Assembly: GCF_947492535.1 (NCBI RefSeq)
Contig: NZ_CANLNH010000013.1
Span: 62,001 to 126,000, forward strand
Direction: 5' to 3'
DNA length: 64,000 nucleotides
Origin: an uncultured Dokdonia sp.
GTDB lineage: Bacteria > Bacteroidota > Bacteroidia > Flavobacteriales > Flavobacteriaceae
In this document: positions 1 through 64,000 of the stretch, piece by piece
Numbering within the stretch: position 1 is the stretch's first letter
Layout of the letters: the number at the start of each line of letters is the position of its first letter
The notes under the pieces: model-generated
What the model saw: the letters and a program-made list of their open reading frames with translations, nothing else
Told to the model about the DNA's origin: nothing
The model's database searches: none
Translations under genes and position numbers: made by a program

Positions 1-451
1 TTTTGAACGTATGCGTAACGTGCAATCACGTTATTTAAACGGACTTTTAAGTTTTGATAGAATAGGACGATTAATAGATGCAGAAACACTTAATGACGAG
101 TATTATAGTGCCTATGATATGCTTTCTCAATTACGCAAAGGACTGTGGTCTGAAGCATCAAGAGGTCAAAGTGTAGATATTTATAGACGTAATTTACAGA
201 AATCGTATGTAGATAGAATGCAATTTTTAATGACAGATGAAGGACCTAGAAGAAGACGCGGGAGACCAGGTTTTGAAAGTACATTTGTGTATAACACAAA
301 TACGTCAGATATTAAATCGTTAATACGTGGAGAACTTACTACATTACGTGCTACGCTAAGAAACGCTAAAAATGGAAACATTAATAGAATTACAAAATAC
401 CATTACCAAGATGTAATTGCAAGAATAGATGCTTTATTAGATCCTAAATAA
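1..451 (+). CDS. C-terminal end of a zinc-dependent metalloprotease (DUF5117/DUF5118-type), truncated by window edge
   Basis: The open frame runs in from the left edge (frame of position 2, reading FERM before the first ATG at 11), so this is the last 150 or so residues of a larger protein. The tail, with a YLNGLLSFDRIGRLIDAE segment, a later YRRNLQKSYVDR segment, SDIKSLIRGEL and the terminal IDALLDPK, resembles the C-terminus of the large Bacteroidota zinc-dependent metalloproteases with DUF5117/DUF5118 domains. The catalytic HExxH region lies outside the window and cannot be checked. The assignment is from memory of the family's C-terminal pattern. A strong hairpin terminator follows 20 bases after the stop. 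Confidence 0.7.
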   Translation, partial: FERMRNVQSRYLNGLLSFDRIGRLIDAETLNDEYYSAYDMLSQLRKGLWSEASRGQSVDIYRRNLQKSYVDRMQFLMTDEGPRRRRGRPGFESTFVYNTNTSDIKSLIRGELTTLRATLRNAKNGNINRITKYHYQDVIARIDALLDPK

Positions 452-470
452 CCAATAATCTAGAGCATAA

Positions 471-505
471 AAAAGCCCTCAAATAATTCTTATTTGAGGG
501 CTTTT
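471..505. terminator. Bidirectional intrinsic terminator
   Basis: A perfect 15-bp stem (AAAAGCCCTCAAATA, 471-485; loop ATTCT; TATTTGAGGGCTTTT, 491-505) is followed by further T on the plus strand and preceded by an A-run that gives T on the minus strand. It lies between the convergent metalloprotease and dipeptidase genes and can serve both. Confidence 0.9.
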
Positions 506-521
506 TTATAGAGATATAATA

Positions 522-1136
522 CTATTCAGAACAATCAAAATCAATGTCCAGTACTTTGAGTCCATAATTTTTCGCATCATAATTGAAGTGCCACCACTCT
601 GTTCTAATCACAGAAAACCCATTCTTTTTCATGACTTCCCATAAGATTTTACGGTTTGCTTTTACGGTATCTGTATGATTTGGGTGATCTATATGCGCTT
701 CTTTTCCAAAATGATCATAATCACTACCCATATCTAAAGGCGTTCCATCTAACTTTACAATGGTCATATCAATTGCAGCTCCTCTGTTATGTATAGAACC
801 GCTCTTATACGGGTTTCCTACATAGGAAGGATTAGGATAGATAGCCCACATTTTCTTTTGAACAGAAAGAGGTCTATAACAATCAAAGAATTGAATTTTA
901 TAGCCAAGTTCGCAAAAATCATGATTGGCTGCTGCGATGGCTTCGGCTACTTCAGGTAAAAGCAAGCACTGCACACAATCATATACGGTTGTTTTTAAAA
1001 AATTATCGTCTGTAGCATACTTGACATCATAGGCATAGGTTCCGCCATAGGTTTCGATATTTACTAGAGGAGATTCTTGTGCTGTTATTGTCATAGAAAA
1101 CAATAAAAAGGCTATAAAAAAATGATGTATTTTCAT
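522..1136 (-). CDS. D-alanyl-D-alanine dipeptidase, peptidase family M15D (VanX/DdpX-like), secreted
   Basis: The family hydrolyses D-Ala-D-Ala and related D-dipeptides with a single Zn. The zinc/catalytic motifs are complete: SIHNRGAAID gives His116 and Asp123 of the SxHxxGxAxD motif, and TEWWHF gives Glu180 and His183. A signal peptide (FFIAFLLFSMTITAQ) sends it to the periplasm. I chose the ATG at 1136 because the frame upstream opens only with a TTG at 1151, while 1136 gives a compact signal peptide. At about 204 residues it has the usual VanX length. No vanA/vanH or van regulatory genes are near, so peptidoglycan turnover or D-dipeptide scavenging is likelier than glycopeptide resistance. 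Confidence 0.88.
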   Translation of the reverse strand: MKIHHFFIAFLLFSMTITAQESPLVNIETYGGTYAYDVKYATDDNFLKTTVYDCVQCLLLPEVAEAIAAANHDFCELGYKIQFFDCYRPLSVQKKMWAIYPNPSYVGNPYKSGSIHNRGAAIDMTIVKLDGTPLDMGSDYDHFGKEAHIDHPNHTDTVKANRKILWEVMKKNGFSVIRTEWWHFNYDAKNYGLKVLDIDFDCSE

Positions 1137-1169
1137 ACCGTTAAAATACAAAAAATGATGATGAGGTTG

Positions 1170-1193
1170 TATACGCTTTCGCGAAAGCGTATA
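1170..1193. repeat. Iterated palindrome, core GCTTTCGCGAAAGC (24-bp intergenic copy)
   Basis: A perfect 24-bp palindrome centred between 1181 and 1182, with the 14-base core extended by TATAC/GTATA arms. It sits in the divergent interval between the dipeptidase start and the T9SS cargo gene at 1334. Same family as the copies at 7966, 23136, 35380, 45723 and 51650. Confidence 0.9.
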
Positions 1194-1291
1194 TCTATAA
1201 AATAATAAGTAGCATAAAGTTAAAGATTAAGTTTTTAACCTATTAAAACAAAAGAAATTAGTACAGTTTCTAAATGATTTATATCTTTATT

Positions 1292-1318
1292 TACAATGTA
1301 TTATAAGTACAATGTATT
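1292..1318 (+). promoter_or_regulatory. 11-bp direct repeat just upstream of the T9SS cargo gene
   Basis: TACAATGTATT occurs at 1292-1302 and again at 1308-1318, a 16-base period, ending 15 bases before the ATG at 1334. A TATCTTTA sequence lies just upstream. It could be a regulator site or part of the leader; the sequence alone does not decide. Confidence 0.35.
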
Positions 1319-1333
1319 CATTTAAAGAATATT

Positions 1334-2038
1334 ATGAAAAAACATATTTTATTTATATCAATATTACTTTTTCCTTTAGTTGGATTATCTCAAGAAGAAG
1401 ACTTATTTGCTAATGAATGGATATTACATTATATGGTTATTGATGGGGAGACTACCGTTTCTACTGTTTCTTCTGCAACTATTGTATTTAATGATCCTTC
1501 AACTGGATTTGATGTGTATGCAACTGTTAATGGATTTAATTATTATGCTGAATTTGCTCCACCTACTGTATTTAATGAAGACAGTTTTATAGTTAACGAA
1601 GGCGGCGTAACTTTAGGTGATTGTGAATCTGATTGTGAACTTGAGGATCAATATCTTGGCACAATACTATTTGGTTTTGATAGAGAGTTTGATTATGAAA
1701 TAATAGACGAATCAAATGGAGATAAAATATTGATTATCACAACTCCTGAAGGGAACGTTGCAGTACATGGAAATTATTCTCTTTCTTTAGATGAGTTTGT
1801 AAAACGAAACATCAAAATTTATCCGACTCCAACAGAGAACGTACTACACATTAATTCTAAAGAATTACCTATCCAGAGTATTAATGTTTTTTCATTATTA
1901 GGTACAAATGTCTTTGAAACTAATAATATATACCAAAATTATTCAATGGACGTATCTTTTTTAAAGAGGGGAGTTTATTTTGTTAAAATTACATTTAAAA
2001 ATGGGAATGATTATATGCATAAGTTTATAAAAAAGTAA
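1334..2038 (+). CDS. Secreted protein with T9SS type A C-terminal sorting domain
   Basis: The protein (234 aa) has a signal peptide (MKKHILFISILLFPLVGLSQ) and, from about residue 155, a classical type A T9SS sorting domain: IYPTPTENVLHI, then INVFSLLGTNVFE, LKRGVYFVKI and a C-terminal basic tail. The family exports such cargo through the outer membrane and usually removes the tail. The 130-residue passenger, acidic and with the cysteine pair in DCESDCELED, matches no domain I recognise; it has the look of small beta-sandwich or lipocalin-like flavobacterial surface proteins. No other T9SS component is encoded in the window. Confidence 0.75.
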   Translation: MKKHILFISILLFPLVGLSQEEDLFANEWILHYMVIDGETTVSTVSSATIVFNDPSTGFDVYATVNGFNYYAEFAPPTVFNEDSFIVNEGGVTLGDCESDCELEDQYLGTILFGFDREFDYEIIDESNGDKILIITTPEGNVAVHGNYSLSLDEFVKRNIKIYPTPTENVLHINSKELPIQSINVFSLLGTNVFETNNIYQNYSMDVSFLKRGVYFVKITFKNGNDYMHKFIKK

Positions 2039-2086
2039 CTAATATAGTCCTTAGTTTTAATTTATAATTTTTAATAGCATATTTTA

Positions 2087-3298
2087 ATGATCCAATTTCC
2101 ACATATAAAAACACAGCGTCTAGCTATTAAACTAAAACCAAAAGCTGAAAAGCTAGTGAAACAAGGACATCCGTGGATTTTTGAAGATAGTATTGCTAAA
2201 CAGAATAAAGAAGGAAAAGCAGGAGATATAGCGATTCTTTTTGATCAGCGTAAAGACAAAGTGTTTGCAATAGGTTTATATGATCCAGATTCTCCCATAA
2301 GAATCAAAGTACTTAGTGCTGCTCCCGCAACTCCTGACACCTCTTTTTTTAAACAAAAAATCGATACTGCTTTTTCTAAAAGAGCCGAGTTGCTAGCAAC
2401 AGATACCGATAGTTATCGTTTTATTTTTGGAGAAAATGATGGATTCCCAGGCTTAATTGCCGATGTTTATAAGGATGTGTTAGTGGTTAAGTTGTATACA
2501 GGAATATGGTTTCCATACCTAGAAATGATCTTACCGGAGCTAGTCTCTATATCTAAAGTACGTACTGTTGTTATCCGATTGAGTCGTAATTTACAGAAAT
2601 CTAATTCACATGGATTTAAAGATGGACAAGTCATTCATGGGATATTACCTTCAGAAGTTATCTATTTTAAGGAACATGGGATACGCTTTTCTGCCAATGT
2701 AATTCATGGTCATAAAACGGGTTATTTCTTAGATCATAGACATAATAGAAAACGTGTAGGTGAGTTATCTAAAGGGAAAAAAGTGCTTGATGTTTTTAGT
2801 TATGCGGGCGGATTTTCTGTACATGCGCTTGCTGGCGGTGCTACTGAAGTCATAAGTTTAGATATCAGTGCACAAGCATTGCAAGTCGCGCTAGAGAATG
2901 GAAAATTAAATCCCAATACAGGAAAACACAGTATCATGGCTATCGATGCGTTTGTAGGTTTACAAGAACTTATAGACACACAGCAAAGGTTTGATATTGT
3001 AGTGATTGATCCTCCTAGTTTTGCTAAAAGTGCCAAAGAGATTGAAAGTGCTAAGCATAGTTATAGTAGACTGGCTATGTTAGGAACACAGTTGGTTGCA
3101 AAAAACGGAATATTAGTACTTGCATCTTGTTCTTCACGAATTACAGCTCAGCAGTTTTTTGATATTTCTGAACAAGGCATTTTAAAACATAAAGACGCTT
3201 TTAAAGTAATAGAAAAAACATTTCACGATAGTGACCACCCCATTGGATTTCCAGAGGGAGCCTACCTTAAATGTGGGTATTATCATTTAGATTCATAA
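2087..3298 (+). CDS. rlmI: Class I SAM-dependent 23S rRNA (cytosine-C5) methyltransferase, RlmI-like
   Basis: At 403 residues it has the RlmI/RlmL-C length and order. An N-terminal PUA-like RNA-binding domain carries the family hallmark GHPWIFEDSI near residue 28. The Rossmann methyltransferase half has the SAM-binding LDVFSYAGGFSVHAL and the catalytic IDPPSFAKS motif, followed by a Cys-containing ASCSSRI loop. The family methylates C5 of a 23S rRNA cytosine (C1962 in E. coli) in the cytoplasm. It stands 19 bases ahead of the GH20 gene on the same strand and may be cotranscribed, without an obvious functional link. The gene symbol is by family; the exact target base in this organism is inferred. 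Confidence 0.82.
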   Translation: MIQFPHIKTQRLAIKLKPKAEKLVKQGHPWIFEDSIAKQNKEGKAGDIAILFDQRKDKVFAIGLYDPDSPIRIKVLSAAPATPDTSFFKQKIDTAFSKRAELLATDTDSYRFIFGENDGFPGLIADVYKDVLVVKLYTGIWFPYLEMILPELVSISKVRTVVIRLSRNLQKSNSHGFKDGQVIHGILPSEVIYFKEHGIRFSANVIHGHKTGYFLDHRHNRKRVGELSKGKKVLDVFSYAGGFSVHALAGGATEVISLDISAQALQVALENGKLNPNTGKHSIMAIDAFVGLQELIDTQQRFDIVVIDPPSFAKSAKEIESAKHSYSRLAMLGTQLVAKNGILVLASCSSRITAQQFFDISEQGILKHKDAFKVIEKTFHDSDHPIGFPEGAYLKCGYYHLDS

Positions 3299-3316
3299 AT
3301 TTAGTATTTTTCACCT

Positions 3317-4873
3317 ATGAGAACATATATCTATATTATTGCCGCTCTATTATACGTTTGTGTCAGTTGTACTCCTGAAAAGCCAGAAGTGTTTCTATCG
3401 GCAGAAGAACGTTCACTGATACCATACCCTAATGAAATTGCTACTTCTGATCAAGGGTTTCTCATTGATGAAAATACAACGGTTTATGCAGGAACTCGTT
3501 TAGAAAGTCAAGCAATAGCACAAAGATTTTTGCAACGTTTTGAAAAAGCAAGCGGATGGATATTACCATCTAAGAACGAAAGCAAGCTAGCAAAAAATAG
3601 CATTCACTTTGTATTAGACCCGAATGCAATTGAAATTTCTAATGATGAAGGATATCTACTTAAGGCATCTAAAGATCGTATCATTATTAGAGCAAAAACA
3701 ATGGCTGGTTTGCATATGGGAATTCAAACTTTATATCAATTACTACCCGATGCAATAGCTGCTGCTACTGTAACACCAGCTGTAGTATGGGCAGTTCCTG
3801 GAGTAGAAATACAAGATGCGCCTACGTATGAGTATAGAGGCGCAATGCTGGATGTAGCACGACATTTCTTTTCTGTACAAGATGTAAAACGATATATAGA
3901 TTTAATTGCTAGCTATAAAATCAACAAATTACATTTACATCTTACAGATGATCAAGGATGGCGTATCGAAATAAAATCATGGCCAAAACTTACAGAAATA
4001 GGAGGCACCAGTGCAGTAGGAGGTGATCAAGGAGGGTTTTATACACAAGCACAGTATAGAGATATTGTCGCATATGCAAAACTGCATCATATTACAATTA
4101 TTCCTGAGATTGATATGCCAGGACATACCAATGCAGCATTAGCTTCCTATCCAGAATTAAATTGTGATGGGAAAGCACGAGCATTATATACTGGAATGAA
4201 AGTAGGATTCAGCACACTTTGTGTGGATAGTGAAGTGACCTATACATTTCTTGATGATGTCATTAGAGAGTTGGCAGCACTTACCGATGGTGATTATATT
4301 CATTTAGGAGGTGATGAGTCTCATGTTACACCAAAAAAAGAGTATAATCTGTTTTTGACCAAAGCACAAGCGATTGTTAAAAAATATGGTAAGAATGTAA
4401 TGGGATGGGAAGATATTCAAAGCGCAGGTATTTCTGATGAAGCTATTGTACAGCATTGGACAAATAGTGAGATCGCAACGCTAGGAGCAAAACAAGGTGC
4501 TTCTGTGGTATTATCTCCAGCTCCTAAAACATATCTTGATATGAAATATACAAAAGAGACAAAGATAGGTCTCACGTGGGCAGGAGTAACTCCTATTGAT
4601 AGTGCTTATATTTGGAACCCTCGTACACTATTGAAAGACGTCCCTTCTTCACAAATTATAGGCATAGAATCTCCTTTATGGACAGAAACCGTAAGAGATA
4701 TGAATGCCATCGAATATTTAGCATTTCCTAGACTTATAGGTCATGCAGAATTAGGTTGGTCAAAAGAAGATAATATAGGTTGGGATTCTTATATAGAACG
4801 ACTTAAAAAGCATGTAAATCGTTTAAAAATTAAAGAAGTAGATTATTATCCATCTCCACTTTTAGAAGAATAA
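3317..4873 (+). CDS. Beta-N-acetylhexosaminidase, glycoside hydrolase family 20, lipoprotein
   Basis: GH20 enzymes remove terminal GlcNAc/GalNAc by substrate-assisted catalysis. The N-terminus is a lipoprotein signal ending at Cys18 (CVSC). The N-terminal alpha/beta domain (about 35-165) precedes the TIM barrel: YRGAMLDVARHFF, HLHLTDDQGWRIEI, PEIDMPGH and the catalytic Asp333-Glu334 pair in HLGGDESH. The C-terminal part keeps the tryptophans expected around the substrate (WTNSE, LWTETVR, ELGWS). The protein stops soon after the barrel, at 518 aa, unlike the larger paralogue at 11881. It probably sits on the outer membrane and releases amino sugars from chitin oligomers, peptidoglycan or host glycans. 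Confidence 0.93.
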   Translation: MRTYIYIIAALLYVCVSCTPEKPEVFLSAEERSLIPYPNEIATSDQGFLIDENTTVYAGTRLESQAIAQRFLQRFEKASGWILPSKNESKLAKNSIHFVLDPNAIEISNDEGYLLKASKDRIIIRAKTMAGLHMGIQTLYQLLPDAIAAATVTPAVVWAVPGVEIQDAPTYEYRGAMLDVARHFFSVQDVKRYIDLIASYKINKLHLHLTDDQGWRIEIKSWPKLTEIGGTSAVGGDQGGFYTQAQYRDIVAYAKLHHITIIPEIDMPGHTNAALASYPELNCDGKARALYTGMKVGFSTLCVDSEVTYTFLDDVIRELAALTDGDYIHLGGDESHVTPKKEYNLFLTKAQAIVKKYGKNVMGWEDIQSAGISDEAIVQHWTNSEIATLGAKQGASVVLSPAPKTYLDMKYTKETKIGLTWAGVTPIDSAYIWNPRTLLKDVPSSQIIGIESPLWTETVRDMNAIEYLAFPRLIGHAELGWSKEDNIGWDSYIERLKKHVNRLKIKEVDYYPSPLLEE

Positions 4874-4881
4874 TCTAATGC

Positions 4882-5283
4882 TTATTCCATAGATGTAATC
4901 CATTCTATTGCCTTCTCTAGTTTATAAAAATTGCGAATCTTATGACGAAATTTTTTCTTTTCGATCATAAAATCCATTAAACCATTTTTTGTATATGCTA
5001 CAATGGCTAATGCTTTTAATTGAAAACCTTCTTTGTAGAACTTTTCCCAATCTTCATATTTTATATCGTAATCATTATATCTATTAGATATAAGAGAAAG
5101 GTTTATTTTTTTACCATAATGGCTGATAGCAATTTCAATAAGTTCTTGAGCGCTTTCCCAAGTAATATACTCTCCTTCATTTATCTGTGATATAATAAAG
5201 TCTTTATAAAAGTAAAATGTGCCACATTGTAAAATATAGGTCTCTTCAAAGTGGGGTAAAGCTTTGTAGTCAAATGTTTTCAT
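4882..5283 (-). CDS. Small cytosolic protein of unknown function (SpoIIAA/STAS-like), paralogue of the gene at 5434
   Basis: The protein of about 133 residues has no signal peptide or membrane segment. It is clearly paralogous to its neighbour at 5434: both have YIL..G.FYF..DFIIS.INEG, a W(E)AAQ/SAQ(E/D)(L/I)IE segment, HYG, a middle ISNR, and end in an (A)xEW(I/V)T segment. The alternation of strands and helices is like the STAS/SpoIIAA-like proteins common in Flavobacteriaceae, but this is a fold impression, not a motif match. I chose the ATG at 5283; the frame also opens from a TTG at 5298. It ends 8 bases from the stop of the convergent GH20 gene. Confidence 0.7.
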   Translation of the reverse strand: MKTFDYKALPHFEETYILQCGTFYFYKDFIISQINEGEYITWESAQELIEIAISHYGKKINLSLISNRYNDYDIKYEDWEKFYKEGFQLKALAIVAYTKNGLMDFMIEKKKFRHKIRNFYKLEKAIEWITSME

Positions 5284-5433
5284 ATATGAAAAATACAATA
5301 CTTATTCTTTTATATATGTTCTGATTAGACAGGAAGTAACTACGCTAGATTAATAACCTAGTTGTATAGTTAAAATACAAAGTATGAGTATCGTTTTGTT
5401 GTAAAGTTATTTTCTTTTTAAATAGAAAACTGC

Positions 5434-5865
5434 TTAGCTGACTAAAGATTTATCTCTTATTGTAGGTTTATGAGTGGTTACCCATTCAGCTGCTTCATAT
5501 AAATTTTCGAATGTCTTGATTCTTGATTTGAAAAATATTTTTTCCATCATGACATTAATCAATCCACTTTTTGAATAGGTAACTACCGCAAAAGCTCTAA
5601 GTGTATGTCTTTGTTTAAAAAATTTTAACCAGTCTTGCGCCTCAATAGAGTAGGAGTGTATTCTGTTAGAAATGTATGATATTTTAGAACCACTTCCGTA
5701 ATGATTTAAGGCTAATTCTATGATATCTTGAGCTGCTTCCCAATTAAAATGAACGCCTTCATTTATCTCAGAGATAATGAAATCTTCGAAGAAATAGAAT
5801 ACACCCGTAGAGAGGATATAAACATCTTCTAATTCGTATTTTAATTTTGATTCAGAAACTAGCAT
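5434..5865 (-). CDS. Small cytosolic protein of unknown function (SpoIIAA/STAS-like), paralogue of the gene at 4882
   Basis: This 143-residue protein is the second of a tandem pair oriented the same way, separated from the first by about 150 bases, too far for tight coupling. Shared blocks with the neighbour include the FIISEINEG strand, the WEAAQDIIELALNHYG helix, YISNR, and the AVVTYSKSGLINVMMEK segment. It has no signal peptide. The duplication is old, since identity is moderate and spread evenly. No function can be named; anti-sigma antagonist-like or regulatory roles are only suggested by the STAS-like pattern. Confidence 0.7.
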   Translation of the reverse strand: MLVSESKLKYELEDVYILSTGVFYFFEDFIISEINEGVHFNWEAAQDIIELALNHYGSGSKISYISNRIHSYSIEAQDWLKFFKQRHTLRAFAVVTYSKSGLINVMMEKIFFKSRIKTFENLYEAAEWVTTHKPTIRDKSLVS

Positions 5866-5976
5866 AGTATAAATCTACAGCAGATATTGATTAGGGAATA
5901 TTAAAAATACCCTTTTTTATAGTTTAAGAGACAAAATACACAAAAAAATCGATGAATTACACAAATTACTAGTAAT

Positions 5977-7032
5977 TTATTGACACCCACTACTAAAGCC
6001 TGTAGCATCAAAAGAGGCTTCTACAACACCAGTTCTTGTGTTTGAAATTGCTTGAATGACTAAGTTATTCATTCCGCTACCATCTCGTTTTGGGCTACAA
6101 TATTCAAATAAGTAAAAACTATTTGCTTGATTGGCTACATTATTTGAAACTTGATTAAACACAGTTTCTAGTTCAGAACTATCTGTTGCAAAAACGCTTC
6201 CTGCAGTTCCTATTTGTGTAAGTGTATTTTCGTCTATTTCATTACCGAGACCAATCGTAAAGAAAGAAATATTCTCATCTGCATTAGCAACTGCGGTTAA
6301 TGCTTCCTGTTCTGTAAAACGAGCAGCTTGGTCTGTACCATCTGTAAAGATGACAATAGATGCCGCTCCAAAAATATCTTGTGCTTCTGCATTTGTAATG
6401 AGGTCTTCTGCGACTTGCGTCGATTTTATAACAGCGCCATATAGATCTGTAGAAGGATCATTACTAATTTCTGGAGTAATACTATTTATAGCATCTTGTA
6501 ATACAGTAGCACTCGATGTAGGTGCTTGTAACTCGTGTAATACATCTTCTCCATCAAACCAATAAATACCCATTTGAAAAGAATCTGTAGGAATAGACGG
6601 TACTACATTTGTAATAAAACTAATTGAAGCATCTTTTAATTCTTGTAAACTAGAACTCAAAACACTATTACTTAAATCAAGGACTAAGATGGTATTATTT
6701 ATAAAAATCTGTGAATTAGGAGAAATCTCTGCAGAAGATTCTGAACTTGAAATTTCATTAAAACAAGTATCATTACGTCCTTGTTCAAAAATTCTAAAGT
6801 CAGATGGATTAAGTCCTGGTACGCCATTACCATCTAGATCTGTCACTCTAAAAAACACAGATACTTTAGAAGGAAGTGTCGTAAAAGAATCTTCGATAGT
6901 AAGTGTTAATTCTTGAGCGCCTAGATTAAGACATTCTATGCCACTATTTGAGTTTCCATCGTCATCACGCGTGCTGCATGCGGTAGTGATACATAGTAGG
7001 AGAGCTAAAAAATAAAAAAAGGTGATTTTCAT
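5977..7032 (-). CDS. vWA-domain lipoprotein
   Basis: The protein (351 aa) has a lipoprotein signal ending in TTAC, followed by an acidic, flexible DDDGN linker. A short beta-domain (about 40-100; FRVTDLDGNGVPGL) leads into a von Willebrand factor A domain. Its metal-ion-dependent adhesion site is visible: LVLDLSNSV supplies DxSxS, and IVIFTDGTD supplies the downstream Asp. The C-terminus carries an isolated cysteine pattern (YCSPK and a final Cys). Such proteins bind ligands at the cell surface; no ligand can be inferred. A perfect AAATTACTAGTAATTT palindrome overlaps the stop codon (5963-5978). Confidence 0.82.
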   Translation of the reverse strand: MKITFFYFLALLLCITTACSTRDDDGNSNSGIECLNLGAQELTLTIEDSFTTLPSKVSVFFRVTDLDGNGVPGLNPSDFRIFEQGRNDTCFNEISSSESSAEISPNSQIFINNTILVLDLSNSVLSSSLQELKDASISFITNVVPSIPTDSFQMGIYWFDGEDVLHELQAPTSSATVLQDAINSITPEISNDPSTDLYGAVIKSTQVAEDLITNAEAQDIFGAASIVIFTDGTDQAARFTEQEALTAVANADENISFFTIGLGNEIDENTLTQIGTAGSVFATDSSELETVFNQVSNNVANQANSFYLFEYCSPKRDGSGMNNLVIQAISNTRTGVVEASFDATGFSSGCQ

Positions 7033-7242
7033 AAATGATTCGATTTGATTGATGCTAGCATAACGCTTGCCGTTCCTTTTTTATTTTAAATACATTATGT
7101 TAAGAGATACATAATTTTACGACCTAAGTAAAAAATTAAAGTTCATTTCAGCATGATTTTGGTACAAAACTTGTTAATGGATATGTTAAGGATCACCTAT
7201 TATTAATACGCATTTACTATCTTTACTAATCAAATAGCTATT

Positions 7243-7944
7243 TTGAAAACTACATCTAAGACATCTATTTTTAAAAAAATCCTATTCATACTAACCTTAT
7301 TTTGTGTGAGTATAGGATATGCTCAATTAGATGCACCTCGTAAATCTATTAAGATTGAAGGCAAACAGAATAATGAAGCTCCAAAGCCAATTTTAGTCTC
7401 TCCAGAAAATGCTTCATCAAGCATTTCGTCAGAAACACTCTCTGTAAAAAGTAAAGTGAAATTAGGGCAACCAGAAAGCGGCACCAAAAAACGAGAGGTT
7501 CGTTTTATGGAAGGGGAAGAGTTTGCAAAAAAAGATTATACCGCACTAGAAAATAAGCTTAATAACAAGAATAATTACACAAAAGATGCAGGTTTAAAAC
7601 CAGAATATTATAACGATCAGCATTTTGGCGATTTTAAAAGTGGTTCTAAATTTGTTCGTTTCTTATACAGAGACCATGAGTATGTAGATGGAGATAGAGT
7701 AAGTGTCGCTGTAAATGATACGATTATACATCCTAATATTCATCTCGCTGGTGAATTTCAAGGGTTTTATATAGACCTTAAAACGGGATTTAATAAAATA
7801 GATATCACAGCATTAAATCAAGGAACTTCAGGACCTAATACCGCTCAGTTTGTAATGTATGATGATAATAGACAAGTGATCTCTTCCAATGTTTGGAATC
7901 TTGCAACAGGCGTTAAAGCCACAGTTATTATCGTAAAAGACTAA
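7243..7944 (+). CDS. Secreted protein of unknown function
   Basis: The 233-residue product starts at a TTG (7243), giving a lysine-rich n-region and a signal peptide ending in SIGYAQ; no ATG lies suitably nearby. After a low-complexity, Lys/Ser-rich stretch (30-90) there is a compact C-terminal domain with strands such as SKFVRFLYRDHEYVDGDRVSV and DLKTGFNKIDITALNQG, ending in VKATVIIVKD. This looks like a beta-sandwich similar to ones seen in secreted flavobacterial proteins that bind ligands, but I do not recognise the family. The long-form repeat at 7966 starts 21 bases after the stop. Confidence 0.75.
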   Translation: MKTTSKTSIFKKILFILTLFCVSIGYAQLDAPRKSIKIEGKQNNEAPKPILVSPENASSSISSETLSVKSKVKLGQPESGTKKREVRFMEGEEFAKKDYTALENKLNNKNNYTKDAGLKPEYYNDQHFGDFKSGSKFVRFLYRDHEYVDGDRVSVAVNDTIIHPNIHLAGEFQGFYIDLKTGFNKIDITALNQGTSGPNTAQFVMYDDNRQVISSNVWNLATGVKATVIIVKD

Positions 7945-7965
7945 TCATAACTTTACTTATTCTTT

Positions 7966-8032
7966 ATACGCTTTCGCGAAATCGAACTTGTGAGATTCAC
8001 GACCAAAGGGAGAGCGTAGCGTTAAAGCGTAA
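7966..8032 (+). repeat. 67-bp long form of the iterated palindrome family
   Basis: It starts with the left arm and core of the palindrome (ATACGCTTTCGCGAAA) and ends with the inverted arm TTAAAGCGTA, about 50 bases later. It aligns without gaps, 60 of 67 bases, to the reverse complement of 51650-51716. Here the core palindrome itself is damaged by a G-to-T change after GCGAAA. It occupies most of the gap between two genes on the plus strand. Confidence 0.8.
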
Positions 8033-8056
8033 CCAACCATACCTCATTTATTATCT

Positions 8057-8638
8057 ATGAAATCAACGATACTATTTCTGTTTTTATATGTGTTTATTGC
8101 ACAATCTGCTTTTACACAAGAAGAAGAATTACTTCTAAAAATAGATGAACCTTGGCGAAGTGAGCAATTAACATTTCCTATCGCATTTGCACCATCCTTA
8201 GATTATAAAGGAATAGAAGAAGTACGTTTTGCAAAAGGGTGGGGAACACCAGATAGTGAGGAGTTTTGGACTTATACATTCTTATGGTATCTGGACGAAG
8301 ACCCAAGTGTAACAGCAACTCGTTTAGAAAAGGATATTGAAGCTTATTTTAACGGACTAATGGCTTTGGTAGGTAAAGGCAACGGTCTTACTGATATTCC
8401 TAATGCAAACGTTGTTTTTGTACCAGAAAACAGTAATGAAGGATCATATATAGGAAAAGCAAAGATCTTTGATGCCTTTTTTACAAAAGACATACAAACG
8501 CTACATATAAAGGCAGTATCAGGTTTTTGTGAAGAAACAAATAAGTATACTGTACTTTTTACATTTTCACCAAAAACATTTGATCATTCTATTTGGAAAA
8601 CATTAAATGGTATTACACTCACTGTAGCTTGCGAGTAA
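8057..8638 (+). CDS. Secreted protein of unknown function
   Basis: The 193-residue protein has a cleavable signal peptide (FLFLYVFIAQSAFTQ). The mature part contains WRSEQLTFPIAFAPSLDYKGIEEVRFAKGW, an aromatic-rich EEFWTYTFLWYLDE block and a helix before LMALVGKGNG. Similar short secreted proteins with an early EEVRFxxGW strand occur in Flavobacteriaceae without an assigned role. It has one internal Cys and one near the C-terminus (TVACE), possibly a disulfide. It converges with the gene at 8644, with only 5 bases between stops. Confidence 0.75.
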   Translation: MKSTILFLFLYVFIAQSAFTQEEELLLKIDEPWRSEQLTFPIAFAPSLDYKGIEEVRFAKGWGTPDSEEFWTYTFLWYLDEDPSVTATRLEKDIEAYFNGLMALVGKGNGLTDIPNANVVFVPENSNEGSYIGKAKIFDAFFTKDIQTLHIKAVSGFCEETNKYTVLFTFSPKTFDHSIWKTLNGITLTVACE

Positions 8639-8643
8639 CTTTT

Positions 8644-9090
8644 TTAAAGATTTATTTTTTTATTTATTTCTATAAAAGGATTTGAGAAATAATCTATAGT
8701 CGGTAAACTTAGCTCATTTTTTATAACAATATTTCCGTTTCTGAAAATGGTATACTTTTTACCACTAATTGATATAGAATCCTCTTCTTTAACGACTCCA
8801 TTAAATACAAGACTTGCTTTATCGGTATTAATGACTCCTAAATGAGCTCTTAAATTCTCTCTTTCATCATAATCATTCAGGTTAGAACTTATGATCTTAA
8901 TATCAATAATACTATAACCATGCATATAGTCCAAAGGTCTTTGTCTTAGAATTATTCCCTGAAGTTTTAGATTAACCTCTGCATAATATACTTCATCAGT
9001 AGATTCGTTAGAACCTTTGTAAGTAACTTGTATAATAATAGCTATAAGAATTATGCCAATAATTGGATATAGAACTTTTGTAAAATTCAT
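8644..9090 (-). CDS. Membrane-anchored protein of unknown function, downstream of mscS
   Basis: The 148-residue protein has one N-terminal hydrophobic helix (VLYPIIGIILIAIIIQVTY, residues 6-24) with no lipobox or clear cleavage site, then a soluble beta-rich domain facing the periplasm. It starts 2 bases after the stop of the mechanosensitive channel gene at 9093, so the two are very probably cotranscribed and translationally coupled. That placement suggests, without proving, a role linked to the channel or envelope stress. No family was recognised. Confidence 0.72.
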   Translation of the reverse strand: MNFTKVLYPIIGIILIAIIIQVTYKGSNESTDEVYYAEVNLKLQGIILRQRPLDYMHGYSIIDIKIISSNLNDYDERENLRAHLGVINTDKASLVFNGVVKEEDSISISGKKYTIFRNGNIVIKNELSLPTIDYFSNPFIEINKKINL

Positions 9091-9092
9091 AT

Positions 9093-10352
9093 TTAATGAA
9101 GTTTTTTTCCAGCGACATAGACACCTGCACTTGGTAACTCAAACAATTCTAAATCAAAATAAGAGATAGAAGCTAGAAAGTGATCAAAGATATCAGCCAT
9201 TATGTATTCATAGTTTTGCCATCGTTTGTCACTACTAAAACAATAAATTTCCAGAGGAATTCCCTGCGATGTAGGCGCTAATTGACGCGCCATGATCATC
9301 ATATCTTTATTAACAGCAGAATGCTGAGAGATATAGGTTTCCATATATTTTCTAAAAACACCAATATTAGTAAGATTACGACCATTTACTTGAAGTTCTC
9401 TTGAAATACCTAAGGTTGTATTAGAAGCTTCTATTTTCTCTTGACGATCGGTGAGATATGTTGTTATTAGATGAATTTGTTTTAGTTTTTCTATATCCTC
9501 ATTTGCTAAGAATTTTATACTCTCTTGTTTAATATATAAAGCTCTTTTGATACGCCTTCCATCAGAATCATTCATCCCGCGCCAATTTTTAAAACTATCT
9601 GAGATTAATGCATAGGTAGGTATAGTTGTAATGGTTTTGTCAAAGTTTTGAACTTTTACGGTGGCTAAGTTTATTTCTATAACATCTCCGTCAGCACCAT
9701 ATTTATCAAATGTGATCCAATCACCAATACGTACAATATCATTGGTGGCCACTTGAATACTAGCTACAAAACCTAGAATGGTATCTCTAAACACTAAGAT
9801 AATAACCGCCGAAATGGTTCCTAAACCAGCTAAGAACTTCCATAAGTCAATATCAGAGACAACAGCTAATGCTAGGAATACGCCTGCAAACCAAGCAAAA
9901 ATCATAAATACCTGAATGTAACTATCTATAGGTTTGTCTTTAAGTCTTGGTTTGGTTTTAAAATAACTCTTTAATGAGTTTAAGAAAGCACGTGCAATAC
10001 GTAATACCAATACAATTCCTAGTAATTGTAAAAATTTAATGGCAAAAAGCTCTAAATCTTTAAAGTCTTGAAAAATATGTGGTACCGTCCAATAGGCAAT
10101 AAGGAGTGGTAGTAAATGTCCAACACGTCTAGGAACTCTATTTTCTATAAGTAAATCATCGAGTTTTGTTTTTGAAGCTGTAGCGATCCCGCTAGATACT
10201 TTACGTAATATTTTTCGCGAAAGCATATCTACAATTAATAAGACAGCAACTAAAAGTATACATAAAACAATGACATTGACATAAGTTGCCACAGAGACAG
10301 AGAGTCCTTTATCAATTAAAAAATTATAGAGCCAATGGCTTATTTGTTTCAT
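9093..10352 (-). CDS. Mechanosensitive ion channel, MscS superfamily (YbdG/MscM-like)
   Basis: The roughly 419-residue protein has five N-terminal membrane helices and the MscS core: the pore-lining helix FLAGLGTISAVIILVFRDTILGF, followed by VASIQVATNDIVRIGDWI and the beta domain. The large C-terminal domain, including KNWRGMNDSDGRRIKR, is the pattern of the YbdG-type MscS homologues, longer than MscS itself. These channels release solutes on hypo-osmotic shock. I chose the ATG at 10352; the frame also opens from a GTG at 10373. Codons for MLSRKI contain a partial copy of the iterated palindrome at 10213. Confidence 0.88.
   Translation of the reverse strand: MKQISHWLYNFLIDKGLSVSVATYVNVIVLCILLVAVLLIVDMLSRKILRKVSSGIATASKTKLDDLLIENRVPRRVGHLLPLLIAYWTVPHIFQDFKDLELFAIKFLQLLGIVLVLRIARAFLNSLKSYFKTKPRLKDKPIDSYIQVFMIFAWFAGVFLALAVVSDIDLWKFLAGLGTISAVIILVFRDTILGFVASIQVATNDIVRIGDWITFDKYGADGDVIEINLATVKVQNFDKTITTIPTYALISDSFKNWRGMNDSDGRRIKRALYIKQESIKFLANEDIEKLKQIHLITTYLTDRQEKIEASNTTLGISRELQVNGRNLTNIGVFRKYMETYISQHSAVNKDMMIMARQLAPTSQGIPLEIYCFSSDKRWQNYEYIMADIFDHFLASISYFDLELFELPSAGVYVAGKKLH
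10213..10228. repeat. Partial iterated palindrome inside mscS
   Basis: TTTCGCGAAA (10213-10222) with only the right arm GCATAT preserved. It is read on the minus strand as LSRK near the N-terminus of the channel protein. Confidence 0.55.
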
Positions 10353-10438
10353 ACAATGAATAACTATTTGCACAAAAATAGTATTATTATAGGTTGATAA
10401 AGAATAAGAACGCCTAGAACTAACAAATCATTAGATAT

Positions 10439-10969
10439 ATGTCTATAAACTTTTCAGAATTTGCCCCTATAGAAACCTCTCGTTTACATCTTCGAGCACC
10501 TAAAATAGAAGATCGGGAGACGATTTTCTTTATGCGTACAGATCCTAAAGTAAATGAATATATACAACGTGTGCCGCCCAAATCATTACAACAAATAGAT
10601 CTTTTTATTAACGATCGTTTGAGAGATAGGGAAGTAGGACTGAGTATCTATTGGGTACTTACATTAAAAGAAAACCCAGATCAGTATATAGGCGCGATAT
10701 CACTTTGGCATTTTTCTGAAGATCGAAAAACAGCTGAAGTTGGCTATGATTTACACCCAGATTATCAAGGAAAAGGCTATATGAGTGAAGCATTACAAGC
10801 TATAGTACGTTTTGGTTTTGATACATTAGAGTTACATACTATAGAAGCATATACCCATGAGAATAATACTTCTTCTAAACAATTATTAGAAAAGTTTGAA
10901 TTTTCACTTACTGATAAGAAAGATATAGACGTTCCTAAAAATTGTGTTTACGCACTTAAAAATAAATGA
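10439..10969 (+). CDS. GNAT-family N-acetyltransferase (RimJ/RimL-like)
   Basis: The 176-residue cytosolic protein matches the Acetyltransf_3 subgroup: ETSRLHLRAPKIED at the N-terminus, the central strand YIGAISLWHF, TAEVGYDLHPDYQGKGYMSEAL (acetyl-CoA pyrophosphate-binding R/Q-x-x-G-x-G/A, here YQGKGY) and a C-terminal NTSSKQLLEKFEF. The family acetylates ribosomal protein N-termini or small molecules; the substrate cannot be told. It converges with the ArsR gene, with 4 bases between stops. Confidence 0.87.
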   Translation: MSINFSEFAPIETSRLHLRAPKIEDRETIFFMRTDPKVNEYIQRVPPKSLQQIDLFINDRLRDREVGLSIYWVLTLKENPDQYIGAISLWHFSEDRKTAEVGYDLHPDYQGKGYMSEALQAIVRFGFDTLELHTIEAYTHENNTSSKQLLEKFEFSLTDKKDIDVPKNCVYALKNK

Positions 10970-10973
10970 GTAC

Positions 10974-11297
10974 TTATTCTTTTTGATCTAAAAAATCGCC
11001 TAACTGATTTAATTTCGTATCCCAGAATTGCTCGTAGAACGCTAACCAATCTTTGACTTCTTGAAGCGGTTTTGTTTCTGCTTTACAAAAACGTTCTCTG
11101 CCGGAAGTAGCTATAGATATTAAACCTGCATCTTCTAGTGTTTTAAGATGTTTTGTAACGCCTTGTCTCGTCATATTAAACTGAGCAGAAACTTGCGTAA
11201 TAGGCATGGCAGTTGCTGCAATCACCAAGGCGTGAAATACTTCACGCCTTGTAGGGTCTGCAATCGCTTTTAATATTTTAGTGATATTATCCTGCAT
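10974..11297 (-). CDS. ArsR-family winged-helix transcriptional repressor
   Basis: The 107-residue protein has the ArsR/SmtB helix-turn-helix fold: LKAIADPTRREVFHAL, the recognition region FNMTRQGVTKHLKTLEDAGLI and the wing ISIATSGRERF. It carries no obvious metal-binding cysteines, placing it with the ArsR regulators paired with SRPBCC (AHSA1) genes. Its start lies inside the end of the upstream SRPBCC gene (11-base overlap, different frame), so the two form one operon. It probably represses that operon through the two GCAAC-N6-GTTGC sites at 11736 and 11777. Confidence 0.9.
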   Translation of the reverse strand: MQDNITKILKAIADPTRREVFHALVIAATAMPITQVSAQFNMTRQGVTKHLKTLEDAGLISIATSGRERFCKAETKPLQEVKDWLAFYEQFWDTKLNQLGDFLDQKE

Positions 11298-11712
11298 GTA
11301 CTAGGTTTTTTAGATACCCCATAAGCCCCGTTAAACACTGATCCCAACCACCATTAAAACTTTGAAACATCTCAACAGCGGTTTCATCATTATAGTTTGA
11401 AATACCTGAATGTTCTAAATATAACTTAGTACCTCCTTCAACTTCTTCTAAGACCCACTTTACAATAGTTTCCACAGGATTTTCAGTCACAATCCATGAG
11501 TATATAAGTGTGTAAGGTGTAGCTTCAAGTACTTCTCCATGTATGGGAGAGCATTCATCTCCTGAGGCATTAAAGGTATATTGAAACCCTTTTTCTGCTT
11601 TGAAAGTAGCAGGAATAAACCACGTTGAGATTTGTTCTTGATTGGTGATAGCATCCCATACTTTCTGAATGGAATGATTAAATAACTGTTCTTTTGAAAT
11701 AATGTCTTTCAT
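11287..11712 (-). CDS. SRPBCC (AHSA1-like) domain protein
   Basis: The 141-residue cytosolic protein is a START/Bet v 1-like fold of the activator-of-Hsp90 type: an N-terminal KVWDAITNQEQISTWF helix-turn, a FNASGDECSPIHGEV strand pair, the YSWIVTENPVETIVKWVLEEVEGGTKLYLEHSG sheet and a C-terminal helix with GGWDQCLTGLMGYL. The family binds small hydrophobic ligands; its ligand is unknown. It is the first gene of an operon with the ArsR repressor, a frequent pairing in Bacteroidota and Firmicutes. Confidence 0.88.
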   Translation of the reverse strand: MKDIISKEQLFNHSIQKVWDAITNQEQISTWFIPATFKAEKGFQYTFNASGDECSPIHGEVLEATPYTLIYSWIVTENPVETIVKWVLEEVEGGTKLYLEHSGISNYNDETAVEMFQSFNGGWDQCLTGLMGYLKNLVHAG

Positions 11713-11735
11713 TTTGTATTGATTTTTTGATTAAT

Positions 11736-11751
11736 GCAACTAATTAGTTGC
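11736..11751. promoter_or_regulatory. Putative ArsR operator 1
   Basis: Perfect 16-bp palindrome GCAACTAATTAGTTGC, directly adjoining the likely -7 element TAATTTAG (minus strand, 11758-11751) of the SRPBCC-arsR operon and 24 bases before its ATG. Half-sites match the second site 41 bases away. Regulator assignment is by position next to the only repressor gene here. Confidence 0.65.
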
Positions 11752-11757
11752 TAAATT

Positions 11758-11780
11758 ATAAAAATTATTTTTATATGCAA
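11758..11780 (-). promoter_or_regulatory. Candidate promoter of the SRPBCC-arsR operon
   Basis: Reading the minus strand, a TTG (11780-11778) lies 19 bases before TAATTTAG (11758-11751), close to the Bacteroidota TTG / TAnnTTTG pattern. The TTG falls within operator 2 and the last base of the -7 box within operator 1, so a repressor on both sites would cover the promoter. Confidence 0.5.
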
Positions 11781-11792
11781 CTTTTTGGTTGC
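11777..11792. promoter_or_regulatory. Putative ArsR operator 2
   Basis: GCAACTTTTTGGTTGC, an imperfect copy of operator 1 with the same GCAAC-N6-GTTGC half-sites. The centres are 41 bp apart, about four helical turns, so both sites face the same side of the DNA. Confidence 0.6.
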
Positions 11793-11880
11793 TTGTTTTA
11801 ATTCCTTTATTTAGTAGCTTCGCATACTAACATCTATGTTTTTCTTTAGAATAGGGGAATAGAAGTAATTTGTAGTATAT

Positions 11881-14310
11881 ATGAACATCATTTATAGAGT
11901 ATCTGTTTTCTGTCTATTTGTTACATTGACAAGTTGTTTATCTGATCATGCCTCGACAATCTATCAACATACCATAGTTCCTGCTCCACAAGAGGTCTTA
12001 TTGGTCAATGATTTTATAGATATAACAACACTTCCAGAAAATTTAGGGACAACAGAAAATGACTTTGGTGCATTTCAGTTTTTATTAGATCAAGTCATAT
12101 TCGCACCACATTCTCTAGTTACTAAAGAAAACTTAACCTCAGATAGATTGCAATTAGAAATAACGACCTCTTTAGAAGAAGACGCATATGTGCTTGCATC
12201 TTCAGAAGATGCTATCCATATTTTAGGAGGAAGTGATCGTGCGGTACGTCATGGTATTATGACCTTATCTCAACTTATTACTGAGGAAGGTACTGTTCCA
12301 ATTGGGATTATTAAAGATCAACCTGATTATGAGTATCGATCATTGATGATTGATTTATCTCGTAATTGGCATTCGGTGGCAAACTTAAAACAATTAATAG
12401 CTCTTGCTGGATTTTATAAACTGAAGTATGTCCATGTACACTTAACAGATGATAGCCTATTTACATTTCCGAGTGAGGCATTTCCTAACTTAATGAGTGA
12501 GCAACACTATTCTAAAAATGATTTTAAGGAATTAAACGCTTTCGCGAAAGCGTATGGAATTACTTTAATACCAGAGATTGATATGCCAGGTCATTCAAGT
12601 GCTTTTATCCGTGCGGATGCAAAACGCTGGGCTATCGAAAATACTAATGCAAACTACTATACCTTAAACATGGGAAGTGAGCAAGTATATGAGGGTATTC
12701 AGGTTTTATTAGAAGAAGTCGCAGAAGCATTTCCTGAAAGTCCTTATATACATATAGGCGGTGATGAAGTCCACACAGGAGGGTTTGATACAGATCCTCA
12801 GGTACAAGCTTATATGAAAGAATACAAATTAGCCTCTCTTAATGACTTGTACCATCATTTTATCGTACGAGTAGGGGAACAAGTGAAAAAGGTCGGAAAA
12901 CAGCCTATGATATGGTCTGGGTTTAATGGGCAGAGTTCGGTTAACATCCCTAAAGATTTTGTGATTATGGCTTGGGATATGTCAGATTATACACCTCAAA
13001 TGCTACTGGATGATCAATATACTATTATTAATGCTTCTTGGAAACCATTATATGTCGTTAATAATCGTAAATGGTCTCCTGAAACTATTTATAATTGGTC
13101 CCCAAGACAATGGAAAACACATCAAACTCCAGACTCATTATCTGGACATTTAGTAAAACAATCTCAAATGATTGCTGGTGGTTCCATGTGTGCTTGGGAG
13201 CAAGGACAATATAAAGAACTGATAAGCTTACGTAAACGTCTTGCAGCAATGAGTGAACGGTTATGGAATTCAGACAAAACAGATTATACGTCGTATGTCT
13301 TAAGAAACAAGGCGTCTGATAAACAATTAGACGCTATTTTATTTCCTTTCAGGCTTATAGAAGAAGGATTGACACAAGGAGATTGGGAAGATGCCAATCG
13401 GTATGAGAATTTTCAATTTGAAGATACTTTATCTATAAAAATACAATCAAAGCAAGAGGATATCACAGTACATTATACACAAGATGGTCGTATACCTACA
13501 TTGACAGATCCTGTATATACAGCACCAATTATTTTACAAAAAACGGGCGTGATCTCTTTTCAGGCTTTCAAACACCAAAAAGCCATAGGACATACTTTAG
13601 AAAAGAAATATTTCTTAGCTCCTATAAAAGCGAATATAAAAGGGTTGATTACAGACTTACCACCGCATAGTTGGCAACATCATAAGTTTGCAGATTCTCT
13701 TACGCTTACATTTACAACAAAACGAAAAGGCACGTTACGATATACTATTGATGGGAATCGTCCTAAGGCAACAAGTACTATATACAAAGACCCTCTTGTA
13801 ATTCATGATACTAAGACCGTTCAAATAGGATTGTTTGACGATATGGATATGCAAATTGGATCTTCTTGGGGGCATGGGTATGTAAAACCTGGTCTAGAGA
13901 CAAGTTTAACAACGCATAAACCTGTAATTACAAGCCAAGGAGAAAATGAATTATGGACATCTTCACTAATCAATGATGGAGAGATTGCCCGCAGAGATCA
14001 CTGGGGGTTAAGAACCAATGGAAATAATTGGGCAGTTATAGATCTTGAAAACGAATATGTTATTACTAGATTTAAAACATATACCTATTGGGATGGCAGC
14101 CGATTTTATGAATATACGATAGATGTTTCTGTAGATGGAGATTCTTGGCAACAAGTGGTGGATAGAAGTACAAATAGAGAAATATCTACTCCAGAAGGCA
14201 CTGAAGACCATATATCTCCTACAAAAGCACGCTTTATACGATTAAATCTGTTGAGAAACAGCGCTAACCCTAGTTTACATTTAGTAGAATTTCAAGCTTT
14301 TGAGGATTAA
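11881..14310 (+). CDS. Multidomain GH20 beta-N-acetylhexosaminidase lipoprotein with C-terminal chitobiase and F5/8-type domains
   Basis: The 809-residue enzyme has a lipoprotein signal (TLTSC, Cys19), a GH20 N-domain, and a TIM barrel with YRSLMIDLSRNWHS, HVHLTDDS, PEIDMPGHS and catalytic Asp295-Glu296 (HIGGDEVHTGG). After residue 500 come chitobiase-type beta-hexosaminidase C-terminal repeats (VHYTQDGRIPTLTDPVY; LRYTIDGNRPKATS) and a discoidin-like F5/8 C domain (ITRFKTYTYWDGSRFYEYTIDVSVDG to FIRLNLL). This is the common Bacteroidota layout for surface GlcNAc/GalNAc release from glycoconjugates. Codons 220-225 (AFAKAY) are encoded by an in-frame copy of the iterated palindrome at 12536, placed in the barrel helix before PEIDMPGH. 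Confidence 0.93.
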   Translation: MNIIYRVSVFCLFVTLTSCLSDHASTIYQHTIVPAPQEVLLVNDFIDITTLPENLGTTENDFGAFQFLLDQVIFAPHSLVTKENLTSDRLQLEITTSLEEDAYVLASSEDAIHILGGSDRAVRHGIMTLSQLITEEGTVPIGIIKDQPDYEYRSLMIDLSRNWHSVANLKQLIALAGFYKLKYVHVHLTDDSLFTFPSEAFPNLMSEQHYSKNDFKELNAFAKAYGITLIPEIDMPGHSSAFIRADAKRWAIENTNANYYTLNMGSEQVYEGIQVLLEEVAEAFPESPYIHIGGDEVHTGGFDTDPQVQAYMKEYKLASLNDLYHHFIVRVGEQVKKVGKQPMIWSGFNGQSSVNIPKDFVIMAWDMSDYTPQMLLDDQYTIINASWKPLYVVNNRKWSPETIYNWSPRQWKTHQTPDSLSGHLVKQSQMIAGGSMCAWEQGQYKELISLRKRLAAMSERLWNSDKTDYTSYVLRNKASDKQLDAILFPFRLIEEGLTQGDWEDANRYENFQFEDTLSIKIQSKQEDITVHYTQDGRIPTLTDPVYTAPIILQKTGVISFQAFKHQKAIGHTLEKKYFLAPIKANIKGLITDLPPHSWQHHKFADSLTLTFTTKRKGTLRYTIDGNRPKATSTIYKDPLVIHDTKTVQIGLFDDMDMQIGSSWGHGYVKPGLETSLTTHKPVITSQGENELWTSSLINDGEIARRDHWGLRTNGNNWAVIDLENEYVITRFKTYTYWDGSRFYEYTIDVSVDGDSWQQVVDRSTNREISTPEGTEDHISPTKARFIRLNLLRNSANPSLHLVEFQAFED
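12536..12553. repeat. Iterated palindrome inside GH20 gene
   Basis: An 18-bp perfect palindrome, ACGC-TTTCGCGAAA-GCGT, read as N-A-F-A-K-A-Y in the barrel of the hexosaminidase at a position where the family normally has a variable A-x-A-K-x-x-G-I helix end. Confidence 0.85.
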
Positions 14311-14444
14311 GAAATTTTAATGATTATTTTAAAATATATGATGTTTAAAATTAGATAGTTATAAAATAGTATTAAGTAATTTTTTGTTTGAATATACTTT
14401 ATGTATTATTTTATAAATTAGCTTTAAAATCTTTTTTTAAAACT

Positions 14445-14918
14445 ATGACTAGATCTTACGCCTTATCTATTAGTGTATTATTATTTTTGACTATGTCCCA
14501 ATGTGCTTCCTTCGAAAAATTAAGTACTCCTGAGTTTATAGGAGATGCATCTTATTATCGAACTTGGGTGGCAGGTGTTAAAGGAGGAGGTTCTGGAATG
14601 GATTTTTATATTGATATAAATGATGTACCTGCATCTGTAGAACTTTTGACACTGTATTTTAAAGAATATAATGCACAGGTTTTTTTTGAAGCAAATCGAT
14701 ATGTTGCTCATTTTAAAACTCCAATGAATACGAGTACTACTAATGGATCTACTCCAGATATAACTCCGAAAAAAAAACCTCCTTTTGAGATTACTGAAGA
14801 AGAAGCGATTCTTATGTATAAAAAAGAAGGAAAGGAATACTATACTAAAATTCAAAAAATCACAAACAAAGGTCATATAGCCTTTCCAAGCGCAGGTGGA
14901 CCTAATTCTAAACATTAA
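14445..14918 (+). CDS. Lipoprotein of unknown function
   Basis: From the ATG at 14445 the product has 157 residues with a lipoprotein signal ending at Cys20 (FLTMSQC). The frame also opens from a TTG at 14388, which would put 19 extra residues ahead of a complete signal peptide, so 14445 is preferred. The mature domain contains YRTWVAGVKGGGSGMDFYIDI and a helix-strand stretch, with a Pro/Lys-rich C-terminal region (TPKKKPPFEI). Similar small lipoproteins with an early WVAGVKGGGSG motif are known in flavobacteria without a role. An AT-only hairpin follows. Confidence 0.72.
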   Translation: MTRSYALSISVLLFLTMSQCASFEKLSTPEFIGDASYYRTWVAGVKGGGSGMDFYIDINDVPASVELLTLYFKEYNAQVFFEANRYVAHFKTPMNTSTTNGSTPDITPKKKPPFEITEEEAILMYKKEGKEYYTKIQKITNKGHIAFPSAGGPNSKH

Positions 14919-14927
14919 AAAACTAAT

Positions 14928-14960
14928 TTTTTTTTATAAATCTCGATATTATAAAAAAAA
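14928..14960. terminator. AT-only hairpin between convergent genes
   Basis: TTTTTTTTATAA (14928-14939), loop of 9, TTATAAAAAAAA (14949-14960). The stem lacks G:C pairs but has U-tracts in both directions; it may end transcription of the lipoprotein gene and of the TonB receptor gene from the other side. Confidence 0.4.
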
Positions 14961-14994
14961 GATACAATGACTCGTTTTTACTTTATACAAATTC

Positions 14995-17427
14995 TTATTC
15001 CTGAATCCTCGCTTTCTCAGTATCGGCGCTAGATCTACTTGTTCCTTCTTTTACTTTTGTATTTCCAAATGGGTATGAAAAACTAATACGCCAAATACTA
15101 GAAATTGTAGATTCTGGCCGGAAGCGTACATCAAAGACATTGTCATAGACTTCTGTTGTAAGATCACCGACTTGTGATTTGATATCAATACTTTTAAAGA
15201 TATCGGTGACACTCAATTGTAGACTACTCCCATTTTTAAATTCCTTTTTTACTCCTGCATTTACAGACCCAAATCCTCTCACCGTAGCACTTCCATTAAA
15301 ATGCTTTGACGTATACCACCCAGATAGTTCTAGTGAAATTTTTGAAGGAAATTGTATGGTCTGACTGCCATTAAAATTGTAATGTACATAGTCATGTGTA
15401 AGCTGGTCTCTCGTATGTAGTAATTTAAATTGTCGTACCCCAATCGTACCATTAAGATTCAGTTGCCACCAGTTATTTATTTTGACAGGGATATTGGATT
15501 GGAAGTCTATACTATTTTGATATTTCAAATTTTGAGGAGCTATAATAGCAAGATCACTACGATCATCTTCGGTTACTTGAAAACGCGCCAATGGATTGTC
15601 TTCTTGTGTCGCAATTAAAGAGAAACTATAGGACTTATAGGCATAAGTAGCTGTGAGCGTATTTGTAATGGCAGGAGAAAGCTGCGGATTTCCACTAAAA
15701 ACCGATGTAGGACTATTATAACTTAAGAAAGAAGCGAGGTCTGTATAATTAGGTCTTGTGATTCTACGTGTATAAGCAAAATTCCAGCTTTTAGTATCAG
15801 ATACTGTTTTGGTAATAAATAGCGAAGGAAATAATTGTCCAAAACGTCTATCTAAGCTGGCATCATCAAATTCTTGATTCCAATATTCATAGCGAAGACC
15901 AAGTTGGGTATTGATTGTAGGGCTTAGTTGATAATTTGCAATTCCATAAATAGCTCCAATTTGCTCTGTATTTTCATTGATATTTATAAATCGAGGATCG
16001 GTGACGAAGGTATCTCCTTCTTGAATTTCAATACGTGCATTGTTTGTTGTTTTAGACAATGACCCTTTTAGGCCTCCTTCTAAGCTTAGTTTATTATTGA
16101 TAGGTCTACTGTAATCTACTTTTAAAACACCTACATCAATAGAAGTGCTATTGGTGCCTCGATTTCCATTGTTATAAATCTCCCCTTCAGGTTGAAAGGG
16201 CGTTCCATTTTCATCTAAATAGATACTTTGTACGTTGTTTGGTGTATCATTTTTGTAATTTATATAATCTGCAGTGATTCCAAAGGTATGTTTGTCATTT
16301 TTGGTTTCAAAGAAGGCTGAGGTATTATAATTTTTCCATTGTCCATCAGCTTGTAAATTAATACGCGCATCTAGAAATGGATTTGTTGGAAAGTTATAGA
16401 GTCCGCGGTTATCTGTAGTAATCGCAGGGTTGGATTGATTGTATAAAAGACTTACACCAAAAAGAGATTGTTTTGTAAGTTGATGCTCAAAGCCAGATGT
16501 GATATTATGACTTCTATTAAGTTGTGATGTTTCACTGGTGAAGTCTATAAAAGTTTCTCCTCCAAATACAGGTATATTAGTCCTTCCGAGACCATTCCAA
16601 GTACTGTAGGTATCGTCATAAGAAAATGAATATGTACCGTATACAGTAGTTTTCTCGGTTCCATAATTAAGTGATAGACTGGTGGTTTGTTTAAACCCTT
16701 CTCCATATCCAGCCGATAGGGTTGCATTTCCTCTTGTGCCTAATGCTTCATTTTTATCGAGCACAATATTTATAATTCCGGCATTCCCATCGGCGTCATA
16801 ACGTGCAGAAGGATTGGTAAGGAGTTCTATCTTTTTAATATTGTCGGCGCTCATTCCTTGTAATAGTGTAATAAGGTCTGAAGTCGGAATTCGTTGTGTT
16901 TTTCCATTAATCATAATCGTAGTTCCACTTTTTCCATTTAGTGAAAAGCTATTATTTCGTTGATCTAAAATGACACCTGGTGAGCGTTCTAATACCTGTA
17001 AAGCAGAGCTTCCCTTGGTAAGAATACTACTCTGTACATTAATAATACTGCCTTCCTGTGTGCGTTCGATGAGCTTCTTTTTGGCGACGATAGCAACTTC
17101 ATCTAAAGCGGTAGCTTCCTCTAATAGTGTAATGATTGGGATTGTTTTTGTGTCCGCTTTCGCGAAAGCGAACGACTCCGAATTCCATGTTTGATAGGAT
17201 AATAAATTCACCTGTAAGGTATATTGACCTGTTGGGATATCGTCTATTTTAAAATCACCCGTTTCATTTGTAATAACCCCTTTTATAAGTTCTTGGGTAT
17301 CGCTTGTGAATAACATTACATTAGCGAAAGGAATTGGATTTTCGCTTGAATCTATGACATGACCCGTTACTTGACTATAGCCAGTATATGTAATTATTAA
17401 TACTATTAAAAGGATATGTATTCTCAT
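14995..17427 (-). CDS. TonB-dependent outer-membrane receptor (carboxypeptidase-regulatory-like domain plus OMP_b-brl_3 barrel)
   Basis: The protein (about 810 aa) has a signal peptide ending in TGYSQ, a carboxypeptidase-D regulatory-like beta domain (VTGHVIDSSENPIPFANVML), a plug (LQVLERSPGVILDQRN, SLNGKSGTTIMINGK, IKKIELLTNPSARYDADGNAGIINIVL) and a long beta-barrel. It lacks the SusC length and there is no SusD gene, so it is of the shorter OMP_b-brl_3 type. The substrate is unknown. It is divergent from the LytS/LytR pair at 17642, a pairing seen for this barrel family. I chose the ATG at 17427 over a TTG at 17451. An in-frame palindrome copy encodes F-A-F-A-K-A-D at 17155. Confidence 0.9.
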   Translation of the reverse strand: MRIHILLIVLIITYTGYSQVTGHVIDSSENPIPFANVMLFTSDTQELIKGVITNETGDFKIDDIPTGQYTLQVNLLSYQTWNSESFAFAKADTKTIPIITLLEEATALDEVAIVAKKKLIERTQEGSIINVQSSILTKGSSALQVLERSPGVILDQRNNSFSLNGKSGTTIMINGKTQRIPTSDLITLLQGMSADNIKKIELLTNPSARYDADGNAGIINIVLDKNEALGTRGNATLSAGYGEGFKQTTSLSLNYGTEKTTVYGTYSFSYDDTYSTWNGLGRTNIPVFGGETFIDFTSETSQLNRSHNITSGFEHQLTKQSLFGVSLLYNQSNPAITTDNRGLYNFPTNPFLDARINLQADGQWKNYNTSAFFETKNDKHTFGITADYINYKNDTPNNVQSIYLDENGTPFQPEGEIYNNGNRGTNSTSIDVGVLKVDYSRPINNKLSLEGGLKGSLSKTTNNARIEIQEGDTFVTDPRFININENTEQIGAIYGIANYQLSPTINTQLGLRYEYWNQEFDDASLDRRFGQLFPSLFITKTVSDTKSWNFAYTRRITRPNYTDLASFLSYNSPTSVFSGNPQLSPAITNTLTATYAYKSYSFSLIATQEDNPLARFQVTEDDRSDLAIIAPQNLKYQNSIDFQSNIPVKINNWWQLNLNGTIGVRQFKLLHTRDQLTHDYVHYNFNGSQTIQFPSKISLELSGWYTSKHFNGSATVRGFGSVNAGVKKEFKNGSSLQLSVTDIFKSIDIKSQVGDLTTEVYDNVFDVRFRPESTISSIWRISFSYPFGNTKVKEGTSRSSADTEKARIQE
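17155..17170. repeat. Iterated palindrome inside the TonB receptor gene
   Basis: A 16-bp perfect palindrome (CGC-TTTCGCGAAA-GCG), read on the minus strand as AFAKA in a loop of the N-terminal beta domain. Confidence 0.85.
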
Positions 17428-17641
17428 AATCTTGGATTGTTGATACCGCAATAACTACAGAGAATTCATAGAAAGAAAATAGGATTGCTAAGAGGTAGAA
17501 GATTCTTTATAAGCGGTATATCATGCTAAAAACAAGCATTTGCAGACGATACTTAGGTGTAAATAGCCACTTATCAATTATTTCTTACTTCTTGTCAAAT
17601 AATCTATAGTAATTACTTAGGTCTTATTGTATTTTTATAGA

Positions 17642-18775
17642 ATGACTAAACGATTAGAATCTATTATTTCTCAGATCATGAAATATAAAGGGCATCATAT
17701 TGCACTATGGGCCTTATATCATTTTGTTTGGTGGTCTGTTTATGAGGGGAGTATCATTCGTGTTTTTACTACATTACTAGAACCTCAAAATATCATTAAG
17801 TATTTAGGATATGTTATTTTTCAAGCGCTAGGTGTTTACTTTTGTTTGTATGTGTTGATTCCTAAATTTTTAGAAAAACGCAGGTATATTTATTTTTTTG
17901 GAAGTCTTATAGCTACGTTAATAGGAACGGCATTATTTATTACCTGCAATTATTATATATCGGGTGCTATTGTAGGAATTTCTCCATATGAACTGTTTAA
18001 GATAACTCCAGCTTCTCCAATTACTATTTTTAAGAATAATGCGTTTCCTTCTTGTGTTGCAGCAATGACATTGGGAATGAGTATTAAATTGGCTAAAAAC
18101 TGGTTGTTATCTCAAAAACAACAACAGCTCCTAGAAAAAGAAAAATTAGAGACAGAGCTTAAATTTTTAAAATCTCAATTTAATCCGCATTTTTTATTTA
18201 ATACGATTAATTCCATTTTTGTTTTGATCAATAAGAATACAGAAATGGCTTCAGAATCCCTTGTAAAATTCTCTAGCTTATTACGGTATCAATTGTATGA
18301 ATGTAATACACCTACCATTCAATTGAGTAATGAAATACAGTATATTAAGAGTTTTATAGAGTTAGAAAGCTTGCGACAAAACGATAATTTTTCTTTAGAA
18401 GAATCGTATCCTGAAACCGTACCAACAGATCTTATGATTGCTCCTTTTATTTTGATTCCATTTATAGAAAATGCGTTCAAACATTTGGCAGAAGATCATC
18501 AATTAAAGAAATGGATTCAATTTGATTTGCGTATAGAAGATGGTGTGCTGACATTTTTTATAGCCAATAGCGCTAATTTTCAAATTCAGACACATACGTT
18601 AGAAGATGCTTCTTATAAAGGTCTAGGACTTAAAAATGTAAAACGTCGACTCGATTTAGTATATCCAGATACGTATACTTTGATAGTAACAGAAAATAAA
18701 GATCGGTATACAGTACAACTTTCCTTAGTTCTATCAAAACAGGTCCATGTTCAACTTCAAAAAGTAACCGCATGA
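17642..18775 (+). CDS. LytS/YehU-type sensor histidine kinase
   Basis: The roughly 377-residue protein has four hydrophobic helices in its first 150 residues, a coiled segment (QKQQQLLEKEKLETELKFLKSQ) and the His_kinase domain with the phospho-acceptor in FNPHFLFNTIN (His183). The ATPase part shows IPFIENAFKH (N box) and YKGLGLKNVKRRL. I chose the ATG at 17642; the frame opens from a TTG at 17627. Its stop overlaps the response-regulator start by 4 bases (ATGA), so the two form a coupled pair. It is divergent from the outer-membrane receptor and may regulate it; the signal is unknown. Confidence 0.9.
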   Translation: MTKRLESIISQIMKYKGHHIALWALYHFVWWSVYEGSIIRVFTTLLEPQNIIKYLGYVIFQALGVYFCLYVLIPKFLEKRRYIYFFGSLIATLIGTALFITCNYYISGAIVGISPYELFKITPASPITIFKNNAFPSCVAAMTLGMSIKLAKNWLLSQKQQQLLEKEKLETELKFLKSQFNPHFLFNTINSIFVLINKNTEMASESLVKFSSLLRYQLYECNTPTIQLSNEIQYIKSFIELESLRQNDNFSLEESYPETVPTDLMIAPFILIPFIENAFKHLAEDHQLKKWIQFDLRIEDGVLTFFIANSANFQIQTHTLEDASYKGLGLKNVKRRLDLVYPDTYTLIVTENKDRYTVQLSLVLSKQVHVQLQKVTA

Positions 18776-19500
18776 TACGATGTATAGTTGTAGATGATGA
18801 GCCTTTGGCAAGAGAATGTATTACAAATTATATTCAAGAGATTGATTTTCTTAGTTGTGTAGGGAGTTTTACTACCGTATTAGAAATGAATTCATCACTG
18901 AGTATTGAAGATGTAGATGTGTTATTTTTAGATATTCAAATGCCGGTTATTAATGGATTGGATTTTTTGAAAATGACTAAAAGTCCGCCTATTACGATTC
19001 TTACTACGGCCTTTCCTAATTATGCTATTGAAGGTTTTGAATTGAACGTATTGGATTACTTATTAAAGCCTATTTCGTTTAATCGGTTTTTTGCTGCAGT
19101 CACAAAAGCAAAAAAGCAGTATGCATTACAACAATCTGCAACTGATACTGTATTGATTCAAGAAGAACAAGATTGTTTTTTTATTAAAAGTGATGGGAAG
19201 TATGAAAAGATTTATGTGAATACGATTCTTTTTGTACAAGCCATGCAGAATTATGTGATTATTCAAACCACAGAAAGACGTTATATAACTTTACTTTTTC
19301 TCAAAAATGTGATAGAAAAGTTAGATAAAAAAGCTTTCATTAGAGTTCATAAATCGTATGTAGTCGCTATTGCAAAAATAGACGCGATAGAATCGCATGA
19401 GATTTGTATACGTGAGTATAAAATTCCGTTGAGCAGAAATTATAAAAAAGAAGTAATGCCTGTCATTATTGGAAATAAATTATGGAGCGGACATAAATAG
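18772..19500 (+). CDS. LytTR-family response regulator
   Basis: The 242-residue protein has a receiver domain (acidic DDEP; phospho-acceptor Asp54 in LFLDIQMP; Thr/Lys of the switch in LTTAFPNYAI and LLKPI) and a C-terminal LytTR DNA-binding domain (about 140-240; FIKSDGKYEKI, FIRVHKSYVV, IPLSRNYKKEV). Partner of the LytS kinase directly upstream. LytTR regulators usually bind short direct repeats upstream of membrane-protein genes; the adjacent TonB receptor promoter is the obvious first candidate, which is inference. Confidence 0.92.
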   Translation: MIRCIVVDDEPLARECITNYIQEIDFLSCVGSFTTVLEMNSSLSIEDVDVLFLDIQMPVINGLDFLKMTKSPPITILTTAFPNYAIEGFELNVLDYLLKPISFNRFFAAVTKAKKQYALQQSATDTVLIQEEQDCFFIKSDGKYEKIYVNTILFVQAMQNYVIIQTTERRYITLLFLKNVIEKLDKKAFIRVHKSYVVAIAKIDAIESHEICIREYKIPLSRNYKKEVMPVIIGNKLWSGHK

Positions 19501-19511
19501 TTTTAAAAAAA

Positions 19512-19537
19512 CTACGTTACTCCATGGAATAACGTAG
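19512..19537. terminator. Hairpin between convergent genes
   Basis: CTACGTTA (19512-19519) pairs with TAACGTAG (19530-19537); flanking A-run on the left gives U on the minus strand, while the right flank (CTCTTCT) is only partly T-rich. It probably ends the subtilase transcript and perhaps the LytR transcript. Confidence 0.6.
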
Positions 19538-19550
19538 CTCTTCTAATTAC

Positions 19551-21146
19551 TTATTTAGTGCGTTCTAATGCTAGTTTTACGGCTTCATAGGCATTGACTA
19601 CTTTTCCTGTTTTAGATAATGTGTCAAATGGAACTGGTTCTTCAGTACCAGGCTTATGTACTTCTAATGATGCAGATACTGCAGAGTCCTCAATAATACT
19701 TTTAACTTCTTCAGGAGTTAACTCTGGGAAATAAGAAAGTAATAAAGCTGCAATTCCTGTAACTACGGGAGACGCCATACTCGTACCACTACGGTTTCCA
19801 TATTCATTATTTGGTAAGGTCGAGTAAATATCAACACCAGGCGCAAAAACATCAACTCCTTTTTTTCCATAATTTGAAAAACTAGCGACAAAATCTTCAT
19901 TATAGTTACCAGATGTGGCACCTACTTCAATCCAATTGGTTGCCACAGTTCCATCTAAAAGTAATGGAGAAGGGAAATTGTAATAATAATCGATATTCGT
20001 ATTATCATTTCCTGCTCCGTGTACTAGTAATACGCCTTTTTCTTGCGCATATTTTACAGCCGCATCTACCAATTCTTTTTGTGGAGAATAGTCTTTACCA
20101 AAACTCATATTGATGACACGCGCTCCGTTATCTACAGCATATCGTATTCCATTAGCCACATCTACATCTGCTTCGTCACCCATAGGCGTGTTACGTATAG
20201 GCATAATAATGCTTTCTGGTGCAATTCCTCTAACACCAATTTTATTATCGCTTTGAGCTCCTATAATTCCTGAAACATGAGTTCCGTGCTCAGATCGTTT
20301 TGAGACATCAGAATTTCCATATCCTGATGTTGTTTCTCCCACTATAGTACGTCCATCAAAATCTAGGCTGTAATTGTATTTGAGGCGAAGTTCAACTTCT
20401 TCTAGTCGGCTTACAGATGAAGTATACCTATCTATAAGTCCTTCAGAAGTAAGTCGTCCATTATTACGATCCAATATTCTTAAATAGGTTGCTTTTAATT
20501 TTTCGATGTTAGAAGAACGAGGTTTAAATTTTTCAAGCTCTTTTCTGCTAAAAGATTCTTTATCTAATGCTTTTAGTAATGGTGGCACCAGCGATTCTAA
20601 AAAATCACTTTCTTCTTTAGTATCATTATATCGCTCTTGCCATGTTTGTTTTGCTTCTTCATATTTTTCTTTAAAACCAAGAAATATAAGATAGTCTTCT
20701 CTTTCTTCAGGTGTAATGGTATACTTATCTTTCGTGCCAAAACGTTTTAGGTAGTCTCTATAAATTCTTGTCATCTCTAGGGTTTCTGCCACTAAGCTTT
20801 CTCCATTAGCGTTTCCTATAAAATTCCATCCGATGGTATCATCTATAAACCCATTGCCATCATCATCTGTATTATTTCCTGCGACTTCATCTTCATTTTT
20901 CCAAACACGATTTTTTAAATCTTCATGTTCGATATCTAATCCAGAATCTAAGACAGCAATAATTACAGGTTGTGGAGTTCTGTTTTTTAATAATTTATAT
21001 GCCTTATCTAGGCTTATTCCGGGATATCCATCTTTTTTCTTATCCAATAAATGCCATCCGTCTGGAACTTCTTGTGCTTGTAATTGTATAGATGAACATA
21101 GAATGACGAAGCTTGTCAATATCAAAGCAATGTTATTTTTAATCAT
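19551..21146 (-). CDS. Secreted subtilisin-like serine protease, family S8
   Basis: The 531-residue protein has a signal peptide ending in QLQAQ. The full catalytic set is present: Asp67 (VLDSGLD), His287 (HGTHVSG), oxyanion Asn380 (HGAGN) and Ser456 (GTSMASP). Between Asp and His lies an unusually long, charged and mostly helical insert (about residues 110-270, with repeated Lys/Glu and a conserved-looking DDDGNGFIDD calcium-like loop just before it). There is no prodomain of normal size and no T9SS tail. It probably acts in the periplasm or at the surface. Family is certain; the role of the insert is unknown. Confidence 0.92.
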   Translation of the reverse strand: MIKNNIALILTSFVILCSSIQLQAQEVPDGWHLLDKKKDGYPGISLDKAYKLLKNRTPQPVIIAVLDSGLDIEHEDLKNRVWKNEDEVAGNNTDDDGNGFIDDTIGWNFIGNANGESLVAETLEMTRIYRDYLKRFGTKDKYTITPEEREDYLIFLGFKEKYEEAKQTWQERYNDTKEESDFLESLVPPLLKALDKESFSRKELEKFKPRSSNIEKLKATYLRILDRNNGRLTSEGLIDRYTSSVSRLEEVELRLKYNYSLDFDGRTIVGETTSGYGNSDVSKRSEHGTHVSGIIGAQSDNKIGVRGIAPESIIMPIRNTPMGDEADVDVANGIRYAVDNGARVINMSFGKDYSPQKELVDAAVKYAQEKGVLLVHGAGNDNTNIDYYYNFPSPLLLDGTVATNWIEVGATSGNYNEDFVASFSNYGKKGVDVFAPGVDIYSTLPNNEYGNRSGTSMASPVVTGIAALLLSYFPELTPEEVKSIIEDSAVSASLEVHKPGTEEPVPFDTLSKTGKVVNAYEAVKLALERTK

Positions 21147-21286
21147 AGAATTTATTTTAATAGGTAATTAGTACTGTAAGTCTATTTCGAAGTATGAAAA
21201 ATAAGTATTTTTTATCAGTTTCAAAATCAACAGTTTCTTAAAATATATCTATGGTAAACTTTAGAATAAATACTTAGAAGTATACC

Positions 21287-21294
21287 TATCTTTG
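21287..21294 (+). promoter_or_regulatory. Candidate -7 element TATCTTTG before the ABC exporter
   Basis: A TAnnTTTG match 25 bases before the ATG of the exporter gene. No good TTG is found at the usual distance upstream, so the assignment is weak. Confidence 0.4.
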
Positions 21295-21319
21295 ATATAC
21301 ATTATGTAGTTATAGATTT

Positions 21320-23098
21320 ATGAGAGAATTTGCACAAAACGCTTCAACGAATACTAAAAAAGATAAAAAGTCTAGAATCACAATAGGAAAAGCATTTAAA
21401 ACCATTATTTGGCCACGTCGTAAATTGGTATTTATAGGATTAATCCTTATTGCTATTAGCCGATTAGCTAGCTTAGTATTACCATGGCAAACACAAGTAT
21501 TAATAGATGAGATTGTGTTTTGTAAATATTTAGATAGACTAGATAATGTTTTATGGTTTGTCGGAAGCGCACTTCTAGTACAAGCGATCACCTCTTTTTT
21601 ATTAACTCGCATTTTAAGTGTACAAGCACAATATGTAATATCAGAATTACGAGCGCAAGTACAGAAAAAGGTATTGTCACTTCCTATTAGTTTTTTTGAT
21701 AACACAAAATCAGGGGCATTAGTGTCTCGTATTATGAGCGATGTAGAGGGGGTTCGTAATTTAATTGGAACGGGATTGGTACAATTGGTAGGAGGTACCA
21801 TTACAGCGGTGGTCTCTATTGTATTATTAATACAAATTAATCCTTGGATGACTTTATTTGTTTTCTTACCTGTCACCATTTTTGGATATGTTGCGTTACG
21901 AGCATTTAAGTATATACGACCTATTTTCAGAAATCGAGGAAAGATTAATGCTGAAGTAAAAGGGAGATTAACAGAAACACTAGCTGGGGTACGTGTTATT
22001 AAAGGGTTTAATGCAGAAGATCAAGAAAATAAATCCTTTGAGAAAGGTGTAGACCTTTTATTTCAGAATGTAAAGAAGAGTCTAACGGCAACGGCAATAA
22101 TGACAAGTTCATCAACTTTCTTATTAGGGCTAGCCTCTGTAGGTATTATGGGAATAGGCGGTTATTTTATGATTCAAGGCGAAATGACAACGGGTCAGTT
22201 TTTATCTTTTACGTTGTATTTAGGACTGATGATCGCACCTATTGTACAGATGAGTAATATAGGGAGCCAACTTACAGAAGCGCTAGCAGGATTAGATCGT
22301 ACAGAAGAATTGATGAATATGACTCCTGAAGATGAAGTAGGAGATCGTACAGTAACCTTAACAGAATTTAAAGGCAATCTACAGTTTGATAAGGTTTCTT
22401 TTGCCTATGAAGAAGGGAAAGAGGTCATACACGATATTAGTTTTAAAGCGCCTGCGGGTTCTGTGATTGCACTAGTAGGAAGTTCAGGTTCTGGAAAGTC
22501 TACCATTGCAGGATTGAGTGCGACCTTCTTAAACCCAGATTCTGGAACAATTTCTATAGATCATCAGGATCTGTCTAAAGTCAAGCTAAGTAGTTTTAGA
22601 AAACATTTAGGCGTTGTTTTACAGGATGAGTTTTTGTTTGAAGGGACGATACGTGAGAATATCTTATTCCCAAGACCAGATGCTAGTGAAGAACGATTAT
22701 TGCAAGCGGTCAAAGCAGGGTATGTGAATGAATTTACAGATCGTTTTGAAGAGGGATTAGATACCTTAATTGGAGAGCGAGGTGTGAAACTTTCAGGAGG
22801 ACAACGACAGCGTATTGCCATTGCGAGAGCCATTCTCGCCGATCCTAAGATTATTATTCTAGATGAAGCAACATCCAATCTAGACACAGAAAGTGAAGCC
22901 TTAATTCAAAAATCATTAACTGAGCTTGTAAAAGACCGAACTACAATTGTCATTGCTCACCGTTTAAGCACCATTAAAAAAGCTGATCAAATTCTGGTGA
23001 TAGAAGCAGGTCGTATCGTTGAACAAGGAACACATGATGAGCTTATAGCCAAAGAAGGGAGGTATTTTGATTTATATACGTATCAGGCGAAGATATAA
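21320..23098 (+). CDS. ABC exporter half-transporter, MsbA-like (fused permease and ATPase)
   Basis: The 592-residue protein has six membrane helices followed by the ATPase: Walker A GSSGSGKS (from Gly387), signature LSGGQ (from Leu491) and Walker B IIILDEA (Asp515, Glu516), with an H-loop IAHRLSTIK. It has no N-terminal C39 peptidase domain. The family flips lipids or exports hydrophobic molecules and peptides as a dimer. The next gene downstream on the same strand, 250 bases on, is a double-glycine Cys-rich peptide, so peptide export is possible; housekeeping lipid or drug export is as likely. A 22-bp palindrome follows the stop. Confidence 0.92.
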   Translation: MREFAQNASTNTKKDKKSRITIGKAFKTIIWPRRKLVFIGLILIAISRLASLVLPWQTQVLIDEIVFCKYLDRLDNVLWFVGSALLVQAITSFLLTRILSVQAQYVISELRAQVQKKVLSLPISFFDNTKSGALVSRIMSDVEGVRNLIGTGLVQLVGGTITAVVSIVLLIQINPWMTLFVFLPVTIFGYVALRAFKYIRPIFRNRGKINAEVKGRLTETLAGVRVIKGFNAEDQENKSFEKGVDLLFQNVKKSLTATAIMTSSSTFLLGLASVGIMGIGGYFMIQGEMTTGQFLSFTLYLGLMIAPIVQMSNIGSQLTEALAGLDRTEELMNMTPEDEVGDRTVTLTEFKGNLQFDKVSFAYEEGKEVIHDISFKAPAGSVIALVGSSGSGKSTIAGLSATFLNPDSGTISIDHQDLSKVKLSSFRKHLGVVLQDEFLFEGTIRENILFPRPDASEERLLQAVKAGYVNEFTDRFEEGLDTLIGERGVKLSGGQRQRIAIARAILADPKIIILDEATSNLDTESEALIQKSLTELVKDRTTIVIAHRLSTIKKADQILVIEAGRIVEQGTHDELIAKEGRYFDLYTYQAKI

Positions 23099-23135
23099 CG
23101 GCAAGAGATATGCTTTTCATTGGTAATTGTAATGA

Positions 23136-23157
23136 ATACGCTTTCGCGAAAGCGTAT
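23136..23157. repeat. Iterated palindrome after the ABC exporter
   Basis: A 22-bp perfect palindrome with core GCTTTCGCGAAAGC, 38 bases after the exporter stop. It can form a 9-10 bp hairpin with CGCG loop but lacks a U-tract. Confidence 0.9.
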
Positions 23158-23287
23158 AAAGTAGTATCCAAACTGCATAAATAACTTACAATTATACCAT
23201 TTCTCACTCTTTTTACTACACCGTATTTTGAATAATTTACGCTAGTAGTCACTGTTTTAGCTAGTAAGCGCCTATCGGTGTTAGCTA

Positions 23288-23315
23288 TTGTCATTCAGTT
23301 AGTTGTATACATTTG
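23288..23315 (+). promoter_or_regulatory. Promoter of the small double-glycine peptide gene
   Basis: TTG (23288-23290), 17 bases, TACATTTG (23308-23315): the Bacteroidota primary-sigma pattern with the right spacing. Transcription would begin near 23322 and leave a leader of about 25 bases before the ATG at 23348. Confidence 0.6.
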
Positions 23316-23347
23316 AAGTATTAATAATCATTTAAAATTTTTAAGTA

Positions 23348-23518
23348 ATGTTAAAGAACATTTTAAATCAAGAAGGTGTACAACAATTAGAGACATCAAA
23401 ACAGAAATCAGTAACAGGAGGCGGATCTTGTGCTAGTGGTATTTATTGCGATACAAATGAAGATTGCGGAGGCGGTTGGGACTCTAGATGTATCAGAAAT
23501 GAATGTCATCTTTTTTAA
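23348..23518 (+). CDS. Double-glycine leader peptide with Cys-rich core (putative bacteriocin or RiPP precursor)
   Basis: A 56-codon gene from ATG 23348 to TAA 23518. The leader starts MLKNILNQEGVQQLE, continues with a Lys/Gln-rich stretch and ends in SVTGGG, the form of Bacteroidota bacteriocin-type leaders cut after Gly-Gly. The core of about 30 residues holds five cysteines (Cys28, 34, 40, 48 and 53, by count from Met1), with GSCASG, DEDCGGG-like spacing and RCIRNECHLF at the C-terminus. It has its own promoter and a strong terminator, and lies beside an ABC exporter and a protease. No modification enzyme is nearby, so an unmodified disulfide peptide is the simplest view. Activity is unknown. 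Confidence 0.72.
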   Translation: MLKNILNQEGVQQLETSKQKSVTGGGSCASGIYCDTNEDCGGGWDSRCIRNECHLF

Positions 23519-23575
23519 AACATTAAAAAGATGCATACTTTTTAGCATCACATGTATGTTCTTTTTTATGTAAAC

Positions 23576-23606
23576 AAAAGCTATACGTACTAAACGTATA
23601 GCTTTT
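23576..23606. terminator. Strong bidirectional terminator after the peptide gene
   Basis: AAAAGCTATACGT (23576-23588), loop ACTAA, ACGTATAGCTTTT (23594-23606): a perfect 13-bp stem. A weaker GATGC/GCATC hairpin precedes it. It separates the peptide gene from the convergent metalloprotease gene. Confidence 0.85.
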
Positions 23607-23686
23607 AAAATTAAAAGATGATTTCCTACTTAGAATATTTAGGTAAACATTTTTTATCCAAATATCATGTCCCTTTAGGCGTATCT

Positions 23687-26146
23687 TTAACAATCTTCAT
23701 CTTGTAATAAGGGAGTTCCTTTGTGAGATAAGTATAGACACCAGTTGAGTGTTTCAAATCTATTCATCAAGTCTCGAATGGAATCAAAAAGACGCGCATC
23801 TGATTCTTGATTTTTGATAGTACGATAGAATTTTTCAAAGGCATAGTCCATATCTGCAAATTGGTATGCTTCTTCTACATTCTTTTGTAACACCTCTTGT
23901 AATGCTTTTACACTATCCACTTTATTTCTGAATAGCTTTGTTAATGTAGTAGGAGAGGAACAACCATTTCTTCGTACTTCTTGTAACTCTTTACATAAAC
24001 AATCCCAATCTGTCGTTCCTGAAATTTCACCAAAATCAGTAAAAGCGCCTTGTATTCTATCTACGAGTTGAGCTATTGCATTTGAGTTTTTATCAGTTTT
24101 TAAACTAAAACCATAACCTACAATTTTTGTTTCACCGAGGATAGGCGTTATTCCTACCATTTCTTGAACAGTACCAATTTCAACATTTGCTTTGTTGAGT
24201 TTTGCTCTTACAACCATCAATACTTTAGTGCCTGGGCGTAATGAATCTGTAATTTCGATAGTTGGGTCTTCTCCTGGTTTGACCATGATGCATTTATCCA
24301 TACTTGAGAACACTAATTCAACAGCATCAATCATTTTATTTTCTGCTATTGTTACAGCTACTTGTAATGGTACCGTTTTTAGTCCTTTTTCGTCTGGATA
24401 ATCTATGATGATAGGTTGAAAAGAAAGTTGATCTTCAGCGATATTACCAAAATTCATCAATGTGCTTTCGATCGTTAGATTTCTTTGCGCCCAATCATTA
24501 TTATCTCTAACCAATTGCTCTGTCTGTGCCCATGTAAGAGCGGTGATATCTTCGCCAGGTTCTGCTGGTGTATGCACCACTGCAAAGACACAACTATGTG
24601 TTGGACTACCATTTGGTATTGTCCATGGAAGCGATACTGTTTGTGTTGTTCCAGGTGTAAGCGTTCCTGTAATTGGAGCAGCTCCTAATAATTGAATATT
24701 TGCGGCTCCGCCACCTGCACCAGGATGTTTTAAATAAAAACGAACTTCGGCATCTCTTACACGTAGGTTTTCTAATACATCAATTTTTGCAAATAAATAG
24801 TTGGTGTGTAAGGTAACTCCGTCCATTTCAAATCGTGCAGGGTTTTCATGATCTGGAGTTCCATCTGCATTTAAACCTCCAGCTACATTTGCCTGACGGT
24901 TCCATACATTTGACATAGCGTAGAAGTTTCTTCCAGGAAATCCAGGATTTGATTCAATACCAGCATCTTCTGGGAAATCTTTTAATACGGTATCTGGAAT
25001 ATCATGCATTAAACAACATGTATTTGTAGATGTACTAAGTGCAGGATTTGCAACATTAATACAGTTCCAATGTGTATTATTTGTCGAATTAGGGATATTT
25101 GGAGAGCCAGACGGTGTCATTACGGTATTATCATCTGGTTCTGTACAGCCTGAAAAAGTAGCTCCAGGATGTCCTAAGCCTAGAATATGTCCTAGTTCAT
25201 GTGCTAATAATTGTGGGTTTCCGGCATTGTTATCACTCATTACTACATTCCCTAATATAGAGTTACACGCATTGGCAACACCTCCTCCTATAGAAGGTAA
25301 ATTATTGTCTACTACAAATACTTCAATGGCATTTGCATTTGGAGACGTATACGAGGCTCTGATGTTAGCAATATTACTACTTGTTTTAAGGGTTGCATCT
25401 GTAATAATGTGAATAGGTAATACATTAAAATTAATACAACATTTTCCCCAAACAGTGCTTGCAGATGCCATTTGAACCGCTACAGATTGTCCCGTAGGAG
25501 ACATATCAGAAGTACTACTTCTATATCCTACAGGTTGAATCGTTAGTGTGCGTTCATTTACCTCTAGATCAGGATGACAATTTCCTATATTGGCAATATC
25601 TCCTAATGTAGAACCAGCTAAAAGAAATGTAGATGGGCGCTTTTGATATAATTCTAAGGTATCTACTAGATGAATACCTCCATTTTTGTAACGCATTGTA
25701 ATGGTAAGGTCTCTTAATTGATATTTCCCTTCATTATCAGAAGAGATATCAAACCTTCCAGAAACGATGGTTTCAAAAGTTTCAGACTCAACAGTAGTCA
25801 CATGGTCACTAATCCAAGTAACTCCTAATTCATTTTCAATAGCTTTATATACAATATCTGAGGTAGTTTGTATGGTAAATGAAAGCCCTTCTTTATCTCG
25901 TTTTAAGGTGTTTTTTCCAAAATGAGCCATACCACTTATTTTGCCAGTATTCTTTCCTCTTGATGCTACACCTAGACCATACCATCCTAGCTTTGCTAGT
26001 TTAATACAAATACTTTTGTCATGTTTTTCTACAATTTGGAGTTTCATCTCTCCTTCAATAAAGTCTCTTTTTCCTTCTTCTTCTGAGTTTACCTGAAGAT
26101 TTCCTTGTAGCTTCACAAGAATATTCTCTTTAAATGTCGTTTTCAT
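23687..26146 (-). CDS. Metzincin-type zinc metalloprotease without signal peptide
   Basis: The roughly 819-residue protein carries HELGHILGLGH (His316, Glu317, His320, His326), the metzincin zinc motif HExxHxxGxxH, followed by a plausible Met-turn (NTVMTPSG). The N-terminal 200 residues form a beta-rich domain and the C-terminal 400 include Ig-like stretches and a final helical, Cys-ending segment. I chose the ATG at 26146, over a TTG at 26182. Neither start gives a signal peptide, which is odd for this mostly secreted class. It has no T9SS tail. It converges on the Cys-rich peptide gene; a shared function is only a hypothesis. Confidence 0.8.
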   Translation of the reverse strand: MKTTFKENILVKLQGNLQVNSEEEGKRDFIEGEMKLQIVEKHDKSICIKLAKLGWYGLGVASRGKNTGKISGMAHFGKNTLKRDKEGLSFTIQTTSDIVYKAIENELGVTWISDHVTTVESETFETIVSGRFDISSDNEGKYQLRDLTITMRYKNGGIHLVDTLELYQKRPSTFLLAGSTLGDIANIGNCHPDLEVNERTLTIQPVGYRSSTSDMSPTGQSVAVQMASASTVWGKCCINFNVLPIHIITDATLKTSSNIANIRASYTSPNANAIEVFVVDNNLPSIGGGVANACNSILGNVVMSDNNAGNPQLLAHELGHILGLGHPGATFSGCTEPDDNTVMTPSGSPNIPNSTNNTHWNCINVANPALSTSTNTCCLMHDIPDTVLKDFPEDAGIESNPGFPGRNFYAMSNVWNRQANVAGGLNADGTPDHENPARFEMDGVTLHTNYLFAKIDVLENLRVRDAEVRFYLKHPGAGGGAANIQLLGAAPITGTLTPGTTQTVSLPWTIPNGSPTHSCVFAVVHTPAEPGEDITALTWAQTEQLVRDNNDWAQRNLTIESTLMNFGNIAEDQLSFQPIIIDYPDEKGLKTVPLQVAVTIAENKMIDAVELVFSSMDKCIMVKPGEDPTIEITDSLRPGTKVLMVVRAKLNKANVEIGTVQEMVGITPILGETKIVGYGFSLKTDKNSNAIAQLVDRIQGAFTDFGEISGTTDWDCLCKELQEVRRNGCSSPTTLTKLFRNKVDSVKALQEVLQKNVEEAYQFADMDYAFEKFYRTIKNQESDARLFDSIRDLMNRFETLNWCLYLSHKGTPLLQDEDC

Positions 26147-26365
26147 TGCTTTATAGTTTAAATAATAGATAACAAAATTCAAGATTTAACTATAATAATC
26201 TGCAAGGTAAATGACTCATTATTAGGTATTAGAAGCCCTTTTTGTGCTAAGGTGTATTTACCTGTGGTGAAGGTGTTTTATGAAAGGTGTGGTTAAAAAT
26301 AAAAAGCATTTTATGTCACAAAACGTTACAAAAAGCGTCTATCTTAGTATAGCTAATCATTCTCT

Positions 26366-27169
26366 ATGTTATTTGAACCTCAAATTCCAGAATTGCAACG
26401 TCACATCGATCATTATTGGATTATAGATGATATTGCGCAGTTGTCTTTTGGGAATCACCAATTATATGCTTATCCTGGAATTACTCCAGATATGATTATT
26501 GTATTGGGAGGGTATTATACCATTGATTATATGGGGAAACGTTTCAAATCTAATAAAAGTCAGTTGTTTAGTTTCATTCATAAAGAAGTAGTTATGGATT
26601 TAACGCATCTTAAAGCCTGTGTTATTATTAAATTTAAATCCCGCGGACTTTCTTCGTTAAAACCTTTTTTAGATCTTGATTCAGATACTCTTATGCGAGA
26701 TTCAGTTGCATATACAAATGATGTATTTGATGCTAAAATAGAGCAGTTTAGATCACACTTACAAACGTTAACAGCCCCAGAAATAGCTATAGAACTAGAT
26801 CAATGGTTGATTGCGCATTATAAAAGAGAGCGAGAAGGATTTGTAGTTGAAATGGCACAAGAAATAAGCGCTACCTGCGATCTTAAAACCATTATGGAAG
26901 CCACAAAGTATTCGTATTCCACTCTAGAGCGTCATTTTAAAAGAGATACAGGATTGACTCCTAAAAAATTTCAATCATTACAACGATATAAGCAAGCGGT
27001 TCGAGAATTATACACCACTCAAAATGCAGATTGGCAGCATTATATAGATGCCTATGGGTATTATGATCAGAGTCATTTTATCAAAGAAATAAAGCGGTAT
27101 ACGTCATTTACACCCGCGCAATTATTAAAAACTCCTGCCTTTATACAAGTCCGCCCAAAGTATTCATGA
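26366..27169 (+). CDS. AraC-family transcriptional regulator
   Basis: The 267-residue protein has a cupin-like or DUF6597-type N-terminal part (EPQIPELQRHIDHYWI; YPGITPDMIIVLGG) and a C-terminal AraC double helix-turn-helix: YSYSTLERHFKRDTGLTPKKFQSLQR and YYDQSHFIKEIKRYTSFTPAQLL. It acts in the cytoplasm on DNA; the inducer is unknown. The serine hydrolase gene starts 59 bases downstream on the same strand. Confidence 0.9.
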   Translation: MLFEPQIPELQRHIDHYWIIDDIAQLSFGNHQLYAYPGITPDMIIVLGGYYTIDYMGKRFKSNKSQLFSFIHKEVVMDLTHLKACVIIKFKSRGLSSLKPFLDLDSDTLMRDSVAYTNDVFDAKIEQFRSHLQTLTAPEIAIELDQWLIAHYKREREGFVVEMAQEISATCDLKTIMEATKYSYSTLERHFKRDTGLTPKKFQSLQRYKQAVRELYTTQNADWQHYIDAYGYYDQSHFIKEIKRYTSFTPAQLLKTPAFIQVRPKYS

Positions 27170-27187
27170 CGAATTTTTACAATGGTA

Positions 27188-27201
27188 GCTTTCGCGAAAG
27201 C
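27188..27201. repeat. Iterated palindrome between araC-like and hydrolase genes
   Basis: The bare 14-base core GCTTTCGCGAAAGC followed by GTA. It lies upstream of the chosen start at 27229 and argues that the longer open frame from 27166 is not translated. Confidence 0.85.
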
Positions 27202-27228
27202 GTAATCTTTGCAAAAAACAATACTATA

Positions 27229-28377
27229 ATGACGATCAGATATTACCTTTTATGCATGGCACTATGTCTTTTAAGCTGCAAAAATCAAAAAACAGCAGTA
27301 AATTATGAAGATTCTCCAGAAGAAGTACTTACCCGTATTTTAGAAGAAGAAGTACAGGCGACAGATGTCAACGTTGCTGGAGTTTCCCTCACCGTGATCT
27401 CCCCTCAATTGGGAATCAATTTTTCAGGCGCATCTGGCTATGACAGTACGACTAAAAACCAAATGCTATCTCCAGATCAACCTTTCCGAATTGCGAGTTT
27501 AACTAAAACCTTTGTTTCTACGAGTATTTTACGCTTACGCGAAAAAGGACTTGTATCAATAGACGATCCAATTACGGACTATATTTCCAAAGAGCACATT
27601 GCTATTCTAAAAAAAGGCGGGTATATCCCTTCTAAAATCACAGTAAAACACTGTATGATGCATACGAGTGGTCTTTTTGATTATGCCGAAGGCAATATGG
27701 ATTACATCACTGAAGCCTCTAAAGATCCTAATAAACGATGGACACGTACCGAACAAATACAATGGGCCATGGATCATGGAACGCCGCAAGGAGCACCAGG
27801 AGAAAACTATCACTATAGTGACACGGGCTATGTATTATTAGGAGAAATCATAGAAAAACAGACAGGTAAAGGCCTTGCACAAGGCATGCGAGAATTACTG
27901 AAATTTGACCAATTAGGAATGTCTTCTACATGGTTAGAATCACTAGAAGATCGCCCTAATGGATTACCAACTTCTGTAAGACGATACATGGATACTATAG
28001 ATGCAACTGTATGGGATAACTCTGTAGATTTATATGGAGGTGGAGGATTACAGTCTACAACAAGAGATTTAGCAACCTTCTTACAAGCATTATTTTCAGA
28101 TAAGATTTATGAACAATCTGAAACCTTACCCGTAATGCTTTTAAAATCTGAATTTTCTGGTGATCCGTTGACTGAGTATCGTTTAGGTTTTGGGTATATT
28201 AAAGGAAAAAAATCTGATATAGAAGCCTATATGCATTCTGGTTTTTGGGGTACGTTATTTATACATTTTCCAGCATACAATTGTTCTATAGCGATTAACC
28301 ATACCAATGATGAAAGTAATGGTGCGTTACAGAAAGTGATAGATTATATACAATGGCTAGATGAGCATCAATCATAA
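27229..28377 (+). CDS. Serine beta-lactamase-like hydrolase (class C / DD-peptidase fold), lipoprotein
   Basis: From ATG 27229 the 382-residue protein has a proper lipoprotein signal (CLLSC, Cys16). The frame opens earlier, at 27166, but that would add 21 residues partly encoded by a palindromic repeat. The fold's motifs are visible: SLTK (Ser90, Lys93), YSD (Tyr196; Asn replaced by Asp) and HSGFWG near the C-terminus in place of KTG. This large family includes D-aminopeptidases, esterases and class C beta-lactamases; with YSD rather than YxN, beta-lactam hydrolysis is not implied. Confidence 0.87.
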   Translation: MTIRYYLLCMALCLLSCKNQKTAVNYEDSPEEVLTRILEEEVQATDVNVAGVSLTVISPQLGINFSGASGYDSTTKNQMLSPDQPFRIASLTKTFVSTSILRLREKGLVSIDDPITDYISKEHIAILKKGGYIPSKITVKHCMMHTSGLFDYAEGNMDYITEASKDPNKRWTRTEQIQWAMDHGTPQGAPGENYHYSDTGYVLLGEIIEKQTGKGLAQGMRELLKFDQLGMSSTWLESLEDRPNGLPTSVRRYMDTIDATVWDNSVDLYGGGGLQSTTRDLATFLQALFSDKIYEQSETLPVMLLKSEFSGDPLTEYRLGFGYIKGKKSDIEAYMHSGFWGTLFIHFPAYNCSIAINHTNDESNGALQKVIDYIQWLDEHQS

Positions 28378-28505
28378 TTATCTTTTTTATTGATTACGAT
28401 TTTCATGAATTTAAGTAATTGATAGGTGTTTTATTATAAAAGCTTACTTCTAAAATGAAGTTAAGTTCGTTATTGTGTCTATTGTAATCTAAAAATCAAT
28501 AGCTT

Positions 28506-29012
28506 ATGTTTATCAAACAACTTATCGTAGTTCTTGTCTTAATAAGTTTTAGCTGTACTACTATTGCGCAATCTAAAACGAGTAAAAAACAACGAAAAGA
28601 ACAAAAAAAGATAGAAAAATTTGAAGCCATCAAAACCTCTTTTGAAAATGCAACATTTACTTTTGAGGTGAAATCAATTTCAGTACGAGGGAGTCATATT
28701 CGAGTCACTTCTAATGCAACAGGAAGAGGTATTGTAAAGGTATATGGAGATAAAGTAAATGCGCATTTAGCTACTATAAAAGCGGCATATACAAATAACA
28801 ATCCCCAATATTTAGAAACCGAAATGAATATAACTAATTATGTTGTTTCATATCTTGATCAAGGTAGAAAAGTTCAAACAAGTTTTGTAAGTGCCTATAA
28901 AGGAAATACCTATGAATATACGTTTAGTGCTACACTAGATGGAGATTACATTTTAAAACTCGAAGGGAGTGATAGAGAGACTACGATGTATACAGGAAAA
29001 TTGAAAGTGTAA
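28506..29012 (+). CDS. DUF4251-like secreted protein
   Basis: The 168-residue protein has a signal peptide ending in TTIAQ, a very basic coil (KKQRKEQKKIEK) and a beta-rich domain with ITNYVVSYLD, a central SFVSAYKGNTYEYTF strand pair and the closing YTGKLKV. This order matches DUF4251 proteins and the paralogues at 35699 and 40368. The signal sequence also contains a Cys (FSCTT), but AQ cleavage is likelier. Function of the family is unknown; it is restricted to Bacteroidota. Confidence 0.7.
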   Translation: MFIKQLIVVLVLISFSCTTIAQSKTSKKQRKEQKKIEKFEAIKTSFENATFTFEVKSISVRGSHIRVTSNATGRGIVKVYGDKVNAHLATIKAAYTNNNPQYLETEMNITNYVVSYLDQGRKVQTSFVSAYKGNTYEYTFSATLDGDYILKLEGSDRETTMYTGKLKV

Positions 29013-29039
29013 AAGTGCTTAGTGATTTTATATAGATCC

Positions 29040-30113
29040 TTACTCTATACTAAAAGATAGTTCTAGTATTGGAGGCACTTTTGTAATGGTAATATCCTGA
29101 TCAAATAATCGTTCTAAATTATTACCAGAAACATCTTCAATGATAGGTTTGTGTTTTATAGTGTAAGTATTTTTAATCCAATTGTTTAGTGGTGAGAAAA
29201 TAATTTTATTTTGATTGGATTGAATTGTGAATTTTCCTTTAATTTTTTTTCCAGAGAGATCTACAATGTGTAAGGAATTTTGAAGACTTCCATAGTCTAA
29301 AAGTTCTTCATACTGTATTACTAATGGGGCTTTTGTATTCGCTAGGGGAGGTTGTAGTTCCCAAGTAGTAATAGAAGGCTTTGTACGATCTGAAGTAATC
29401 ACTGTAAAGGAATGTTTAAAATCTGTTTCCATAGGGATTCCTTGACGATCTTTTAAGCTCTTGTCAATAATCAATGTATAAGATTCATTGGGTATAAGTA
29501 CTTCTCCAAGACGTTTATTAGGTCCTAAATCTCTTTTTTGGCGTCCAGGTTCAATCCACAAGGTAAGTAATGTTCCATCATTAGATAGTAAAGGCGTTTC
29601 TAATGGAAGTAATGCTCTATCTACTTTAGTCATATCACGGTTATTGATAAGCGTGATGTGGTCATAAACTTTTGAAGGGTTTATAGGTTTTGAAAATTGT
29701 ACATACCATTTTAAAAAATTAGCAGGCAGTGTATCTGAATTAGGATATAAAGCTTGTATCTGCAAATGGGTGTAAGACGATTCTAGTGCTAGTGTAAAAG
29801 GAAAGACTTCGTTATTATAAACGACGGTATAGTGACTATTTTTTTGAAAGGGGAGTATGGGAATAAAATAAGTCTCCGTATCGTTTTGAGAATACCTTCC
29901 TAGAATTGCCTTTTTAGATACGGTTTGATCTATAGAAGTATATGAACCTTTATATACTTTAAAAAGTGATTTTTTTGAGTCATTATCATTTTTTAAAGCT
30001 ATGGTATCACTAGTAAAAGAAAACCTTGGAGATTGAGCATTCATCTCCAAGGCTATTACTACGAGAAGTATACTCAGGATACTTCTTTTTTTATATAGAT
30101 CGTTTATAACCAA
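29040..30113 (-). CDS. Secreted protein with Ig-like (Big_5/SbsA-type) domains
   Basis: The 357-residue protein starts with a TTG (30113) that overlaps the stop region of the upstream gene by 10 bases; no ATG would leave a signal peptide, and this start gives KKRSILSILLVVIALEMNAQ. The mature part consists of beta domains with the bacterial Ig-like pattern YVQFSKPINPSKVYDHI and, later, SDRTKPSITTWELQPP, typical of surface-exposed adhesion or scaffold modules. It is the second gene of an operon with the beta-propeller-like gene at 30104 and probably works with it at the cell surface. Confidence 0.75.
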   Translation of the reverse strand: MVINDLYKKRSILSILLVVIALEMNAQSPRFSFTSDTIALKNDNDSKKSLFKVYKGSYTSIDQTVSKKAILGRYSQNDTETYFIPILPFQKNSHYTVVYNNEVFPFTLALESSYTHLQIQALYPNSDTLPANFLKWYVQFSKPINPSKVYDHITLINNRDMTKVDRALLPLETPLLSNDGTLLTLWIEPGRQKRDLGPNKRLGEVLIPNESYTLIIDKSLKDRQGIPMETDFKHSFTVITSDRTKPSITTWELQPPLANTKAPLVIQYEELLDYGSLQNSLHIVDLSGKKIKGKFTIQSNQNKIIFSPLNNWIKNTYTIKHKPIIEDVSGNNLERLFDQDITITKVPPILELSFSIE

Positions 30114-31201
30114 CGGTTATTACTTGTTTTCAGTGCTAATTTTCCAGAAGCTTCTCGTTGAATAAATACAAATTCAGTATCATTAAGCTTATCTAATTGT
30201 TGCACATTTACAAATGGTAAGTTGATAAAATCAACACCAGCGGTATCTGCACGTTCAGGAACACGTGTTGTTAATGAATCTCCAAAAGACTCAATATCTG
30301 CTACTTTAATTTTCATCAATGCTCTATTGGTATTTGCCATTAAGATATAACGAGCACCTTCTTTTTCCATTTCAATAATATCTAAGGGAGTATTCCAGTT
30401 CCCTAACTCAGCAACTGTACGGCCTTTGGTATGCGCTCCTGATTTTAATTCGCTTAATGGAAATACCACTAATGGTGTACACGTATAGCTTGCGATAAGA
30501 TGTGGCTCATTATTGATTTGCGTAGTTGTAAATGCTTTTATAGGTGAAGCCGTTTCATATTGCCCATGCGCAGCGTGATAAATCTCTAAAGAACTAGCTT
30601 TTTGTTTTTGAGTGAATGGAAAAGGAATAGCTCTAAAAGTAGAAGCAAATTCAGCATTACTTAACCCAGATAACATCACTTGCCCGTTTGCGTATTTTAT
30701 ATCAGAAATAGCCCATTTGCGTAATGATCTTCCGCGACGGTCTTTTGCTTCTGGGGCAACTGCATTAGAAACATCAGAGGTCGTATACGAAACCGATTGT
30801 AATGGTACCATTTCTAGAGAATTATTATTCACTAGAAAAAGGATTGATTTCCCTGAGCTATGCTGTGTACCAATATAGATATTCTGATTTGCAGGATTGA
30901 CAACCATATCTACAATTTGTAATTGGTCACTATCAGCTCCTAAAAGTTCGCTTAAAAGGAGTTCTACATCTGGAATGTGTAATTTCTCATTCGTTGCTTT
31001 TGGAGCTGTACTCATATCGATAGCAACGATTTGAGCGCCTTGACTATCTCCTATAAATAAAACACCTTCAGGGCTGAAGGTCATTGCGTTTATAGAGCCT
31101 ATTTCAGGATTTCCTGTGATAAATCCATCTGTGATCGAAGTGTTTGCAAATAGGGGTGTTAACAACAGCCCTAATGCCATAGTGAATAGTATCTTTCTCA
31201 T
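30104..31201 (-). CDS. Secreted beta-propeller-like protein of unknown function
   Basis: Starting at ATG 31201 (a TTG at 31243 is less likely), the roughly 365-residue protein has a signal peptide ending in PLFANTS. Repeating blocks such as NAMTFSPEGVLFIGDSQGAQIVAID and DMVVNPANQNIYIGTQ have the spacing of propeller blades of the NHL/WD type. Its stop overlaps the start of the Ig-like gene, so the two are coupled. No catalytic motif is seen. Homologous pairs may bind or process extracellular polymers, but this is conjecture. Confidence 0.75.
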   Translation of the reverse strand: MRKILFTMALGLLLTPLFANTSITDGFITGNPEIGSINAMTFSPEGVLFIGDSQGAQIVAIDMSTAPKATNEKLHIPDVELLLSELLGADSDQLQIVDMVVNPANQNIYIGTQHSSGKSILFLVNNNSLEMVPLQSVSYTTSDVSNAVAPEAKDRRGRSLRKWAISDIKYANGQVMLSGLSNAEFASTFRAIPFPFTQKQKASSLEIYHAAHGQYETASPIKAFTTTQINNEPHLIASYTCTPLVVFPLSELKSGAHTKGRTVAELGNWNTPLDIIEMEKEGARYILMANTNRALMKIKVADIESFGDSLTTRVPERADTAGVDFINLPFVNVQQLDKLNDTEFVFIQREASGKLALKTSNNRWL

Positions 31202-31421
31202 TTTGGTGGTTTTATGATAAAAGTAGTTAAAATGCAAATACACATGCGTGAAAGAAATGTTAAGTGTTTCTCTGTCTTTATAGTGATATGGATGACTATT
31301 GACTGGGTCTAATTAAAAATAGAGAACTTCTGTTTAACAAACTCTTGAGACATATTTACCATAACATTGGCACGACTCTTACATCTAGTTAGATATTTTC
31401 GTAGCAACTAAAAACCATATC

Positions 31422-31967
31422 ATGAAAAGAATTATCTACTATGCTTTAGCATTATGTTTCAGTTTGTCCCAAGCACAAGTTTCTACAGAAAGCGCGTATA
31501 AAGTAATCTATGAAGCCGATAAAGATGGGAATCAATTATCTGGAGATCTAGAGACGTTAATCGCATTGGTACAAAGTGGAAATCCTATACGAGTAGGGTG
31601 GGAAATGGAATTACAAAACCCTACAGATGAAAGTACATATGTGTTAGAACACTGGTCTGATGCTGGTTTTATCTCTATACATCAAGGTCATGTATTTGCC
31701 CAAATTCCCTCTATCTATGGACAAGGCTCTTCGGCTGTACAACCTGAGTTTAATCAGGATCCTTCTATGTTTCTTGTCAATAATAAGCCACATGGGTGGG
31801 TTGCTATAGTAGGGACGACAGGCGTGTTGAGACAAAAAATGCTACGTGATGAACGTACCGTTACCTATATGAAAGAAGCAGGAATGACCGATGAACAAAT
31901 AGAAGAACAACTTTTAAAAATGGAGACAAGCCATTTTAAAACGAAATGGGCAGTAGCCGTAAAATAA
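31422..31967 (+). CDS. Secreted protein of unknown function
   Basis: The 181-residue protein has a signal peptide (YALALCFSLSQAQ). The mature part contains GDLETLIALVQSGNPIRVGWEMEL, HWSDAGFISIHQGHVFAQIPSIYGQ and a C-terminal helix (MTDEQIEEQLLKME). The pattern with IRVGWE, then GHVFAQI and WVAIVGTTG is a small beta-barrel-like family I have seen in Flavobacteriaceae but cannot name. Upstream, TATTTTCG at 31394 may be a -7 box. It precedes the large vWA gene by 110 bases on the same strand. Confidence 0.7.
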   Translation: MKRIIYYALALCFSLSQAQVSTESAYKVIYEADKDGNQLSGDLETLIALVQSGNPIRVGWEMELQNPTDESTYVLEHWSDAGFISIHQGHVFAQIPSIYGQGSSAVQPEFNQDPSMFLVNNKPHGWVAIVGTTGVLRQKMLRDERTVTYMKEAGMTDEQIEEQLLKMETSHFKTKWAVAVK

Positions 31968-32077
31968 ATATGATATTGGATATTTAGAGCCTAATTTTCA
32001 CATACAATTACAAATGGCATAATACTTGATTTGAAGGGTAGCAACCATCCAGAGCTTCATTTTTTAAACCATCAATT

Positions 32078-35000
32078 ATGAAAAAAGTAATTCTCTTAGG
32101 ACTGTTATGTCTTTATTCCATTTCTCATGCTCAAAAAATTCCTACTCTAAAAGTAGATGATAAACCTCTTGGGCTTTCTTCTCTGAATATAGACGTAGTC
32201 GTTACCGGTAATATTGCCACAACGACATACGATATGCAATTTTACAACCCAACAAATGCTGTTTTAGAAGGTGCTCTAGATTTCCCGTTAGGAGATAGGT
32301 TTTCGGTATCTAGATTTGCACTTGATATTAATGGAAAACTCAGAGAAGCTGTTGTAGTAGATAAAGAACTAGGACGTGTTGCCTTCGAAGCTGTCGTGCG
32401 TAGACGTGTAGATCCCGCATTATTAGAAAAAGGAACGGGAAATAATTATAAAGCACGTATCTATCCAATACCAGCCAAAGGTTACAAACGTATTGTACTT
32501 GCTTATGAACAAGAGTTGAAATTATCAGAAGGTAAACATTACTATGATATACCGCTAGCGTTTCAAAATGAATTAGAAAATTTTGATCTTAAAATCACGG
32601 TATTTGATCAAAAAACAAAACCTATTATAGAAAAAGGAACAATCGATGGTTTAGGGTTCACGCCATGGCAACAAAACTTCACAACGGCAGTACATAAAGA
32701 AAACTATATAGCTAACAAGCCTATTCGTATTCAAATTCCTATAGAAGAAACTGTTGCAAAAAAGTTGCGAAATGATGAATACATCTATGTGTATACAACA
32801 GTAAACAAGCAGAAAAGAACACGAAGAAAGCCTAAAAAAATCACCTTATTATGGGATGCTTCTTTAAGCATGAAGACTAGAGGTCTAAAAAAGGAATTCG
32901 ATCTTTTAGATGCCTATTTCAAAGACCTTTCAAATGTAGATGTAACACTTGTCACATATAGTAATGCGATTAGATCAACAGCTACTTATAGAGTAAAAAA
33001 CAAACAATGGGCAGCTCTCAAAAATGCGTTAGAGACTACAGTCTATGATGGAGGAACCGACTATTCTATACTTACGGATCAAAAATTCAAAGGAGATGCC
33101 ATCTTATTATTCACCGATGGGATGCATACACTAAGTACGCTTGATATGTATAGTAAAATACCTGTTTTTACTGTAAATAGTGTGGTGAAGGCAAATCACC
33201 AAGCATTACGTCAACTAGCAACGACAACGCATGGAGCCTATATAAATCTTATAAATACAGAGACAAAAGAAGGCATATCTATACTTACCGAGCAATCTTT
33301 TCAGTTTTTAGGATATACATCTACAAATACACACGCAGAGATCTATCCAAATACAGCACAGGCAGTGACTAATGATTTTTCAATGGCTGGAAAAAACCTT
33401 AAAAATGGAGATCGTATTACGTTGCAGTTTGGATATGATGGAAAGGTATCTCATAAAGTTGAGATTGTGGTTGATAACGCTTTCGCGAAAAGCGATATCA
33501 TAAAACGTCTTTGGGCAAAAGAAAAACTCCAAATACTAGCACAAAACGTAAAAGAAAATAAAGAAGTTATTACAGCATTAGGAACGACCTATCAATTAGT
33601 AACAGATTATACGTCATTAATTGTACTTGATGATGTGATGGATTATGTGCGTTATAAAATCACACCACCGGAAGAACTACAAGAGGAATACAACCGAATT
33701 GTATCTCAAAAAAAGAATGTTGGAGTAGCAAAGGCTGTAGTTAATGGTGATCAAAGAATCGATAATACGGCATCTGAAAGAAGAGCAAGGGTTTCAGAGG
33801 GAGAACCATTGGATATGATGGGAATTTCTTCAAACAGTCCACCACCTCCGCCAGCACCTGAAATCATAGAAGTTGTAGATGACGAAGAAATTATTGAAGA
33901 AGAGATTATCGGAATAGAAGAGGTAGAGGCGATTTCATATGGTTTTTCAGAAGCTCCAAATGCATTGGTTTATCAGAGAGAAGCAAATGATTTAAATGCA
34001 ATGCCAGTTGATGGGTTTTTAGATGGAGGTGTTCCTTTTGTAGCATTAGATATCCCTCCAATATATCCTGGCTGTGAAGATGCTTCCAATAAAAATAACT
34101 GTTTCCGAGATAGCGTGGGTGATTTTGTGATGCAAAATTTTAATGAAGAGGTGTATGCTAATGAACAAATCTTACAACCCGGTAGATCAAGAATATTAAT
34201 TACGTTTAAAATAGATACCCTTGGACAAATAAAAGATGCGAACGCTAGAGCAGGAAATTCTATTTTACAACAAGAAGCGATACGTGTAGTAAAAAGTCTT
34301 CCTAAAATGCGCCCTGGAGAGCAAAATAAGAAAAGAGTCGAGGTCGTATATTCATTACCAATTACGATTATTATTCCAGATAACGGACAAACGCCAATAA
34401 CTCCTGCATATCCAAAATATAAAGGGAAACTTAGTGTAAAAGATCGAAGCATTAGTACACCATATCTGAATGAATTACGTGAGATAAAAGATGTGGGAAA
34501 AGCCTATGAATACTATCTCATACAACGTACTTCGTATCAAAAAGAACCTGCTTATTTTATAGATGTAGCTAACTTCTTTAAGAACACATTTAATCATCCA
34601 ATATATGCAAGACGTATTGTGTCTAATATTCCAGAGATGGATGGCGATGATTACGAATTACTAAAAGTATTTGGATATCAGATGCAATTAGAAGAAGCTC
34701 ATGATATTGCAGCATATATTTTTGAGCGAATACTAGAATTACGCCCTGAAGATTCACAATCTTATAGAGACTTAGCACTTGCTTATGAAACGATAGGAAA
34801 ATGCCAAGAAGCTTTAGATTTATTGATGTCTATTGTAGATGGAAGTATTTATGAGAATAATCAGCGACGTGTATTTAACGGCGTTAAAACCATTTCAGAA
34901 AAAGAAATCGAGCATCTTGTTTATGAATATAAAGATGATTTGAAATTAGATAGTGTTCCGCCGTATTATAAAGATATAATGCCCTATGATGTTCGTGTTG

Positions 35001-35347
35001 TGGTAGATTGGAATCATAATGATACTGATATAGATCTGCATATTATAGACCCTAATTTAGAAGAGTGTTATTATAGTCATAATAAAACAACGATAGGAGG
35101 GATGATGTCTGAAGATATGACACAAGGGTTTGGTCCAGAAGAATACACTGTTCAAAAAGCAATAAAGGGAGATTACTTTATTAAGGTTCGGTATTATGGA
35201 GATCGATATCAAAAGGTAGAAAACCCAACTTTTATGAAAGTAACCATCTTCAAGTATTATGGAACAATTAAAGAAACCAAGGAAACACAACTTTTACGCC
35301 TTACCAAAGCCGATAATGAGGAGATTATAGCAAAGCTTTCGTTTTAA
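32078..35347 (+). CDS. VIT-vWA protein with inserted TonB C-terminal-like domain, TPR and DUF2135
   Basis: The 1089-residue protein has a signal peptide ending in SHAQ. Domains in order: VIT (about 20-160; LEGALDFPLGDRF, YKARIYPIPAKGYKRI), vWA (255-420) with MIDAS Asp260-x-Ser-x-Ser in LWDASLSM and LLFTDGMH, a Pro/acidic linker (SPPPPPAPE then runs of Glu/Ile, from residue 588), a TonB-C-like domain (about 660-766; YPGCEDASNKNNC, ITFKIDTLGQIKDANAR, AIRVVKSLPKMRPG), TPR-like helices (850-925) and a final DUF2135 (VVVDWNHNDTDIDLHI, from about 967). The linker and TonB part are what Bacteroidota TonB proteins carry, yet no membrane anchor exists. An in-frame degenerate palindrome encodes NAFAKS at 33478. 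Confidence 0.88.
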   Translation: MKKVILLGLLCLYSISHAQKIPTLKVDDKPLGLSSLNIDVVVTGNIATTTYDMQFYNPTNAVLEGALDFPLGDRFSVSRFALDINGKLREAVVVDKELGRVAFEAVVRRRVDPALLEKGTGNNYKARIYPIPAKGYKRIVLAYEQELKLSEGKHYYDIPLAFQNELENFDLKITVFDQKTKPIIEKGTIDGLGFTPWQQNFTTAVHKENYIANKPIRIQIPIEETVAKKLRNDEYIYVYTTVNKQKRTRRKPKKITLLWDASLSMKTRGLKKEFDLLDAYFKDLSNVDVTLVTYSNAIRSTATYRVKNKQWAALKNALETTVYDGGTDYSILTDQKFKGDAILLFTDGMHTLSTLDMYSKIPVFTVNSVVKANHQALRQLATTTHGAYINLINTETKEGISILTEQSFQFLGYTSTNTHAEIYPNTAQAVTNDFSMAGKNLKNGDRITLQFGYDGKVSHKVEIVVDNAFAKSDIIKRLWAKEKLQILAQNVKENKEVITALGTTYQLVTDYTSLIVLDDVMDYVRYKITPPEELQEEYNRIVSQKKNVGVAKAVVNGDQRIDNTASERRARVSEGEPLDMMGISSNSPPPPPAPEIIEVVDDEEIIEEEIIGIEEVEAISYGFSEAPNALVYQREANDLNAMPVDGFLDGGVPFVALDIPPIYPGCEDASNKNNCFRDSVGDFVMQNFNEEVYANEQILQPGRSRILITFKIDTLGQIKDANARAGNSILQQEAIRVVKSLPKMRPGEQNKKRVEVVYSLPITIIIPDNGQTPITPAYPKYKGKLSVKDRSISTPYLNELREIKDVGKAYEYYLIQRTSYQKEPAYFIDVANFFKNTFNHPIYARRIVSNIPEMDGDDYELLKVFGYQMQLEEAHDIAAYIFERILELRPEDSQSYRDLALAYETIGKCQEALDLLMSIVDGSIYENNQRRVFNGVKTISEKEIEHLVYEYKDDLKLDSVPPYYKDIMPYDVRVVVDWNHNDTDIDLHIIDPNLEECYYSHNKTTIGGMMSEDMTQGFGPEEYTVQKAIKGDYFIKVRYYGDRYQKVENPTFMKVTIFKYYGTIKETKETQLLRLTKADNEEIIAKLSF
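33478..33494. repeat. Degenerate iterated palindrome inside the VIT-vWA gene
   Basis: CGC-TTTCGCGAAA-AGCG with one extra A on the right arm; read as AFAKS between the vWA and linker regions. Confidence 0.7.
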
Positions 35348-35379
35348 TGAATAGTGTTTATTTGTTATACGTTTTGTTG

Positions 35380-35403
35380 TATACGCTTTCGCGAAAGCGT
35401 ATA
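35380..35403. repeat. Iterated palindrome after the VIT-vWA gene
   Basis: A 24-bp perfect palindrome identical in its arms to the copy at 1170, 33 bases after the VIT-vWA stop codon. Confidence 0.9.
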
Positions 35404-35493
35404 AAGACACATGTACGATAGATAGTATTCATAGCTATAATTTAGTGTATCTGTATTCATGAATATACGAGTAAGCATTTATAAGTAATTACT

Positions 35494-35718
35494 ATGATAA
35501 TCCAAAAGCTTTTTACTTTTATATCATTAGCTTCAAAGATCACAAATTATTCACTTACGTATAAAAATAATGAGAACACAATAATAGTTACTTTTGATAC
35601 TACACAAACAGGAGAGAATTATCATTTAGAAATTATAGTACATAAAGGAGAATCAACTATAGTTAAAATAACTACAAATAAAAGAGAACCCGTTATATAT
35701 GAAGGCAACATCAGGTAA
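35494..35718 (+). pseudogene. Probable internally deleted DUF4251 paralogue
   Basis: The 74-residue frame begins like a signal peptide (MIIQKLFTFISLAS) but has no cleavage region; it goes straight into what matches the C-terminal third of the DUF4251 proteins: NYSLTYKNNENTIIVTF, a YHLEIIVHKGESTIVKI strand pair and the closing YEGNI. The signal tail, basic coil and first half of the domain are missing, as if deleted. Its end overlaps the next DUF4251-like gene by 20 bases. It could instead be a live mini-protein that couples translation of the next gene. Confidence 0.5.
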
Positions 35719-36223
35719 TCAAGGTATAATCGTAAAAAAAGAGATCTTTATGCTATTACTACTAGCATTTACTATGAATCCTATTTTTTCACAAGAAAAG
35801 AAATCTAGAAAGGAAATCAAGCTTGAAAAGAAAAAAGCAAAATTTGAAGCTCAAAAAAAAGCAATGGAAATTGGGCAGTTTGGTTTTGCGATACGTAAAT
35901 TACTTTCTTCAAATATTGGTACGAAAGATTTTGTTGCAGGTATTGTATACGTAAGAGGCGATCAGGGGCAACTTGATGAGGTAGTATGGTATAATTCAAT
36001 AAATGAAACAGTACGACTAAATAACGATTTTAATATCATAAACTATTATGTGGTTCCTTCAAGTAATAGTCAGAAAATGACAGCTTCTTATCAAGGAGTC
36101 ATTAATGGTAAACGTTATTCATTTGTCAATGAAATTGCTTTCGGAGAAAAACCTAAACTCAAGATTACTGATAGTGATGGTATTGAAATCTGGTATACCG
36201 GTGTTTTTGACACTAGAAATTAA
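35699..36223 (+). CDS. DUF4251-like secreted protein
   Basis: From ATG 35699 the 174-residue protein has a long n-region (with VKKEIF) and then the hydrophobic core MLLLLAFTMNPIFSQ. An internal ATG at 35750 would remove the positive charges, so the first ATG is kept, although it lies inside the upstream frame. As in the paralogues, a basic coil (KKSRKEIKLEKKKAKFEAQKK) and a beta-rich domain ending in WYTGVFD follow. Envelope location, function unknown. The LytS/LytR pair at 36354 follows on the same strand. Confidence 0.65.
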   Translation: MKATSGNQGIIVKKEIFMLLLLAFTMNPIFSQEKKSRKEIKLEKKKAKFEAQKKAMEIGQFGFAIRKLLSSNIGTKDFVAGIVYVRGDQGQLDEVVWYNSINETVRLNNDFNIINYYVVPSSNSQKMTASYQGVINGKRYSFVNEIAFGEKPKLKITDSDGIEIWYTGVFDTRN

Positions 36224-36353
36224 TACGCTTGTCAAATACATTTACGTGGAGTTATACTTTACTCTATTCTATTAAACGTTTTTTTAACCCGATTCATCGT
36301 TTTACTAAGGTGTATATGTGCTAAGTTGGGAAATAGTATCTTATTTTTAAGCT

Positions 36354-37415
36354 GTGATTTCACTCAAGTTTAATAAATCCGATTATAAGCTAATTGTCAT
36401 TTTTACGATTATAATGACGATATGGCTGGCTTTAAAGTTTTATACAGAAAACTATTCATTAGGTCAGATTCTATTTGATATTCCAATTATCATACTTAAA
36501 ACCCTAGCGGCTTTATTCATGTTACGTTGGATCGCTCAAAAGTTTTTTGTAGAGAGACAGCAGTACTTCTTATTTTTAATTTTAGGCATAGCTGCACTTG
36601 TTATCACAGGGTTTGTTGACTTATTACGTGATTATTTAGGATCTGGTCGTACTTGGAGTGATTTGCCATCTGTTGGGTATATTATCGTGCATAGTTTTTA
36701 TTATTCATCAGCAGATTTAGCGATGCCATTTTTAGTAATTATGATCAAGAAATACTTTGAGAATCAAACATCACTTGCTGTTGTAAAAGAAAAACAAAAA
36801 GATGCAGAATTAAAATTACTTCGTTCACAATTAAGCCCTCATTTTTTGTTTAATAACCTTAATACGGTAGATGCGCTTATAGATTCTGATACGCAAAAAG
36901 CTAAAACATATATAGCAAGATTATCTTCTTTATATCGTTATTTTATAAAAACAAAAGAGGATGATATAGTTCTTTTACAGGAAGAGCTCAAGATGGCAAA
37001 AGATTACTTTTATTTAATTCAAACACGATATGGTGATGCGTATACTTTTGAAGTAGTTGATGAGTCCGCTATCAAGATGTCTAGCGATGCAGAAGTTTAT
37101 ACTGAGTATAGCCGAAGTGTACAGGCCTATATACCATCAGGAGCACTTCAAACCGTTATTGAGAACGTCGTAAAACATAATAAGATTACACATGGTATTT
37201 CTATTCATATATATCTTAGAATTACAGAAGAAGCTATCATACTCACAAATTCTAAAAATAGTGACGCGAAGAGTGCCGTTGAATCTATGGGTACAGGTCT
37301 CAAAAACTTAAAAGAACGCTATGAGTTACTGGTAGGTAAAACAATTTCAATTACAGATACAAACACCCATTTTGAAGTATGTTTGCCACTTGTAACCCTA
37401 ACTAATATTGATTAA
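36354..37415 (+). CDS. LytS/YehU-type sensor histidine kinase
   Basis: The 353-residue protein starts with GTG (36354). Four hydrophobic helices fill residues 10-130; the His_kinase domain has LSPHFLFNNLNTVDALI (His163), one change from the usual FNPHFLFN. The ATPase domain shows VIENVVKHNKIT and MGTGLKNLKERY. Three bases separate it from the response regulator. A DUF4251-like gene precedes it and a serine hydrolase gene follows; which of these it controls cannot be told. Confidence 0.88.
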   Translation: MISLKFNKSDYKLIVIFTIIMTIWLALKFYTENYSLGQILFDIPIIILKTLAALFMLRWIAQKFFVERQQYFLFLILGIAALVITGFVDLLRDYLGSGRTWSDLPSVGYIIVHSFYYSSADLAMPFLVIMIKKYFENQTSLAVVKEKQKDAELKLLRSQLSPHFLFNNLNTVDALIDSDTQKAKTYIARLSSLYRYFIKTKEDDIVLLQEELKMAKDYFYLIQTRYGDAYTFEVVDESAIKMSSDAEVYTEYSRSVQAYIPSGALQTVIENVVKHNKITHGISIHIYLRITEEAIILTNSKNSDAKSAVESMGTGLKNLKERYELLVGKTISITDTNTHFEVCLPLVTLTNID

Positions 37416-37418
37416 ACA

Positions 37419-38171
37419 ATGCATATTCTAATCATAGAAGACGAGATCCCTGCTTTTGAGAAATTACGTATGCATATATCAGACCACTTAAAAGGGGAAT
37501 TTACCTATGACTGGGCTCGATCAATTACAGAAACGCATCATTTTTTAGAAACACATCAATACACTATTATTTTTTCTGATATTAAATTATTGGATGGACT
37601 TTCATTTGAAGTTTTTGAAAAAATACCCATTACAATTCCTATCGTTTTTTGTTCAGCATATGATGCATATCTCTTAGATGCATTTAAAAGTAATGGTATT
37701 GCCTATATTTTAAAACCTTATAATCAAGAAGATATTAGTCAGGCGTTTACTAAGTATACAACCTTATTTGCAGAACCTCTTAACCCTCAAGTATACAGTG
37801 ATATAAAATCTTCATTATCAGAAGGGGATAGTACCTATAAGAAACGATTTGTCATTAAAAGTAAAAAAGGCTTACATCTATTAGAAAGCGCAAAAATTGC
37901 GCTAATTCATGCCGAAGGAGATTTTTGTAAACTGATAGATTGTGAGGGTGCTACACATTTATATTCTCAAAATATAGGAAATATCTATGCGACCTTAGAT
38001 CCGCATCAATTTTTCCGAATTAATAGGAGCCAAGTTATACAGCTGTCTTATATCCTTGAAATGGAGAGTCATTTTAAAAATAGATTATTACTCACCATGA
38101 AAGGTGTGAAAGAAAAAGTGATGACAAGTTCTGGTACTACAGCAAATTTTAGGCTTTGGCTGGATAGGTAA
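37419..38171 (+). CDS. LytTR-family response regulator
   Basis: The 250-residue protein has a receiver domain (IEDE; Asp54 in IFSDIKLLDG; Lys in YILKPY) and a LytTR DNA-binding domain (about 145-245; FVIKSKKGLHLLE, FFRINRSQVIQLSYI, GTTANFRLWLD). It is the partner of the preceding kinase. It differs enough from the pair at 18772 to suggest separate signals rather than a recent copy. Confidence 0.9.
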   Translation: MHILIIEDEIPAFEKLRMHISDHLKGEFTYDWARSITETHHFLETHQYTIIFSDIKLLDGLSFEVFEKIPITIPIVFCSAYDAYLLDAFKSNGIAYILKPYNQEDISQAFTKYTTLFAEPLNPQVYSDIKSSLSEGDSTYKKRFVIKSKKGLHLLESAKIALIHAEGDFCKLIDCEGATHLYSQNIGNIYATLDPHQFFRINRSQVIQLSYILEMESHFKNRLLLTMKGVKEKVMTSSGTTANFRLWLDR

Positions 38172-38258
38172 TATGCATATCACTCTAGTTGATCCTAATT
38201 TTAACCCAACTCATCTATTCTTGCTTTCTTATCTGTACTTATTTTTTGATTTTTGAGG

Positions 38259-39353
38259 ATGAATCAAAAAATCAACTTCGTTATGACAACACTTATTAAA
38301 TGGATTGTAATTGGCCTGATAAGCTTTTCGGTACATGGACAAATTATTAAAAATCCAATTGGTCAAACAGTTTCTGAAGAAGCTATTACTACTTTTTTAG
38401 AAGCGCAAATGAAAAAAACAGGAACGCCTGGTCTATCTCTGGCAATTATAAATAATGGAGAGATTGTTTATCATACTGTTAAAGGAAAACAAGGGCCAAA
38501 TACACCTATGAGCTCAAAAACAATTTTTGAAGGCGCTTCCTTATCCAAACCGTTATTTGCATTTTTTGTGATGCAACTTGTAGAGAAAGGAGTTCTGGAG
38601 CTAGATATTCCTTTATATACATATCTTCCTTATAAGGATATTGCGCATGATGAACGATATAAAAAAATGACAGCACGTATGGTGTTATCACATACCACTG
38701 GATTTCCAAATTGGCGAGATGAAAATGGAAGAACAGGGCTTACCATAGATTTTGAACCTGGCACACAATTTCAATATTCAGGAGAAGGATACCAATACCT
38801 AGCGTTGGTATTACAAAAACTATTAAAAACAGATGCAAAAGGACTTCAAAAGAGATTTCATAAACAAGTAGCAAAACCTCTTGGACTATCGGTTACACGT
38901 TATATTCCGAATACTAAAAATCAAAAGAATAAAGCACAAGCGTTTAAAAATGGAGAATGGCTTCCTGTGAGTAACCAAGGAAATAAGCAATTTGGAGCTG
39001 CGTATGGTGTAAACTCAGAAGCAAAAGATTGGGCAAAACTCATGATTGCATGGATGAATAAAGATGGATTGAGTTCAGATGGATATGCAGAATTATTTAA
39101 AAAACAAACAGAGTTGCCTGATGATAATCCCAATAAAGCTATGGGAATCTCTCATCTTACTTTAGGGTTCTATAACGGTACGTTTCCTTTTGGAGAGGTA
39201 TATGGACATGGAGGAAATAATGACAAAAAATTTACATCCTTGTTTTTCTTTGTGCCAGAAAGTAAATGGGGTGCTGTTTTATTTACAAACTCAAGTTATG
39301 GAGAACAAATGGGAATGGAATTTTTTCAATACATTCTCACAGCTGGAAATTAA
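38259..39353 (+). CDS. Secreted serine beta-lactamase-like hydrolase
   Basis: Counted from ATG 38259, the 364-residue protein has a signal peptide ending in SVHGQ; the frame opens at a TTG at 38253 and an ATG at 38283 would also fit a signal peptide. Motifs: SLSK (Ser94, Lys97), YSG (Tyr173) in YSGEGYQYL and HGGNN in the position of KTG. This is the esterase/D-aminopeptidase side of the family; the pattern YSGxGY is common in such enzymes. It follows the LytTR pair by 90 bases and converges with the GIN-domain gene. Confidence 0.85.
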   Translation: MNQKINFVMTTLIKWIVIGLISFSVHGQIIKNPIGQTVSEEAITTFLEAQMKKTGTPGLSLAIINNGEIVYHTVKGKQGPNTPMSSKTIFEGASLSKPLFAFFVMQLVEKGVLELDIPLYTYLPYKDIAHDERYKKMTARMVLSHTTGFPNWRDENGRTGLTIDFEPGTQFQYSGEGYQYLALVLQKLLKTDAKGLQKRFHKQVAKPLGLSVTRYIPNTKNQKNKAQAFKNGEWLPVSNQGNKQFGAAYGVNSEAKDWAKLMIAWMNKDGLSSDGYAELFKKQTELPDDNPNKAMGISHLTLGFYNGTFPFGEVYGHGGNNDKKFTSLFFFVPESKWGAVLFTNSSYGEQMGMEFFQYILTAGN

Positions 39354-39361
39354 ACAAAATA

Positions 39362-39395
39362 AAAGAGCAGTATATCTCAAGATATGCTGCTCTTT
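39362..39395. terminator. Bidirectional intrinsic terminator
   Basis: AAAGAGCAGTATATC (39362-39376), loop TCAA, GATATGCTGCTCTTT (39381-39395), 15 bp with a single G-T pair, between the convergent hydrolase and GIN-domain genes. Confidence 0.88.
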
Positions 39396-39420
39396 CTGTA
39401 TATAATGGAAGTTCTTGTTG

Positions 39421-40140
39421 TTATCGTATCGCAGTGATATCAGAATCACCTCTAGCACTTTGTTTTACTTTTGAAGGGTTTCCAGCATAACGTAATTCGC
39501 TATCTCCACTTGCAATTGCATCTAGTGTTTTGGTTACAGTAACAACCGCTTCACTATCACCATTCAGTACAATCGTTAAGTCCTGTACGGTAAAGTCTTT
39601 ATTCTTAAATTCACTATCAGATTTTAAATTTGCATTCATTGTTTTTGCAGATCCTGTTATTTTTATTTGCGCATCAGATTTTGCGTTGATAAGTAAAGTA
39701 TCAGTGGTAATATCTCCTTTAAATACTGCGTCTCCTTTACAATTTATACGTATGGTGTCAGCTTTAAGTGGTGTGTTTAGAGTTACTATCGCATCTGAAG
39801 ATGCATTGTAATCTGTAATCATATCTGTAGAAAGTGTGACATCTAAAATCATTTTTCCTTTAAACCACGTATGTTTCTTTAATCGTAGAAATAACGTATT
39901 TCCTTCTTTATAGATGTTTACATATTCCATAAGATTACTATTTGCATTTACAGTAATAGCATCTTGTTGTCCTAAAGAAACATTTACATGAAAATCACTA
40001 GCGACATCTAGTTGTGTATATCCTGAATAATCAAAAGATTTTGTGGTCGTATCTGTAGAAAGCTTTAGAGGCTTCTGTGCAAAGGCTTGCATACTAAAAA
40101 AACTTACGAGAACGATGGTGATAATGGATTTGAAAGTCAT
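39421..40140 (-). CDS. GIN-domain (DUF2807) secreted auto-adhesin-like protein
   Basis: The 239-residue protein has a signal peptide ending in MQAFAQ and a right-handed beta-solenoid-like body typical of the GIN/DUF2807 head domain: FDYSGYTQLDVASDFHVNVSLGQQ, then repeats of strands with S/D-A or G-D-S/A turns (NASSDAIVTL, CKGDAVFKG, LNGDSEAVVTV, ASGDSELRYAG, ARGDSDI). It faces the periplasm or surface; function is unknown. It is divergent from the DUF4251 gene at 40368. Confidence 0.87.
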   Translation of the reverse strand: MTFKSIITIVLVSFFSMQAFAQKPLKLSTDTTTKSFDYSGYTQLDVASDFHVNVSLGQQDAITVNANSNLMEYVNIYKEGNTLFLRLKKHTWFKGKMILDVTLSTDMITDYNASSDAIVTLNTPLKADTIRINCKGDAVFKGDITTDTLLINAKSDAQIKITGSAKTMNANLKSDSEFKNKDFTVQDLTIVLNGDSEAVVTVTKTLDAIASGDSELRYAGNPSKVKQSARGDSDITAIR

Positions 40141-40228
40141 AATTATTAGTTTTGAGATTGATGTTTTGTTTTTATTTGTAGTAGAGACCCGAAGAAAAAT
40201 GAAATGTTACAGTTCTATTTTAAAAGGG

Positions 40229-40302
40229 TATATATATGCTTTCAAGGAACGTAGTGACGTAGAAGTTTATGCTGAGCTGAGACGAAGTACGAAAGCGTAC
40301 TC
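40229..40302. repeat. Composite repeat with palindrome-family ends and REP-like core
   Basis: It starts ATATATGCTTTC and ends GAAAGCGTAC, degenerate forms of the iterated palindrome arms. The interior has GGAACGTAGTGACGTAG and TTTATGCTGAGCTGAGACG, the latter resembling the TGCTGAGC...CGAAG REP-like hairpins that are widely dispersed in Bacteroidota genomes. It fills most of the divergent interval before the DUF4251 gene. No REP-associated transposase gene is in the window. Confidence 0.5.
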
Positions 40303-40367
40303 AGAAAAATAGATTTTAAGGAATGATTTTTGATTATAAATTAGTAATTTGAATAAATTGATTACTT

Positions 40368-40904
40368 ATGAAAACGTATTTGCTCGCCTTTACTTTCCTG
40401 TTAACCATTTCTCAAGTAACATGGTCACAATCTCGATCAGAAAAAAAAACGCTTAAAATAGAAACTGAAACCAAAGACTATCAAAAAGTAAAATCATTGG
40501 TAGATAGTGGAGCATTTTTCTTTAATGCAGATTGGGTATATCCTCGCTCAATGAATCAAATCAACTTAATTAATAATCCAGGTATTATTAGATTTACCTC
40601 TACAGATTCGGTAAAAATACATTTGCCTTATTTTGGTGTTGTACGAATAGGGGGAGGGTTTAATCAGTCAGGTGGCATACAACATAATGGAGCAGTATCT
40701 GACTATAAGGTTGTTCATAATGATGAAAAACGATCTTCTGTGATTACATTTATTGCAAAATCACCTTCCGAATCGTACGATATCAGTATGACTGTATTTA
40801 GTAGTGGAAGTACATCCATTTTTGTAAATAGTACCAAGAGAGATGGAATTCGATACCGAGGTACCTTGGCATATATAGATGAGACATTACTTACAAAGAG
40901 CTGA
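40368..40904 (+). CDS. DUF4251-family secreted protein
   Basis: The 178-residue protein is the clearest DUF4251 member: signal peptide ending in VTWSQ, a charged coil, then FFFNADWVYPRSMNQINL, the hallmark LPYFGVVRIGGGFNQSGG, a YKVVHNDEKRSSVITF block and the closing SYDISMTVFSSGSTSIFVNS and IRYRGTL. Periplasmic or surface-located, function unknown. With the genes at 28506 and 35699 and the remnant at 35494 it makes a dispersed local paralogue set. Confidence 0.85.
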   Translation: MKTYLLAFTFLLTISQVTWSQSRSEKKTLKIETETKDYQKVKSLVDSGAFFFNADWVYPRSMNQINLINNPGIIRFTSTDSVKIHLPYFGVVRIGGGFNQSGGIQHNGAVSDYKVVHNDEKRSSVITFIAKSPSESYDISMTVFSSGSTSIFVNSTKRDGIRYRGTLAYIDETLLTKS

Positions 40905-41062
40905 TCGTTAGTATCTGATCTTTTATTAGTGAAACACTATTTTATAAAGTCTGTAAGACGCATATGAAATAGATAGTTGAATTAATCCCTCTTTTTTAGC
41001 GGGATCTTGGTTTAATATTTCAACCCTTGGGTCGATTCCTTTTATCAGGTCCAGGACTTGCC

Positions 41063-41659
41063 CTAGGATTTAATACCTTCTATTTGAGAGGTGGTTATTT
41101 TTTGCACTTCAGAGGGTTGTAATCCATCTAATGTGATATTTCCTACGCGAATACGTACTAACCTAAGTGTTGGATATCCTACTGCTGAGGTCATTTTGCG
41201 TACTTGTCTAAATTTTCCTTCTTTAATAATAACTCGTATCCAAGTAGTAGGTCCATGACGATTATCACGAAGCTTTTTAGAACGCTCTGGTAGGATGGGT
41301 ATTGTATTTAGTCTTGAAACTACACAAGGTTTTGTTAGATATTTTTTTCCATTAAAACCTATTTCTACTCCTTTCGATAAAGCATCAATAGCTTCTTGTG
41401 TAATAGCTCCATCTACTTGTGTATAATACTCTTTTTCTATCCCCGATCGATTTATGGTATCACTTAACTTTCCATCGGTAGTAAGAAGTAATAAGCCTTC
41501 AGACTTTTCATCAAGTCTTCCTATTGCCATTATCCCTTTCGGGAAATCATATAATGTGCGTAAGAATTTCTTTTTACGTGCTTGTCGCTCATCATTACTC
41601 AGCATCTGACTGATATAGCCATAAGGTTTGTATAATTTGAAATGAGAATGCTCTGGCAT
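41063..41659 (-). CDS. rluE: 23S rRNA pseudouridine synthase, RluE-like
   Basis: The 198-residue protein begins directly with the catalytic domain (FKLYKPYGYISQM) and lacks the S4 domain, as in RluE. The catalytic motif is GRLDEKSEGLLLLTTDG with the essential Asp in RLD; the C-terminal EGKFRQVRKM and the LVRIRVGNITLDGL motif are of the RsuA/RluB/E/F group. RluE makes pseudouridine 2457 in 23S rRNA in E. coli. The start ATG is unambiguous. The gene stands alone on the minus strand. Confidence 0.87.
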   Translation of the reverse strand: MPEHSHFKLYKPYGYISQMLSNDERQARKKKFLRTLYDFPKGIMAIGRLDEKSEGLLLLTTDGKLSDTINRSGIEKEYYTQVDGAITQEAIDALSKGVEIGFNGKKYLTKPCVVSRLNTIPILPERSKKLRDNRHGPTTWIRVIIKEGKFRQVRKMTSAVGYPTLRLVRIRVGNITLDGLQPSEVQKITTSQIEGIKS

Positions 41660-41699
41660 ATATTGAAATCAAAGATTAGAAATTTGTAAACAAAGAAAT

Positions 41700-43760
41700 T
41701 TAATTTAAAAAACGATGTAATACTTTGCTAATTGCTGCTGGATCTACAGGTTTTGAAATAAAATCATCACAACCAGATTTAAAAGCTCTTTGGATGTCAG
41801 CTTGCGTAGAATATGCTGTTTGGGCAACTATAGGTAGTTGAGGATTTATTTTTTTTAATGCTTTTGTTGCTTCGTGTCCGTCCATAATAGGCATTTGAAT
41901 ATCCATAAATACAAGATCTATTATATTGTTTTCTGTGTATATATTGACAGCTTCTTTTCCATTTTTGGCTCTGTAGATAGATAATTTATGATTATCATAT
42001 CTTTTTAAAATGGTTTTTAGAAATAAATAATTTACTTCTCCATCTTCAGCGATGAGAATAGTATACTCATCATCTTTTGAATCATTGATAACCTTTTCTT
42101 TGGTTGATGTCGTAATTACACTAGAGGGATGGTAAGGAATATCTAGTGTAAAAGTAGTTCCTTTACCTATTTCTGATTTTACAGAAAGGTGTCCATTCAT
42201 AATGTTACAATATGATTTTGTAATAGAAAGTCCTAAGCCTAAACCTTCAAATAAGTTAGAATCTTCTTTACTAGACTTTGAATAATTATCAAATATAGAA
42301 GTTAAATGCTCTTCAGAAATACCTATTCCAGTATCTTCAATACTAATATGTATGCGGCTCTCTTCTTTACTAACTATAACTTTGATATGACCTTCCTGTG
42401 TAAATTTTATAGCATTGTCTATTAGGTAGTTAATAGCTTTTGATAGTTTGATTTTGTCTATTAGAATACTACTATCTTCTTCTGAAATAGTGTCGATAAG
42501 TTCGTAATTAATTTCTTTTTTTAATGCTTTAGATGTATAATTGTCAAATGAGTTTTTGACCACTTTTTTTATGTTGGCATGCCTCTTTTGTGGAGTTACT
42601 TGACTACTCTGTAATAGCGAAATTTCTAGGACATTATCCATCATTTCCATTAAGCGAGCACAGCCATCTGTAATAATGCTAGAATATTCTTCTTGTTCTT
42701 CTATTGTAATTCCTGTTTTATTAAGTAAACCAGTAAACCCCATAATAGCATTCATTGGAGTGCGCATTTCATGAGAGATATTATTAATAAATGATGTTTT
42801 GAGTTTACTACTTTCTTCAGCTTTCTTTTTAGCCTTTTCAAGTTCTATCGTACGATCTTTAATTTTCCATCTAAGATAACGGTTAATGCCTATAATAGTG
42901 ATTAACAAGAAGGCTACAACTCCTAGAATATACATCCAGAAATTTGCTTTTGTATAAAAAGGGGACACAATATTATATAACCAGTTTTCTAATATATTGT
43001 TTCGCTCTTCAAATGTAATATTCTCTGTTGCTTTATAAATAATATCACTTAGTTCTGGATGTGTTTTTGTAACCGCTATTCCTGGGGTGTAATTATAATC
43101 TAATTCTGAAACTATTTTTAGATTATCAAATTGCTGAGATTTAATAAAATAATTAGTAACAGCCTTGGGACCAAGATAATATTGTACTTCACCATTTTGT
43201 ACACTTTTGAGGCATGATAGGTCTAGATTACAATTATCTGCAATATTAATTTTTGGGTAATTTTTTTTCACATAATCTATGGTGGCAAACCCTTGTGGCA
43301 TAGTTACAGTCTCACCCTCAAGATCTTCTAATGTAATACCAAATGGAGTATCTATATTACTTACAATGACATAAGGAGTCTCAAAAAGTTTATCATAAAA
43401 ATTTAAATACTCTTCCCTAATTTCATTTCTTTGAATTTCTAATATGAGATCAATTTTATGATCTCTTGCATCTTGTAATACATTTGTAAAGTTATTATAC
43501 TCAACACGTTCAAATGTATAGTCTAGTTTTTCTTCTATAATTGATAAATAGTCTATTAATACACCTTCTACTTGACCTGATTTATTTTTGAAGTTATAAG
43601 GAGGGTAGTAGGGGAAAACAGCTACTTTAATAGTATCATTTTTAGCTAACCAATCTTGCTCCTCTGGAGTTAAAATAGTAGATTTCGTACACGATACAGT
43701 AATAATCGCTAAAAGAAATATGATTAGAATTCTTCTAGGGGTAGTCTTCCAATATTTCAT
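41700..43760 (-). CDS. BvgS-like hybrid sensor histidine kinase with periplasmic solute-binding sensor and receiver domain
   Basis: The 686-residue protein begins with a signal that ends in a lipobox-like TVSC. Domains: a bacterial solute-binding family 3 sensor (about 30-265; VAVFPYYPPYNFKNKSGQVEGVLIDYL), one membrane helix (FWMYILGVVAFLLITIIGI), a short coiled coil, HisKA with His330 (NISHEMRTPMNAI), HATPase (NYLIDNAIKF, DTGIGI, GLGLGLSI) and a receiver with Asp620 (VFMDIQMPIMDG). A DNA-binding partner is not adjacent. The ligand is likely an amino acid or similar small polar compound by family analogy. Whether the Cys is lipidated is open. Confidence 0.9.
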   Translation of the reverse strand: MKYWKTTPRRILIIFLLAIITVSCTKSTILTPEEQDWLAKNDTIKVAVFPYYPPYNFKNKSGQVEGVLIDYLSIIEEKLDYTFERVEYNNFTNVLQDARDHKIDLILEIQRNEIREEYLNFYDKLFETPYVIVSNIDTPFGITLEDLEGETVTMPQGFATIDYVKKNYPKINIADNCNLDLSCLKSVQNGEVQYYLGPKAVTNYFIKSQQFDNLKIVSELDYNYTPGIAVTKTHPELSDIIYKATENITFEERNNILENWLYNIVSPFYTKANFWMYILGVVAFLLITIIGINRYLRWKIKDRTIELEKAKKKAEESSKLKTSFINNISHEMRTPMNAIMGFTGLLNKTGITIEEQEEYSSIITDGCARLMEMMDNVLEISLLQSSQVTPQKRHANIKKVVKNSFDNYTSKALKKEINYELIDTISEEDSSILIDKIKLSKAINYLIDNAIKFTQEGHIKVIVSKEESRIHISIEDTGIGISEEHLTSIFDNYSKSSKEDSNLFEGLGLGLSITKSYCNIMNGHLSVKSEIGKGTTFTLDIPYHPSSVITTSTKEKVINDSKDDEYTILIAEDGEVNYLFLKTILKRYDNHKLSIYRAKNGKEAVNIYTENNIIDLVFMDIQMPIMDGHEATKALKKINPQLPIVAQTAYSTQADIQRAFKSGCDDFISKPVDPAAISKVLHRFLN

Positions 43761-43845
43761 GATTATTTAGTTAGTTGAACTAAATATAAAGAAAAATATA
43801 TTAGCACAAATACGAATAACCTTTGTAGCTGCCTTATACTCAGTT

Positions 43846-44688
43846 TTAATCAGTAAAACTCCATATAAGAATACGGCTTTTTTTATGCCCTTGTTGCATC
43901 TCAATTACTTGAGGTGTTGCTTGAAGCTTTTTTAATTGTTTTATAAGTTTTGGGAGATTCTCTTTTTTAGATATTAAGGTTGTGAAAATACCAACATAGT
44001 GCTTAAAGTCAACACTTTGTTTGATCATTCTCTTTACAAATAGCGCTTCACCACCATTGCACCATAATTCATTAGAGACACCTCCAAAATTACGAGAGGT
44101 AGTTTTACTTATCTGTAGTTTTTTGTTTTTTTGAGTATTTGCTTTTTGAGCATCTTCTGCAGAAGTGTAAAAGGGAGGGTTACACATAGTGAAATCAAAA
44201 TATTCCCCTTCTTTAATAATCCCTTTAAAGATATTTGCTGGAGTTTCTTGTAGCCGTATCTCAATATCAGTTAAAGCCTCAGCTGCATTTTGTTTTGCAA
44301 TAGCAACTGAAGACTTACTGATGTCGGCCCCAACCATATCCCATTTGTAGAGTTGTGTTGCTAGTAAAGGATAGATACAGTTTGCACCTACCCCTATATC
44401 TAGCCCCCTACAGTATTTCTTAGTATTTATAATGTCTGCTATATAATGTATATAATCAACTCTATTAGGAATAGGAGGGCAGAGGTACCCATTAGGTATA
44501 TCCCAATTATTGATATTATAATACTGGATTAATAAAGCTTTATTAAGAGCTTTTACAGCGAGCGCATTTGAAAAATCAATTGTTTTGTTTTTATACTCAT
44601 TTACAAAAACGTATGCTTTTAAAAGCGGATTACATTTTTGTAATAATTCAAAGTCATACGATGATTTATGAAGGTTATTGGGATGCAA
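43846..44688 (-). CDS. rlmF: 23S rRNA (adenine(1618)-N(6))-methyltransferase
   Basis: The 280-residue protein matches RlmF throughout: the N-terminal MHP block, IDFSNALAVKALNKALL, WDIPNGYLCPPIPNRVDYIHYIAD, the SAM-binding GLDIGVGANCIYPLL and the catalytic NPPF. A TTG at 44688 is the start: it gives the family's MHP beginning, and no ATG fits. It methylates N6 of A1618 in 23S rRNA. It lies 47 bases downstream of the IGVNT surface protein gene. Confidence 0.92.
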   Translation of the reverse strand: MHPNNLHKSSYDFELLQKCNPLLKAYVFVNEYKNKTIDFSNALAVKALNKALLIQYYNINNWDIPNGYLCPPIPNRVDYIHYIADIINTKKYCRGLDIGVGANCIYPLLATQLYKWDMVGADISKSSVAIAKQNAAEALTDIEIRLQETPANIFKGIIKEGEYFDFTMCNPPFYTSAEDAQKANTQKNKKLQISKTTSRNFGGVSNELWCNGGEALFVKRMIKQSVDFKHYVGIFTTLISKKENLPKLIKQLKKLQATPQVIEMQQGHKKSRILIWSFTD

Positions 44689-44735
44689 AATAGATAGTGT
44701 TTTTATAGATGCAAGATACTCAATAACCTTAGAGG

Positions 44736-45443
44736 TTATTTAATATAAACTTCTACTGTCATGTTTGCATTACCCCAATTATAATTTTCTCCTGATTGAG
44801 CATATCTATTAAATACATAGGTAATATTTTCTATTTCTTCGTTTTGCTCTATGTATCCGTTTAAGGAAAACGTAAACGTACGATCAGAAGAAGTTGCAGA
44901 AAGTATCTCTGTGTATAAAGCAGAGAGTGTATTCATTTTTGCAATTTGTGAAGAATGACCCGCTGCATCACCTTGAAGTGGTAATGAAAATTTTCGTGAT
45001 CCTGCTTGTGCCTCAACACCATTTTTCAAAAAACGAATTCCCATGTATGTTCCCAGTGGCATATCTTCTACTTCTGCACCCATAGGAACGGAATAAGTTA
45101 CTTTGATAACGGCTTCATAATTAGCCGGAATTGTTATGGTTTGTGCCAATCCAATATCGATATTATTTACAGTTTCAGTTCCTGAGCTAAGTGTTGTTCT
45201 AATACTATTTGCAGCTTCTATAGTAGCAATATCATAAAGCGACAATCTGTTTGATTTTACCACATTTCCATTGTTGTCTACAGCAAGTGTTGTAGCTGGA
45301 GTCGCACCTTCTACGGGTGTTGTACGAATTCTTAATTCGCCATTTACATCCAGTGTTTTTGTGGGTTCTGTTGTATTAACTCCAATTTGAGCATTTGCAA
45401 AAGATGCAACAGCTAACATAGTAACTATAAGTAACTTTTTCAT
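44736..45443 (-). CDS. Secreted protein with IGVNTTxPTxTLDVNG head motif
   Basis: The roughly 235-residue protein starts at ATG 45443 (frame open from 45509), with a signal peptide ending in SFANA. The mature N-terminus IGVNTTEPTKTLDVNGELRIR is the motif that starts many Bacteroidota surface or tail-fibre-like proteins. The rest is a beta-rich domain with aromatic YSVPMG, LSALYTEI and a C-terminal strand VEVYIK. No sorting domain is present, so it may stay in the periplasm or be surface-bound by another route. Function unknown. Confidence 0.75.
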   Translation of the reverse strand: MKKLLIVTMLAVASFANAQIGVNTTEPTKTLDVNGELRIRTTPVEGATPATTLAVDNNGNVVKSNRLSLYDIATIEAANSIRTTLSSGTETVNNIDIGLAQTITIPANYEAVIKVTYSVPMGAEVEDMPLGTYMGIRFLKNGVEAQAGSRKFSLPLQGDAAGHSSQIAKMNTLSALYTEILSATSSDRTFTFSLNGYIEQNEEIENITYVFNRYAQSGENYNWGNANMTVEVYIK

Positions 45444-45722
45444 TTTAATCAGATTTGGGTGAGACAAAACTATGTAAAACAAAAGGCTCAATTTTACTAT
45501 TTTGCTCACTTTTCGATAACTGCAATAAAAAAATCGTTTAACTCCACAATTTTTACGGAAAAATCTTTCTAAAAAAGGAAAAAACGTATCGATTTTATGG
45601 TGATTTTCATGAATATTTACGGTTTTACCATTGTGAAAACGACGGTTTTTTGCTTAAAAATGATTGATTTTTTAATACAAAATCATCGCTATTTTAGTGT
45701 CTAAAATGGTAAAAATTAATAG

Positions 45723-45742
45723 TACGCTTTCGCGAAAGCGTA
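45723..45742. repeat. Iterated palindrome in the 45.4-45.9 kb divergent region
   Basis: TACGC-TTTCGCGAAA-GCGTA, a perfect 20-bp palindrome, followed by TAAAAAAA. Confidence 0.9.
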
Positions 45743-45809
45743 TAAAAAAACAGCAAAATTCATTAGTTACATATCTATATCTTAACATTAAAATATAGCA
45801 GTTCATAGG

Positions 45810-45838
45810 TTGGAAAGGACTATGATTGTTTATTTTTG
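45810..45838 (+). promoter_or_regulatory. Promoter of the T9SS type B surface protein gene
   Basis: TTGG (45810-45813), 17 bases, TATTTTTG (45831-45838), 17 bases before the ATG at 45856. It fits the Bacteroidota TTG / TAnnTTTG consensus with ideal spacing. Confidence 0.6.
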
Positions 45839-45855
45839 CAAGGCTATAGTAAAGA

Positions 45856-48186
45856 ATGAAACATCTTATTTTATTTTTATTTTCTCTCTTTTCGCTTTGT
45901 ATGTTTTCTCAGAACATACAAGTGGATAGTCAGAGTTTTTCTCCTCAAGAATTAATAGAAGATATTCTTATTGATAGTGATTGTATAGATACAGTTTTGG
46001 TCACCAATGTGGTAGGCGGTAATTTTGGAGGAAATGAGCAGAGTTATGGATATTTTGATGCGACGAATACCACATTTCCCTTTGCAGAAGGGATTGTACT
46101 TAGTACAGGAAGATTACAAAACACACAGGGTCCTAATACTAGTTTAAGTGATGATGATGCGCCAGGATGGATAGGTGATGCAGATCTAGAAGCAGTACTT
46201 AATGAATCTAATACAACCAATGCTACGATACTAGAGTTTCAATTTAGCTCATCGGCATCAGAAATAAGCTTTAGATATATTTTTGCTTCAGAAGAATATC
46301 AAGAAGGGAATCCTAATACCTGTCGGTTTTCGGATTTGTTTGGTTTTTTAATTCGCCCTTTAGGAGAACAACAATATGAGAATATTGCATTAGTGCCCGA
46401 TACCGAGACACCTGTAAAAGTGACAACGGTACATCCAGAGATTCCTAATGGATGCGAAGCCGTAAACGAATTCTTCTTTGAAAGTTTTAATGGCCCTAAT
46501 GTGCCTATTAACTTTAATGGACAAACGAAAGTCATTGAAGCAACAGCACAACTTATTCCTAATACGATCTATGAAGTAAAACTTGTGATTGCTGATGAAC
46601 AAAATTTCAGATTTGATTCTGCCGTGTTTTTAGAAGCTGGTAGTTTCGAATTGGCTACAGATTTAGGACCCAATCGATTATTAAGTACAGGAAATGCTTT
46701 ATGTGAAAATGATGCTTTGACGTTAGACGCTACAGAAATAGATGCAACTGGGTACACTTGGTTTAGAGATGGTGTATTATTACCGGCAGAAACCTCTGAA
46801 ATGTTAATGGTAGATGGGCCTGGAGTTTATGAAGTAACTGTTGCATTACAAAATGGTTGTGAATCTTTTGGAGAGGTTATTATTGAATTTGGCGACACGC
46901 CGACTGTTGTAGATACGTCTATAGAAGTTTGTGACATCGATCAAGATGGAAGTGTTACCTATAATTTATTTGCGACCACAAATGCAGTTACCAATAATGA
47001 TAGTGCTCTTTTTATTTCAGATTTCTTTTTAAATACGTCAGATGCCATGTTAGATACAAATCCAATAGCGATGCCCGAAGCGTATGAAGTTATAAGCCCT
47101 AGTCAAGTTGTATATGCTAGAGTAGAAAACCAATCAGGATGTTTTGCTATTGCAGAAGTTATCATTACAGTAACGACAACGGTGACTCCTTTACAAATCG
47201 ATCCTTTTGCTTTGTGCGATGATGAGATCATTGATGGGTTTACTAGTTTTTCTTTATCAGAGATTACAGCTACGTTTAATGATCAGTTACCTGTAGATGC
47301 TGTTGTACAATATTATATATCGCAAAATGATGCTTCATTAGATCAAAACCGATTAGGATCATCATTTATAAATACCATTGTAAACACACAAGAGATCTTT
47401 GTGAGGGTTTTTAGTGAAACTGATTGTATTGCTATTGGAACGGTTTCTCTTGAAGTATTAGATACACCAGAACTAGCTGAAGATATATCCCTTCAGTATT
47501 GTTTAAATAACTTTCCAAACACGATCAATATAGATAGTGGAGTACAAGGAAATACAAATGGACTTACGTATAGTTGGACATTTAATGGGAGTACTTTGAA
47601 TGCTATGACACCAGTTATTGCGATTAATGAACCGGGGATTTATATAGTAACCGTAACAAATGCGACGAACTGTAGTGCGACTCGGAGTATTTCTGTACAG
47701 CCTTCAAACATAGCTACGATAGAAAGTATCATGGTAGATGGTAGTACCATTACAGTGACGGTTTCTGGGGAAGGAGATTATGACTATGCTTTAGATAACA
47801 TTTTAGGGCCATTTGTTGAGTCTCCCATATTTACCAATGTATCCTCAGGTTTTCATACCGTATATGTAAGAGATAGAAATGGGTGTGGTATCGTATCAGG
47901 AGAAGTTGCTGTCATTGGTTTTCCAAACTTTTTCACACCTAATGGTGATGGCATACACGATACTTGGAAAGTAGATGGAGCCACCAATACATTAAATCCA
48001 ACAGAACAGTTTGTGATTTTTGATCGTTATGGTAAAATCTTATTCTCAAGACGTCGTATGGGTAATGGTTGGGATGGAACCTATCAAGGTGAAATTATGC
48101 CTTCTAATGATTATTGGTACCTTATTACCTTCACAGATGGCCGTACCTTCAGAGGACATTTTTCTTTGATTAAACGAGGAGGATAA
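45856..48186 (+). CDS. Large surface protein with choice-of-anchor L domain and T9SS type B sorting domain
   Basis: The 776-residue protein has a signal peptide ending in CMFSQ. The first 240 residues form a choice-of-anchor L domain (GIVLSTGRLQNTQGPN; FRYIFASEEYQEGNPNTC; DLFGFLIRP). Several Ig/PKD-like beta domains follow, each with pairs of Cys (LCENDALTLDA, VCDIDQDGSVTYNL, LCDDEIIDGFTSFSL). The C-terminal 90 residues are a type B (gliding-motility type) T9SS sorting domain: FPNFFTPNGDGIHDTWKV, then FDRYGKILF and the WDGTYQGE segment. It is exported and attached to, or released from, the surface, probably for adhesion. Confidence 0.92.
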   Translation: MKHLILFLFSLFSLCMFSQNIQVDSQSFSPQELIEDILIDSDCIDTVLVTNVVGGNFGGNEQSYGYFDATNTTFPFAEGIVLSTGRLQNTQGPNTSLSDDDAPGWIGDADLEAVLNESNTTNATILEFQFSSSASEISFRYIFASEEYQEGNPNTCRFSDLFGFLIRPLGEQQYENIALVPDTETPVKVTTVHPEIPNGCEAVNEFFFESFNGPNVPINFNGQTKVIEATAQLIPNTIYEVKLVIADEQNFRFDSAVFLEAGSFELATDLGPNRLLSTGNALCENDALTLDATEIDATGYTWFRDGVLLPAETSEMLMVDGPGVYEVTVALQNGCESFGEVIIEFGDTPTVVDTSIEVCDIDQDGSVTYNLFATTNAVTNNDSALFISDFFLNTSDAMLDTNPIAMPEAYEVISPSQVVYARVENQSGCFAIAEVIITVTTTVTPLQIDPFALCDDEIIDGFTSFSLSEITATFNDQLPVDAVVQYYISQNDASLDQNRLGSSFINTIVNTQEIFVRVFSETDCIAIGTVSLEVLDTPELAEDISLQYCLNNFPNTINIDSGVQGNTNGLTYSWTFNGSTLNAMTPVIAINEPGIYIVTVTNATNCSATRSISVQPSNIATIESIMVDGSTITVTVSGEGDYDYALDNILGPFVESPIFTNVSSGFHTVYVRDRNGCGIVSGEVAVIGFPNFFTPNGDGIHDTWKVDGATNTLNPTEQFVIFDRYGKILFSRRRMGNGWDGTYQGEIMPSNDYWYLITFTDGRTFRGHFSLIKRGG

Positions 48187-48216
48187 GGTAAAGCGTATTT
48201 TTTTATTGGTATTTAG

Positions 48217-48660
48217 TTATACATCTTTAGCAAGGCATATGCTATCCGGGATATTCTTAAGTATACCGTATTTCTCTATAGGATAATACTTGTTTCTTTG
48301 ATAGAGTTTACAAGCTTCGGGCTGTTTTGAGCCCATAAATAAGATGCATCTAGAATATCCTAATTCTTTAGACCAGTTTTCTAATTCAGATAAAATCTTC
48401 TCTCCAATTCTTTGACCTCTTGTTTCTGGTGACACATACATTCTTTTAATCTCCATAGTATTAACATCATATGTAGCAATTGCTCCGCAACCAACAGCGC
48501 TATCGTTTTTCAATACTAAAACTACATGATTTAAATTAGAGATGTCATTGAATTGCGCTAGAGGATGTGTCTTACCATCTCTTTCTGCAAGATCTGCATT
48601 TAGTAAGTGAACCAGCCTTTTAAATTCTGAATTATGAGCATTTGTTCGTAGTATTTTCAT
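48217..48660 (-). CDS. GNAT-family N-acetyltransferase
   Basis: The 147-residue cytosolic protein has the standard Acetyltransf_1 core: VGCGAIATYDVNTMEIKRMYVSPETRGQRIGEKIL, with the acetyl-CoA loop RGQRIG, and a C-terminal ACKLYQRNKYYPIEKYG. Substrate unknown. It may be cotranscribed with the membrane protein gene 32 bases upstream. Confidence 0.88.
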   Translation of the reverse strand: MKILRTNAHNSEFKRLVHLLNADLAERDGKTHPLAQFNDISNLNHVVLVLKNDSAVGCGAIATYDVNTMEIKRMYVSPETRGQRIGEKILSELENWSKELGYSRCILFMGSKQPEACKLYQRNKYYPIEKYGILKNIPDSICLAKDV

Positions 48661-48692
48661 AATACTTTAGACTGAATTAGATGAAGTCAATA

Positions 48693-49097
48693 TTACTTCC
48701 GCAATTCTGTGAGAATTCCTTTTATTATTGTTCCATTAGCGATTATAAAAACCAGTGGGACTAAGTAAAATAGTACGATTGCAATAGGACTAATATCGTC
48801 TCCAAATTTAAATCCGAAAAGATATATTAATACTACAATTCCAGGGATTATAGTTTCGACAGATATTAATAATGATAATATTTGAATTAATTTTTTTGTT
48901 TTATTAATTCGTTTACTTTTATAATTTGGTACAATTATAATTCCAAAGAGCATGAAAATCAGTCCTAATATCTCTGTTAATTGAATATTCAATTTATGTC
49001 CAGAAGCTCCCCACAATAAAAAATAAAATAGAATTGAAAAAATCAAAATCAGTACATATGTAGGCATGCTGTATTTCTCAAGAATGTCAGTTTTCAA
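48693..49097 (-). CDS. Small four-helix integral membrane protein of unknown function
   Basis: About 134 residues from a TTG at 49097 or 124 from an ATG at 49067; both keep the first helix intact. Four hydrophobic helices (YVLILIFSILFYFLLWG, ILGLIFMLFGIIIVP, TIIPGIVVLIYLFGF, IVLFYLVPLVFIIANG) leave little outside the membrane. A basic loop KSKRINKTKK lies between helices 2 and 3. No family was recognised. Confidence 0.6.
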   Translation of the reverse strand: MKTDILEKYSMPTYVLILIFSILFYFLLWGASGHKLNIQLTEILGLIFMLFGIIIVPNYKSKRINKTKKLIQILSLLISVETIIPGIVVLIYLFGFKFGDDISPIAIVLFYLVPLVFIIANGTIIKGILTELRK

Positions 49098-49428
49098 ATT
49101 TAATTACAGTTTTATTTTTATTATTTACAATACACGTATATCAATAACAAATCTCTAATACAAGAATGCCTTCAAATATAGCGATATAATTGATAATCAT
49201 TTAATTATGTTGTATTTAGTAGTAATATACGTCTATAAAAAAATGATAGATCTATAATACAATTTAGATAATTGCAAAGTGTTATCATTACAATGTTGAA
49301 GTAAAAAAAACAGTAAAAAATTATATAAACTTTTAAACCTGAAACATATAAACCTGCCTATATGCTACATGTGTTGATCATTCATAAATTTTCAAACGTG
49401 GGTAAACAACGTTGAATAATACCTAATT
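49098..49428. other. AT-rich intergenic region, nothing recognised
   Basis: About 330 bases with very low GC. I see no palindrome copy, no convincing promoter or hairpin and no open frame above background. Confidence 0.6.
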
Positions 49429-51618
49429 TTATTTCTCCCCAGGATGATATGTTTTCTTAGCTCTTTTTAAAACATCTTCTTTGTAATACGCCACTTCTTT
49501 AAACTTTCCATTTACGTAATCTTCTATTTGATCATCAAAATGCGGAGAGTCTGGATCACCACTTTGTCCACCTGCGAGGCTTGTTTTTGCTTTTACTTTA
49601 TCGCCAAATTCAATCACAGCCACAAAGCTATTACCACGAGTACCGTATATTTTTTTAGTACCATTATTATAACGTTCCCCATAAGCTGCGAGTGCTCCCC
49701 AACGGCCAGATGCGAGACCAACAGGCGTACTTGGAAGGTCATCATTAAAAGGCTGGCGTATATCACCATTGATACGTTGAAAACGATGCACGTCTCCCCA
49801 AGGAATTAAAGCCGTTCCAAAATCGGTTTCTAATTGGTTAATGACCGTTTTAAAAATCTCCATACGTTCTTCCAAAGGCGACTCATTTCCAAAGTAGGAG
49901 AGGAGGTGCATAGCAGATAATCGTTGTTCAGGACGTTGTCCATTTTTAAAATAGGCTGTTCCATAATAATGCGCTAAAGTCATTGCCATAGAGGTTGTAG
50001 AGGTTCTATAATCCCAATTTCTGAGTTGTTCTATATAAGCACCTATTTCTTTCGTACGATCTACTTTGTCATACGCTTCTACAAGCCCAGGAATTAATGC
50101 TTCAAAAGCTGGTAAATACGAATCATAACCCAATTCGATAAGACTTTCCAAGGTATAGTCTTTCCCTTCTTTTAAAAGCTCAATCGCATGTACCCCTCTA
50201 AAATTCTCTCTATCTATAGACATATAGTAGGGGTAGTCTTCTTTTTTAGGACTGTATTCCAAGGCAGCCGTAAAAGGCGTTGAATTACAATTCTGTAACC
50301 ACCCATTTTCAGGATTTAACAACATGATCGTTTCATCTACAGTATGTAAGCCTTGCCAATCTGTTTTTGGATTACTACCATCTACAGGTTGTGTATAATC
50401 AAAAGAAGTATCTCGTTTAGGAATATAATTTCCATGGAAGTACGCAATATTCCCTTCGGCATCAGCATATACGGTGTTGTTTGAAGAGTTGGTGCGAATG
50501 TCCATCATTTCTCTAAACCCTTTATAGCCATCTTGTTTAGATCTAATATAAGATTGCTCTAGAGCATTTACTGGATCCCACATCAGCGCAGAAGCAACCC
50601 AATTCCCATCCTTTAGATGTGTAATAGGACCATGATGTGTACGATAAGCAGGAAGTATCTTTTCTTTCATTTCTTCTCCATCTTTATAACGTATCGTCAT
50701 ATCATATTGCACTACAGGTCGATATTCATCTCCATATTTATAAACCAATTTCCCATTAGCGTCTTTTTCTATAGTTTCTACAAATTCATCTATGACATCC
50801 GTATAGGTAGAGGTGTGCATCCAGCCTGTTTTTTCGTTAAATCCTTGGTAAACAAAAAATTGCCCCCAAGTAACGGCGCCATAGGCATTCAGTCCTTCTT
50901 CACTTACCACATGAACCTCGCCTCTAAAATAAAAGGACGTATGTGGATTAATAAGTAATAACGGGTTTCCAGATTTGGTGAGCTTTCCTGAAATCGCAAT
51001 ACCATTAGATCCTTGTGGTTCTTGCATTTCTAGTTCGTGTTGCATGGCAATAGCTGTTGCTTCAGGGATCTCTATACCAGCCTCATACATTGCTTTTATT
51101 TTACGCGTAGACACACGTTCAATATCACCTCCTATAGATCCTTCACTAAAATACATAGGCATCCAAGGCTCAAAATGTGTAAGTAAACGTGGCGTCACTT
51201 CTGGATGCGTCTCTAAATAGTAATTAATCCCATCTGCAAAGGCAATACATAATTCTTTAAGCCATTCAGGACTACGCTCATAGTTTGCAATCGCTTCTTC
51301 TTGGGTCATATACAATTTTGCGCGCGCATCACTATAGATCGCTTCTTCCCCTTCAACTTCTGCCAGACGTCCTGTTGCCCAAATGTAATTTTGTTCCACA
51401 CGATTAAAATCATCTTCACTTTGCGCATAGAGTAGTCCAAAAACAGCATCGGCATCTGTTTTTCCATAGATGTGAGGGACTCCAAAATCGTCTCTAATGA
51501 TCGTTGTGTTTTTAACGTGGGTATCCCATCGTTGTTGTTCTGCTGTTTTTGTAGGTTCTGTTTTACAAGAAATGATAAGCAAAAATGCAGTGTAGAGAAA
51601 GAGTGAATAGAGTCTCAT
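49429..51618 (-). CDS. Penicillin acylase-family (S45) N-terminal nucleophile hydrolase, lipoprotein
   Basis: The 729-residue precursor has a lipoprotein signal (IISC). The alpha-chain region (IIRDDFGVPHIYG; GLLYAQSEDDFNRVEQ) ends before the autocatalytic nucleophile Ser204 in PQGSNGIAISG; the beta chain follows, with HTSFYFRGEV, a W-rich MHTSTYTDV region and the late NSFVAVIEFG. Family members hydrolyse amide-linked acyl groups: penicillins, aculeacin, acyl-homoserine lactones. Overall pattern is closer to the aculeacin/AHL-acylase side, but substrate cannot be read from sequence. The LamG lipoprotein gene lies just upstream on the same strand, separated by a 67-bp repeat. Confidence 0.88.
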   Translation of the reverse strand: MRLYSLFLYTAFLLIISCKTEPTKTAEQQRWDTHVKNTTIIRDDFGVPHIYGKTDADAVFGLLYAQSEDDFNRVEQNYIWATGRLAEVEGEEAIYSDARAKLYMTQEEAIANYERSPEWLKELCIAFADGINYYLETHPEVTPRLLTHFEPWMPMYFSEGSIGGDIERVSTRKIKAMYEAGIEIPEATAIAMQHELEMQEPQGSNGIAISGKLTKSGNPLLLINPHTSFYFRGEVHVVSEEGLNAYGAVTWGQFFVYQGFNEKTGWMHTSTYTDVIDEFVETIEKDANGKLVYKYGDEYRPVVQYDMTIRYKDGEEMKEKILPAYRTHHGPITHLKDGNWVASALMWDPVNALEQSYIRSKQDGYKGFREMMDIRTNSSNNTVYADAEGNIAYFHGNYIPKRDTSFDYTQPVDGSNPKTDWQGLHTVDETIMLLNPENGWLQNCNSTPFTAALEYSPKKEDYPYYMSIDRENFRGVHAIELLKEGKDYTLESLIELGYDSYLPAFEALIPGLVEAYDKVDRTKEIGAYIEQLRNWDYRTSTTSMAMTLAHYYGTAYFKNGQRPEQRLSAMHLLSYFGNESPLEERMEIFKTVINQLETDFGTALIPWGDVHRFQRINGDIRQPFNDDLPSTPVGLASGRWGALAAYGERYNNGTKKIYGTRGNSFVAVIEFGDKVKAKTSLAGGQSGDPDSPHFDDQIEDYVNGKFKEVAYYKEDVLKRAKKTYHPGEK

Positions 51619-51649
51619 GGTGGTGTGTTGTTAATATGATGGTGGTGGT

Positions 51650-51716
51650 ATACGCTTTAACGCTTCGCTTTCCCTCTGGTCATGAACCTCACAAGTTCGC
51701 TTTCGCGAAAGCGTAT
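51650..51716 (-). repeat. 67-bp long form of the iterated palindrome family
   Basis: In reverse complement it aligns without gaps to 7966-8032 (60 of 67 identical). Its right end contains an intact core (51698-51713); its left end ATACGCTTTAA is the inverted arm. The interior holds AAGTTC and GAACCTCA-type inverted bases that could form a second hairpin. It lies between two lipoprotein genes. Confidence 0.85.
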
Positions 51717-51722
51717 AAAACA

Positions 51723-52649
51723 TTACTTTAATAATTGATGTACGCCTTTTTCTAATGAATATAGCGTTGTAATTTCTTCTTGAGATAAGTGCTTATTATA
51801 GATAGAAAGTTCATCCATAAGACCTATATATCCTAGACCTAAGTAAATATTAGATTTTTCTAACTCCCAGGTAAATGGGTCTTTGATGTCTTTTCGAATG
51901 CCTTTAAGTTCGCCATTCATATAAAGAGCAGCTTTTCCTTGTGCTGTATTTAAGCCTGTATAATTAATAAGGATGTGCGTCCAAGTTCCTTTAGCAAACG
52001 GCGGATTAGAAACGCCTTTCAATTGTTCTATAAAAATTGGATTTTCATTATCAGGACCTTTTGGTTCTGGGTTCCAACTATCTCGATCTCCTATGACACC
52101 TAAGCGGAAGTCTCTAGGGTTTTCTTTTGTGAAATCCACCCAAATCGCAGCGTCATTATAACTGACATCTGTAATCTGAATAGGGTCACAATAGCCAGGA
52201 TCAAGATCTGTCGCAGGATCAAGGCTTAGCCAAAACGAAATAGCACCTTCCCAATTTTCTGTGTTATATGCAATATTATTTTTACTCGGGTAGTAGATAT
52301 ATCCGCGGCTATCTTCAGCGTATAAGAGGGCATCTCCAAAATGTCCTTCTCCTTTAGAAATGCTAACTCCTTGTTTATGCAGTCCTACTTGTGCAGAGTC
52401 TCTTGCTTTTCGATTAGGGACAGAATATAATTGCGCATCTCCCAATGCAAAATCGGCATTGACTCCATTATCAAAAGATGCATAGAGTGTTAATGCATTT
52501 TTTAAGGATGCATTATTAGGATTTACTTTTTTAGTGACTGTTGTTTCAGTTTCTTTTTTTGTCGTTTCATTTTTACATGAAATACTTGAGAGTACTAAAA
52601 TTCCACATAAAAGTAAGGTAGAAGAGGTCTTAAAAGGGTTAAAAATCAT
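51723..52649 (-). CDS. LamG/concanavalin A-like domain lipoprotein
   Basis: The 308-residue protein has a lipoprotein signal (SSISC), a Thr/Lys-rich linker (about 25-45) and a jelly-roll LamG_3 domain: LTLYASFDNGVNADFALGD, GDALLYAEDSRGYIYYP, GAISFWLSLDP, WTHILINYTG, AALYMNGELKGI and LGYIGLMDELSIYNKHLSQEEI. Such domains bind glycans or other surface ligands. No catalytic domain is attached. Cotranscription with the acylase gene is possible despite the 104-base gap. Confidence 0.87.
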   Translation of the reverse strand: MIFNPFKTSSTLLLCGILVLSSISCKNETTKKETETTVTKKVNPNNASLKNALTLYASFDNGVNADFALGDAQLYSVPNRKARDSAQVGLHKQGVSISKGEGHFGDALLYAEDSRGYIYYPSKNNIAYNTENWEGAISFWLSLDPATDLDPGYCDPIQITDVSYNDAAIWVDFTKENPRDFRLGVIGDRDSWNPEPKGPDNENPIFIEQLKGVSNPPFAKGTWTHILINYTGLNTAQGKAALYMNGELKGIRKDIKDPFTWELEKSNIYLGLGYIGLMDELSIYNKHLSQEEITTLYSLEKGVHQLLK

Positions 52650-52720
52650 AGCAGTTGTTTTAGAGGTGTCATTTTTGATTTAAATGTACAAAAACAAATG
52701 CTATAAATTAGAGTATTTCT

Positions 52721-53341
52721 TTAATCTACTAGCGGTTCTAGATTGATATAGCTATAATTTACAATTCCAATATGTTTATACTTATCATCACCGTCTTTTA
52801 GTGTTCCCCATCCAAAATTACGTTCTATGACATCATCTTTATATTGATCCATTAAGTCTTGAGAGAGTAGTAGGTATTCGTCTTGTGAAATATCATTTTT
52901 GAGTAAGCGATGTGCAATAATAACATCCTCTCCTAAGAGTTTTATGTTTTTTCCAATTTGAACAGTTCCAATTTCATTTCCATAGTGTAAAACAATCTTC
53001 AGACCTAAAATAGCTGGTATTTTGTTTACTTGATCGTGATCTTTATATGCTATTTTTAAACGTTTTAATTCTTTATAAAATGCGACGTAAAATTCTCTAC
53101 ATTGATGTATTAAATCTTTAAAAGAAGGAAGCTTTCCCGTTTTATAAAAGAAAATAGCATCTCCTTCTATTTCAGAAACTCTTAAATCGATCGTATTAGC
53201 ATAAATGATTTTGTTTAATAACGATGGAATCACTGCAGAACTTAAATCAAAGTCTGTATCACTCATAAATTTGGTAAATCCACTTATATCAGGAATACAT
53301 AATAATGTGGGAGAAGCTTGAATTGGGCTGTCTTTATTCAT
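52721..53341 (-). CDS. DUF2652 protein with class III nucleotidyl-cyclase-like domain
   Basis: The 206-residue cytosolic protein starts IPDISGFTKFM, the first metal-binding Asp segment of class III cyclases, and has EIEGDAIFFY for the second Asp; both metal ligands are kept. LHYGNEIGTVQIG and LLGEDVIIAHRLLKN occupy the places of the usual H-x-G and dimer-helix motifs. The transition-state Asn/Arg pair of true cyclases is not evident, so cyclase activity is doubtful. It starts 6 bases after the stop of the DUF3124 lipoprotein gene and is probably cotranscribed with it. Confidence 0.82.
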   Translation of the reverse strand: MNKDSPIQASPTLLCIPDISGFTKFMSDTDFDLSSAVIPSLLNKIIYANTIDLRVSEIEGDAIFFYKTGKLPSFKDLIHQCREFYVAFYKELKRLKIAYKDHDQVNKIPAILGLKIVLHYGNEIGTVQIGKNIKLLGEDVIIAHRLLKNDISQDEYLLLSQDLMDQYKDDVIERNFGWGTLKDGDDKYKHIGIVNYSYINLEPLVD

Positions 53342-53347
53342 CGTATT

Positions 53348-53866
53348 TTATTCTATCGTTGTACCATCTGTAGTGAATGAAAAGGCATGTTGTCCAATCA
53401 TTCCAATCATTACGGCCTGAAATACAGGAGTTACTTTATTTTTTGCTCCCCAGTCTATTAAAAAGTTCGCTCCACTACCACCTTCTTCGTCTTCTTCATC
53501 AATTACATAATCTATAGTTTCTAAGGGTTTTAAGAAAATAGGAGATTTGATGTAGTTTCTCACTAAGGTTCCTTCAGTATTATAATATGCTATTGTATTG
53601 ATAAATAATGAATCTTTTTTGCTTGTATTACGAATACTTAAGGTAGCTGTAAGTAATATTTTAGTATTTCTGTTTTTACTATAAATGTCTGAATAGATAG
53701 GTACATATACTTCAGCATTAAAAGGATATGTTACTAATGTATCTTTAGCTTTTACTAAGTTTTCTTGTTGGATTTCTTTTTCAGTTATTGTATTGGGATT
53801 TTTATCTACGCAGGAGTAGAAAGTGCCTAATAAGATAAAGATCAATATGAATATTTTGTATTTCAT
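53348..53866 (-). CDS. DUF3124 lipoprotein
   Basis: The 172-residue protein has a lipoprotein signal (FYSC) and the DUF3124 domain: EVYVPIYSDIYSKN, LTATLSIRNTSKKDSLFI, YYNTEGTLVRNYI, PLETIDYVIDEEDEEGGSGANFLI and AVMIGMIGQHAFSFTTDG. Domain function is unknown. First gene of a two-gene operon with DUF2652. Two hairpins separate it from the mscS gene upstream. Confidence 0.82.
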   Translation of the reverse strand: MKYKIFILIFILLGTFYSCVDKNPNTITEKEIQQENLVKAKDTLVTYPFNAEVYVPIYSDIYSKNRNTKILLTATLSIRNTSKKDSLFINTIAYYNTEGTLVRNYIKSPIFLKPLETIDYVIDEEDEEGGSGANFLIDWGAKNKVTPVFQAVMIGMIGQHAFSFTTDGTTIE

Positions 53867-53972
53867 AGTGAGAGTTATATTGTTATGAGTAAAGATACTT
53901 GTTAATTTGTAAATTGGTCACGCTTATTGAACGAATTTTAATGCTTAAAACCATCATTGTTTTATAAAAACG

Positions 53973-54000
53973 AAAAGAGTCAGTTCTCACTGACTCTTTT
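53973..54000. terminator. Intrinsic terminator downstream of mscS
   Basis: AAAAGAGTCAGT (53973-53984), loop TCTC, ACTGACTCTTTT (53989-54000): a perfect 12-bp stem. On the minus strand it is followed by CGTTTTTATA, so it ends the mscS transcript. Confidence 0.8.
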
Positions 54001-54002
54001 TC

Positions 54003-54032
54003 ACTGCAAAATACTAACCATTATTTTGCAGT
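54003..54032. terminator. Second hairpin, tandem with the mscS terminator
   Basis: ACTGCAAAATA (54003-54013), loop of 8, TATTTTGCAGT (54022-54032), only 2 bases from the first hairpin. It may be a reserve terminator or a 3'-end stabiliser. Confidence 0.55.
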
Positions 54033-54132
54033 ATTTAAATTTTTATTATGTCATGGTGTAGTTTATTTAGTATATATTTTAGTCATATCACCAATATTGA
54101 ATTGTTACTACTATAGATTTTACTGATTATAC

Positions 54133-55023
54133 TTAATTCAATTCAGCTTCTGCATGACGTTTTGCTTTGTTGAGTGTGAGTTTATTGTCAAACTGGAGTG
54201 TTCGTATAGGGAATGGGATGTCTATGTTCGCTTTCGCGAAAGCTTTCTTAATCTCAATAATAGCTTTACTTTTTGCTTTTAACTTTGGAATTCCTGAAGT
54301 TCCGTCAATCCAAAAACGGACTATAAAATGAACTGCACTTTCACCAAAATTAGTATAATAAAACTCAACTTCAGTATCTAATAATTCTTGGTTAAAATGA
54401 GTGTTTATAACATTGGTGGTAAGTGATTCTACTTTTTCTAAATCACAATCATACCCGACACTACAATTAATTGTAATACGCATTTTTGATGTTAAAGAGT
54501 AATTTTTTAAAGGATTCTCCAAAATCAATTTGTTGGGAAGTACGACAATGTTATTATCTGCCTCTTTCATTACAAAGTAATTAGTATTAATATCCATGAC
54601 TTCACCAGTGTATCCATTGGTCTCAATCCAATTACCAATTTTTATATTTTTTCTAAAAGATAAAATGATTCCTGAAAGCGTGTTAGATAATGTTCCTTGA
54701 AGAGCTAAACCTATGATCAATCCAGAAATACCAGCCGCCGATAATATTGTTTTTAAGGTGCCACTTAAATTTAGGAGATTCAATATAATGAGAAGTCCAA
54801 AAGAAATCACAATTATCGAAGAAAATCTAGCGATTAATCTTGTAATAGAGGTTTTGTGTATTTTCTTGTAAATAAGTTTTAATACAATATTATAGATGAA
54901 TCTTGACATAAAATAAGTAGCTATCATTACTACTATCGCTAAAATAATATTTGGTAAACTTGTTATGAGTATTTCTCCCCAATTACTTATTCTATCTGTT
55001 ATTTGTTTTATTCCTTCTTCCAT
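54133..55023 (-). CDS. mscS: Small-conductance mechanosensitive channel, MscS family
   Basis: The 296-residue protein has the canonical MscS size: three membrane helices (ILAIVVMIATYFMSRFIYNIV; FSSIIVISFGLLIILNL; pore helix TILSAAGISGLIIGLALQGTLSNTLSGI with the Gly/Ala packing), the beta domain (KIGNWIETNGYTGEVMDIN, VVLPNKLILENPLKNYS) and the C-terminal alpha/beta domain. It opens on hypo-osmotic shock. An in-frame palindrome copy encodes AFAKAN near the C-terminus (54230). It heads a group of osmotic and ion genes. Confidence 0.92.
   Translation of the reverse strand: MEEGIKQITDRISNWGEILITSLPNIILAIVVMIATYFMSRFIYNIVLKLIYKKIHKTSITRLIARFSSIIVISFGLLIILNLLNLSGTLKTILSAAGISGLIIGLALQGTLSNTLSGIILSFRKNIKIGNWIETNGYTGEVMDINTNYFVMKEADNNIVVLPNKLILENPLKNYSLTSKMRITINCSVGYDCDLEKVESLTTNVINTHFNQELLDTEVEFYYTNFGESAVHFIVRFWIDGTSGIPKLKAKSKAIIEIKKAFAKANIDIPFPIRTLQFDNKLTLNKAKRHAEAELN
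54230..54243. repeat. Iterated palindrome inside mscS
   Basis: The 14-bp core GCTTTCGCGAAAGC, read on the minus strand as KAFAKA just before the conserved IDIPFP of the channel's C-terminal domain. Confidence 0.85.
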
Positions 55024-55213
55024 GATATATTTTCTATATAATTAAAATACTGGGTTTTTAAAAAATGTCAAGTGGTTTAACAAGGTTTAACTGACATTAA
55101 GGTATATTAACATAATAAATTCTTAATCGTCTTAAGGATTTATAAAAAATTACGACCATTTATCTTATAAATAGAAATTACCACTATTTTGGTTGCCTAA
55201 ATCTGATACCCCT

Positions 55214-56413
55214 ATGATTGCCCCAAGCATTCCTTATAATGAGCGTAAACGCCAAAAAGCTGTTGAGAGTTACGGCTTGTTAGATACTGAAGAAGAAGAG
55301 AAATACGATAATATCACAAGTATTATTTCACAAATTTGTGATGCTCCTATAGCATTAATTACTCTATTAGATAAAGAACGAAATTTTCTAAAATCACATT
55401 TAGGAGTTCCTTTTAATGAATCGCCTCGTGATATTTCTTTTTGTGGTCATACGATTAATGAAGATAATCCTATGATGATCGTAGAAGATGCAAGAAAAGA
55501 TGATCGTTTTCATGATAATCCATTAGTAAAGGACTATAACGCTATTTTTTATGCAGGCGTTTCTCTAGTAAATAAAGACGGATATAAATTAGGTACTCTT
55601 TGTGTATACGACCATAAGCCTAGAACACTAAACACAGAACAAAAGAACGTCCTGCAAAGTTTAGCAAAGCAAGTCGTGATGCTTTTTGAACAGCGTATTC
55701 AAAATGATGAATTACGATTATTGAGAGATAGTCTTGAGCGCAAGAATAAAAACTTAGAAAAGTTTGCAGCCGTAGTATCTCATGACTTAAAGTCGCCTGT
55801 AAATAACATTATCAGTTTGACTGATTTACTAAAAAAAGAAAATCAAGAGCTTTCTGAAGACTCTTTAATGTATATTGAGTATTTACAACAATCTTCAGCA
55901 TCCTTACGCAATTATATAGATGGTGTTTTAAGTTTTTATAAAAGTGATGAGCTATTTGGATTAGACAAGAAAACTGTAAAAATTCAACAATTAATAGAAG
56001 ATTGTAAACATATAGTAGATGCCAATAACCAAGTAAATATTCATTTACATTCTACAATAGATACTATTTTTATAAATGAGTCAGCGATAAAACAAGTGCT
56101 TATTAATTTATTGACCAATGCGATAAAGTATAATGAGAAGGATATGGTTAATATAGAAGTAGGATGTTTTGAAGATGAAGATTTTTATCATTGGTCTGTA
56201 GCTGATAATGGAATTGGAATTTCAAAGAATGATCTTGCCAAAATCTTTGATCTTTTTGAGAGATTGGGTGTGGTAGACCGATTTGGAAATCAAGGAAATG
56301 GTATTGGTTTAGCTACTGCTAAAAAGATTGTTACTACACTAGGAGGCGAAATTAAAGTTGTATCTACACTTGGTAAAGGCACTACATTTACATTTACTGT
56401 AGAAAAAGATTAA
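55214..56413 (+). CDS. GAF-domain sensor histidine kinase, soluble
   Basis: From ATG 55214 (a TTG at 55193 opens the frame) the protein has about 399 residues and no membrane helix. It has a GAF domain (about 20-165; APIALITLLDKERNFLKS, PRDISFCGHTI, FYAGVSLVNKDGYKLGTLCVYD), a coiled region, HisKA (FAAVVSHDLKSPVNNI) and HATPase (LLTNAIKYN, DNGIGIS, GNGIGLATAKK). The FCxHxI GAF subtype is common in cytosolic light, redox or small-molecule sensors, but the conserved Cys alone does not define the ligand. No response regulator is adjacent. It is divergent from the MscS gene. Confidence 0.88.
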   Translation: MIAPSIPYNERKRQKAVESYGLLDTEEEEKYDNITSIISQICDAPIALITLLDKERNFLKSHLGVPFNESPRDISFCGHTINEDNPMMIVEDARKDDRFHDNPLVKDYNAIFYAGVSLVNKDGYKLGTLCVYDHKPRTLNTEQKNVLQSLAKQVVMLFEQRIQNDELRLLRDSLERKNKNLEKFAAVVSHDLKSPVNNIISLTDLLKKENQELSEDSLMYIEYLQQSSASLRNYIDGVLSFYKSDELFGLDKKTVKIQQLIEDCKHIVDANNQVNIHLHSTIDTIFINESAIKQVLINLLTNAIKYNEKDMVNIEVGCFEDEDFYHWSVADNGIGISKNDLAKIFDLFERLGVVDRFGNQGNGIGLATAKKIVTTLGGEIKVVSTLGKGTTFTFTVEKD

Positions 56414-56443
56414 GTAACCTGTTGTCCATTTTGAGTAATTTCA

Positions 56444-56477
56444 TCGATTTTTTCCCTAACCCTAAAGGGAATATCGA
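56444..56477. terminator. Hairpin between convergent genes
   Basis: TCGAT-TTT-TTCCCT (56444-56457) pairs with AGGGAA-T-ATCGA (56466-56477, with bulges). Followed on the plus strand by CTAAATTTTTAG. A modest terminator for the GAF kinase gene. Confidence 0.4.
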
Positions 56478-56568
56478 CTAAATTTTTAGTTCTTCCTTTA
56501 GGATTGAGGTAAAAAACTGAAAATTTAAATAGAAAATTAGCGTAATGAATATCTAAATGCACAACGGG

Positions 56569-57027
56569 TTAAGAAGTTTCTTTCTTGCCTTTAGAAAGTA
56601 AGAGTTCGTTTTGTTTTTCTAATTGATTACTAATCTTATCAAGTAGTTCAATTTCCTTCGGGGTTTTTACCTGTTCATTTTTTGGGTCTTGTGCTTTGGT
56701 TTTTAATCGATTCATAAACTTGACTATCACAAATACAGTAAAACCAATAATTAAAAAATCAATACTGACTTCGAGTAATTTTCCATATTTAACCGCAATC
56801 TCTTCACTTACAATCGCTCCATTATCTACGACAGCTTCTTTTAATACCCATTTTTTGTTTTCTATCGTAACCCCGTCAGTCATATATGTGAGGGGAGGTA
56901 GAAATACTTCTTTTACAAGTACATCTACCACCTTATTAAAAGCAGCTCCTATGATCACACCTATGGCAATATCTATCATATTACCCTTTACTGCAAACTC
57001 TTTAAACTCTTTAAATAATTTTATCAC
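56569..57027 (-). CDS. mscL: Large-conductance mechanosensitive channel MscL
   Basis: The protein matches MscL from its N-terminus: FKEFAVKGNMIDIAIGVIIGAAFNKVVDVLV (TM1 with the GxxxG-like pore packing), the periplasmic loop with PPLTYM, TM2 (SIDFLIIGFTVFVIVKFMNRL) and a C-terminal helix (ELLDKISNQLEKQNELL). The frame opens at a TTG at 57063, but the GTG at 57027 gives the typical start, 4 to 5 residues before KEF; that gives about 152 residues. It opens near membrane lysis tension. It follows corA on the same strand at 54 bases, so the two may be cotranscribed. Confidence 0.9.
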   Translation of the reverse strand: MIKLFKEFKEFAVKGNMIDIAIGVIIGAAFNKVVDVLVKEVFLPPLTYMTDGVTIENKKWVLKEAVVDNGAIVSEEIAVKYGKLLEVSIDFLIIGFTVFVIVKFMNRLKTKAQDPKNEQVKTPKEIELLDKISNQLEKQNELLLSKGKKETS

Positions 57028-57081
57028 GGTACTTGTATTGTTTACGACGATTTTAAAAATCAAAAATAAAGGAATAGATAC

Positions 57082-58143
57082 TTATAACCACTTCTTCTTT
57101 CTAAAAAGAAGTACTAATAGTATACAGATGATCAACATAACTCCTAATAATACAAAGTATCCATACTTATATTGGAGCTCTGGGATATATTCAAAGTTCA
57201 TCCCATAAATTCCTGCTAAAAAAGTTAGAGGTATAAATATCACAGAAATTAAGGTAAGTAATTGCATTACTTTATTCATTTTAAAACTTACTTCAGCAAT
57301 AAATAAATCCTGTAAACTATTAAGCATATCTCTATAAGAGTCTATACTGTCAGTTATTTGAATCGTATTTTCATAAAGGTTTCTAATAAATATCTGTGTG
57401 TTGTCTTTTATAATTTGGTTTTCACTTTTTGAAAACTTACTAATCACTTCTCTTAGTGGAGCGATAGACTTTCGTAATATTACCAATTCTTTTTTAAGCT
57501 TATGTATATCGGCTTTATCTGAGTTACTTTGTTGTTCTGTAATACGATCTTCTATTTCTTCAATAGCTTCTTCAAAACGATCTAATGTGATATAATAATT
57601 ATCAATAAGTGTATCTAATAACGCAAATAAAAGGTAATCAGCCCCTCTTTGACGCACCCTACTCATAGTATTACCCATTCTCTTCCGAACAGATTCAAAA
57701 AGATCAGAAGGAGTCTCTTGAAAAGTAAGCAGAACATTTTGTTTTAGAAATATTGTAACGTGCTCCTTAAAAACCTGTGTGGTACTCTTATCAAAAGATA
57801 GGGCTTTTACAATTATAAATATGCCATTCTCATGTTCTTCAAAACTAGGTCTTCGATATACATCTACAATACTTTCTTGAAGTACTGGGTGTATTTTAAA
57901 CGATGAGGAGATAGAAGCGATTATATCCGTATTGTCCATCCCTCGTACATCTATCCAATCGATTAAGTCGATTTTGAAATTCTTATTGACTTGGATGTCT
58001 TTTTCATCTTTGACTATGCTTTCTTTAATTGCATCCCTTGTATACTGCAAGTGATGAATCATTGTATCTGCTATTGTCTTGTCTCCAGTATAAATAATAG
58101 CCCCAGGAGCCATACCTGTTTTAATTCTTTTAAGTTTAGTCAT
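57082..58143 (-). CDS. corA: Magnesium/cobalt transporter CorA
   Basis: The 353-residue protein has the CorA layout: a large cytosolic alpha/beta domain (IDWIDVRGMDN; VYRRPSFEEHENGIFIIVKAL), a long coiled helix (TLDRFEEAIEEIEDRITEQQ) and two C-terminal membrane helices, the first ending in the signature GMN (GIYGMNFEYIPE), then the GYFVLLGVMLIICILLVLLF helix and a basic KKK tail. It takes up Mg2+ as a pentamer. It lies just upstream of mscL. Confidence 0.93.
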   Translation of the reverse strand: MTKLKRIKTGMAPGAIIYTGDKTIADTMIHHLQYTRDAIKESIVKDEKDIQVNKNFKIDLIDWIDVRGMDNTDIIASISSSFKIHPVLQESIVDVYRRPSFEEHENGIFIIVKALSFDKSTTQVFKEHVTIFLKQNVLLTFQETPSDLFESVRKRMGNTMSRVRQRGADYLLFALLDTLIDNYYITLDRFEEAIEEIEDRITEQQSNSDKADIHKLKKELVILRKSIAPLREVISKFSKSENQIIKDNTQIFIRNLYENTIQITDSIDSYRDMLNSLQDLFIAEVSFKMNKVMQLLTLISVIFIPLTFLAGIYGMNFEYIPELQYKYGYFVLLGVMLIICILLVLLFRKKKWL

Positions 58144-58268
58144 TTATTGTGGTTCAAAAATGTGTAGTTACTATCGTAAATATGATAAACAAGATAGGAA
58201 AAACTTATAGTTACATATTACAGAAGAATTAGAAAAATATGTTTTAGTAGTAATAAGTTTTGTATTTT

Positions 58269-59705
58269 ATGAATGCTATGGAAAACAAAAAACGAATACT
58301 TCTTACCGGGGCAACAGGATATATAGGGAAGCGATTACTTCCTATTCTTCTAGAACAGGGATATCATGTGATATGCTGTGTGAGAGATGTGAATCGTTTT
58401 TCGCCTCCACAGTCTTTAAGCGCCTCAATAACTGTTATTAAAATAGATCTTCTAGATTCAAAATCATTAGATGTCATCCCTAAAGATATTGACGGTGCCT
58501 ATTATTTAGTACACTCTATGTCCAGTAGTGATAACTATAAAAAACTAGAACTAGAATGCGCCACTAATTTTAGAACAGCCTTAGAAACAACAAACGTAAA
58601 ACATCTTATCTACTTAAGTGGAATTGTAAATGAAGATAATTTATCAAAACACTTATCTTCTCGTAAAGATGTAGAAATAGAACTATCTAAGGGAAGTTAC
58701 AATGTTACAACCTTGCGGGCAGGAATTATTATTGGTTCAGGAAGTGCTTCTTTTGAGATCATACGAGATATTGTAGAAAAATTACCCATTATGATTACCC
58801 CAAAATGGTTAAAAACAAGATGTCAACCCATTGGAATTACAGATGTGCTCGCGTTTTTATCAAAAACACTGTTCCATAAAGAGACTTATAATCAAAATTT
58901 TGACATTGGAGGATCCGATATATTGTCTTATAAAGACATGCTGTTAGGATTTGGTGACAAGCGTAATTTAAAACGTAGTATTTTTATTATTCCTGTGATG
59001 ACCCCTCGGTTATCATCATATTGGTTATACTTTGTGACATCCACTTCCTATAAACTAGCTACAGCACTTGTAAGTAGTATGAAAGTAGAGGTGATATGTA
59101 GAGATAATAGATTGGCTGATATTTTAAACATACAACCATTATCATATAGAGAAGCATTAGATAAGGCCTTTGTTAAAATTCAAAGGAATCAAATTGCGTC
59201 TAGTTGGAAAGATGCTCTTATCAGTGGTGAAATGAATATAGAAATATCTGACTTTATTAAAGTACCTAGTTTTGGGTGTTTTATTGATAAACGCTCAAAA
59301 CGCTATAATGATAGAACACATACCATAGATAAAATTTGGCGTATCGGAGGCAAGACAGGATGGTATTATGCAACGTGGTTATGGAAGGTAAGAGGCTATA
59401 TCGATAAACTTTTTGGGGGCGTTGGCTTGCGTAGAGGACGAACCAATGAAGATACTCTTATTGCAGGGGATTCGGTTGATTTTTGGCGGGTATTATATTC
59501 TAATAAAGAAGAAGGGAGATTGTTGTTATTTGCCGAAATGAAATTACCAGGTGAAGCTTGGCTAGAATTTAAAATAGAAAAAGATCAATTAGTTCAAACG
59601 GCTACCTTTAGACCTCTCGGACTATCAGGACGGTTGTATTGGTTTTCTGTATTACCTTTTCACGGATTTATTTTTAAAGGGATGCTTGCGAAACTTACTG
59701 CATAA
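58269..59705 (+). CDS. SDR-family NAD(P)-binding protein with C-terminal DUF2867
   Basis: The protein of about 478 residues starts at ATG 58269 (a TTG at 58260 opens the frame; another ATG is at 58278). Its N-terminal half is an atypical SDR: nucleotide-binding GATGYIGKRL, then DGAYYLVHSMS and NVKHLIYLSGIV. The C-terminal half has the DUF2867 pattern (IWRIGGKTGWYYATWLWKVRGYIDKLFGG, ending in YWFSVLPFHGFIFKGML). Proteins of this two-domain type are common in Bacteroidota and Proteobacteria with unassigned reactions. No YxxxK catalytic pair is evident, so a redox activity is not certain. Confidence 0.87.
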   Translation: MNAMENKKRILLTGATGYIGKRLLPILLEQGYHVICCVRDVNRFSPPQSLSASITVIKIDLLDSKSLDVIPKDIDGAYYLVHSMSSSDNYKKLELECATNFRTALETTNVKHLIYLSGIVNEDNLSKHLSSRKDVEIELSKGSYNVTTLRAGIIIGSGSASFEIIRDIVEKLPIMITPKWLKTRCQPIGITDVLAFLSKTLFHKETYNQNFDIGGSDILSYKDMLLGFGDKRNLKRSIFIIPVMTPRLSSYWLYFVTSTSYKLATALVSSMKVEVICRDNRLADILNIQPLSYREALDKAFVKIQRNQIASSWKDALISGEMNIEISDFIKVPSFGCFIDKRSKRYNDRTHTIDKIWRIGGKTGWYYATWLWKVRGYIDKLFGGVGLRRGRTNEDTLIAGDSVDFWRVLYSNKEEGRLLLFAEMKLPGEAWLEFKIEKDQLVQTATFRPLGLSGRLYWFSVLPFHGFIFKGMLAKLTA

Positions 59706-59793
59706 ATTTTGTCCTCAACATGCATATGCGTATTTTCAAGCCATCAAATGTATTTGACTATCTAAACGCTATTATAATTTGACCCTATACTAA

Positions 59794-61806
59794 ATGAAAA
59801 CATTCCTTTATTCTCTATGTATGTTGTGTATAACGACTGTAGTCGCACAAGAAAATACACGTTGGAAAATCGCTGATTCTAACATTATTCAATGGACTAT
59901 AGAAAATAGTAATTTACCTCATAGTGATAATATCGAAATGGCTGGTACTAAAGTGGCTGGTATTGTATCTTATGACGTAGATGCAGCTGGGAATTTGGAA
60001 ATCGAACGCCAAGTGTTTTACCCGCAATTACATCCACATATCAAGGAATCAGATCCAGATTGGTTTGTATTTAGAGCGTATTTAAAAGAGACATACACAG
60101 ATGCGGTATTACCAAAATTTTATATTAATGAGAAACAATTTTCTCCAGGCGCTTTAAAGGAGGTCACTATCAACGGAATCATCACTTTTGTGCACACGGC
60201 TAGTAAAAGTGGTGTTACGCTTTCGCGAAAGCTATACCCGTCTCCAAACCAACGTTTGTTTATAGAAGAGTTACATCTTGTTAATACGTCAAATACACCT
60301 GTAACCATAGCCTATGAAGGTATTTCGAATACACAAACAAAGCAAGGCATAGGAGGCACATTTAGATATAGTGTACAAAGCAAGGGAGATGAGAAAACGA
60401 CACTCCAACCAGGAGCTTCTGTTACGTATCAGCTTCATTTTACCGCACAGCTTAACGAAGAGCCTACTGTAGTAGACGATCAAAGTCTTGAAAAACGAAC
60501 ACGTTTCTTAGAAGAAATGCAGCAAAACTTGATTTTAGAAACACCCAATCCCATTTTTAATCAGCTTTTTGAGTTTTCTAAAATCCGCGCTTCAGAGAGT
60601 ATTTTTGATTCAAAATTAGGATTGATACATTCTCCAGGAGGTGGACGCTATTATGTAGGGATCTGGGCAAATGATCAAGCCGAGTATGTAAGTGCCTTTT
60701 TTCCATATCTAGGCTATGAAGTTGGAAATGAAAGTGCGATGAATTGCTATCGTGCGTTTGATCGTGTGAAATCACCAACCTATGAACCTATACAATATGC
60801 ATTTGAAGTAGAAGAGCGTAAACCACCAGCCTTATTAGATAGAGGAGATGCTGCGATGATTGCGTATGGTGCAACACAATATGCATTGGCAAGAGGAAAT
60901 CAAGCCGAAGCCGAAGAACTTTGGGATTTAATTTCTTGGTCTCTAGAATATAATGATCGCAATCTTACGAATGAAGGTGTTGTCAAATCACAATCTGATG
61001 AGATGGAAGGGCGTATAGAAACCGGAGATGCTAATTTATCTACATCATCATTGTACTATGGAGCTTTAACTAATGCTGTATATTTAGCAAAAGCACTGAA
61101 TAAACCAGCCACGCTTATTGAAAAATACACAAAAGATGCTACACAACTTAAAATAGCTATCGAAAATTACTTTGGAGATACAGTAGAAGGGTTAGAAACC
61201 TATAAATACTATAAAGAGCATACGACACTTAGACATTGGATTTGTTTGCCATTAGTTGTCGATATTAATGATCGTGCAGAAGCTACTACAGAAGCATTGT
61301 TTGATCGATTATGGACAGATAATGGCGTACATGTTGAGAAGAATAATCCAGATAAAAAAGTATCAGAAATTTTCTGGGACAGAGGAACATTATATGCATT
61401 ACGAGGGGTATTAAGAGCTGGAGCTACAGAACAATCTATAGAACGATTAGCACAATTTTCTAAAACACGCTTACTTGGAGAGCGTGTGCCATATGTAGTA
61501 GAAGCATTTCCGGAGGGAGGGATGGCACATCTTTCTGCCGAAAGCGGATTGTATTGCCGTGTGTTTACTGAAGGTCTATTTGGAATTACACCAACAGGTT
61601 TTGATAGCTTTACCATACAACCAAGATTACCTAAAGATTGGAATGAGATGGCATTACGCCATATCCGTTTATTTGGGAAAGATTTCGATATAGAAATACA
61701 ACGTAACGGTACCAGAATGAATGTTCTCATTAAAGATGCAACGACAGGAAAACTCATTAGTAAAAAGAAAACAAAAGGGGATAAGCCTCTATCTTTTACC
61801 ATGTAA
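59794..61806 (+). CDS. Secreted six-hairpin ((alpha/alpha)6) glycoside hydrolase
   Basis: The 670-residue protein has a signal peptide ending in TVVAQ, an N-terminal beta-sandwich domain (about 25-230) and an (alpha/alpha)6 barrel with Trp/Asp/Glu-rich helix ends: SPGGGRYYVGIWANDQAEY, LLDRGDAAMIAYG, SQSDEMEGRIETGDANLSTSSLYYGAL, and WDRGTLYALRG. A closing beta-segment (GITPTGFDSFTIQPRLP) is of the type found in GH78, GH95 and related six-hairpin glycosidases. The GH number and the sugar cannot be fixed without search. An iterated palindrome copy (60219) encodes LSRKL in the N-terminal domain. Confidence 0.8.
   Translation: MKTFLYSLCMLCITTVVAQENTRWKIADSNIIQWTIENSNLPHSDNIEMAGTKVAGIVSYDVDAAGNLEIERQVFYPQLHPHIKESDPDWFVFRAYLKETYTDAVLPKFYINEKQFSPGALKEVTINGIITFVHTASKSGVTLSRKLYPSPNQRLFIEELHLVNTSNTPVTIAYEGISNTQTKQGIGGTFRYSVQSKGDEKTTLQPGASVTYQLHFTAQLNEEPTVVDDQSLEKRTRFLEEMQQNLILETPNPIFNQLFEFSKIRASESIFDSKLGLIHSPGGGRYYVGIWANDQAEYVSAFFPYLGYEVGNESAMNCYRAFDRVKSPTYEPIQYAFEVEERKPPALLDRGDAAMIAYGATQYALARGNQAEAEELWDLISWSLEYNDRNLTNEGVVKSQSDEMEGRIETGDANLSTSSLYYGALTNAVYLAKALNKPATLIEKYTKDATQLKIAIENYFGDTVEGLETYKYYKEHTTLRHWICLPLVVDINDRAEATTEALFDRLWTDNGVHVEKNNPDKKVSEIFWDRGTLYALRGVLRAGATEQSIERLAQFSKTRLLGERVPYVVEAFPEGGMAHLSAESGLYCRVFTEGLFGITPTGFDSFTIQPRLPKDWNEMALRHIRLFGKDFDIEIQRNGTRMNVLIKDATTGKLISKKKTKGDKPLSFTM
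60219..60232. repeat. Iterated palindrome inside the glycosidase gene
   Basis: The 14-bp core GCTTTCGCGAAAGC, here read in a different frame from the AFAKA copies, as TLSRKLY. Confidence 0.85.
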
Positions 61807-61886
61807 ATTCAATCTATAAATCACGTACTTTCACGTATGTATATCTCTTCCAGATTGTTGATATTTAGATCTCTAAAACAACAATC

Positions 61887-63314
61887 ATGGATACTACACT
61901 CTTTACTGATGAACACGATGAGGTTTTTGATGACCTTATAGCTAAATTTACTAGTGAATTAGGACAGAAAAGCTTAACAAAAGGCTCAGGCGTTTCTGAA
62001 TTTTGGGATTATTTACAACAATGTGAAGTCTATTTCACTAGTGGAAGTTATAAATCAGGAGCGTATTCTCATCATATGGAGAATATGTTTTCCCTTCATA
62101 TGCTTAATCATACGGTACCAAAAAAATTAACAGCTGTATTGCGTGATTTTGGACTTCCTGAGAGCGTTATTAAAGAAACAGATATAGAGTCACATTCTAT
62201 ATTAGATGGATATGTAGCTGGCGATGGAACATTGTATGCAGTTGCTAAATACTGCCAATTAGATCCTATGTGGACTGTAGTTTTAGCGTATTATGTATGG
62301 TATAAATATATTCATCGACATGGGGTTCATGAATTTATACAGCAATCATCTCCTACATTTAATAGTAGCTCCCCTAATGGAGCTAGAGTAGCCATTATTG
62401 GCGATTGGGGTACAGGTGCTTATAAAGATGGACATGTTGAGGATTGCCCCGCACAATTAGTCATAGACGGTATTATGAAACTTGATCCTTTACCAGATTA
62501 TATTATTCATTTAGGAGATGTGTATTATGCAGGAACCAAAAGAGAAGAACGTAAACATCTTATAGACATGTTACCTTCAACATATAAAGGGAAATTGTTT
62601 ACGATGAATAGTAACCATGAAATGTATGATGGGGCAAATGGATTATTTTCAGAAACGATTAAAAATCCTAAATTCAAACCGCAAAATGGCAGTACTTATT
62701 TTTCTTTAGAAATAGGAGATTGGATTGTGGTTGGATTGGACTCTGCATACTACGACCAAAGCTTTTTATACATGGATGGAGCCATTCATAATGGCGCTGA
62801 AGGTATGGAACAAGTTAAATTTCTTCAAAAAAATGCCGCTATTAAAGGGAAACAACTCTTATTACTCACACATCATAATGGAATAGAATACAACGGATCT
62901 AGCATAAATAAAACGCTTTGGAATCAAGTAGTTAAAGAAGCTTTGTCAGGTAAGACTCCAGATGCTTGGTATTGGGGACATGTACATAACGGAATTGTAT
63001 ATGAAGATTCACTAGAGGTATTAAAGGGAGTTACTTCTATAAATGGAAAATCTCCTTTGTTACGTTGTTGTGGTCATGCTTCCATGCCCTATGGAAAAGG
63101 AACAGGACTCTTTAATGAAGATACAGGTAAAAATAATCCAGGAATCGCTTATTTTGGAGAAACTCCTATGAACCCTCCAAAACCAACATTACCTCAACAC
63201 CTCAGAGTTCTTAATGGTTTCTCAGTGATTGATATTAAAGGGAGTGCATTTAATGAAACGTTTTATGAAGTTTCAAATGAATATAGTGCTCCAAAAGAAG
63301 TTTGGAAGTCATAA
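61887..63314 (+). CDS. Calcineurin-like metallophosphoesterase
   Basis: The 475-residue protein has no signal peptide. After an N-terminal helical part (about 1-150) comes the metallophosphoesterase core with all metal motifs: IIGDWGTG (first Asp), HLGDVYYAG, SNHEMYDG, LLTHHNGIEY and WYWGHVHNG. This is the purple acid phosphatase/phosphodiesterase clan. A cytosolic phosphodiesterase or phosphatase is expected; substrate unknown. The start ATG at 61887 is clear; a strong terminator follows at 63334. Confidence 0.88.
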   Translation: MDTTLFTDEHDEVFDDLIAKFTSELGQKSLTKGSGVSEFWDYLQQCEVYFTSGSYKSGAYSHHMENMFSLHMLNHTVPKKLTAVLRDFGLPESVIKETDIESHSILDGYVAGDGTLYAVAKYCQLDPMWTVVLAYYVWYKYIHRHGVHEFIQQSSPTFNSSSPNGARVAIIGDWGTGAYKDGHVEDCPAQLVIDGIMKLDPLPDYIIHLGDVYYAGTKREERKHLIDMLPSTYKGKLFTMNSNHEMYDGANGLFSETIKNPKFKPQNGSTYFSLEIGDWIVVGLDSAYYDQSFLYMDGAIHNGAEGMEQVKFLQKNAAIKGKQLLLLTHHNGIEYNGSSINKTLWNQVVKEALSGKTPDAWYWGHVHNGIVYEDSLEVLKGVTSINGKSPLLRCCGHASMPYGKGTGLFNEDTGKNNPGIAYFGETPMNPPKPTLPQHLRVLNGFSVIDIKGSAFNETFYEVSNEYSAPKEVWKS

Positions 63315-63333
63315 GTAGGATCTAATTTATAGT

Positions 63334-63378
63334 ATCATCGTCTGTAATTTATAATTATTATAGACGATGATTTTTTTT
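63334..63378 (+). terminator. Intrinsic terminator of the metallophosphoesterase gene
   Basis: ATCATCGTCT (63334-63343) pairs with AGACGATGAT (63362-63371), with extra A/T pairing in the loop, and is followed by eight T (63371-63378). Confidence 0.88.
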
Positions 63379-63440
63379 ACGCTCTTTTCATTTCTTATGA
63401 GAATATTTTGAAACATTCTCTGTACCTTCGTACGCGTCTT

Positions 63441-64000
63441 ATGAAAAAGCAAACATACCTCATTGTTATTGCCTTTTTTTCTATCTATGTCTTTTGGGGA
63501 TCTACCTATCTGTGGAATAAAATAGCCGTTACAGAATTGCCTCCATTTATGCTTGCTTCTATGCGTTTTTCTACAGCAGGCCTGCTCATATTTCTTATTG
63601 CAAGAGTGATGGGAATATCACTTAAGATCACTAAAAAAGAATTCCTTAATTGTGTATTTGCTGGTTTTCTTTTTTTAGGATATGGAAATGGTGTATTTGT
63701 ATGGGCTCTTAAATATGTAGATAGTAGTTTTGGCGCCTTACTTGCCTCTATTCAGCCTATTGTGATTTTATTGTTAATGCGGTTATGGCATCGCAATAAA
63801 ATCAAGTCAAAATCAATTATTGGTATTGTATTAGGAATTGTTGGAATGTATTTATTGGTAAGTCAGAAAGGATTAGTATTACAAGAAAGAAGCGTTTTAG
63901 GAATCATCATGATTTTTACCTGTATTATAAGTTGGAGTATAGGAAGTGTGTTTGTAGCCCAAGCAGCAATGCCCAAAAACTTTTTTATAACAACAGGATA
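63441..64000 (+). CDS. EamA-family (DMT) transporter, truncated by window edge
   Basis: From ATG 63441 the frame is open to the end of the window (186 codons). It begins with the EamA pattern IYVFWGSTYLWNKIAV, LPPFMLASMRFSTAGLLIF, then helix pairs FAGFLFLGYGNGVFVWALKYV, SSFGALLASIQPIVILLLM and GIVLGIVGMYLLV, as in the drug/metabolite transporter 10-TM superfamily. The second EamA repeat starts at VLGIIMIFTCIISWSIGSVF. Substrate unknown. A TACCTTCG at 63423 may be its -7 box. Confidence 0.87.
   Translation, partial: MKKQTYLIVIAFFSIYVFWGSTYLWNKIAVTELPPFMLASMRFSTAGLLIFLIARVMGISLKITKKEFLNCVFAGFLFLGYGNGVFVWALKYVDSSFGALLASIQPIVILLLMRLWHRNKIKSKSIIGIVLGIVGMYLLVSQKGLVLQERSVLGIIMIFTCIISWSIGSVFVAQAAMPKNFFITTG

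Follow-up and report, generated by a model that had tools for sequence, protein, structure and literature searches.

A perfectly palindromic 14-bp core, GCTTTCGCGAAAGC, with weaker flanking arms, was found to be iterated far above chance in the genome of a marine bacterium of the genus Dokdonia, to be kept in place in relatives and to be spaced more evenly than simulations predict. We consider the palindrome to be best explained as the dyad binding site of a putative, probably dimeric protein that would act chromosome-wide and need about one site per 3-4 kb, a reading to which we assign a probability of roughly 0.42. The window referred to below is the whole 64-kb stretch of DNA that was analysed.

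Copy number and structure of the palindrome

A preliminary description of the window had reported 13 copies of the 10-mer TTTCGCGAAA, far above chance and mostly with perfect arms. Exact matching returned 13 copies with exactly the starts given there, compared with a mean of 0.09 and a maximum of 1 in 100 dinucleotide shuffles of the window, and the count was thereby borne out. Perfect arms of at least 7 bp, giving palindromes of 14-24 bp, were present in 10 of the 13 copies, while those at 7972, 10213 and 33481 consist of the 10-bp core without longer arms. The sites are given below together with a dispersed repeat ('B') that occurs at two of them. Gene coordinates come from a crude, purpose-made ORF caller; G000 is the genome of the window, G011 is D. 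pacifica, and G007, G014, G015 and G017 are relatives used in the alignments.

1170..1193: TATACGCTTTCGCGAAAGCGTATA, a 24-bp perfect palindrome between genes; G011, G015, G007 and G017 have the core at this position, and in three of these the local alignment stops within the motif
7960..8031 (+): dispersed repeat 'B', starting in the palindrome; at least 11 further matches in the same genome, the window's second copy among them
7972..7981: 10-bp core in the left end of the dispersed repeat (~70 bp); G007, G015 and G014 carry the plain palindrome at the orthologous position
10213..10222: core in the MscS-like gene 9093-10373 (-); retained in G011 and G014, gap-free TTTCGTGAAA in G015, missing in G017
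12536..12553: 18-bp palindrome in the GH20 gene 11881-14310 (+), translated AFAKA
17155..17170: 16-bp palindrome in the outer-membrane beta-barrel gene 14995-17451 (-)
23136..23157: 22-bp palindrome between genes, its core 44 bp beyond the stop of 21320-23098 (+)
27188..27201: 14-bp palindrome early in gene 27166-28377 (+), which matches Pfam Beta-lactamase (PF00144)
33481..33490: 10-bp core in the VIT-domain gene 32078-35347 (+)
35380..35403: 24-bp palindrome between genes, its core 40 bp beyond a stop codon
45723..45742: 20-bp palindrome between genes; G011 and G015 have the core at this position
51639..51719 (-): second window copy of repeat 'B'
51698..51713: 16-bp palindrome between genes, its core 13 bp beyond the stop of 51723-52649 (-), at the end of the second dispersed-repeat copy
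54230..54243: 14-bp palindrome in the MscS-like gene 54133-55023 (-)
60219..60232: 14-bp palindrome in gene 59794-61806 (+), which has no Pfam match at 1e-8

The copies are not confined to the window, as the whole genome (4,863,283 bases) holds 1,094 of them and only 21 of a reversed-pattern control. The comparison with a third-order Markov model, which the preliminary description had set beforehand as a test, revealed an excess: an 864-kb sample of the genome that includes the window contained 201 sites (402 on both strands), while 1.7 are expected on both strands. Called genes hold 110 of these 201 copies. The motif is commoner between genes and shortly past stop codons, and where a gene ends towards an intergenic copy, the copy lies a median of 30 bp beyond the stop codon of that gene.

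The centre of the motif is nearly invariant. The four bases intervening between ACGCTTT and AAAGCGT were CGCG in 48 of 48 cases, and when CGCTTT and AAAGCG were placed 0-12 bases apart, CGCG lay between them in 92 of 94. Cores with one mismatch were above chance (94 observed compared with 61, 40 and 37 expected under Markov models of orders 2, 3 and 4), chiefly at T3/A8 and slightly at both end positions, with no excess in the central CGCG.

Conservation of position and mode of loss

The preliminary description had also proposed conservation of position in related genomes as a check, and such conservation was evident. Looser first counts were inflated because local alignments can stop inside a conserved motif; the counts given here are restricted to sites lying 40 bases or more from the ends of an alignment. 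Starting from G000, the position was kept in D. pacifica at all nine sites (control 10-mers, 13%) and in G016 at 12 of 19, while in the reverse directions 9 of 10 sites of D. pacifica and 12 of 15 sites of G016 were kept in G000 (controls for G016, 3.1-3.3%). Positional conservation holds across ~70% identity, and in G014 sites were poorly kept (1/4). Motif codons whose amino acid was unchanged were identical in 32 of 36 cases for G016 (background 0.47), 16 of 16 for G011 (background 0.63) and 51 of 57 for five relatives pooled, counts that are not fully independent because each site contributes two or three codons. Positions are conserved at the DNA level, in genes as well as between genes and at synonymous positions too. 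Within genes the motif is lost via substitution, not excision: motif-free orthologues there are mostly gap-free. Between genes some motif-free orthologues differ by gaps, and single-base losses do occur between close genome pairs.

Spacing along the chromosome

The gap CV was 0.65 compared with a simulated 0.99 +/- 0.07 (0 of 2,000 simulations as low), and for C1 it was 0.66 compared with 1.03 in simulations preserving the coding/intergenic share (0 of 3,000 as low). Pairs closer than about 1 kb were scarce. Among similarly abundant words (254 in G000 and 44 in G016), the motif 8-mer had the smallest gap CV in both genomes. G016, a single contig, carries 5-9 copies per 20-kb bin with an index of dispersion of 0.23. 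The evenness in G000 is visible in short gaps, its 20-kb index of dispersion being only 0.57-0.59 and equalled by 4 of 254 ordinary words (0.56-0.62). Past the short-range exclusion no periodicity was seen, 20 samples of G016 gave no evident ori-ter gradient or preferred chromosomal region, and no auto-regulated gene was evident beside the closest site pairs.

Distribution among genomes and phage contigs

Hundreds of copies were present in each of the 17 other Dokdonia genomes searched, and in a family-wide draw of 397 genomes such numbers were reached only in Dokdonia and two other genera. An equivalent word of comparable strength was not found in motif-poor genera (100 kb each of G046, G057 and G133); the top words in the 100 kb of G133 look like a local repeat. 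Small clusters of the motif occur in other genera, one annotated cluster being a metal-efflux gene cluster, and the motif may therefore mark DNA once resident in these hosts. No description of the motif was found among the titles and abstracts listed in a literature search that took in PMC4390886, PMC1939737 and PMC3478194, each as partial text, with most subscription journals outside its coverage.

Some apparently temperate phage contigs, selected for carrying the motif, have one copy per 4.7-8 kb and are sparser than the host in this respect; single 14-mer matches among the viral contigs listed are at chance level. The terminase of the G430 phage was matched in none of 22 motif-rich genomes in a search that had no positive control, and Nonlabens phages P12024S/L, whose host may not carry the motif, have 0 copies. 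Even spacing, copies on phage and the limitation to three genera all lay beyond what the preliminary description had foreseen.

A proposed dyad site for a chromosome-wide protein

Several roles had been offered for the palindrome at the outset, and among these a dyad site for a chromosome protein still fits best, while a mobile-element remnant and a terminator hairpin (see below) did not hold up. A sequence-specific putative protein would bind the palindrome, probably as a dimer, and would act over the entire chromosome, either in nucleoid architecture or in some other DNA-maintenance step of limited reach. The benefit of a site would drop when a second one lies within ~1 kb, and prophages would retain theirs because long stretches of chromosome lacking any site would be costly.

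Noc, ParB, SlmA and MatP likewise are dimeric chromosome proteins with dyad sites, and the TTTC...GAAA of the motif is similar to parS and to the Noc site. Sites of these proteins are, however, far fewer than copies of the Dokdonia motif, which in addition shows no evident preferred region and is not accompanied by an extra ParB paralogue. A search for the binding protein returned no candidate and no extra ParB-family gene. PF02195 (ParB family) gave one match in 14 of 15 motif-rich and 13 of 15 motif-poor genomes, and with counts so alike an extra ParB/Noc paralogue was rejected. A marker-protein regex scan of the genome sample gave no match.

Alternative explanations

Self-recognition of the DUS/USS kind, in which preferential import and recombination of motif-bearing DNA spreads and maintains the motif, is an unlikely explanation, even though the density of DUS/USS is comparable at hundreds of copies per Mb. 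The motif shares with them its enrichment between genes and past stop codons, its substitution-based change in genes and its even spacing, and its presence in few genera only also agrees with uptake. Intergenic enrichment of uptake sequences is noted in PMC1939737, which cites Karlin et al. for a significantly even DUS/USS spacing and itself doubts that this spacing is even enough for compaction. On the other hand, DUS are non-palindromic according to the same paper, unlike the Dokdonia motif, and the motif is found on apparently temperate phage contigs. A conserved pilus-type uptake ATPase was rejected, as PF00437 (PilT/PilB/GspE ATPase) was above cut-off in only 5 of 15 motif-rich genomes, G000, G016 and G222 not among them. 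Nothing on uptake sequences in Bacteroidetes was found among the papers listed, as judged by title and start of abstract.

The preliminary description had likened the motif to HIP1, with a longer and different core. As a likeness this stands: both are over-represented genome-wide, genes included, both are palindromic and both are clade-specific. The sequence itself is not that of HIP1 (GCGATCGC, about one per kb), the Dokdonia core having 14 bp and about one copy per 3-4 kb. A length of 14 bp is long for a methyltransferase site, which counts against a HIP-type origin. In the HIP1 model (Elhai 2015), a methyltransferase or mismatch-repair bias would make and protect the palindrome as an epiphenomenon, which for Dokdonia we regard as decidedly unlikely. 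PMC4390886 describes HIP1 and alternate HIPs of cyanobacteria as iterated in coding and non-coding DNA, clade-specific and with fewest deviations centrally; the Dokdonia motif is likewise abundant in coding DNA, and its deviations avoid the centre. It differs, however, in its presence on apparently temperate phage contigs. Of two methyltransferase families, PF00145 was present in 6 of 15 motif-rich genomes (missing from G000 and G222 among the other nine) as well as in 9 of 15 motif-poor ones, and among the motif-rich genomes PF01555 exceeded its cut-off in 2 of 15. As neither of the two families tested is conserved, the role of methylation target suggested earlier is weakened, not refuted.

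It is improbable that the palindrome is a Chi-like two-way signal at which a helicase-nuclease of the AddAB type would turn from degrading DNA to recombining it, so that self DNA is marked. Known Chi sites are short, oriented and non-palindromic, whereas the Dokdonia core is perfectly palindromic, 14 bp long and without orientation. One site per 3-4 kb and presence on phage contigs would suit such a signal, and in C2 of G000 two adjoining PDDEXK_1 open frames (924 and 1,053 aa) look like AddB and AddA. The PDDEXK_1 nuclease family was found in 30 of 30 genomes, motif-bearing or not, motif-poor genera included, so that the presence of AddAB cannot explain the restriction to three genera. The number of copies, about 1,000 per genome, is similar to the 1,008 Chi sites of E. 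coli in a table of PMC1939737.

An origin as relics of a miniature mobile element (MITE/REP), with TATACGCTTT at its ends, would account for the shared ends of the ~70-bp dispersed repeats (7960-8031 and 51639-51719) and for the gaps between genes, but we judge this very improbable, as it goes against the mostly gap-free motif-free orthologues in coding DNA and the age of positions conserved across ~70% identity. At 7972 three relatives have a plain palindrome and the longer repeat is present only in G000 and G011; the repeat thus seems to have inserted into a palindrome that was already old. That the motif is a transcription terminator or other RNA hairpin is hardly credible, since, in spite of the position of intergenic copies shortly beyond stops and the ability of the 24-mer to form a hairpin, the sequence after the motif is A-rich and has no U-tract at 68 sites (on which grounds an intrinsic terminator was rejected), more than half of the copies lie within called genes, the CGCG centre is invariant and the 14-mer core has no folding advantage over shuffled sequences.

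Significance

What makes some genomes amass hundreds to thousands of copies of a single short word is a long-standing question, raised by HIP1 and by uptake sequences. The Dokdonia palindrome allows architecture, methylation and uptake to be separated, in a marine bacterium that is not a known pathogen, because the word is long, its centre is near-invariant, its exclusion distance is measurable, and it is abundant in only three of the sampled genera and shared with apparently temperate phage contigs. More tentatively than the binding site itself, and as a possibility about which we remain doubtful, Dokdonia and the two other genera may possess a novel chromosome-wide lattice, in which a dimeric protein would sit on identical dyad sites at a controlled spacing of ~3-4 kb and to which resident phages would be fitted. 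The spacing rule offers a quantitative handle on the reach of a single site.

Copy number and anatomy of the palindrome

The preliminary description had listed 13 copies of the 10-mer TTTCGCGAAA in the window, and all of them were present where 0.09 would be expected; perfect palindromes of 14-24 bp were formed by 10 of the 13, in line with that description. The motif also reaches beyond the window, with 1,094 copies in the genome that holds it (G000) against 21 for a reversed control, the pattern read backwards, while GCTTTCGCGAAAGC occurs 827 times in the same genome. The Methyltrans_SAM/PUA protein encoded at window 2087-3298 matched D. pacifica DSM 25597 at 87%, and its following seven matches, at 70-85%, all carried a Dokdonia label, which assigns the genome to this genus.

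Among 201 sites in a G000 sample of 863,804 bases (contig C1 as a whole, 200 kb of contig C4 and the window) the consensus was TATACGCTTTCGCGAAAGCGTATA, with the 14-bp core as its strongest part. The CGCG centre was found in 48/48 cases between ACGCTTT and AAAGCGT and in 92/94 with shorter arms. Single-mismatch forms of the core numbered 94 on both strands compared to about 40 under a third-order and 61 under a second-order model, an excess that lay mostly at T3/A8, was slight at the end positions and was at chance level in CGCG. Called genes contained 110 of the sites (0.146/kb) versus 91 between genes (0.83/kb). Intergenic sites facing a gene's end were located at a median of 30 bp beyond the stop codon, and the suggested role as an RNA hairpin was not supported for a terminator, as no U-tract followed the 68 sites in this orientation.

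Spacing of the sites

Gaps in the G000 sample had a coefficient of variation (CV) of 0.65 versus a simulated 0.99 +/- 0.07, a value as low as this being reached in none of 2,000 simulations, and only 13 gaps were below 1 kb compared to 41 expected. The outcome was unchanged for C1 when the coding/intergenic share was kept in the simulation. In the single-contig genome of a relative (G016), each of 20 stretches of 20 kb around the chromosome held 5-9 copies, and the index of dispersion was 0.23 for these stretches and 40 kb more. Pairs of sites less than 1 kb apart occurred at 0.08-0.39 of random in these two genomes, with recovery by about 1.5-3 kb. Among words of similar abundance, the motif 8-mer had the lowest gap CV of 254 in G000 and of 44 in G016; its index of dispersion was likewise lowest in G016 and second lowest (0.57) and not exceptional in G000.

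Conservation of the sites

All 11 window sites aligned to the probable D. pacifica genome (G011) were exact (control 17.5%), and other relatives kept 4/5 (G015), 2/3 (G014), 2/2 (G007) and 1/2 (G017) with controls of 5-13%, counts that are biased upward because a local alignment can end in a conserved motif. Two of the 13 sites, 23142 and 54232, were outside the alignments with every relative. With the count restricted to sites lying 40 bases or more within an alignment, 9/9 were kept from G000 to G011 and 9/10 in reverse (controls 13-14%), as were 12/15 from G016 to G000 and 12/19 from G000 to G016 (controls 3.1-3.3%); G015 gave 1/2 in both directions, G014 1/4 to G000 and 1/1 from it, and G017 0/1. 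Some counts were lower after this recheck but the odds were not, since the controls stay far below. Single-base losses in close pairs of relatives (4/5 kept in G003 versus G016, 5/6 in G006 versus G009) are little informative because the controls were 48% and 59%.

In coding copies, codons with an unchanged amino acid were identical in 51/57 cases pooled over relatives, comprising 32/36 in G016 (background 0.47), 16/16 in G011 (0.63) and 3/5 in three others. The constraint therefore acts on the DNA and not only on the protein.

Dispersed repeats

Two types of dispersed repeat occur in the window.

Window 7960-8031 and 51639-51719: repeat 'B', about 70 bp, ...GTGAG...TTCACGACC..., its end being the palindrome
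Window about 37060-37125 and 40230-40300: repeat 'C', ...GTTTATGCTGAG...CGAAGT...

The 10-bp core was contained in 6/6 'B' copies recovered with one regex from the 864-kb sample, some of which carry an inner CCTGCCTGCCGGCAGGCAGG palindrome. At position 7972 of the window, the repeat is seen in G000 and G011, and three relatives carry a plain palindrome. The palindrome had been proposed as a possible remnant of a mobile element; these 'B' copies and the site at 7972 point the other way, in that palindrome-ended repeats appear to have invaded old palindromes. The first of the 'C' places holds an intact palindrome in G011 and the second holds one in G015, and 6/11 'C' copies in the sample lie within palindrome remains by a crude string test.

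Distribution among genera

The 14-mer was present in 369-905 copies in each of the 17 other genomes searched within the genus, and it was absent from all 21 genomes outside it, which covered six further genera of the family and another 15 families in the order. Among 397 genomes drawn from the family, six had hundreds of copies: G000 and G012 (Dokdonia), all three g26 genomes and the single g206 genome. Below these the highest count was 19, and at least one copy occurred in 80 of the 397. In a phylum draw of 395 genomes, hundreds were found in G000 only, the next count being 6, and 22 had any copy. The g206 genome has the identical core at 46% G+C, and samples of 100 kb from three motif-poor genera revealed no word of comparable strength.

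In a tree of ParA+ParB built on 554 columns from 18 genomes, g206 adjoins Dokdonia with 98% support, and g26 (L404, L405) forms a long, poorly placed branch away from Dokdonia with 26% support. This one-locus tree suggests, without proving, transfer of the motif system or its repeated loss. The same 14-bp motif is found in g26 despite the position of its ParAB branch.

The few 14-mers of other genera are often clustered, and many fetched clusters (among L177-L195) are mutually homologous. L180, the only one annotated, encodes six proteins (RND efflux, outer-membrane efflux, multicopper oxidase, permease and P-type ATPase); this cluster probably moved between genera, taking its motifs along. 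A motif pair exactly 933 bp apart is shared by five genomes (G110, G119, G133, G192 and G246).

Several candidate protein families were compared with the distribution of the motif. A single ParB-family match in 14/15 motif-rich genomes (Dokdonia, g26 and g206) spoke against an extra ParB/Noc paralogue, a C5 methyltransferase family was found in 6/15, and a PF01555 methyltransferase exceeded the cut-off in 2/15. The type IV pilus/T2S ATPase was over cut-off in 5/15 motif-rich versus 1/15 motif-poor genomes, and PDDEXK_1 nuclease did not discriminate, being present in 30/30 genomes with or without the motif. No protein binding the motif was found among these.

Viral contigs

The 16 viral contigs, all picked by motif scan among the matches listed, comprised nine with several 14-mers, one from an 18-mer scan and six with a single hit. 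Six carried 4-8 copies in 24-40 kb, or one per 4.7-8 kb; G428 and G436 are evidently pieces of G429. Terminase, Mu portal, head protease, capsid and sheath families mark G429 and G430 as Mu-like, and integrase or recombinase families are present in G431, G432 and G433, with G434 closely related to G432, so these contigs look temperate. The nearest annotated record to the G430 terminase, at 56% identity, is from Winogradskyella phage Peternella_1, which has zero motif copies in 39,649 bases. Between G429 and G430, 2/4 sites were kept and 2/3 in reverse (controls 1.7% and 3.0%), while the 4/4 aligned sites kept between G432 and G434 are weak evidence given a control of 54%. Nonlabens phages P12024S/L (L419, L420) have no TCGCGA in 35.7 kb each, possibly reflecting avoidance.

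Interpretation

The palindrome was marked as belonging to a known kind, the highly iterated genomic word. A DNA uptake sequence would have many features in common with it, as would a HIP-type word, and both readings are retained as rivals; each has an expectation that the part tested did not bear out. The evenness of the spacing, a constraint on the DNA itself both within genes and between them, the full symmetry of the motif and its copies on apparently temperate phage contigs fit a candidate chromosome-wide binding site of limited reach. Keeping such a site seems to be worthwhile mainly where no other is near.
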